Shown here piece after piece: positions 1-22,839 of a DNA stretch of 22,839 bases. Position numbers and translations under genes: made by a program. How positions within the stretch are numbered: the first letter of the stretch is position 1; each line of letters starts with the position of its first letter. The stretch is from positions 1-22,839 of the IMG/VR virus record IMGVR_UViG_3300032293_001349, one strand, 5' to 3'. Source of the stretch: a virus. The notes below the pieces were generated by a model. The model was given only the letters and a program-made list of their open reading frames with translations. It was not told the DNA's origin and ran no database searches.

Positions 1-317
1 TACCATTTACAGGTAAGGCTCATGTTGCCTATTTACCTAATAAAAAGGTTGTAGGATTATCCAAACTTGCAAGAGTAGTGGATATGTTTGCAAAGAGATT
101 ACAAATTCAAGAGAAAATGACTGATCAAATTGCAGATGCTATCTTTGATGTATTACAACCTAAAGGTGTAGGTGTTATGATTACTGCACACCATACATGT
201 ATGAGTATGAGAGGGGTAAATAAACAAGACTCTCAAATGCTTACTACTGCTCTTAGGGGTACATTTCTTACAGAAGAACATAAGCAAGAATTTTATAATA
301 TGATCAATACTAGATAG
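1..317 (+). CDS. folE: GTP cyclohydrolase I, C-terminal part (5' end outside window)
   Basis: The open frame runs in from the left edge (first full codon at position 3) and ends with TAG at 315-317. The visible 104 residues carry the FolE core: [24 protein letters not shown], the helix with RLQIQEKMT, and HHTCMSMRG, where the Cys is the family's second zinc-binding cysteine and MRG follows it. FolE converts GTP to dihydroneopterin triphosphate, the first step of both folate and 7-deazaguanine synthesis. With queC and dpdA downstream, the likely role here is supply of preQ0 for DNA modification, not folate. A start at the internal ATG at 78 would remove part of the conserved core, so the gene is truncated by the window edge only. 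QueD and QueE would be expected further left; this is inference. Confidence 0.93.
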
Positions 318-343
318 ATATTATTTCCTTTTTTAAACCACCG

Positions 344-353
344 AAAAAAACGG
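344..353 (+). repeat. A7-CGG motif, copy 1 (intergenic)
   Basis: A7 CGG ending 10 nt before the ATG at 364. It is preceded by CCG, so CCG-A7-CGG could form a tiny hairpin; the copy at 12624 has the same preceding CCACCG. Confidence 0.8.
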
Positions 354-363
354 GATATATAAA

Positions 364-759
364 ATGAGTAGAAAAGTAATAGCAATAGACTTTGATGGAA
401 CTCTTACTCATCTACAAGATAACTATCATAATATGGAAATACATGAATTAAGACCTAATGAAACAATTATCAATTATGTAAGAGCATTGCATAGTGAGTA
501 TCATTTCATTGTGATCTTTACTGCTAGATTATCTCACTATAGGGAAGAGATTGCAGCATACTTAAATTTCCATAAGATACCTTTTGATCTTATTCATACA
601 GAGAAATTAAGGTTTGATGTGTTAATTGATGATAGAACTCTACACCCTAGCTTGATTGAGGCATTTGCTAATGATACTCACTATCAACTTGTGGATAAGA
701 TTAGACTAGAAACATTATCTCTAAACCTTAATCTAAGTGATGTAAATAAAAATGAATGA
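364..759 (+). CDS. HAD-superfamily phosphatase
   Basis: A 131-residue protein with the full set of haloacid dehalogenase motifs. Motif I is DFDGTLT (nucleophile D9, acid/base D11), motif II is the Thr in FTAR (T53), the conserved Lys is probably K81, and motif III is DVLIDD (D89, D90). There is no obvious cap domain, so this is a minimal HAD fold, as in phosphatases acting on macromolecules or small sugar or nucleotide phosphates. The substrate cannot be read from sequence. It lies in the same polycistron as folE, a glycosyltransferase, a methyltransferase, queC and dpdA, so a role in processing a modified nucleotide or sugar phosphate is plausible but inferred. Its last 8 nt overlap the next gene. 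The start is preceded by GGGATATATAAA rather than a good Shine-Dalgarno. Confidence 0.85.
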   Translation: MSRKVIAIDFDGTLTHLQDNYHNMEIHELRPNETIINYVRALHSEYHFIVIFTARLSHYREEIAAYLNFHKIPFDLIHTEKLRFDVLIDDRTLHPSLIEAFANDTHYQLVDKIRLETLSLNLNLSDVNKNE

Positions 760-1150
760 GAAGAAAAAGACAGATGAAGTTCAATTTGAATATGATATTA
801 AAGAACTTGAATTCTATTGGGATTTACTTATGGAAACATATCTTTCTATTCATTCTAGATTGAATTACCAAAGAGAAAAAACACCATATGATTTAAATAG
901 CCTTATGATGACTATCAACTCAGCTACAAATTATTTACTTGGTGAAATCTCTTATAAGGATAAAGAAGATGAAATCTATGTATGTAAGCATTGTAGAAAG
1001 CTATATATAGACCAATTCCCTTGCTATGAACGAAGAAAGAATAATCCATCACTTCTACTTAAATGTGAGAAATCTGATCAACCTATAGATAAAGATACTG
1101 ACTTTAGCGACTATCTTGATTATGCAAAAAACGGAAAGTTTAAAAAATAA
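752..1150 (+). CDS. Unknown protein with a four-Cys putative zinc site
   Basis: A 132-residue protein that I do not recognise. It begins with a charged, helix-prone N-terminal half and then has CKHC at residues 78-81, followed by C91 and C105 in a basic stretch. That spacing could hold a zinc ion, although it matches no ribbon I can name. It is translationally coupled on both sides: the ATG overlaps the end of the HAD gene by 8 nt, and its TAA shares a base with the next ATG (TAATG). A second ATG at 756 is in another frame. The last codons contain an A6-CGG motif (read as KNG). Its place in the modification cassette suggests an accessory role there; nothing in the sequence shows an activity. 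Confidence 0.75.
   Translation: MNEKKKTDEVQFEYDIKELEFYWDLLMETYLSIHSRLNYQREKTPYDLNSLMMTINSATNYLLGEISYKDKEDEIYVCKHCRKLYIDQFPCYERRKNNPSLLLKCEKSDQPIDKDTDFSDYLDYAKNGKFKK
1126..1134 (+). repeat. A6-CGG motif, copy 2 (in gene, KNG frame)
   Basis: Lies in the last codons of the Cys-rich unknown gene and 15 nt before the glycosyltransferase ATG at 1150. Confidence 0.8.
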
Positions 1151-2262
1151 TGTTAAAAATATGCTATATCCAAAGACCTGATTACCAAATAGAACTATCT
1201 GGTCCATATATTAAAAGACAAGCATACTATAAAATGCTAGATAGCTTATCTCTACTTACAATCATTAAACTAGAAGAAACAGATTATAAAGTACCTAATT
1301 GTGTTAAGCCCGATTTTCTTGATATTACATATTACCAACAAGTGTTAGATTTACGACTTGAACAATATGACTTAGTATTTAATGAGAGATACACATTACT
1401 ACCTATACTTGATCAAATTGGTGTAAGACATGTATTTCTACCACATATGACTTGGGAATGTAATGATGGATTTGCCCATGACTTAGAGAAATATGCACCT
1501 TTTAGCGATATTGTTATTTGTGAAACTTCTCTTATTAAGGGTATGTTTATTAGATTTACTAAGAATTGCTTTGTATTACCAAATCCCAACACTATTAAAG
1601 AGTTTAGATATAATCATACTTTAAGTGATGTAAATAATAATGTCATTATGGTAGGTAGAGATGATGATGTTAAACAAATGTATTTAGGTATAGATGCATT
1701 CAATAATGCTAGATTACCTTGTAAATTGGATATTTATTCATCTATCCCTTTAAGTAAAAAAACGGAAAGTAAAATAAATCCTAAAACAACAAGAGTACAT
1801 ATCGGCAAACCAACAAACTATGATAGATCAAGTATATTACTACATACATCTATCCATGAAACAGCTTGTATTACTATTCAAGAAGCAATCTCTAATGGAC
1901 TTACATTGGTTATCCCTAGAGAATTTGGGTATGATCACTATGTAGAGAATGAATATACATTTAAATTTAATAGATCAAATATCTACTCTAAACAGGTTAA
2001 ACTGATTATTGATACTCTTAACTATGCAAATATGATGCAGACTACAGATAAATCAGCACAATTAGATTTCCACAATAAACATACTATGAGTGTAATTTGT
2101 AGACTACTTAAAGGCATACTTGATCAAATCAAAATACTTTTAGATGAACAAGCTAGAGATAAACACCTTGATTGTGATACTAGCTTAAAACTAACACAAT
2201 TGATCTATAGGGAACTAAAAGAAGATAACAAGATAAAACTTGATAAAAAAACGGAACAGTAA
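1150..2262 (+). CDS. GT-B fold glycosyltransferase-like protein
   Basis: A 370-residue protein laid out like a two-domain GT-B (GT4-like) enzyme. The N-terminal half ends in VLPNPNTIKEF (residues 142-152), which corresponds to the family's 'PNG' linker. The C-terminal half begins VIMVGRDDD (165-173) and has a stretch at 232-256 (LHTSIHETACITIQEAISNG) equivalent to the nucleotide-sugar site 'EGFGLPxxEAMACG'; E235-E245 would fall at the sugar-phosphate-binding Glu positions. The match is by pattern only and is divergent. The donor and acceptor are unknown. Position between a HAD phosphatase and a methyltransferase in a folE-queC-dpdA cassette makes DNA-base or nucleotide glycosylation a reasonable guess; modifying a surface glycan is the alternative. 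The start ATG overlaps the previous stop. Two A7-CGG motifs are inside, one encoding the final KKTEQ. Confidence 0.7.
   Translation: MLKICYIQRPDYQIELSGPYIKRQAYYKMLDSLSLLTIIKLEETDYKVPNCVKPDFLDITYYQQVLDLRLEQYDLVFNERYTLLPILDQIGVRHVFLPHMTWECNDGFAHDLEKYAPFSDIVICETSLIKGMFIRFTKNCFVLPNPNTIKEFRYNHTLSDVNNNVIMVGRDDDVKQMYLGIDAFNNARLPCKLDIYSSIPLSKKTESKINPKTTRVHIGKPTNYDRSSILLHTSIHETACITIQEAISNGLTLVIPREFGYDHYVENEYTFKFNRSNIYSKQVKLIIDTLNYANMMQTTDKSAQLDFHNKHTMSVICRLLKGILDQIKILLDEQARDKHLDCDTSLKLTQLIYRELKEDNKIKLDKKTEQ
1756..1765 (+). repeat. A7-CGG motif, copy 3 (in gene, KKTE frame)
   Basis: Located mid-gene in the GT-B gene, with no start codon of a real gene nearby. Confidence 0.8.
2245..2254 (+). repeat. 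A7-CGG motif, copy 4 (in gene, KKTE frame)
   Basis: Encodes the last residues of the GT-B protein (KKTEQ-stop) and ends 10 nt before the methyltransferase ATG at 2265. Confidence 0.8.
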
Positions 2263-2264
2263 AA

Positions 2265-2891
2265 ATGTTTTTAGACAAATACAAATCAAATATAGATACA
2301 AATATCCATAGATCACTATACAACAAAGATGATAATGGTAGATCAATGGAAAATGAAGATCATATTAGATTAGCAGTAAATCACTTTATCCGTAAATGTA
2401 GACCAGGTGTTAGAGCTAGATTTTTTGATATTGGTGCTGATTATGGATTTGCTATGCATATTGCTAAGACAAGATTTATAGATGTTTATGGTATTGAGCC
2501 ATACCCACATATTGATCCCATAGACCCTATGATTAAAATTGATCAAGATACAATAGAAACACTTGATTTTGCCCAATATCCTAGTGGTGAGTATCATGTA
2601 TTTTTAAACCATGTTTTAGAACATTTGGAAAATCCCATAGGTGCATTGAATAAGTTAAGTGCATTCACAGATTGCCAATATCTCTTTATCTCTACACCTA
2701 ATGGATTATGTCAAGATATGGATTGGGTATTCCCAAGAGGGCATTTACATTCATTTATTCCTGAATTTTTTTCTATTGTAGTGCCTAGAGAAACACGATT
2801 TAAACTTATGGAACAACAAATTGTGTGCTTTAGAAACGGTTGGGAAGAAATTTGGAATGTATACCAAAGAAAATCAACAACGGAAGAATAA
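2265..2891 (+). CDS. Class I SAM-dependent methyltransferase
   Basis: A 208-residue protein with a Rossmann-type methyltransferase core. Motif I is FFDIGADYGFAM (53-64, the SAM-binding DxGxxxG). An acidic residue follows at the end of strand 2 (GIEPY, E78), then the Methyltransf_23-type HVLEHLENP at 116-124 and an ISTPNG strand at 142-147. This pattern is typical of small-molecule and sugar or lipid methylases (UbiG-like). The DPPY or PC motifs of common DNA methylases are absent, so it is unlikely to methylate adenine or cytosine directly in DNA. It could act on a modified base precursor or on the sugar added by the neighbouring glycosyltransferase; this is inference. It starts 2 nt after the previous gene's stop, and its TAA lies at 2889-2891, right before the next ATG. 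Confidence 0.85.
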   Translation: MFLDKYKSNIDTNIHRSLYNKDDNGRSMENEDHIRLAVNHFIRKCRPGVRARFFDIGADYGFAMHIAKTRFIDVYGIEPYPHIDPIDPMIKIDQDTIETLDFAQYPSGEYHVFLNHVLEHLENPIGALNKLSAFTDCQYLFISTPNGLCQDMDWVFPRGHLHSFIPEFFSIVVPRETRFKLMEQQIVCFRNGWEEIWNVYQRKSTTEE

Positions 2892-2892
2892 G

Positions 2893-3201
2893 ATGAAAAA
2901 CACTTTTGATAACATTGCTAGCGATCTTGCTAGATTGCTTACTGCTAAGAATGATGCTTATGGTAATGCATTTGATAAGACTACTCAAATCTTAACATTA
3001 CTATATCCCAAAGGCATTCCCTTATCTAGCTATAAAGATGTACATGTCATTATTAGAATGCTTGATAAACTTTCAAGGATTGCACAAAACAATGATCCAT
3101 TTGGTGAGTCACCATACCAAGACATTGCAGGATATTCATTACTTGCTTTAAAATCACACCTAGACACTCAAGAAAAAACGGAAGTTAAAAAAGATGAATA
3201 A
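2893..3201 (+). CDS. Small protein resembling nucleotide modification associated domain 1 (DUF1599-like)
   Basis: A 102-residue, mostly helical protein. KNDAYGNAFD (19-28), the helix VIIRMLDKLSRI (52-63) and ESPYQDIAGYSLLAL (72-86) fit the pattern of the small family formerly called DUF1599, which recurs next to phage base-modification and nucleotide genes and is related in look to all-alpha NTP pyrophosphohydrolases. I chose the ATG at 2893, not an upstream alternative start at 2821, because 2821 would lie deep in the methyltransferase gene and the AACGGAAGAATAAG just before 2893 offers a GGAAG ribosome site. A dNTP-handling role (for example removing normal dNTPs, or making room for a modified one) is possible. 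The C-terminus carries an A6-CGG motif read as EKTE and overlaps the queC start by 8 nt. Confidence 0.7.
   Translation: MKNTFDNIASDLARLLTAKNDAYGNAFDKTTQILTLLYPKGIPLSSYKDVHVIIRMLDKLSRIAQNNDPFGESPYQDIAGYSLLALKSHLDTQEKTEVKKDE
3173..3181 (+). repeat. A6-CGG motif, copy 5 (in gene, KTE frame)
   Basis: In the C-terminal codons of the DUF1599-like gene, 12 nt before the queC ATG. A near-copy with CTG in place of CGG (same KTEVKK peptide) occurs around 22166 in the terminal nuclease gene. Confidence 0.8.
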
Positions 3202-3970
3202 ATACCAATTAGCAATTATGATGAGTGGTGGACTAGATAGCTTTGTTGCCTATCACTATGCACAGAAAGAACTAAACATTCCTAAAGATCAAATTGTATG
3301 TGTATGGGTAAATTTGGGACAACCATATAACCATAAAGAAAAACAAGCAATAGATCACCTACAACAATCTCACTCTTTAGATAATGTAAGAATAATCACT
3401 TGTGATATATTAAGAGCTGAATGGGATAATCTACCACAGGTTGAAGAGCCTAAACAAATCATACCTGCACGAAATCTACTACTTTCTAGCATAGGTGCAA
3501 TGTATGGTAATACTGTATGGATTTGTGCCTTAGAAAGTGAAATGCATGATAAAAATCCACTACAATTAGATAAGAGTCATAAATTCTACCAACTAGCTAC
3601 AGATACTCTTACTGCTACACATGGCATTCCTATTAAGGTTGAAACACCATTCTCTAAGATGTCTAAAACTGATTTGATTGCATGGTCAATAAAAAACGGA
3701 ATATCAAAAGAAGAACTTTTAAGTACATCTACCTGCTATGATGAAAATATTAGAAATTGTGGAAGATGTGGAACTTGCTTTAAGAGAAAGATTGGATTTA
3801 TTCTTAATGACATAGAAGAACATTATGAAAATGATCCATTTACAAGTGATTTTGCACAGCCATATCTTAGAAAACTACTTGATGCACAAGCTAAACAAGA
3901 TTATTCTCACTATACACAAAAACGAGTAGAAGAAACTATATTAGCTATGTCTAAAAACAAAAAGGAATAA
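3194..3970 (+). CDS. queC: 7-cyano-7-deazaguanine (preQ0) synthase
   Basis: A 258-residue protein with the ATP-pyrophosphatase loop SGGLDS (11-16), the QueC-typical IPARN (90-94), and the C-terminal zinc site C181, C189, C192, C195 (STCY...CGRCGTC) followed by a basic residue. QueC converts 7-carboxy-7-deazaguanine to preQ0 using ATP and ammonia. It is slightly longer than the usual ~230 residues, and the mid-protein stretch ALESEMHDKNPLQLDKS differs from the usual YPDCR segment, so substrate details may vary. It is directly followed, after 3 nt, by the transglycosylase gene, the arrangement expected for preQ0 made for DNA. I see no amidotransferase fused to it, unlike the Gat-QueC of some Campylobacter phages. 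Start chosen at 3194 because SGGLDS then lies at the normal distance from the N-terminus. Confidence 0.93.
   Translation: MNKYQLAIMMSGGLDSFVAYHYAQKELNIPKDQIVCVWVNLGQPYNHKEKQAIDHLQQSHSLDNVRIITCDILRAEWDNLPQVEEPKQIIPARNLLLSSIGAMYGNTVWICALESEMHDKNPLQLDKSHKFYQLATDTLTATHGIPIKVETPFSKMSKTDLIAWSIKNGISKEELLSTSTCYDENIRNCGRCGTCFKRKIGFILNDIEEHYENDPFTSDFAQPYLRKLLDAQAKQDYSHYTQKRVEETILAMSKNKKE
3691..3699 (+). repeat. A6-CGG motif, copy 6 (in gene, KNG frame)
   Basis: Mid-queC, read as I-K-N-G-I; no real start codon nearby. Confidence 0.8.
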
Positions 3971-3973
3971 CAA

Positions 3974-5593
3974 ATGAAAGTCGTTCTTGCAGGTGCACAA
4001 TCTAAAAATGCTATGGAAGATTTACTATGGGCAGGCACACCCAATGTACTTGTTTCATATGAATATCTTAAAGATCAAAAAAATAAGGGTATAGAAGTCC
4101 TTAAAACATTCAAATCAGCAGAACGATGGATACTTGTTGACTCTGGTGCATTTACATTTAAGGTAAAATATAAATTTTTAAACTCAGCTTATTTTGATAC
4201 AGACACATTTCCACCTAAACCTAAAGCATCTTTTGAACAACAATCTGTAGATCAAATTGTAGAATACTTTAAAGAACAACAAATACCATTTGATCCTAGA
4301 ACACAATGGGAACAAGCTAGACAATATGCAATTCAAGATGTAACAAACTACTTTTTAGAACACTTAGATTGGATTAAACAAGCAGCATCTTATGCCAATG
4401 CATTTGCAGAACTAGATGTTGAATGGCTTATAGGTGATACAATTTGGCAATGGCGAGATCAATATAAAAAGGTGCTAGATGAAAACAATCCTGATGCAGA
4501 ACTCATTTGTACACCACACATTTATAATTCAGATGAAGATTTAAAAAACATTGCTACCAAAATCACTAGATATATTGGATCTGACTTTTTAAATGCTAGA
4601 AAAGATAGTAGGCTATGGACTACACAAATGCCTATCTTAAAGGAACATCGTATTAGGGTACATGGTTGGGCTCTCACAGGTCATATCTCTATGAGAGAGC
4701 TACCGTTCTATAGCATTGACTCTACAACATGGCTTGGTGGTGCTAAATATGGGACAACATATCACTATAGGGGAAATTGGGATATTGTTACTTATGACCA
4801 CACAAGAAAGGTAGAAAATAGACAACAATTTAAGGGATTTTGTAAGGAACATGAAATCGACTTTGATCAATTTATAGCTGATCATATCCCTACTGTAAAT
4901 CGTTTTAATGCTAAGATGTGGACACTCTGTGCGATAGACTTGGAACGAGATGTATCTAGAGCATATTGGTTATCTGAAGAAGAATTACAAAATGCAATCT
5001 CTACACAAAGATCAGAATTTGGACTTGATAAACCTTTAGAAGTTAGACATAGACTTGATTTGATTTCACCTGAAGAGGCAAGATTACAATCTATCAATTA
5101 TACAAGAATGTGTAATGCTTGTTTCCTAAACACAAAGTGCCCTGTATTTAAAAAAGATGCAACCTGCTCTATTGATACAGGTATATCTATAGATAATAAA
5201 GATGCTATGATGCAATTACTAAATAAAGTGATTGAATTACAAGGTCAACGAGTAATGTTCGGTGTATTTGCAGAAAGAATACAAGGTGGTGTGATTGATC
5301 CTATGGTTGGTAAGGAAATGTCATTATTATTCAAATTAGGTGAACAAGCTAAAGCAATTGAACAAGAAAACACTACTGCTACAATCTCTTTCTCTAGTGG
5401 TGAAAAGAAACCTGCAGGTGGTATCCTATCTCAACTATTTGGTGGGTATGGTAGAAATGGTGGTGGTGGATCTAAACCATCTCAATCTGAGAAAGTGATT
5501 GATGTTCAACCTATAGAACAATTAGAATTCCAAGAATTAAAACAAATTGAAAATCAAGTAGTTATAAGATCAAAACCTGACAGTGAAAAATAA
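3974..5593 (+). CDS. dpdA: DpdA-like 7-deazaguanine DNA transglycosylase with extra C-terminal Cys-rich domain
   Basis: A 539-residue protein. The N-terminal ~340 residues look like the TGT-related DpdA family: VDSGAF (55-60, equivalent to TDSGGF of tRNA-guanine transglycosylase), AELDVEW (146-151), RVHGWALTG (228-236) and LPFYSIDSTTWLGGAKYG (243-260). D56 and D249 are candidates for the catalytic pair. Known DpdA enzymes exchange guanine in DNA for preQ0 or a relative. From 380 there is a C-x2-C-x5-C-x8-C cluster (C380, C383, C389, C398), then a helical stretch with QRVMFGVFAERIQGG (425-439) and a Gly-rich tail (~475-498). This second part is not the TGT zinc site and resembles a Cys-plus-helix module I associate with other phage proteins; that is recollection, not a search. 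Start has AAGGA upstream. Confidence 0.88.
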   Translation: MKVVLAGAQSKNAMEDLLWAGTPNVLVSYEYLKDQKNKGIEVLKTFKSAERWILVDSGAFTFKVKYKFLNSAYFDTDTFPPKPKASFEQQSVDQIVEYFKEQQIPFDPRTQWEQARQYAIQDVTNYFLEHLDWIKQAASYANAFAELDVEWLIGDTIWQWRDQYKKVLDENNPDAELICTPHIYNSDEDLKNIATKITRYIGSDFLNARKDSRLWTTQMPILKEHRIRVHGWALTGHISMRELPFYSIDSTTWLGGAKYGTTYHYRGNWDIVTYDHTRKVENRQQFKGFCKEHEIDFDQFIADHIPTVNRFNAKMWTLCAIDLERDVSRAYWLSEEELQNAISTQRSEFGLDKPLEVRHRLDLISPEEARLQSINYTRMCNACFLNTKCPVFKKDATCSIDTGISIDNKDAMMQLLNKVIELQGQRVMFGVFAERIQGGVIDPMVGKEMSLLFKLGEQAKAIEQENTTATISFSSGEKKPAGGILSQLFGGYGRNGGGGSKPSQSEKVIDVQPIEQLEFQELKQIENQVVIRSKPDSEK

Positions 5594-5701
5594 ATAATTG
5601 ACCTTTAGGTGTTATTCATCTAGCTTATTGCAAATTTTCCTATTGCTAGGTATCTATCAAAAAACGGGATATTAAAAAACCAAACAACAAGAGAAGGTAA
5701 A
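5594..5701 (+). other. Leader region before nrdJ
   Basis: A 108-nt intergenic stretch. TTGACC near 5600 could be a -35, but no good -10 follows at 17 nt, so I do not call a promoter. It contains a CTAGC/GCTAG inverted pair around 5619-5650 without a T tract, an A6-CGG motif, and GAGAAGG as a good ribosome site 4 nt before the nrdJ ATG. Confidence 0.5.
5659..5667 (+). repeat. A6-CGG motif, copy 7 (intergenic)
   Basis: Followed by GATATTAAAAAA; it ends 34 nt before the nrdJ ATG, which has its own separate Shine-Dalgarno, so this copy is not needed as a ribosome site. Confidence 0.8.
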
Positions 5702-7669
5702 ATGAAACAATCATTTACACTAGATACATCATTTGTAGAAACATATAAATCTAAAAAAGTAAGATGGGGTGGACTTGGGTATGTTGTATTTAAGAGAACA
5801 TATGCTAGATCACTTGAAAATGGAAATACAGAAGAATGGTATCAAACAATTGAACGAGTAGTTAATGGCACATACTCTCTACAGAAAAATCACTGTAAAT
5901 CTCTCAATCTCTATTGGAATGAAGAAAAATCTCAAGCATCTGCTAAAGAAATGTATGATCGTATCTTTAATTTCAAATTCCTACCACCTGGTCGTGGATT
6001 ATGGGCTATGGGTACAGATATGATCTACAAGCAAGGATCAGCATCACTCAATAATTGTGCATTTGTATCTACAGAAGATTTAGAAAGTGATCCTGTTGAG
6101 CCATTTATGTTCCTTATGGATATGGAAATGCTTGGTGTAGGTGTAGGGGCTGATACACTAGGTAAAGGTAAAATCAATGTCAACAAAAAAACGGTGGTAG
6201 AAGAAACCCATATCGTACCTGATACAAGAGAAGGTTGGGTAGAATTACTTGGTATTATTCTAAAGGCATACTTTGTTAAAGGTGCAACATATCCTAGCAC
6301 AATTGACTATTCACTCATTAGACCTGCAGGATTACCAATTAAAGGCTTTGGTGGTGTAAGTAGTGGTAAAGACCCACTTGAATTACTTGTTAAAGAGATT
6401 ACTACACTACTTGATACATTCTTAGGTGAACTAGATAGCAAGCCAATCTCATCTACAATCATTGTGGATATTTGTAATTATATTGGTAAATGTGTAGTAG
6501 CAGGTAATGTAAGAAGAACTGCTGAAATCATGTTTGGTACACCTGATGATGAAGAATTTCTTGATCTAAAAACGGACATGGAAAAACTATCTTCACATAG
6601 ATGGGCATCAAACAATTCTGTATTAGCACATGTAGGTATGGATTATACTGAAATTGCAAAACGAATTGAAATCAACGGTGAGCCAGGACTGATTTGGCTA
6701 GATAATGCTAGAACATTTGGAAGATCAAAAGATAAAAATACAGATGATTTTCGTGTTAAGGGAACAAATCCTTGTGGTGAACAATTCTTAGAGAGTTATG
6801 AATTATGTAATCTTGTAGAAACATTTCCTGCACATCATGATAGCTTAGAAGATTTTATGCTTACACTCAAGTATGCTTATCTCTATGCAAAGTCAGTAAC
6901 ACTTACACCTACACACAATGCTAGAACAAATCAAGTAATGATGAGAAATCGTAGAATTGGTTGTTCTATGTCAGGTATTGTGCAAGCAATCAATAAATTT
7001 GGATTAGATACATTTAGAACATTCTGTGATCAAGGCTATCAAAAAGTAAAAGAATATGATCGCCAATATTCTGAATGGTTGTGTATTCCTAGATCAGTAA
7101 GAATGACAACTGTAAAACCAAGTGGCACAGTATCACTACTTTGTGGGGCAACACCAGGTGTACACCAAGAGCATTCAGAGTATTATATTAGAAGAGTAAG
7201 ATTAAGCAAAAACTCACCATTGCTAGAAGTACTTACTAAAGCAGGCTACCATACAGAGCCATGTAAATACCAACCAGGAAGTATTGTTGTATCTTTTCCA
7301 ATGAAGGTAGAGAATTTTAAGAAAGCTAAAGCAGATGTAACACTATGGGAACAGGTAGCACTATGTTCATTTATGCAACAACATTGGAGCGATAATAGTG
7401 TTAGCAATACAATTACATTTACAAAGCAAGAGGCTAAAGACATTCCTATCTTGTTATCATTCTATGAAGATAAATTGAAGAGTGTATCTATGCTACCACT
7501 AAATGATCATAGCTATGAGCAAGCCCCTTATGAGTCAATTACACAAGAACAGTATTTAGAAATGATTAAACCAATTGTAGATATTGATGATGTGCTTGTT
7601 AAAGATACACATGAAGAAACAGAAAAATTCTGTGATGGTGATAAGTGTACAATCAAGTTAAACCAATAA
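5702..7669 (+). CDS. nrdJ: Class II (adenosylcobalamin-dependent) ribonucleoside-triphosphate reductase, monomeric type
   Basis: A 655-residue protein close to the monomeric Lactobacillus leichmannii-type RTPR. FLPPGRGLWAMGT (93-105) is diagnostic. Active-site residues are all present: C119 in LNNCAF, N356, C358 and E360 in NPCGEQ, and C369 in YELCNL. The 11-residue gap between C358 and C369 equals the C408-C419 spacing of the model enzyme. The C-terminus has the shuttle cysteine pair C644 and C649 (CDGDKC). It reduces ribonucleotides to deoxyribonucleotides with a cobalamin radical and needs no oxygen and no separate small subunit, which fits phage growth in a host that supplies B12. It is ~85 residues shorter than the model enzyme. 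Internal A-run/CGG motifs occur at 6185 (KKTV) and a shorter A5 version at 6568. Confidence 0.95.
   Translation: MKQSFTLDTSFVETYKSKKVRWGGLGYVVFKRTYARSLENGNTEEWYQTIERVVNGTYSLQKNHCKSLNLYWNEEKSQASAKEMYDRIFNFKFLPPGRGLWAMGTDMIYKQGSASLNNCAFVSTEDLESDPVEPFMFLMDMEMLGVGVGADTLGKGKINVNKKTVVEETHIVPDTREGWVELLGIILKAYFVKGATYPSTIDYSLIRPAGLPIKGFGGVSSGKDPLELLVKEITTLLDTFLGELDSKPISSTIIVDICNYIGKCVVAGNVRRTAEIMFGTPDDEEFLDLKTDMEKLSSHRWASNNSVLAHVGMDYTEIAKRIEINGEPGLIWLDNARTFGRSKDKNTDDFRVKGTNPCGEQFLESYELCNLVETFPAHHDSLEDFMLTLKYAYLYAKSVTLTPTHNARTNQVMMRNRRIGCSMSGIVQAINKFGLDTFRTFCDQGYQKVKEYDRQYSEWLCIPRSVRMTTVKPSGTVSLLCGATPGVHQEHSEYYIRRVRLSKNSPLLEVLTKAGYHTEPCKYQPGSIVVSFPMKVENFKKAKADVTLWEQVALCSFMQQHWSDNSVSNTITFTKQEAKDIPILLSFYEDKLKSVSMLPLNDHSYEQAPYESITQEQYLEMIKPIVDIDDVLVKDTHEETEKFCDGDKCTIKLNQ
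6185..6194 (+). repeat. A7-CGG motif, copy 8 (in gene, KKTV frame)
   Basis: Mid-nrdJ; followed by TGGTAG, so it lacks the usual A/G after CGG. Confidence 0.75.
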
Positions 7670-7690
7670 TTTAAACCAATATCGTATAGT

Positions 7691-7700
7691 AAAAAAACGG
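7691..7700 (+). repeat. A7-CGG motif, copy 9 (intergenic)
   Basis: Lies 21 nt after the nrdJ stop. The next + strand gene starts 577 nt away at 8277, so it cannot be a ribosome site for any annotated gene. Confidence 0.8.
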
Positions 7701-7799
7701 GATTTTTAAAAAAGATATACTTAGAACATATACAAAGAAATGACACTATACATTATTATATATATATGCAAATTTTCACTTTTTTAAACCGTCCTGTAA

Positions 7800-8051
7800 T
7801 CACAAAGACTTTTCTCTTAGTTCATGTAATTCATGATTAAGCCTTGAAATCAAATGATCAATATGACTAAGGTATTCTTCTCTAATAGGCTTGTTCTTTA
7901 GCATTGTAGTAGCAATATCCTTGATCAATTTAAGACTTTCAATATCAAGATTAATCTCATCTAGTAAAGGTACATCTCTAAAGATTGTGCCATCATTCTT
8001 ACAATTACAGGTATATAAACCATCGTGGGTATGGGTATTTAGATTTAACAT
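7800..8051 (-). CDS. Small unknown protein, the only minus-strand gene
   Basis: An 83-residue acidic/helical protein that I do not recognise, reading from 8051 to a stop at 7800. It begins MLNLNTHTHDGLYTCNCKND, with a His/Cys-rich start that might bind metal, then a helix-rich stretch ending SRLNHELHELREKSL. I chose the ATG at 8051 over the in-frame ATG at 8078 because AAAGGA lies 9 nt upstream of 8051, while 8078 has no ribosome site and lies only 3 nt from the promoter -10. Coding is supported by an extended -10 (TGTTATAAT) upstream, the ribosome site, and the absence of any + strand gene here. It is divergent from the 8277 gene and convergent with nrdJ. Confidence 0.7.
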   Translation of the reverse strand: MLNLNTHTHDGLYTCNCKNDGTIFRDVPLLDEINLDIESLKLIKDIATTMLKNKPIREEYLSHIDHLISRLNHELHELREKSL

Positions 8052-8081
8052 AGCATGATTTCCTTTCTTTATGCTCATTAC

Positions 8082-8090
8082 ATTATAACA
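8082..8090 (-). promoter_or_regulatory. Extended -10 promoter for the minus-strand gene
   Basis: On the minus strand this reads TGTTATAAT, a perfect extended -10 (TGN-TATAAT). The -35 region is poor, as is usual for extended -10 promoters. Transcription would start just upstream of 8078, giving a ~25-nt leader to the ATG at 8051. Confidence 0.55.
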
Positions 8091-8178
8091 GATTACTTTA
8101 AACTTTTCATTAACATTGACAATTTTAACTTAGATTTACACATATACATTTTAATAAAAATACACAAATTGCTAGATA

Positions 8179-8207
8179 TTTACACTATTCACTAAGATTG
8201 CTATTCT
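8179..8207 (+). promoter_or_regulatory. Sigma-70-type promoter upstream of the 8277 gene
   Basis: TTTACA (8179-8184), a 17-nt spacer, and TATTCT (8202-8207) preceded by TGC, an extended -10. The same TGCTATTCT core is found at 9539 and 16019. It would give a ~62-nt leader to the ATG at 8277. Confidence 0.6.
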
Positions 8208-8276
8208 TATATTATCATTTTGATATTGCATTTTTTCGCAATTCAATTTTTTCTTCAACAACAAAAGGTATAGATT

Positions 8277-8660
8277 ATGTTAGATTATGACATCATTCTA
8301 AATTATAAAGCTAGATTACCTAAAGATGCTCAAATTCGACTTGAAAATAGAGCCAAATCTTTACTTGATCAGATTACAGTTTTGCAATTCCCACTACATT
8401 GGCTACAAGAAACTGTGTATATGGGTATCCAATCTCAAATTAATGCTAGTGATTTACAATTAGTTCGTGAGTTTTACACAAACAATGAAACAATCGCAAA
8501 CATTCTTAGCAAATCAGGCATTGCTACTTGCTGGATTAACAATGGACACAATGGCTACATTATTGCAAGCCCATCATCACAAAAAGATGGTTTGTTGTTT
8601 TATCTTGAAATCGGCATTGTGCTTTTAGATTATAGCGAAACCACTCAACTAAAGGATTAA
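8277..8660 (+). CDS. Unknown protein (127 aa)
   Basis: I do not recognise this 127-residue protein. It has a charged helical first half (KARLPKDAQIRLENRAKSLLDQ) and a more hydrophobic, strand-like C-terminal half (GLLFYLEIGIVLLDY), with no signal peptide and no clear membrane segment. It has its own promoter at 8179 and an AAAAGG ribosome site about 9 nt before the ATG, and it is followed after 3 nt by the 8664 gene, so the two form a small operon. Codon use includes rather more TTC, CGA and ATC than the modification cassette. It may be an early or host-takeover gene by its position and private promoter; this is inference. Confidence 0.75.
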   Translation: MLDYDIILNYKARLPKDAQIRLENRAKSLLDQITVLQFPLHWLQETVYMGIQSQINASDLQLVREFYTNNETIANILSKSGIATCWINNGHNGYIIASPSSQKDGLLFYLEIGIVLLDYSETTQLKD

Positions 8661-8663
8661 ACT

Positions 8664-9275
8664 ATGAATGCTCAAGAAAAAAAGGCATTGCTACTCTATC
8701 AACTTGATAGCGATAGATTAAAAAATCGTTTTGAACAAGAGTATGCAACTAAAGACATCAATACTGTAAATGAAGAATTGCAAACAATCATTGATATTGC
8801 AGGCAGTCATTTTAAGAAGTGTATTGAATTTCCAATCTCTTTAGAATGCATTGAAGAACAACACACTATGTGGATTGATCATGATTTCTATATCACATCA
8901 CAGAGTAAGACACATACCAATGATTTTGCAGAAGGTTATGATTTGTTTCTCTTTAGTGTAGATCAAATGCATTCATTCTCAGATGCACATGGATTAAATC
9001 AATCAAGTTCATGGACTTCACCTATGTTAGAAACTCTTAAACTTTACAGATATGCAGTATCAACACCTGAATGGCTAAATAGTTCATACCACTGCATTCT
9101 TGCTTTAGAAGTAAGTGTTGGATTAAGAGAATTGGCACAAATCATTGTTGCTCACAATCATGGTTATTCTACATGGTCATATATTACACCACATGAATAT
9201 AGTGATTACGATAGTGTTTCTGATATTCACAAAGAAGAACTTCATCTTAGTGATGATATTGTGTTTGTCATTTAA
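8664..9275 (+). CDS. Unknown protein (203 aa)
   Basis: A 203-residue acidic protein without a family I can name. It starts with a charged helical region (~1-50), then mixed segments rich in His, Trp and aromatic residues (IEEQHTMWIDHDFYIT at 63-78; VAHNHGYSTWSYITPHEYSDYDS near 164-186) and ends DDIVFVI. There are no Walker, nuclease or HTH motifs that I can defend. It is 3 nt downstream of the 8277 gene and has AAAGGA 8 nt before its ATG, so it is co-transcribed. The string AEGYDLFLFSVDQMHSFSD suggests a folded globular protein. A 370-nt gene-free region with an A7-CGG motif follows. Confidence 0.75.
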   Translation: MNAQEKKALLLYQLDSDRLKNRFEQEYATKDINTVNEELQTIIDIAGSHFKKCIEFPISLECIEEQHTMWIDHDFYITSQSKTHTNDFAEGYDLFLFSVDQMHSFSDAHGLNQSSSWTSPMLETLKLYRYAVSTPEWLNSSYHCILALEVSVGLRELAQIIVAHNHGYSTWSYITPHEYSDYDSVSDIHKEELHLSDDIVFVI

Positions 9276-9280
9276 AGACT

Positions 9281-9290
9281 AAAAAAACGG
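9281..9290 (+). repeat. A7-CGG motif, copy 10 (intergenic)
   Basis: Five nt after the 8664 gene's stop and 356 nt from the next gene; followed by AACATTAAAAAC. Not near any start codon of a supported gene. Confidence 0.8.
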
Positions 9291-9518
9291 AACATTAAAA
9301 ACACTGTTAAAAACAAAGACACTAAACACCTTAGATTATATTTAAGGCAATAAAGATCAATGATAATTTATGATATAGGTTATCACAAAAACATACTTGG
9401 TATATGGTCAAGGTATCTTTTCCATTCGGTTTAAATACTTGTATATTAAATGGTTTGTAGATTATAAACTATTGAAATATATGATGATTTATAGATACAA
9501 AATATTTTGTAAAAGATA

Positions 9519-9547
9519 TATACATATTACATATAGTATGCTATTCT
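9519..9547 (+). promoter_or_regulatory. Promoter for the SSB-like gene
   Basis: TATACA (9519-9524), 17 nt, TATTCT (9542-9547) with TGC in front. The -35 is imperfect, but the extended -10 is identical to those at 8199 and 16019. The leader would be about 90 nt. Confidence 0.5.
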
Positions 9548-9632
9548 ATGACTACTGATTAAATGAATGTGATTAAACACTAAATCGACATGATACATCA
9601 CACTAGAAAATCAGTTTCTTTTCTCTCACTCT

Positions 9633-9638
9633 TAGGAG
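9633..9638 (+). promoter_or_regulatory. Strong Shine-Dalgarno of the SSB-like gene
   Basis: TAGGAG about 8 nt before the ATG at 9646, the best ribosome site in this half of the window. Together with the gene's codon use it points to high expression. Confidence 0.7.
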
Positions 9639-9645
9639 TAAAAAA

Positions 9646-10365
9646 ATGAGTTGGTATAATAACTCTGAACAAACTCAAGCAACCGATAAGGTAGGTCGCT
9701 TTCTCTTGATGCAAAACAATGGTGCTGAAATCACTTTCTTAGATGAAGCTACCGTAACCATTGATGGCAACACAGTCGCAACACCAATTAAATACGGTGA
9801 ATACAGAATTCAAATTCCTTATGGTTTTCTCGCAAAGCTACCTGATTCAAAGAGAATGTCTGCTGAAAACACCTTAGCTGCATTAGGTTTCAAAGAAGGC
9901 TGGAATAACTATGCTACATCAACACCTAGCTGTCCTTTAAGTAGCATTGCAAAGCCAAGTTCTGTCGCCGTATTCTCTGTTATTGATCATTCATCATGGA
10001 CATCACCCAAAGGCAAAGTGTACAAAGACCTTGTTAAGTTGTTTGTTGTCAAAAGATCATCACCTACTTGGGGTATCCTTCAAAAGCAAATCGAAAAACG
10101 TGGTGGCTCTCTTCGTGGTTGTCGTTATTCTGTTGAAAGAGTTGGCGATAAAAGTCCATCTGTTGGCAATGTGTTTGAATTTTTGGAAAAAGTAGATGCT
10201 ACAAATCTTCCTAAAGCAGTTGATTATGGCAAGGTGCTTACACCAAAGAATGAATTTGAATTATCTAAATTGATTACTCTCTTAGGTGGTCAAAGTGCTG
10301 AAGATAATGAAGATGCTCACAACACCTTTGCAACAGATGATGATGATGGTGATGTGCCTTTTTAA
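9646..10365 (+). CDS. Single-stranded DNA-binding protein, putative
   Basis: A 239-residue protein ending in TDDDDGDVPF, which mimics the acidic DDDIPF tip that bacterial SSB uses to recruit partner proteins. The preceding ~200 residues are strand-rich and basic (KQIEKRGGSLRGCRYSVERVGDK near 147-169), compatible with an OB-fold ssDNA binder, but I cannot align them to a named SSB family. The gene stands alone with its own promoter, a strong TAGGAG ribosome site and a strong terminator, and uses more CGT/CGC, GTC, ACC and CTC codons than its neighbours, as expected for an abundant protein. It lies near polymerase, helicase and recombinase genes. Alternative: another abundant acidic-tailed early protein. 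An open frame inside it (9947-10195) is a shadow. Confidence 0.65.
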   Translation: MSWYNNSEQTQATDKVGRFLLMQNNGAEITFLDEATVTIDGNTVATPIKYGEYRIQIPYGFLAKLPDSKRMSAENTLAALGFKEGWNNYATSTPSCPLSSIAKPSSVAVFSVIDHSSWTSPKGKVYKDLVKLFVVKRSSPTWGILQKQIEKRGGSLRGCRYSVERVGDKSPSVGNVFEFLEKVDATNLPKAVDYGKVLTPKNEFELSKLITLLGGQSAEDNEDAHNTFATDDDDGDVPF

Positions 10366-10410
10366 GTCATAATCCAATCAGCTCTTTCTCACTATTAACC
10401 CAATAGAAAT

Positions 10411-10448
10411 AGGCGACTTATCAATCAAATGATAGGTTGCCTTTTTTT
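10411..10448 (+). terminator. Rho-independent terminator after the SSB-like gene
   Basis: A 13-bp stem (10411-10423 pairing with 10430-10442, two G-U pairs), a 6-nt loop and a run of seven T. Confidence 0.9.
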
Positions 10449-10486
10449 ATATCTAGAAACTACCTTAAAAAAAGGAATAGTAAAAA

Positions 10487-10897
10487 ATGCCATATCCTAG
10501 ATTACAGGTAAATGAAACACTATCTAAGAATAAAGAAAACCAAATACAAATCACTAAATGGGGATTTATTACAGATAACATTATCTATGGAACTTTTAGC
10601 ACAAAACACAAATACATGGATATTAGTCATTATTATTCACATGGTAATGGAATGTATCAAATTGTAGTGATAGCAGCTAAAGATGATCATAGTGAAAGTG
10701 TAGAATTACAAGTACCAAATGAATACACAATTGAGAGTGTAAATTTTGTAGCACTAAAATGGGAATACCAAATCTATGTAATTGTATCTAGCAAGAACAA
10801 TGAATTAAACTACAATTTAGCAGATAGCTTAGATATTGCATCATACTGTGATGATACATTTAGTGATGAAGAAATTGAAAAGATGAATAATAGGTAA
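10487..10897 (+). CDS. Unknown protein (136 aa)
   Basis: A 136-residue protein I do not recognise. It reads as strand-rich in the middle (KWGFITDNIIYGTF; QIVVIAAKDDH; WEYQIYVIVSSKN) with an acidic helical C-terminus (DDTFSDEEIEKMNNR). No catalytic motifs are seen. It follows the SSB-like gene's terminator. An AAAAAAAGGAATAG sequence, which looks like the recurring A-run motif lacking its C, supplies AAGGA about 10 nt before the ATG. I see no clear promoter between the terminator and the start (only ~40 nt), so expression may depend on read-through; a role cannot be assigned. Confidence 0.7.
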   Translation: MPYPRLQVNETLSKNKENQIQITKWGFITDNIIYGTFSTKHKYMDISHYYSHGNGMYQIVVIAAKDDHSESVELQVPNEYTIESVNFVALKWEYQIYVIVSSKNNELNYNLADSLDIASYCDDTFSDEEIEKMNNR

Positions 10898-10931
10898 TTT
10901 ACTGTTTTTCCATATAGCTAAGAAATACACC

Positions 10932-10965
10932 TTGACAAATAATTTTAAAAAGATATATATATAAT
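10932..10965 (+). promoter_or_regulatory. Promoter for thyX
   Basis: A perfect TTGACA (10932-10937), followed by an alternating run that offers TATATA at 16 or 18 nt and TATAAT at 22 nt. The 16 or 18 nt choice is more usual. It lies 60-90 nt before the chosen ATG at 11028. Confidence 0.65.
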
Positions 10966-11027
10966 AGCTTTTGCAAAAAAGCAACTGCGAATGCAGGATA
11001 ACATTTAATTCTAGCTATGGAAAAAAG

Positions 11028-11963
11028 ATGAAAAAAATTGATTTATTTAATGGTGGATATGTAGAATTATTGCACCAATATGGAACTGAACTTGATGTAA
11101 TCAATGTAGCTAAGGTGTCATTTGATAATTCAGCAAATGAATGGCAATCACCATCTATGGATAAGCTATTTAATTATTTATGGCAACATGGTCATACATC
11201 ACCATTTAGACATGTATTTTTATCATTTAGAGTACATGCACCCATATCCATTGTAAGACAGTGGGAAAAATATCGTGTAGGATCACCAATAGATACACCA
11301 AGCAATGAAGTAAGTGGTCGTTATGTTGAATTAAAGGAAGAATTTTTTATCCCTAGCGAATGGCGAATACAATCTAAGAGTAATAAGCAAGGCTCATTTG
11401 GATCACTACCTGAAGAATTACAGCAGCAGATAGATGAAAAAACCAATGATCACTATAAGAATTGTCATGATTATTATGAAGAATTACTACAATCAGGTGT
11501 AGCTAAAGAACAAGCAAGATTTGTATTACCTAATGGATTATACACTACATTTATATGGACACCATCTTTACAAGCATTGATGCATTTCCTTGAGCAAAGA
11601 TTATCTCATGATGCCCAAAAGGAATTACAGGAATATGCCAAAGCAGTATATGAAATTGCTAAAACAATCTATCCTAGATCAATGAATGTATTGTTAGATA
11701 AGATTGTGCCTAAGCACCACCATGTGATGACAATTCAAGAACAAAGTGTAGAAGAATTAAACCTTATCCCTATCCTATATGAAGGCTACCAACTCTATGT
11801 AGAAAAAACGGAACTTGAAAAAATGGGTAAGAAAGAAACAAATAAGATAAGCCATATCATATATAAAATAACTAAAGAAGATATAACTGCATATTGCTTA
11901 GGTAAAGACTTAAATCGCTTTAAAGAACATGGTTGGAAATTGGTAGAACAATCAAGCACCTAA
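11028..11963 (+). CDS. thyX: Flavin-dependent thymidylate synthase, divergent signature
   Basis: A 311-residue ThyX. HTSPFRHVFLSFRVHAPISIVRQW (56-79) and NEVSGRY (93-99) are clear family blocks, followed by ARFVLPNGLYTTFIWT and the NFLxxR-equivalent HFLEQRLSHDAQKELQEYA. ThyX makes dTMP from dUMP with FAD and methylene-tetrahydrofolate. The normal signature RHRxxSxxxxSxR is altered: KYR stands in place of RHR, and about five residues (PIDTP) are inserted before SNEVSGRY. It also has a ~65-residue C-terminal extension with an in-frame A6-CGG motif. I chose the ATG at 11028; an in-frame TTG at 10971 would leave almost no leader after the promoter and has no ribosome site. Together with nrdJ it supplies dNTPs. 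Confidence 0.88.
   Translation: MKKIDLFNGGYVELLHQYGTELDVINVAKVSFDNSANEWQSPSMDKLFNYLWQHGHTSPFRHVFLSFRVHAPISIVRQWEKYRVGSPIDTPSNEVSGRYVELKEEFFIPSEWRIQSKSNKQGSFGSLPEELQQQIDEKTNDHYKNCHDYYEELLQSGVAKEQARFVLPNGLYTTFIWTPSLQALMHFLEQRLSHDAQKELQEYAKAVYEIAKTIYPRSMNVLLDKIVPKHHHVMTIQEQSVEELNLIPILYEGYQLYVEKTELEKMGKKETNKISHIIYKITKEDITAYCLGKDLNRFKEHGWKLVEQSST
11803..11811 (+). repeat. A6-CGG motif, copy 11 (in gene, KTE frame)
   Basis: In the C-terminal extension of ThyX, followed by AACTTGAAAAAATG; that in-frame ATG is internal and no gene starts there. Confidence 0.8.
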
Positions 11964-12000
11964 TGACTACAAATACAATATAAAATTAAATTCATAGCAT

Positions 12001-12029
12001 TTTACGAATATCACTAAGAACACTATACT
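12001..12029 (+). promoter_or_regulatory. Promoter for the 12098 gene
   Basis: TTTACG (12001-12006), 17 nt, TATACT (12024-12029). The downstream leader has an ATCAACAACTTTTC stretch resembling the leaders of the 8277 and 16092 genes. Confidence 0.55.
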
Positions 12030-12097
12030 TGTTTTATCATTTTGATTGATCTATGAATGATCAATTTTTATCAACAACTTTTCAAAAGAGAACACAA

Positions 12098-12439
12098 ATG
12101 TACATCTTAGAAAAAACCTGTGGTATTTTGACCACCAAAAAAGAATTCTTAGCAGTAAAAAATGCTGAAACTATGGCATTCATCAAGCACAATTTTGAAA
12201 CATTTGAAAGTGTATACCAAGAAGTTGCTTATGCTCAAAAGAACACAGATGGCACTTATCATGTAGAAATCATTGCTTGTTGGGTATCTCATGGACCTAC
12301 AAATAGCTTTATTGCAGTAGAACCTGTAAGCAAATTACAAAATCCTGATTGTGAAAGAACTGTTGCAAATGTAAAAGCTAAGTCACCTAAAGAAGCTATT
12401 CTATCTGTTGTTAAGCCCATTGTGTATAATCGTGGATAA
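12098..12439 (+). CDS. Unknown small protein (113 aa)
   Basis: A protein of 113 residues starting MYILEKTCGILTTKKEF; I do not recognise it. It appears as a compact alpha/beta protein (FETFESVYQEVAYAQ; GTYHVEIIACWVSHG; KSPKEAILSVVKPI). An in-frame ATG at 12053 would add 15 residues, but it has no ribosome site and sits ~20 nt from the predicted transcription start. The ATG at 12098 has AAAAGAG 8-9 nt upstream and a leader like those of the 8277 and 16092 genes, so I prefer it. It is a single-gene unit, with its own promoter and a strong terminator 70 nt after the stop. Confidence 0.7.
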   Translation: MYILEKTCGILTTKKEFLAVKNAETMAFIKHNFETFESVYQEVAYAQKNTDGTYHVEIIACWVSHGPTNSFIAVEPVSKLQNPDCERTVANVKAKSPKEAILSVVKPIVYNRG

Positions 12440-12508
12440 ATGACAATTCACCTAGCATTGCTAATCTATTGTGATGCTTACCATTATCTAGCAACCAAAT
12501 ATTAGACG

Positions 12509-12536
12509 ACCCCCTGATTATATTGGGGGTTTTTTT
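12509..12536 (+). terminator. Rho-independent terminator before the polymerase gene
   Basis: ACCCCC (12509-12514) pairs perfectly with GGGGGT (12525-12530) around a 10-nt loop, followed by a T7 run. Confidence 0.9.
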
Positions 12537-12567
12537 ATACCTAGAATTTAAATAAAAATGACAGTGT

Positions 12568-12596
12568 TTTACATTTATCATATAGAATGATATACT
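12568..12596 (+). promoter_or_regulatory. Promoter for the DNA polymerase gene
   Basis: TTTACA (12568-12573), 17 nt, TATACT (12591-12596) with TGA in front as an extended -10. It lies directly after the terminator and ~45 nt before the start codon. Confidence 0.65.
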
Positions 12597-12623
12597 TATT
12601 ATAACAAAAACCAACCACCACCG

Positions 12624-12632
12624 AAAAAACGG
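12624..12632 (+). repeat. A6-CGG motif, copy 12 (intergenic)
   Basis: Here the motif continues GGAGG, making a true Shine-Dalgarno for the GTG start at 12646. It is preceded by CCACCG, as at 344. Confidence 0.85.
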
Positions 12633-12645
12633 AGGATTACAAAAG

Positions 12646-14556
12646 GTGATCAACAAACTAAAGAAAACAATTATCTCTAGTGATACTGATTTACAATTAC
12701 TAGAAGATGAACTATCAAGCTATGATACATATTGCTTTGATACAGAAACAACAAATGATAATGGTGATGGTCTTGCATTTAATCGTTATATGTTTGGTTG
12801 CTCTATTGCAGTTAAACACAATGATAGGTGGAAAGGCTACTACATTTCTGTAAGACACAAAACTAACAATCAAGTTAGCTTATTTGATAACAATCATTGT
12901 GAGAATTGCACACCTGAGAAAGTATCTAAAACAATACAAAATCTATTAAGCAATAAGCGAGTGATTATTCACAATAGCCAATTTGAGAGAGGTGTATTCA
13001 AAAACGAAAACATTGATTATAGCACCTTTAACATCATTGACACACTACCTTTAGCATGGCTACTTGATCCTGAGCGAGATGGTGGTAATGGTCTTAAAAA
13101 CCTTGTTAAGCAACAACTCAAATATAAAATGACAGAGTTTTCTGCATTCAAAGAGTTTAAAGATGCAAGCCTAGCACCACAATCTACTATGTCTTTATAT
13201 GCTGTAGACGATGTTGTTCAATTAGGTAAGTTATATGACAAACTATATCCTATGCTACTTAAAGATAGTCGTATGGCTAAAATATACCATGAAATCTATT
13301 TAGAATTGGTTAGCATTGCATTTGATATGCACTATGAAGGCATAGAGGTAGATACAGAAAAACTATCTTCACTTGCAAATGTTTGGGATGTTGAATGTAG
13401 ACAAATTGAACAAACAATCAAAGATAGTGTTAGACCAATGCTAAGCGACTCAGACATATCTGTGGATAAATTAAATATGGGTAGCTCTAAGCAACTATCC
13501 GAATTATTTATAGATACCTTGTGCATATGGCAACCACTAGAGAATGATCGTGGTGGTAATGGTAGCTGGTCAACTGCTACAGATAATCTTAAAACATGGA
13601 CAAAATCAAAATCTACACCTTTAGGTAAAGAGATTGCTACACATATTTTAAGACATCGTGAAATATCCAAACTATGCTCTACCTATGCAGAGCCACTTGC
13701 ACAACTTGGTAATAGTGATGTAAGAAAGCGAATACATTGCTCACTTAATCCAATAGGCACAGCAACAGGTAGATTTTCTTGCACAAATCCCAACCTACAA
13801 ACCATTCCTAGTAAATCCAAAGATGGTAAAATTATTAGAGAATGTTTTGTTGCTCAAAAAGGTTATAAACTAATAGGTTGTGACTATTCACAAATTGAGC
13901 TTAGATTACTTGCACATTTCACTAAATCTAAACCACTTGTAGATGCATATCATGAGGGTAAAGATGTACATTCTGCAACTGCAAGTAGTATCTTTCAAAT
14001 ACCTATTGATCAAGTAGATGAACAAAAGAGAAGAATTGGTAAAGGTATCAACTTTGCACTTATCTATGGTCAAGGTCCACGAGCCCTTGCAGAAAGTGTA
14101 GGTGTATCTGAGAGTGATGCAAAATTGTTTATCCAAAGATACTTTGACAATGTTAAAGGTGTTAAGGAATGGAAATCATCTTATATAGAAGAATGTAGAT
14201 CAAACCTAAACACTAAAACAATCTTAGGTAGAACACGACTATTACCTGAATTTACAACTAAAGATCGTGAATTGGTAGCAAGAGCAGAAAGAGTGTCCGT
14301 AAATACCCGTATTCAAGGTAGTGCAGCAGATTTGTGTAATTTAGCTATTCGTAATTTTTATCGTAGGTTACGAGAGTTAAAGATTGATGCAAAACTTCTC
14401 TTACAGGTACATGATGAGATTGTTGTAGAGTGTCGTGAAGAGATTGTAGAGTATGTTAAGGATTTACTTGTAGATACAATGCAGAGTGTTGTTAAACTAG
14501 AAGTGCCACTTATAGCTGATCCTGCTATTGGTAATAATCTAAGAGAAACAAAGTAA
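12646..14556 (+). CDS. Family A DNA polymerase with 3'-5' exonuclease
   Basis: A 636-residue replicative polymerase. The exonuclease domain has Exo I FDTET (D32, E34), Exo II NSQFERGVF (N110 on), and Exo III YAVDD (Y185-D189). The polymerase domain has TATGRFSCTNPNLQTIP (373-389), motif A CDYSQIELR (D413), motif B RRIGKGINFALIYG (R463, K466, F470, Y474) and motif C QVHDEIV (H589, D590). F470 is the position that is Phe in E. coli Pol I, so rejection of dideoxynucleotides is expected. There is no 5' nuclease domain, as is usual for phage PolA. It begins with GTG, justified by CGGAGG 14 nt upstream; the next in-frame Met would cut into the exonuclease domain. If dG is replaced by a 7-deazaguanine after synthesis, this enzyme still uses normal dGTP. 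Confidence 0.96.
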   Translation: MINKLKKTIISSDTDLQLLEDELSSYDTYCFDTETTNDNGDGLAFNRYMFGCSIAVKHNDRWKGYYISVRHKTNNQVSLFDNNHCENCTPEKVSKTIQNLLSNKRVIIHNSQFERGVFKNENIDYSTFNIIDTLPLAWLLDPERDGGNGLKNLVKQQLKYKMTEFSAFKEFKDASLAPQSTMSLYAVDDVVQLGKLYDKLYPMLLKDSRMAKIYHEIYLELVSIAFDMHYEGIEVDTEKLSSLANVWDVECRQIEQTIKDSVRPMLSDSDISVDKLNMGSSKQLSELFIDTLCIWQPLENDRGGNGSWSTATDNLKTWTKSKSTPLGKEIATHILRHREISKLCSTYAEPLAQLGNSDVRKRIHCSLNPIGTATGRFSCTNPNLQTIPSKSKDGKIIRECFVAQKGYKLIGCDYSQIELRLLAHFTKSKPLVDAYHEGKDVHSATASSIFQIPIDQVDEQKRRIGKGINFALIYGQGPRALAESVGVSESDAKLFIQRYFDNVKGVKEWKSSYIEECRSNLNTKTILGRTRLLPEFTTKDRELVARAERVSVNTRIQGSAADLCNLAIRNFYRRLRELKIDAKLLLQVHDEIVVECREEIVEYVKDLLVDTMQSVVKLEVPLIADPAIGNNLRETK

Positions 14557-14574
14557 TATAATACAATATAAGTG

Positions 14575-14603
14575 TTTAATAAATAAAGAAAAACTGATAT
14601 AAT
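14575..14603 (+). promoter_or_regulatory. Promoter for the helicase gene
   Basis: TATAAT (14598-14603) preceded by TGA, a perfect extended -10; the -35 at 17 nt (TTTAAT) is weak. AAGGAG follows at 14629, about 5 nt before the ATG. Confidence 0.55.
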
Positions 14604-14638
14604 AGGTATTGGAAAAAAGATACCTTTAAGGAGCTTAA

Positions 14639-15949
14639 ATGAATACAACAGGCATGATATGTATAGCAAAAAACGGAATGTTAAAAAAAGATTTAGATAA
14701 GATCAAAAAAGACTTAACATTCATAGACTATACAGATGAACAATTTCCACAATATAAGCTATATATAGATACAAGTGATTTTATTTATATACCTAGAGGA
14801 TATGATGATTTTAAATACTACCAAGTAGAAAGCATAGACATACCAAACACTATGCAAGAAAAAACGGAATTTAAAATCACCCTTAGAGAATATCAAAATA
14901 AAGCAGTAGATACACTATATGAAAATGTAATCGCTAAAGGTGGTGCAACTCTTATAGGTGGTTGTGGTACAGGTAAAACAATTATGGGAATTGCAACTGC
15001 TATGAGAATAAAACATAAAACCTGTATCTTAGTGCATAAAGAGTTTTTGATTGAACAATGGATTGAACGAATAGAAATGTCATGTTCAAATTGTAAGATA
15101 GGAATATGGCAACAAGATAAAATACCTGATGATGATTGTGATTTTGTAATAGCAATGGTGCAATCCCTATATGCTAGAACATATCCAGGTGAATTATATG
15201 ATAGATTTGATTTGGTAATTACAGATGAAGTACATAGGTTTTCTGCACCTACATGGCAAAACATTATTAGTAATTTTAAAGCTAGATATAGAATAGGACT
15301 TACTGCCACACCCAATAGAAGAGATGGATTACAAGAGATATTTTATAATCATATAGGTAAATCTGTATATGAAATTCAAGGCACACTATTACAACCTACA
15401 ATCTTTAGGTATGAAACTAAGATAGGGATAGCAATCAACAAATACACTGATTTTAAAGGTGGATTAAACAATGCTAAACTACTTACAATCCTAGCAGAAA
15501 ATAAAGATAGAAATACACAGATAGCAACACTACTGACCAATGCAAAAAAACGGAATAGGAAAATACTATTATTATCTGATAGAATAACAATGCTAGATAA
15601 CTTACTAGATATACTTACAGGTGGTATAGGTGAAACAGAAGATGTAAGGAAATATGTAGGTGGATTATCTAGTAATGAGCGAGAACAAGCAAGTAAAGCT
15701 AAAATCATACTTGCCACTTATGGTATGGCACAAGAAGGACTTGATATTCCTGATATTGATACACTATTTCTAGCTACACCTAAAGCAGATGTTGTGCAAG
15801 CAGTAGGTAGAATATTAAGACCACATCCTAATAAACTTGAGCCTGTTGTTTTAGATATTGTGGATAATACACCACTTACTCATGCTTTATATAGAAAGAG
15901 AAAGAATATGTATGAAGCAAACAATTATACCATTAGGGATTATAAATAA
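14639..15949 (+). CDS. SF2 DNA/RNA helicase, UvsW/RecG-RAD25-like
   Basis: A 436-residue superfamily 2 helicase. The order is a short N-terminal domain, LREYQNKAV (Q-like motif, 82-90), Walker A GGCGTGKT (107-114), DEVH box (196-199), GLTATPNR (motif III, ~222-229), ATYGMAQEGLDIPDID (motif V) and QAVGRILRP (motif VI). In T4, the related UvsW unwinds R-loops and branched DNA to switch origins off and remodel forks; that job is inferred here. Neighbours are the polymerase upstream and recombination genes downstream. The start has an excellent AAGGAG. Three motif copies are inside: 14668 (KNG), 14859 (KTE) and 15544 (KRN), the only gene with all three reading frames. Confidence 0.93.
   Translation: MNTTGMICIAKNGMLKKDLDKIKKDLTFIDYTDEQFPQYKLYIDTSDFIYIPRGYDDFKYYQVESIDIPNTMQEKTEFKITLREYQNKAVDTLYENVIAKGGATLIGGCGTGKTIMGIATAMRIKHKTCILVHKEFLIEQWIERIEMSCSNCKIGIWQQDKIPDDDCDFVIAMVQSLYARTYPGELYDRFDLVITDEVHRFSAPTWQNIISNFKARYRIGLTATPNRRDGLQEIFYNHIGKSVYEIQGTLLQPTIFRYETKIGIAINKYTDFKGGLNNAKLLTILAENKDRNTQIATLLTNAKKRNRKILLLSDRITMLDNLLDILTGGIGETEDVRKYVGGLSSNEREQASKAKIILATYGMAQEGLDIPDIDTLFLATPKADVVQAVGRILRPHPNKLEPVVLDIVDNTPLTHALYRKRKNMYEANNYTIRDYK
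14668..14676 (+). repeat. A6-CGG motif, copy 13 (in gene, KNG frame)
   Basis: About 30 nt after the helicase start codon, followed by AATGTTAAAAAAAG. The ATG it contains is in frame, but the AAGGAG-preceded start at 14639 is better. Confidence 0.8.
14859..14867 (+). repeat. A6-CGG motif, copy 14 (in gene, KTE frame)
   Basis: In the helicase linker just before its Q-like motif; followed by AATTTAAAATC. Confidence 0.8.
15544..15553 (+). repeat. A7-CGG motif, copy 15 (in gene, KRN frame)
   Basis: Read as A-K-K-R-N in the second RecA-like domain of the helicase, the only copy in this frame. Confidence 0.8.
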
Positions 15950-15964
15950 TTGAATAATATCATG

Positions 15965-15974
15965 AAAAAAACGG
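15965..15974 (+). repeat. A7-CGG motif, copy 16 (intergenic)
   Basis: Sixteen nt after the helicase stop and upstream of the next promoter; a 6-codon ATG frame across it (MKKTEQ) is not credible as a gene. Confidence 0.8.
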
Positions 15975-15998
15975 AACAATAAAAATAATACTTAGATA

Positions 15999-16027
15999 TT
16001 GTAAATTGATACTAAGTATGCTATTCT
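15999..16027 (+). promoter_or_regulatory. Promoter for the 16092 gene
   Basis: TTGTAA (15999-16004), 17 nt, TATTCT (16022-16027) with TGC. AGTATGCTATTCT is identical to the core at 9536. Confidence 0.6.
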
Positions 16028-16074
16028 TTTACTATATGAATTGATCAACATGACTTTTCATTAACAACAACAAC

Positions 16075-16083
16075 AAAAAACGG
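16075..16083 (+). repeat. A6-CGG motif, copy 17 (intergenic)
   Basis: Follows a CAACAACAA stretch; CGGAG lies 7-8 nt before the ATG at 16092, so here it doubles as a ribosome site. Confidence 0.8.
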
Positions 16084-16091
16084 AGTGTCAA

Positions 16092-16553
16092 ATGGCAGAA
16101 CTTATTCTAGCTAAAGACTTACCTGCACCATCTCAATTGGTTGCAAGATTACTACAAATTAAGGTTCTCAAGGATGAACTTGATCTATTAGAAGAACAAA
16201 CACGACAACAAATCAAAGCAGACACAAATGCTAAGAAAATCCAAACAAGTGCAGGCGAAGTCAGTATTGTAGAAAGCCAACGACTTACATTCAACAATGA
16301 TCTAGTATTGGCAATTGCTACTGCAAAAGGTATTGATCCAAATGTGTTAGGTGATTTCTCTTTCAAAGCTGATGAAAAGAAAGTCCAAGCAAGTATTTCT
16401 GCAGGTTTAATTACCAATGAAGAATTGCAAGGTGCAGTCAAAATCAGCACATTTGATCGCTTTACTATCAAGCCTACCAATGATGTAAAAGATGTACTTG
16501 CCGTTAAAGCTAAGACATCACTACTTTTACTTGCAGATGGTGATTTAAAGTAA
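16092..16553 (+). CDS. Unknown protein (153 aa)
   Basis: A 153-residue protein without a recognised family. Residues ~14-45 (QLVARLLQIKVLKDELDLLEEQTRQQIKAD) are a likely coiled coil or long helix, and the rest alternates short helices with strands (VSIVESQRLTF; DEKKVQASISAG; VKISTFDRFTIKP). It uses more GTC, CTC and CGC codons than the modification cassette and has a private promoter and a GGAG ribosome site, suggesting good expression. The next gene starts 56 nt later with another A7-CGG copy, so the two are probably co-transcribed. Given its neighbours, a replication or recombination accessory role is conceivable but unsupported. Confidence 0.75.
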   Translation: MAELILAKDLPAPSQLVARLLQIKVLKDELDLLEEQTRQQIKADTNAKKIQTSAGEVSIVESQRLTFNNDLVLAIATAKGIDPNVLGDFSFKADEKKVQASISAGLITNEELQGAVKISTFDRFTIKPTNDVKDVLAVKAKTSLLLLADGDLK

Positions 16554-16587
16554 TCATGTTTGTTCTTCTACCTTTTAGCAATCCCTT

Positions 16588-16597
16588 AAAAAAACGG
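16588..16597 (+). repeat. A7-CGG motif, copy 18 (intergenic)
   Basis: CGGAG is 10 nt before the ATG at 16609; acts as a plausible ribosome site. Confidence 0.8.
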
Positions 16598-16608
16598 AGT
16601 ATACCAAA

Positions 16609-17307
16609 ATGGTAGAAGAAAAACCAATCCAACCAATCCAACCACAGACAGTTAAAAATCCTGTGTTCTTTGAAGATGATGCACCTATTACTTCTATAGA
16701 AAAAGATAGCATTAAGAAGAAACAAAATTCTGCTTATTTTAGATCCTACTATTTGAAGAATAAAGAAAAAATCCTACAAAGAAGAAAACATAGATATTTA
16801 AATGACCCTGATTATAGAGAAATCATTCAAAGGTCTAAAGAGTTTGCTAAACTAAGAAACCTTGAAGTATCAAATAATCTAGAGTCTACTACTATTTCCC
16901 CTGTAGCAACAGGTAACCCACTTGCAAATAGAGCTAAGAAACTCAAAATCAAATCACCTACTTTAGGTGAAGCAGTTGTCAAATTCTTAACGATTGGGCA
17001 ACTTGCAGAGGCTATTGGCATTGCTGTGGCTACTTGTAGAAAATGGGAACGAATGAATATTTTACCCCCTAGCAATTATCGAAATGAAGGTGGTCATAGA
17101 TTATATTCTATTGATCAAGCACAACTTGCTACTGATATTTATCATAAGCACCTAAATAAATTTGCAGATAAATGTGAAAAATGGCGATTGACAGAAGATT
17201 TTCAAAAAGAACTCTTTGACTCTTGGCAATCTTTACATATGGGGGTAAATCCAAATCGCTTTAAGCACACTGATCTATCTAAGCTAACCGATGCTTTAGA
17301 TGAATAA
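16609..17307 (+). CDS. MerR-type helix-turn-helix DNA-binding protein
   Basis: A 232-residue protein. Residues ~127-172 match the MerR DNA-binding pattern: FLTIGQLAEAIGIAVATCRKWERMNILPP followed by GGHRLYSIDQ, the wing-and-helix ending (GxRxY) of that family. The N-terminal ~90 residues are very basic and helical (AYFRSYYLKNKEKILQRRKHRYLNDPDYR), reminiscent of the YYxKNKEKI-type DNA-contacting helices found in some phage nucleases. There is no metal-sensing or dimerisation coil of classic MerR regulators, so it may be a phage regulator, or an excisionase- or origin-binding-like protein. It starts MVEEKPIQPIQPQ (a small IQPIQP repeat). Its end overlaps a possible start at 17300, but the next gene more likely begins at 17333. 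Confidence 0.8.
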   Translation: MVEEKPIQPIQPQTVKNPVFFEDDAPITSIEKDSIKKKQNSAYFRSYYLKNKEKILQRRKHRYLNDPDYREIIQRSKEFAKLRNLEVSNNLESTTISPVATGNPLANRAKKLKIKSPTLGEAVVKFLTIGQLAEAIGIAVATCRKWERMNILPPSNYRNEGGHRLYSIDQAQLATDIYHKHLNKFADKCEKWRLTEDFQKELFDSWQSLHMGVNPNRFKHTDLSKLTDALDE

Positions 17308-17332
17308 ACAACAAACTAAACAAGGATATACC

Positions 17333-17605
17333 ATGACAACAGGTAAATCTTGGGTACAAGTAGGCGACAAAGCCGAACAAAAGACAATCCCAAACGAACA
17401 AATCAGCACACCAGCTACAATCACTGTATCTTCAGGTATCACACTCAATCTTGGCAACTATGAGTCACTTAGAGTAGATGTTGGTATCTCTTTACCATGC
17501 AAACCTACTAAGAAAGATGTAGAAGAAACTTATACTAAAGCATTGCAATTTGTGGAAGAAAAACTTGCTGAACAGGTAGCTGAAATCAAATCAAATAAGA
17601 AGTAA
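17333..17605 (+). CDS. Small unknown protein (90 aa) upstream of recA-like gene
   Basis: A 90-residue protein of unknown function. TITVSSGITLNLGNYESLRVDVGISLPC (~27-54) looks like a three-strand sheet, followed by KPTKKDVEETYTKALQFVEEKLAEQVAEI, a long helix. I recall similar 'NLGNYES...VGxxxPC' proteins in other phages near recombination genes, but cannot name the family. The ATG at 17333 has AAGGAT 7 nt upstream; an alternative ATG at 17300 inside the previous gene has no ribosome site. It is followed by a promoter and then the recombinase. Confidence 0.7.
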   Translation: MTTGKSWVQVGDKAEQKTIPNEQISTPATITVSSGITLNLGNYESLRVDVGISLPCKPTKKDVEETYTKALQFVEEKLAEQVAEIKSNKK

Positions 17606-17613
17606 TATAATTA

Positions 17614-17642
17614 TTGACAAGTAAGTACATATCAAGTATGAT
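17614..17642 (+). promoter_or_regulatory. Strong promoter for the recA-like gene
   Basis: TTGACA (17614-17619), 17 nt, TATGAT (17637-17642). The -35 with its flank (TTGACAAGTAA) and the -10 are the same as in the promoter at 19270. Confidence 0.8.
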
Positions 17643-17681
17643 AAATAGCCAACTATGAAATAGACAAACAAAGGCTATTAA

Positions 17682-18881
17682 ATGATGTTTAAAAAACCAA
17701 ATAAAACGGATGTAGAAAAAACAACAGAAACTACACCTAAACCAATCGAAACAAAGACAAGTGATACTTTTAATTCTTTATTGAAAGACATCAACAAGAG
17801 ATATGGTGGAATGACTATTGTAAATGCTAAAACAAGTGCAGTACTCAATAGAAGAAATCGTATCAAAACAGGGATATTTGCATTTGATCTTGCTTTAGGT
17901 GGTGGAATACCAACAGGCACAATCACTACAATCAAAGGTGAATATTCAAGTGGTAAATCTGCAATTTCACATAAGATTGCATCTGCATTTCAAAGAATGT
18001 GTAGAAATTGTGGTAATCCATTAGAAGAATGGAATGAAAGTAAAATGCAAGCTAAACTCATTCACTGTTGTGATCAACCTGAAAGAATGAGAGTTGTATG
18101 GTTTGATGCAGAAGGCTCATTTGATAATAATTGGGCATCTCGTTTAGGCATGCACTTAGATAGCACATTTGTTATTCGTACTGAATTTGCAGAACAAGGG
18201 ATTGATGTTGCTGATACTGTTCTTAGATCAGGTGATTGTGATTTACTTGTATTAGATAGTGTTGCACAACTTACACCATCTACAGAGATTGAAAATTCTG
18301 CTGAAAAATGGCAGCAAGGATTACTTGCAAGACTAATGAATAAGGCTATGCGAAAATGGGTATCTGCCCAAAATGCAGGATCACTTAATAGAGCATACTC
18401 ACCTACAATTCTACTAATCAATCAGGTAAGATTAAACATTGGTGTAATGTATGGAAATCCTGAAACATCACCTGGTGGTAAGGGTATTGAATTTGCATCA
18501 TCTGTTATTCTTAGATGTAAGAGAAAAGGCTACAAGATGAATAATGTTGATATGCCTATCGGACATGAGATGGAAATTGCAATTCAAAAAAATAAGACTG
18601 CACCACCTAACAGATCATGTGAGCTTACAATCCATATTCAAAATGCAGACAATTACAAAGCAGGCTCTACTGATGAAATTGCTCAAGTAATTGCTCATGC
18701 TGAAAAATGGGGTGTGATTGAACGAAAAGGTGCTTGGTATCAACTGTCTAAAGATCACAAAGCACAAGGAATTGAACAATCATCTATTCTTTTAGCTGAA
18801 ACACCTGCATTACTACAAGCAATCAAAGATGCAACATGGCAAGCAGAAATGAAATACTTAGGTAATATTGACGATGAGTGA
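17682..18881 (+). CDS. RecA-like recombinase with an inserted Cys cluster
   Basis: A 399-residue strand-exchange protein. Walker A is GEYSSGKS (86-93), Walker B DLLVLD (187-192), and LINQVRLNIGVMYGNPETSPGGKGIEFASS (245-274) is the RecA L1/L2 region and ATP-sensing strand. Unlike bacterial RecA, it has an insertion between the Walker A helix and the next strand, with C107, C110, C129 and C130 (CRNC...HCC), a likely zinc site. The N-terminal ~50 residues are Thr/Lys-rich and unstructured, with KTD overlapping a weak A4-CGG. It drives recombination-dependent replication or repair with the neighbouring polymerase, helicase and resolvase. Start: ATGATG with AAAGG upstream; the second ATG is equally possible. 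It ends in an 8-nt overlap with the next gene. Confidence 0.93.
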   Translation: MMFKKPNKTDVEKTTETTPKPIETKTSDTFNSLLKDINKRYGGMTIVNAKTSAVLNRRNRIKTGIFAFDLALGGGIPTGTITTIKGEYSSGKSAISHKIASAFQRMCRNCGNPLEEWNESKMQAKLIHCCDQPERMRVVWFDAEGSFDNNWASRLGMHLDSTFVIRTEFAEQGIDVADTVLRSGDCDLLVLDSVAQLTPSTEIENSAEKWQQGLLARLMNKAMRKWVSAQNAGSLNRAYSPTILLINQVRLNIGVMYGNPETSPGGKGIEFASSVILRCKRKGYKMNNVDMPIGHEMEIAIQKNKTAPPNRSCELTIHIQNADNYKAGSTDEIAQVIAHAEKWGVIERKGAWYQLSKDHKAQGIEQSSILLAETPALLQAIKDATWQAEMKYLGNIDDE

Positions 18882-19263
18882 ATTATCAAAAAAATTGGGG
18901 ATTAAAAAACCTAAGCCTAATCTATTTGAAACTGAACAAAAGACAAATAGACAAAGAGGTGATAAACACGAACAAGATACTGCAAATGAAATCAATGGTA
19001 ATACACAACCAAATTCAGGAGCAACTGCATGGCAACGATATAAAGGAGATGTATCTAGTGATAACTTTTTATATCAATGCAAACTAACAGATAAAAATAG
19101 ATTTACGATCAATGAAACGATCTTAGCTGAAATCACAAGACAAGCTAGAGTAAATCATAAAGACCCTGTTGTTGTGATCAAAATGGAAAGCATACAGAAA
19201 CCAACACCTAATGAATGGTGTATGATACCTATGGAAGTATATAAATATTTAATAGGTGAATGA
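18874..19263 (+). CDS. PD-(D/E)XK nuclease, Holliday junction resolvase-like
   Basis: A 129-residue protein. GDKHEQDTANEI (29-40), QPNSGATAWQRYKGDV (45-60) and FLYQCKLTDKNRFTI (65-79) follow the layout of phage Holliday-junction resolvase-like PD-(D/E)XK nucleases: a helix Glu (E33), Asp (D59) and the second acidic-x-Lys. Here that position is Q68-C-K70 instead of ExK; Q at this place is tolerated in some members such as Mrr-type nucleases. It starts with ATG inside the last codons of recA (ATGAGTGA overlap), so it is translationally coupled. It probably resolves or trims recombination intermediates; structure-specific cleavage is inferred. Confidence 0.75.
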   Translation: MSELSKKLGIKKPKPNLFETEQKTNRQRGDKHEQDTANEINGNTQPNSGATAWQRYKGDVSSDNFLYQCKLTDKNRFTINETILAEITRQARVNHKDPVVVIKMESIQKPTPNEWCMIPMEVYKYLIGE

Positions 19264-19269
19264 AACTTT

Positions 19270-19298
19270 TTGACAAGTAAAATCAAACTAGATATGAT
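19270..19298 (+). promoter_or_regulatory. Strong promoter for the ParB-like gene
   Basis: TTGACA (19270-19275), 17 nt, TATGAT (19293-19298), only 6 nt after the resolvase stop. Confidence 0.8.
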
Positions 19299-19327
19299 CT
19301 GATTGTTCATGTCTAAATACATGATAT

Positions 19328-19337
19328 AAAAAAACGG
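19328..19337 (+). repeat. A7-CGG motif, copy 19 (intergenic)
   Basis: Followed by AATAGCTAAAAAAGGATTTAAA; the later AAAGGA is the more likely ribosome site for the ATG at 19360. Confidence 0.8.
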
Positions 19338-19359
19338 AATAGCTAAAAAAGGATTTAAA

Positions 19360-20319
19360 ATGATTGAATACTCAAGAAGAAATGTAGATATATCTTTAGA
19401 TAAAATCACTACTACATTTATCAGTAATCCAAGACAATCTTATGATGAAGATTATATCACATCACTTATGCAGAGTATTGCAAGTATTGGTCAACAACAA
19501 GCAGTATGTGTATATGAAATTACTAAAGGTAAATATGGACTTGTATGGGGATTTTGTAGATTTAAAGCGATAGAAGAACTATCCAAACATGGTGAAGGTG
19601 ATAATACCATTCGTGCAGATATTTTAGATCCCAAGACAAATATGGGGGATTTACTATTACTTAATTTACAAGAGAATGTTGTAAGAAAACAATTGACACC
19701 TTTAGAAGAGGCTAAGGCAATTGAATACCTACAAGATCATAAAACACAAGATGAAATTTGTGATGCTTTAGGTTGGTCAAAATCCCTATTTACACAAAGA
19801 TCAAAAATACTTAGCTATTCTGAAATCCTACAACAAGCTATTCAAGATGGATTACCTACTAGAGCAGCATCTCTTATCTCTGAATTACCAGAAGAATTAC
19901 ATGAGAAGTATATTGATATTGCAATGACTACATCTGTAGTTAAATTAAGAGAATTGATTGATGCTTATCTTAACTCTAATCAAGATGAAAGAGAGCCTGT
20001 TGATGTATCTAGCATTACACTTGATACAAATGATGAAGAAGAAGAACAAGAAGATAATGATACTGATTATATTGAGTCACCTACATTATCTAGAGCAGGT
20101 GATTTAAGGGATTTACTATTATCCTTACTATCTCAAGTTACAGATAGTGATGATCAAATTATGGCAGTTCAATCCATTGATTTTACAAGACTACTATCCG
20201 TTGATCAAGATCGCTTATTATCCGTCCTACAATTCTTAGCTAGTGATGATGATGATATTGAATATGAAGAAGTAGATGATGATGATGATGACTTTGATGA
20301 TGATGATGATGATGAGTAA
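19360..20319 (+). CDS. ParB-like protein with acidic C-terminal tail
   Basis: A 319-residue protein with a ParB/Srx-type N-terminal domain: FISNPRQSYDE (21-31), QQAVCVYE, GLVWGFCRFKAIEEL (~59-73) and NLQENVVRKQLTPLEEAKAIEYL (~107-129), followed by an HTH-like QDEICDALGWSKSLFTQR (~134-151). Residues ~208-240 and the last ~25 are nearly all Asp/Glu. Phage ParB-like proteins include CTPases, nucleases and regulators; whether this one binds CTP or cuts DNA is not decidable here. It is not obviously a partition gene, as there is no ParA nearby. The acidic tail could mimic DNA or recruit partners. The tail is coded by a GAT/GAC repeat. It has its own strong promoter, and the glycosyltransferase starts 3 nt after its stop. 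Confidence 0.8.
   Translation: MIEYSRRNVDISLDKITTTFISNPRQSYDEDYITSLMQSIASIGQQQAVCVYEITKGKYGLVWGFCRFKAIEELSKHGEGDNTIRADILDPKTNMGDLLLLNLQENVVRKQLTPLEEAKAIEYLQDHKTQDEICDALGWSKSLFTQRSKILSYSEILQQAIQDGLPTRAASLISELPEELHEKYIDIAMTTSVVKLRELIDAYLNSNQDEREPVDVSSITLDTNDEEEEQEDNDTDYIESPTLSRAGDLRDLLLSLLSQVTDSDDQIMAVQSIDFTRLLSVDQDRLLSVLQFLASDDDDIEYEEVDDDDDDFDDDDDDE
20247..20319 (+). repeat. GAT/GAC trinucleotide repeat (poly-Asp tail)
   Basis: Two stretches of consecutive GAT/GAC codons (around 20275-20290 and 20297-20316) separated by TTT, plus a shorter one at 20247-20258. Such runs can change length by slippage. Confidence 0.8.
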
Positions 20320-20322
20320 TAA

Positions 20323-21027
20323 ATGATTACGGTAGCTATTCCTGTATTTAATACTAAGCCTGCATATTTACTTGAGGCTATTCAATCAATTATATCACAA
20401 ACATATACAGAATTTGAGTTAATGATACTTAATGATGGCTCTACATATCGAGATACACTTGCATTTCTAACTATTGTTGAAACACTTGATCCTAGAATTA
20501 GGTATATTAACTTTAAACAAAATCAAGGTATTGCAAAAATAGGTAATGCAATCTTCTCTTTAGCTAAATATGATTTAATTGCAAGATTAGATAGTGATGA
20601 TATTGCACTACCTACAAGACTTGAAAAACAAGTTAAATACATGAATGAAAATCCAAATGTAGATATACTTGGAACAGGATTACACTTTTACCAATATGAT
20701 GAAAAAAACGGTTGGTATAAAGGACAATCCCAAATATTCTACCCACAAATAGACAAACAGATTGCAACTAATTCTATGTGGTTTATCCACCAACCTTGTT
20801 GTATGTTTAGGAAAAGCAAAGACCTATACTATGATGAAACTATAGAATACTTTGCGGAAGATTTTGATTTATTTATTCGTGCAATTAAACAAGGTAAGAT
20901 ACTACACAATTTAGATGATTACTTAAACCTATATCGCATACATGGTAATAGTTTATCTGCTCATCACTTTTCAAATCCTAAGCATTATGATAGAATGTTA
21001 TTACTTAGAAAAACACTGTTAGGATAA
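20323..21027 (+). CDS. GT2-type glycosyltransferase (GT-A fold)
   Basis: A 234-residue protein with the GT2 order: TVAIPVFNTKPAYLLEAIQSIISQTYTEFELMILNDGS (3-40, nucleotide-sugar site), ARLDSDDIALPTRLEKQ (~87-103; the DxD is DSDD) and a catalytic-type ED in FAEDFDLFIRAI (~183-194). The family adds sugar from a nucleotide donor in the cytoplasm. No membrane segment is present. It sits between a ParB-like gene and a DUF932-like gene in a replication block, an odd place for a surface-sugar enzyme. Options are DNA-base or host-protein glycosylation; both are speculation. Motif copy 20 lies inside (KNG). Confidence 0.88.
   Translation: MITVAIPVFNTKPAYLLEAIQSIISQTYTEFELMILNDGSTYRDTLAFLTIVETLDPRIRYINFKQNQGIAKIGNAIFSLAKYDLIARLDSDDIALPTRLEKQVKYMNENPNVDILGTGLHFYQYDEKNGWYKGQSQIFYPQIDKQIATNSMWFIHQPCCMFRKSKDLYYDETIEYFAEDFDLFIRAIKQGKILHNLDDYLNLYRIHGNSLSAHHFSNPKHYDRMLLLRKTLLG
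20702..20711 (+). repeat. A7-CGG motif, copy 20 (in gene, KNG frame)
   Basis: Inside the GT2 gene, followed by TTGG instead of A/G-A, so a weaker match after CGG. Confidence 0.7.
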
Positions 21028-21031
21028 TAAA

Positions 21032-22039
21032 ATGCTAGACCAATCACTACTTGATAGGGTAATGCCAAGAATATCTAAATATGATAAATTTGAGCAGAAA
21101 ATAAGATTATCTCATCTTAGGTATACAGATGATGGGTATATGGTTACACAAAAACCAATCAATGATAGGAAATACTTTAATCTTACTGATTATGCTAAAG
21201 ACAATCTATTAGGTAAATTAGGAATACCTAAGAATTACTTTGCAAAAATTTCGGAAAGAAACAAAAAACTATCTGTAGAAATGATCAATGATGGATTATT
21301 AAGTGATAAAGAACACTACACAATTAAATTCATGGACGATCATATTCGTGGTGTTCTTAATAGTGATGTAAAAACACTTGATGATATGACTATGCTAGCA
21401 GCAGTACAACAAGGTTTAAATGATACTGATTATGAATTAAGATCACTACATGTAGACCATAATGGATTATTCTTAAAACTATTATTTAAAGATACATACA
21501 ATGACACATCTGTATATGCTAGATCATCTTCTCTTAGAGGTGGAATTACAATTACAAATTCAGATAACCTATATGCTGAAACAAGTGTAAAACCATTTTT
21601 ATTTAGACAGGTTTGTACAAATGATGCAACAATGAATAGTGAGAAATCATTTATTCTTAAAAACAATGTAGGGTATTCTAAAGAAGATTTATCATATAGA
21701 ATTGCATCACTTGTAGCTTATTCTGTACTTAATGGTGGTGAATATGCAAGAGTTGCACTTGGATTAAATACCATATCCATACCTAAGGATAAAATTAAAG
21801 GTATTATTGAGCAACTATGTAATCAAAATGATCTTAGTGTAAATGAAATTAAGCAGATTATTGTATCATTCAATAAAGAGCCACTCTATACACCTTTTGG
21901 GATATGTAATGCATTTACAGATTGTGCTAAGAATTTTGAAACTACTGATCTATTTAAGAAACAAAAACTTGAAGATATAGGTGGTCAATATTTCAACTTA
22001 CCAAAAGATAATTGGAAAGAATTACTAAAAATAGCATAG
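21032..22039 (+). CDS. DUF932-like phage protein
   Basis: A 335-residue protein. KYFNLTDYAKDNLLGKLGIPKNYFAKI (~49-75), a run with NKKLSVEMINDGL and MDDHIRGVLNSDVKTLDDM (~105-123) follow the pattern of the DUF932 (plasmid/phage-like protein) family: small N-terminal helices, an 'LGIPxxY' segment and the 'R..L...Y' strand. Function in the family is unknown; members are found on plasmids and phages near recombination genes. No enzyme motif is visible. It starts 4 nt after the glycosyltransferase's stop and is followed 3 nt later by a nuclease gene, so the four genes from 19360 form one operon. Confidence in the family is moderate. Confidence 0.6.
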   Translation: MLDQSLLDRVMPRISKYDKFEQKIRLSHLRYTDDGYMVTQKPINDRKYFNLTDYAKDNLLGKLGIPKNYFAKISERNKKLSVEMINDGLLSDKEHYTIKFMDDHIRGVLNSDVKTLDDMTMLAAVQQGLNDTDYELRSLHVDHNGLFLKLLFKDTYNDTSVYARSSSLRGGITITNSDNLYAETSVKPFLFRQVCTNDATMNSEKSFILKNNVGYSKEDLSYRIASLVAYSVLNGGEYARVALGLNTISIPKDKIKGIIEQLCNQNDLSVNEIKQIIVSFNKEPLYTPFGICNAFTDCAKNFETTDLFKKQKLEDIGGQYFNLPKDNWKELLKIA

Positions 22040-22042
22040 CTA

Positions 22043-22839
22043 ATGTGTTTATATGCAAACAGCATTGACACAGAAAAGACAGACAAAGATATGAAAAACA
22101 TACTTAAAGAACTTTACAATCCTGAAAACTATACAAAATCAGCAGTAGCTAAAGAAGATGCACAACAAAAAACTGAAGTTAAAAAAGAAGAAGAACAACC
22201 AAAATACAAAAAAGGAACATTCTTCTCTAACATTGACCTAAGTAATAAAGAAGTAAAACAATCTAAAGCATACACTGAATATCCTGTAAAATCCTTAGGG
22301 ATTATATCTGTAATAGATAAGCATATTGAACAGAAGAAGAATGAGCCACGATTTGGATTTCACCCATCTTCAATTTCTTTAGAAGATCCATTTTGTGCAA
22401 GGTATCATGCATTCCGTCATACAAGAGATGCACTATTCCAAACAGGTATCTTTGAAAGCATTGAAGAAGCAAATCAAGCATTATCCATTCGTGGTAGATC
22501 AATAGATGTAGCATTACAAAGAGTATTTGATACAGGTCATGCACTACACTCTATGTATCAAAATGATTATCTTTCTAGCATTCTTTGGGGTAAATGGGAA
22601 AGATATAATAAGGAAACAAAACTTGCAGAAGAACACATCGGTCATAAACCCGAAGGCAGGGGGTGGGAATATATTGAGCCTACAATCAAAAATACAGAAT
22701 ATGAAATTACAGGTCATACAGACGGTATTCTTAGAATAAATGATGAATGGTATTTACTAGAGATTAAAAGTGCAAATGATGCAAGTTGGTCATTTATGCA
22801 TTCACCTAGAGATGCACACCAAAAACAAGCACAGTTATA
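22043..22839 (+). CDS. PD-(D/E)XK nuclease, RecB/Cas4-like (3' end outside window)
   Basis: An open frame from ATG 22043 to the window edge (265 complete codons). The first ~60 residues are Lys/Glu-rich and include QKTEVKKEEE. Then come HPSSISLEDPFCARYHAF (107-124), the Cys-plus-Arg motif often seen at the N-terminus of RecB/Cas4-type nucleases, GHALH (165-169), and the core GHTDGIL (224-230, D227), LLEIKSAND (238-246, E240-x-K242) with AHQKQAQ (258-264), the start of the QxxxY helix. This family degrades or processes DNA ends. A second in-frame ATG at 22091 cannot be excluded because neither start has a clear ribosome site. Together with the resolvase, RecA-like and DUF932-like genes, it completes a recombination set. 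Confidence 0.85.
   Translation, partial: MCLYANSIDTEKTDKDMKNILKELYNPENYTKSAVAKEDAQQKTEVKKEEEQPKYKKGTFFSNIDLSNKEVKQSKAYTEYPVKSLGIISVIDKHIEQKKNEPRFGFHPSSISLEDPFCARYHAFRHTRDALFQTGIFESIEEANQALSIRGRSIDVALQRVFDTGHALHSMYQNDYLSSILWGKWERYNKETKLAEEHIGHKPEGRGWEYIEPTIKNTEYEITGHTDGILRINDEWYLLEIKSANDASWSFMHSPRDAHQKQAQL

Follow-up and report, generated by a model that had tools for sequence, protein, structure and literature searches.

The stretch of DNA analysed here (22,839 bp, referred to as the window) is a piece of a tailed phage genome, with 25 predicted coding sequences (CDS; 19,986 bases). Dispersed among these genes is a short word, AAAAAACGG, for which an exact search returned 20 copies on the + strand and none on the − strand (Table 1), as the original prediction had claimed. 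In dinucleotide-preserving shuffles of the window (n = 100) the mean was 0.10 copies and the maximum 1. The predicted ORFs gave the split that had been proposed, with nine intergenic and eleven in-gene copies, and the "about nine" copies said to precede a start codon were indeed nine, at 8–34 nt. The codon-preserving control that had been suggested was also run: the window CDS contained 11 forward and 0 reverse copies, while 1000 shuffles gave means of 0.82 and 0.08 (maxima 5 and 2). No known RNA family was detected in the window at gathering score, and for 11 window sites the folding revealed no RNA structure beyond chance (z from −1.80 to 0.81).

Table 1. Copies of the A6CGG motif in the window, with their class and gene context.
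Class	Position	Strand	Context
Start-codon	345–365	+	ATG at 364, 10 nt after CGG
Start-codon	1126–1146	+	ATG at 1150, 15 nt after CGG; within 3' end of upstream gene
In-gene	1757–1777	+	gene 1150–2262
Start-codon	2246–2266	+	ATG at 2265, 10 nt after CGG; overlaps end of upstream gene
Start-codon	3173–3193	+	ATG at 3194, 12 nt after CGG; within 3' end of upstream gene
In-gene	3691–3711	+	QueC-like gene
Junction	5659–5679	+	stop codon 65 nt before; ribonucleotide reductase start 34 nt on
A6CGG without tail, may be chance	6186–6206	+	ribonucleotide reductase gene; near-relative counterpart 70008
Junction	7692–7712	+	22 nt past ribonucleotide reductase stop; faces convergent − ORF 7800–8078
Junction	9282–9302	+	stop codon 6 nt before
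In-gene	11803–11823	+	thyX-like gene; in-frame ATG 11 nt after CGG; near-relative counterpart 75711
Start-codon	12624–12644	+	DNA polymerase GTG at 12646, 13 nt after CGG
In-gene	14668–14688	+	helicase gene, 29 nt from predicted start; near-relative counterpart 79174
In-gene	14859–14879	+	helicase gene
In-gene	15545–15565	+	helicase gene
Junction	15966–15986	+	16 nt past helicase stop codon
Start-codon	16075–16095	+	ATG at 16092, 8 nt after CGG; missing in divergent allele of near relative
Start-codon	16589–16609	+	MerR-type HTH gene ATG at 16609, 11 nt after CGG
Junction	19329–19349	+	ParB-like gene start 22 nt on
A6CGG without tail, may be chance	20703–20723	+	glycosyltransferase gene; near-relative counterpart 85238

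Abundance and consensus in a near relative

We then turned to a 104,574-bp contig that is nearly identical to the window (the near relative; alignment blocks of up to 300 bases were left out of the comparison). The motif was the most over-represented 9-mer of this contig, with 0.44 copies expected and 75 forward and 6 reverse copies present, so that the description "one strand only" is true of the window (20:0) and does not apply strictly to the near relative. The 75 forward sites define a motif of about 21 nt, AAAAAACGG-RR-N-D-T-W-AAAAAA, which is not palindromic and consists of a strict A6CGG core and a fixed T/A-rich tail. At offset 9 there was A in 61 and G in 10 sites, at offset 13 T in 56, and at offsets 15–20 A in 57, 64, 69, 73, 67 and 54 of the 75 sites; the G/A-A and TAAAA tract initially noticed after the core is thus real, and more regular than it was first described. 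Single-substitution neighbours of the core were mostly present in 0–3 copies, the most abundant being AAAAAATGG (12) and TAAAAACGG (6).

The median tail score of the forward copies was 7.95. Six of the 75 had no tail (score below 3), all of them in genes, and they include the counterparts of the window copies at 6186 and 20703, which may be due to chance or driven by the protein sequence. A role of the spacing in replication was considered and rejected, as the distances between copies had a coefficient of variation of 0.81 and were only a little more regular than expected from the junctions (P = 0.049). The motif was spread over gene junctions more evenly than expected (70 runs against 56.2, P = 0.005).

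Placement at start codons and gene junctions

The motif is placed preferentially at gene junctions. Intergenic DNA makes up 12,010 of the 104,574 bases of the near relative (11% of the DNA) and contains 50 of the 75 forward copies; six doubtful minus-strand ORFs were left out of these counts and of the junction position test below. By class, 26 forward copies were assigned to start codons, 30 to other junctions and 19 to gene interiors. In the start-codon class, where CGG is followed by the start codon 10–15 nt on, the motif occupies the ribosome-binding site, and hence about one third of all sites double as ribosome-binding sites, whereas the remaining 49 copies do not adjoin such a start codon. 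The translation-start module suggested originally is therefore supported for the 26 copies and not for the 49. At position 11, G instead of A (giving GGAG) was found in 15/26 start-codon, 0/30 junction and 2/19 in-gene copies. Genes without the motif mainly had AGGA(G) with a spacing of 5–9 nt, and genes with the motif CGGA(G) at 8–10 nt, which argues that the C of the core was not chosen for anti-Shine-Dalgarno pairing.

These data bear on the possibility that the motif is a translation or mRNA module, i.e., an A-tract with a weak Shine-Dalgarno sequence that recruits ribosomes, or the target of a phage RNA-binding translational regulator, the copies away from starts being relics or RNA-level tags. 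The ribosome-binding-site position of 26 copies, the GGAG in 15 of them, and the A-rich sequence without structure at the folded sites agree with such a module; however, it leaves aside the other 49 copies and the C of the core, and it is hard to reconcile with complete antisense copies within + genes (described below). We consider it rather unlikely.

Among the 30 other junction copies, 20 were located at most 25 nt from the upstream stop codon. The 26 copies usable for a position test (four overlapped a stop or a start and were left out) were shifted toward the stop codon of the preceding gene (mean fraction 0.317, P = 0.0005), and the junction copies had a median distance of 22 nt to the upstream stop and 81 nt to the next start. 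Two stretches were scanned for intrinsic terminator-like sites and had no more of them than their shuffled versions. By eye, we noticed a hairpin and a T-run between the near-relative copy at 1715 and the next gene, and a separate sigma-70-like promoter downstream of several copies.

A promoter for a phage RNA polymerase or sigma factor that escaped recognition, with leaderless mRNAs starting from the start-codon copies, would be one compact 21-nt block oriented with genes, as observed. The near-constant place of the ATG in the start-codon copies and the copy located 26 nt 5' of the start of a minus-strand gene are also in line with it. Nevertheless, a promoter would not be expected so much closer to the preceding stop than to the next start, in front of the hairpin and T-run at 1715, upstream of separate sigma-70-like promoters, or facing a convergent gene as does the window copy 7692, and the GGAG of 15 of the 26 start-codon copies would serve no purpose in an mRNA without a leader. 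No such polymerase or sigma factor was recognised in 114 of the 119 ORFs, although divergent ones may escape profile searches. All things considered, a promoter seems unlikely.

Orientation and reverse copies

Intergenic copies are oriented with transcription: 50 were forward and 3 reverse in the near relative, and two of the latter had no tail, while the third was a full motif that precedes the start of the minus-strand gene 16473–16862 by 26 nt. Nearly all genes of the near relative are on one strand, and in the sole testable minus-strand gene the motif direction follows the gene. The other three reverse copies lie inside + genes and have a complete tail (scores 7.3–7.6), so that 4 of the 6 reverse copies carry it; all three use the Ser codon TCC (95/2099 overall). 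Such complete antisense copies, and the codon choice that makes them, favour recognition as DNA over recognition as mRNA, and at the same time they fit poorly with a strict coupling to transcription. From the earlier alternative of an RNA-processing or protein-binding site, protein binding is thus retained as the best-supported reading, with DNA a more probable target than RNA.

The strand bias and strictness also resemble the nick consensus of Pseudomonas phage tf, and the motif could be the recognition site of a phage nickase specific for one strand, of the kind seen in tf, phiKMV-like phages and T5. The junction preference (50/75 copies in 11% of the DNA), the conserved tail and the complete reverse copy next to a minus-strand gene are, on the other hand, not among the tf features given in the accessible part of the tf report (PMC3517423), and we regard nicking as quite improbable.

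It was also proposed that the motif is a Chi- or KOPS-like polarity signal, which would single out one strand for an enzyme of recombination, packaging or replication. The one-way bias extends across the whole 104-kb contig, the in-gene copies are selected, and the phage encodes UvsX-like and UvsW-like proteins and a RusA-type resolvase. As almost all genes point one way, the direction of replication is inseparable here from that of the genes; where the two can be told apart, at the one testable minus-strand gene with its reverse copy, the motif is aligned with transcription. Together with the location of 50/75 copies in intergenic DNA, their proximity to stop codons and the overlap with ribosome-binding sites, this makes a polarity signal very unlikely.

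Copies within genes

In the near relative, genes contained 25 forward and 3 reverse copies, compared with 3.26 and 0.16 in 300 codon-preserving shuffles. Rare codons are used to build the motif inside genes: the Thr codon ACG was present in 13/14 contexts permitting the motif, against 50/2080 overall, and the Asn codon AAC in 10/11 of such contexts, indicating selection at synonymous sites. The codon control was not clean, as contexts without an upstream A run gave 6/28 for ACG and 4/4 for AAC; perhaps A4–A5CGG variants act as weak sites. Given the protein sequence, 25/45 permitted positions on the + strand and 3/12 on the − strand were occupied (Fisher P = 0.10). The claim, based on in-gene copies in several frames, that protein sequence does not explain them is accordingly borne out for their number, while their strand bias is close to what the protein sequence permits. 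The view that the motif is no functional signal and simply follows from base composition, codon usage or Lys-rich proteins might apply to the six tail-less forward copies, all in genes, but it is contradicted by the shuffles, the codon controls, the synonymous-codon choice and the conserved 12-nt tail, and can be practically dismissed.

Occurrence elsewhere and candidate ligands

Comparison of the window DNA with 50,697 phage records gave no near match, and no enrichment of the motif was seen in the relatives examined. In other viral contigs, 73 stretches matched the start-codon form and 18 the junction form; among the viral records counted, many copies were found only in records of this lineage. 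When eight relatives were searched for analogous oriented motifs, their strongest 8-mers reached z ≤ 8.6, compared with 27.8 here. Some relatives carry moderately repeated words of their own. A host or cellular origin of the motif was considered and rejected: 68 stretches in genome contigs matched the junction form, with one match each, just one of these 68 loci had at least three A6CGG, and no host emerged from the search. Literature searches for the motif, with most subscription journals outside their reach, found nothing.

We looked for a possible ligand in 114 of the 119 ORFs, many of which had no family match. None of them was recognised as a repressor, integrase, sigma factor or RNA polymerase, hence we do not name a ligand, and there were no signs of lysogeny. 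Profile searches may overlook a divergent RNA polymerase or sigma factor. The only specific DNA-binding candidates recognised were the MerR-type HTH protein and the ParB-like protein, both of which have homologues in relatives without the motif. A giant protein of 2,826 aa, whose gene neighbours that of the portal, was examined as a possible virion RNA polymerase and rejected: it had no Pfam match and no catalytic motif by regular expressions, and its C-terminus aligns to a short protein of the relatives. In our reading, it may be labelled MuF-like.

Discussion

We propose, with a probability of about 0.4, that the motif is a candidate oriented binding site for a phage protein acting on transcription in a stoperator-like manner. 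According to this tentative model, an asymmetric site of about 21 bp, kept by selection, would be recognised in double-stranded DNA by a protein of this phage lineage, and the bound protein would block or punctuate the passing RNA polymerase in cis, as stoperator repressors do. At about one third of sites, the same letters double as the ribosome-binding site. A more specific version, which we find rather unlikely, is that of a lytic phage with almost all genes on one strand and with terminator-like hairpins no more frequent than by chance, in which a protein-bound one-way DNA mark at roughly half of the junctions would punctuate transcription across the genome in a manner unrelated to lysogeny. 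A third of the copies would then have their 21 letters put to a second use as ribosome-binding site.

The motif is written into genes on both strands at the cost of using rare codons. Among the records counted it is confined to one lineage, the relatives examined do not have it, and it would therefore mark a protein-DNA system of recent origin. Should its ligand be found, this could provide a novel means of ending or gating transcription, as well as a strong orthogonal DNA-binding module.

A few actinobacterial phages are known to have dispersed oriented motifs, of which, to our knowledge, only the stoperators have a known ligand. The stoperators of cluster A mycobacteriophages (L5, Bxb1, TipsytheTRex) are likewise short and asymmetric, are present in many copies genome-wide, lie mostly between genes and point in the direction of transcription (PMC3029335, PMC9283540, PMC6550527). 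The motif examined here shares the many dispersed asymmetric copies (75 forward, 6 reverse) and the mainly intergenic, transcription-oriented placement, apart from the three antisense in-gene copies. Stoperators, however, are 13 bp long and are bound by a known immunity repressor of temperate phages, whereas our motif has 21 nt and occurs in a phage with no repressor or integrase recognised in 114/119 ORFs. Its 75 sites, against the 24 of L5 and 34 of Bxb1 given in PMC3029335, also count against a stoperator-like reading.

The Start-Associated Sequences of cluster K and EF phages are similar in being a conserved asymmetric element at ribosome-binding sites, mostly in one orientation, but nearly all of them lie just 5' of starts (PMC3203893, PMC7302621), compared with 26/75 here. 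The 18-bp motif of cluster EC Microbacterium phages, which are lytic, is asymmetric, intergenic, repeated 12 times and in one orientation; it precedes starts by 21–30 bp and also lies 5' of the ribosome site (PMC7302621), whereas many of our copies are at the ribosome site itself or just past stop codons, others being located within genes. The nicks of tf, phiKMV-like phages and T5 have a strict short consensus on one strand only, comparable to the 20:0 split of the window; the split in the near relative is 75:6, with a tail on four of the reverse copies. For tf, the accessible text lists 14 nicks with a 9-nt consensus, on the top strand only and with few near-variants, and describes neither a tail nor a junction preference (PMC3517423). 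Compared with the known dispersed oriented phage motifs, the one described here is denser, stricter and longer.

Phage genome and its contigs

Proteins of the window, a virus record of 22,839 bp, gave family matches to ribonucleotide reductase, thymidylate synthase, DNA polymerase and UvsW-like, UvsX-like, ParB-like, QueC-like and queuine-transferase proteins. The contig G001 (IMGVR_UViG_3300044844_000854, 104,574 bp) has a DNA polymerase matching that of the window at 99%, and the DNA of the two agrees at 94.7-98.6% over the aligned parts, in three blocks. Judging from its terminase, portal, tail sheath and baseplate genes, G001 is a contractile-tailed phage; its 119 selected ORFs cover 92,268 coding bases on the + strand and 2,124 on the - strand. 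A second contig, G021 (54,394 bp, 88-98% match to G001), spans the G001 ends, which makes the genome circularly permuted or redundant. The phage also encodes GTP cyclohydrolase I, a PTPS/QueD-type protein and a radical-SAM protein, which we take to be QueE; with the QueC-like and DpdA-like proteins these are likely a 7-deazaguanine DNA modification set.

Coordinates of features (L-numbers denote loci)
Feature	Place	Strand	Remark
Overlapping motif copies	G001 7687, 7702		15-nt shift; tail A-run of the first is head A-run of the second
Junction copy	G001 88585	+	Short ORF follows
Gene with tailed reverse copy	G001 16473-16862	-	Copy 26 nt 5' of gene
QueC-like and queuine-transferase (DpdA-like) genes	window 3194-5593		
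Further loci of the likely deazaguanine set	L200:1555-2139; L091:12455-12892; L201:9718-10422		
2,826-aa ORF	L197:61-8541		Between portal and capsid genes; its 110 C-terminal residues align to a short protein found in relatives, remainder apparently lineage-specific
Solitary ORF	window 7800-8078	-	Convergent with ribonucleotide reductase gene; no Pfam match found to its counterpart
Second repeated signal (by eye)	window about 8179-8207, 12568-12596; G001 (L091-L096), e.g. near 6,350, 75,930, 90,510, 93,540, 100,660		TTTACM-like -35, 17-nt spacer often holding CACTWAGAT, TATACT-like -10; perhaps early promoters of the phage
TGCTTTAG	G001, 46 listed places, 3981 to 103572	both	Window 5 forward, 8 reverse; enriched in genes over codon shuffles (forward 25 vs 4.8, reverse 22 vs 9.4)
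Word around AGTTGTTGAAAA	relatives G043 (L321-L324), G048 (L335-L338)	both	Dispersed, common to the two; 15-17 copies of its 8-mers

Motif and its placement

The core A6CGG (AAAAAACGG) occurs 20 times forward and never in reverse in the window, against 0.10 expected, which confirms the original count by eye; the accompanying claim of one strand only holds there but not in G001 (75 forward, 6 reverse) or G021 (38 and 4, record reversed). It is the top over-represented 9-mer of G001. Alignment of the 75 forward G001 copies shows a tail after the core: A/G, A/G, N, not-C, T, T/A, then six A-rich positions (73 copies have A at position 19). This agrees with the A-tract continuation noticed originally, and no conservation was found 5' of the core or 3' of this tail. 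One-letter core variants mostly have 0-3 copies in G001, except AAAAAATGG (12), TAAAAACGG (6) and AAAAAAAGG (4); copies with only A4 or A5 also occur, many with the tail.

Among the 75 copies, 26 have a known start codon 10-15 nt past CGG, 30 lie at other junctions and 19 within genes. Position 11 is G in 15/26 start copies, 0/30 junction copies and 2/19 in-gene copies, which indicates that start copies bend the motif to form GGAG; at other genes the site is of the AGGA(G) type, spaced 5-9 nt from the start. Twenty of the 30 junction copies overlap the upstream stop codon or sit at most 25 nt past it, and the 26 usable ones lie at a mean fraction of 0.317 from stop to next start (P = 0.0005). 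A copy is present at 51 of 111 junctions, occupancy alternating beyond chance (70 runs vs 56.2 expected, P = 0.005), and copy spacing is barely more even than chance (P = 0.049).

Selection inside genes

The view that protein sequence does not explain the in-gene copies was upheld on count: in 111 + strand G001 CDS, 300 codon-preserving shuffles gave 3.26 forward (maximum 10) and 0.16 reverse copies (maximum 2), against 25 and 3 observed. Threonine in the context xAA-AAA-ACN-G is ACG in 13/14 cases (50/2080 overall) and asparagine in xxA-AAA-AAY-GG is AAC in 10/11 (460/1858 overall); control contexts without the A run were also raised (ACG 6/28, AAC 4/4), so part of this codon effect is common to shorter A runs. 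The encoded amino acids leave room for the core at 45 forward and 12 reverse places; 25 (1.98 expected) and 3 (0.08 expected) of these hold it, with no significant difference in usage between the strands (P = 0.10). The three reverse in-gene copies, a small number, all use TCC for serine (3/3 in their own context, 95/2099 overall).

Between strains, in aligned blocks at 2.5% divergence, 54 forward copies are shared and 7 differ, two of these at a stretch of the window for which G001 carries a different allele. Differing cells in the shared copies amount to 9/648 in the tail, 33/1080 in the 20 nt before and 28/1566 in the 29 nt after.

Distribution among relatives

One copy was present in 1/8 loci of terminase relatives (48-64% identity) and in 4/32 loci of capsid-protein relatives (50-63%), and 8 of 18 whole records held 1-3 copies. 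The motif thus looks lineage-specific, although part of its absence reflects composition, the G+C of relatives being 37-57% vs 32% here. No comparable replacement word was found in eight relatives.

Possible mechanism

Site, selection on it, orientation and placement are shown by the data. Our tentative reading, with a probability of roughly 0.4, is that a phage protein would bind this asymmetric site on DNA and that the bound protein would act on RNA polymerase coming from one direction; ligand, DNA binding and effect on polymerase are what we infer. A promoter would explain much of the pattern, as would a nickase recognition site, and three antisense copies, an impure codon control and a near-chance in-gene strand bias count against a site acting on transcription. 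Sigma-70-like promoters were picked out by eye only; a consensus scan gave no excess of them over shuffles.

Four of the six reverse G001 copies have the tail and two lack it; three of the tailed ones lie antisense within + genes. One antisense copy is also kept in G021, and at one further site the run is A5 in G001 but A6 in G021. Antisense copies would not be required by a signal read in mRNA, but one read in DNA would explain them, as would an antisense transcript.

Candidates for the proposed DNA-bound protein are a MerR-type protein, a ParB-like protein, a SpoVS-family protein and many unmatched ORFs; for the MerR-type protein, homologues at 21-30% occur in relatives that lack the motif (six rows compared, one in a different reading frame). 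None of the 114 of 119 ORFs searched (9 represented by window counterparts) was recognisable as a repressor, integrase, sigma factor or RNA polymerase, so we do not class the motif as a stoperator. In phage L5, stoperator sites overlap start and stop codons. The motif resembles the stoperators of cluster A mycobacteriophages as portrayed in PMC3029335, PMC9283540 and PMC6550527: both have many asymmetric copies pointing one way, mostly intergenic.
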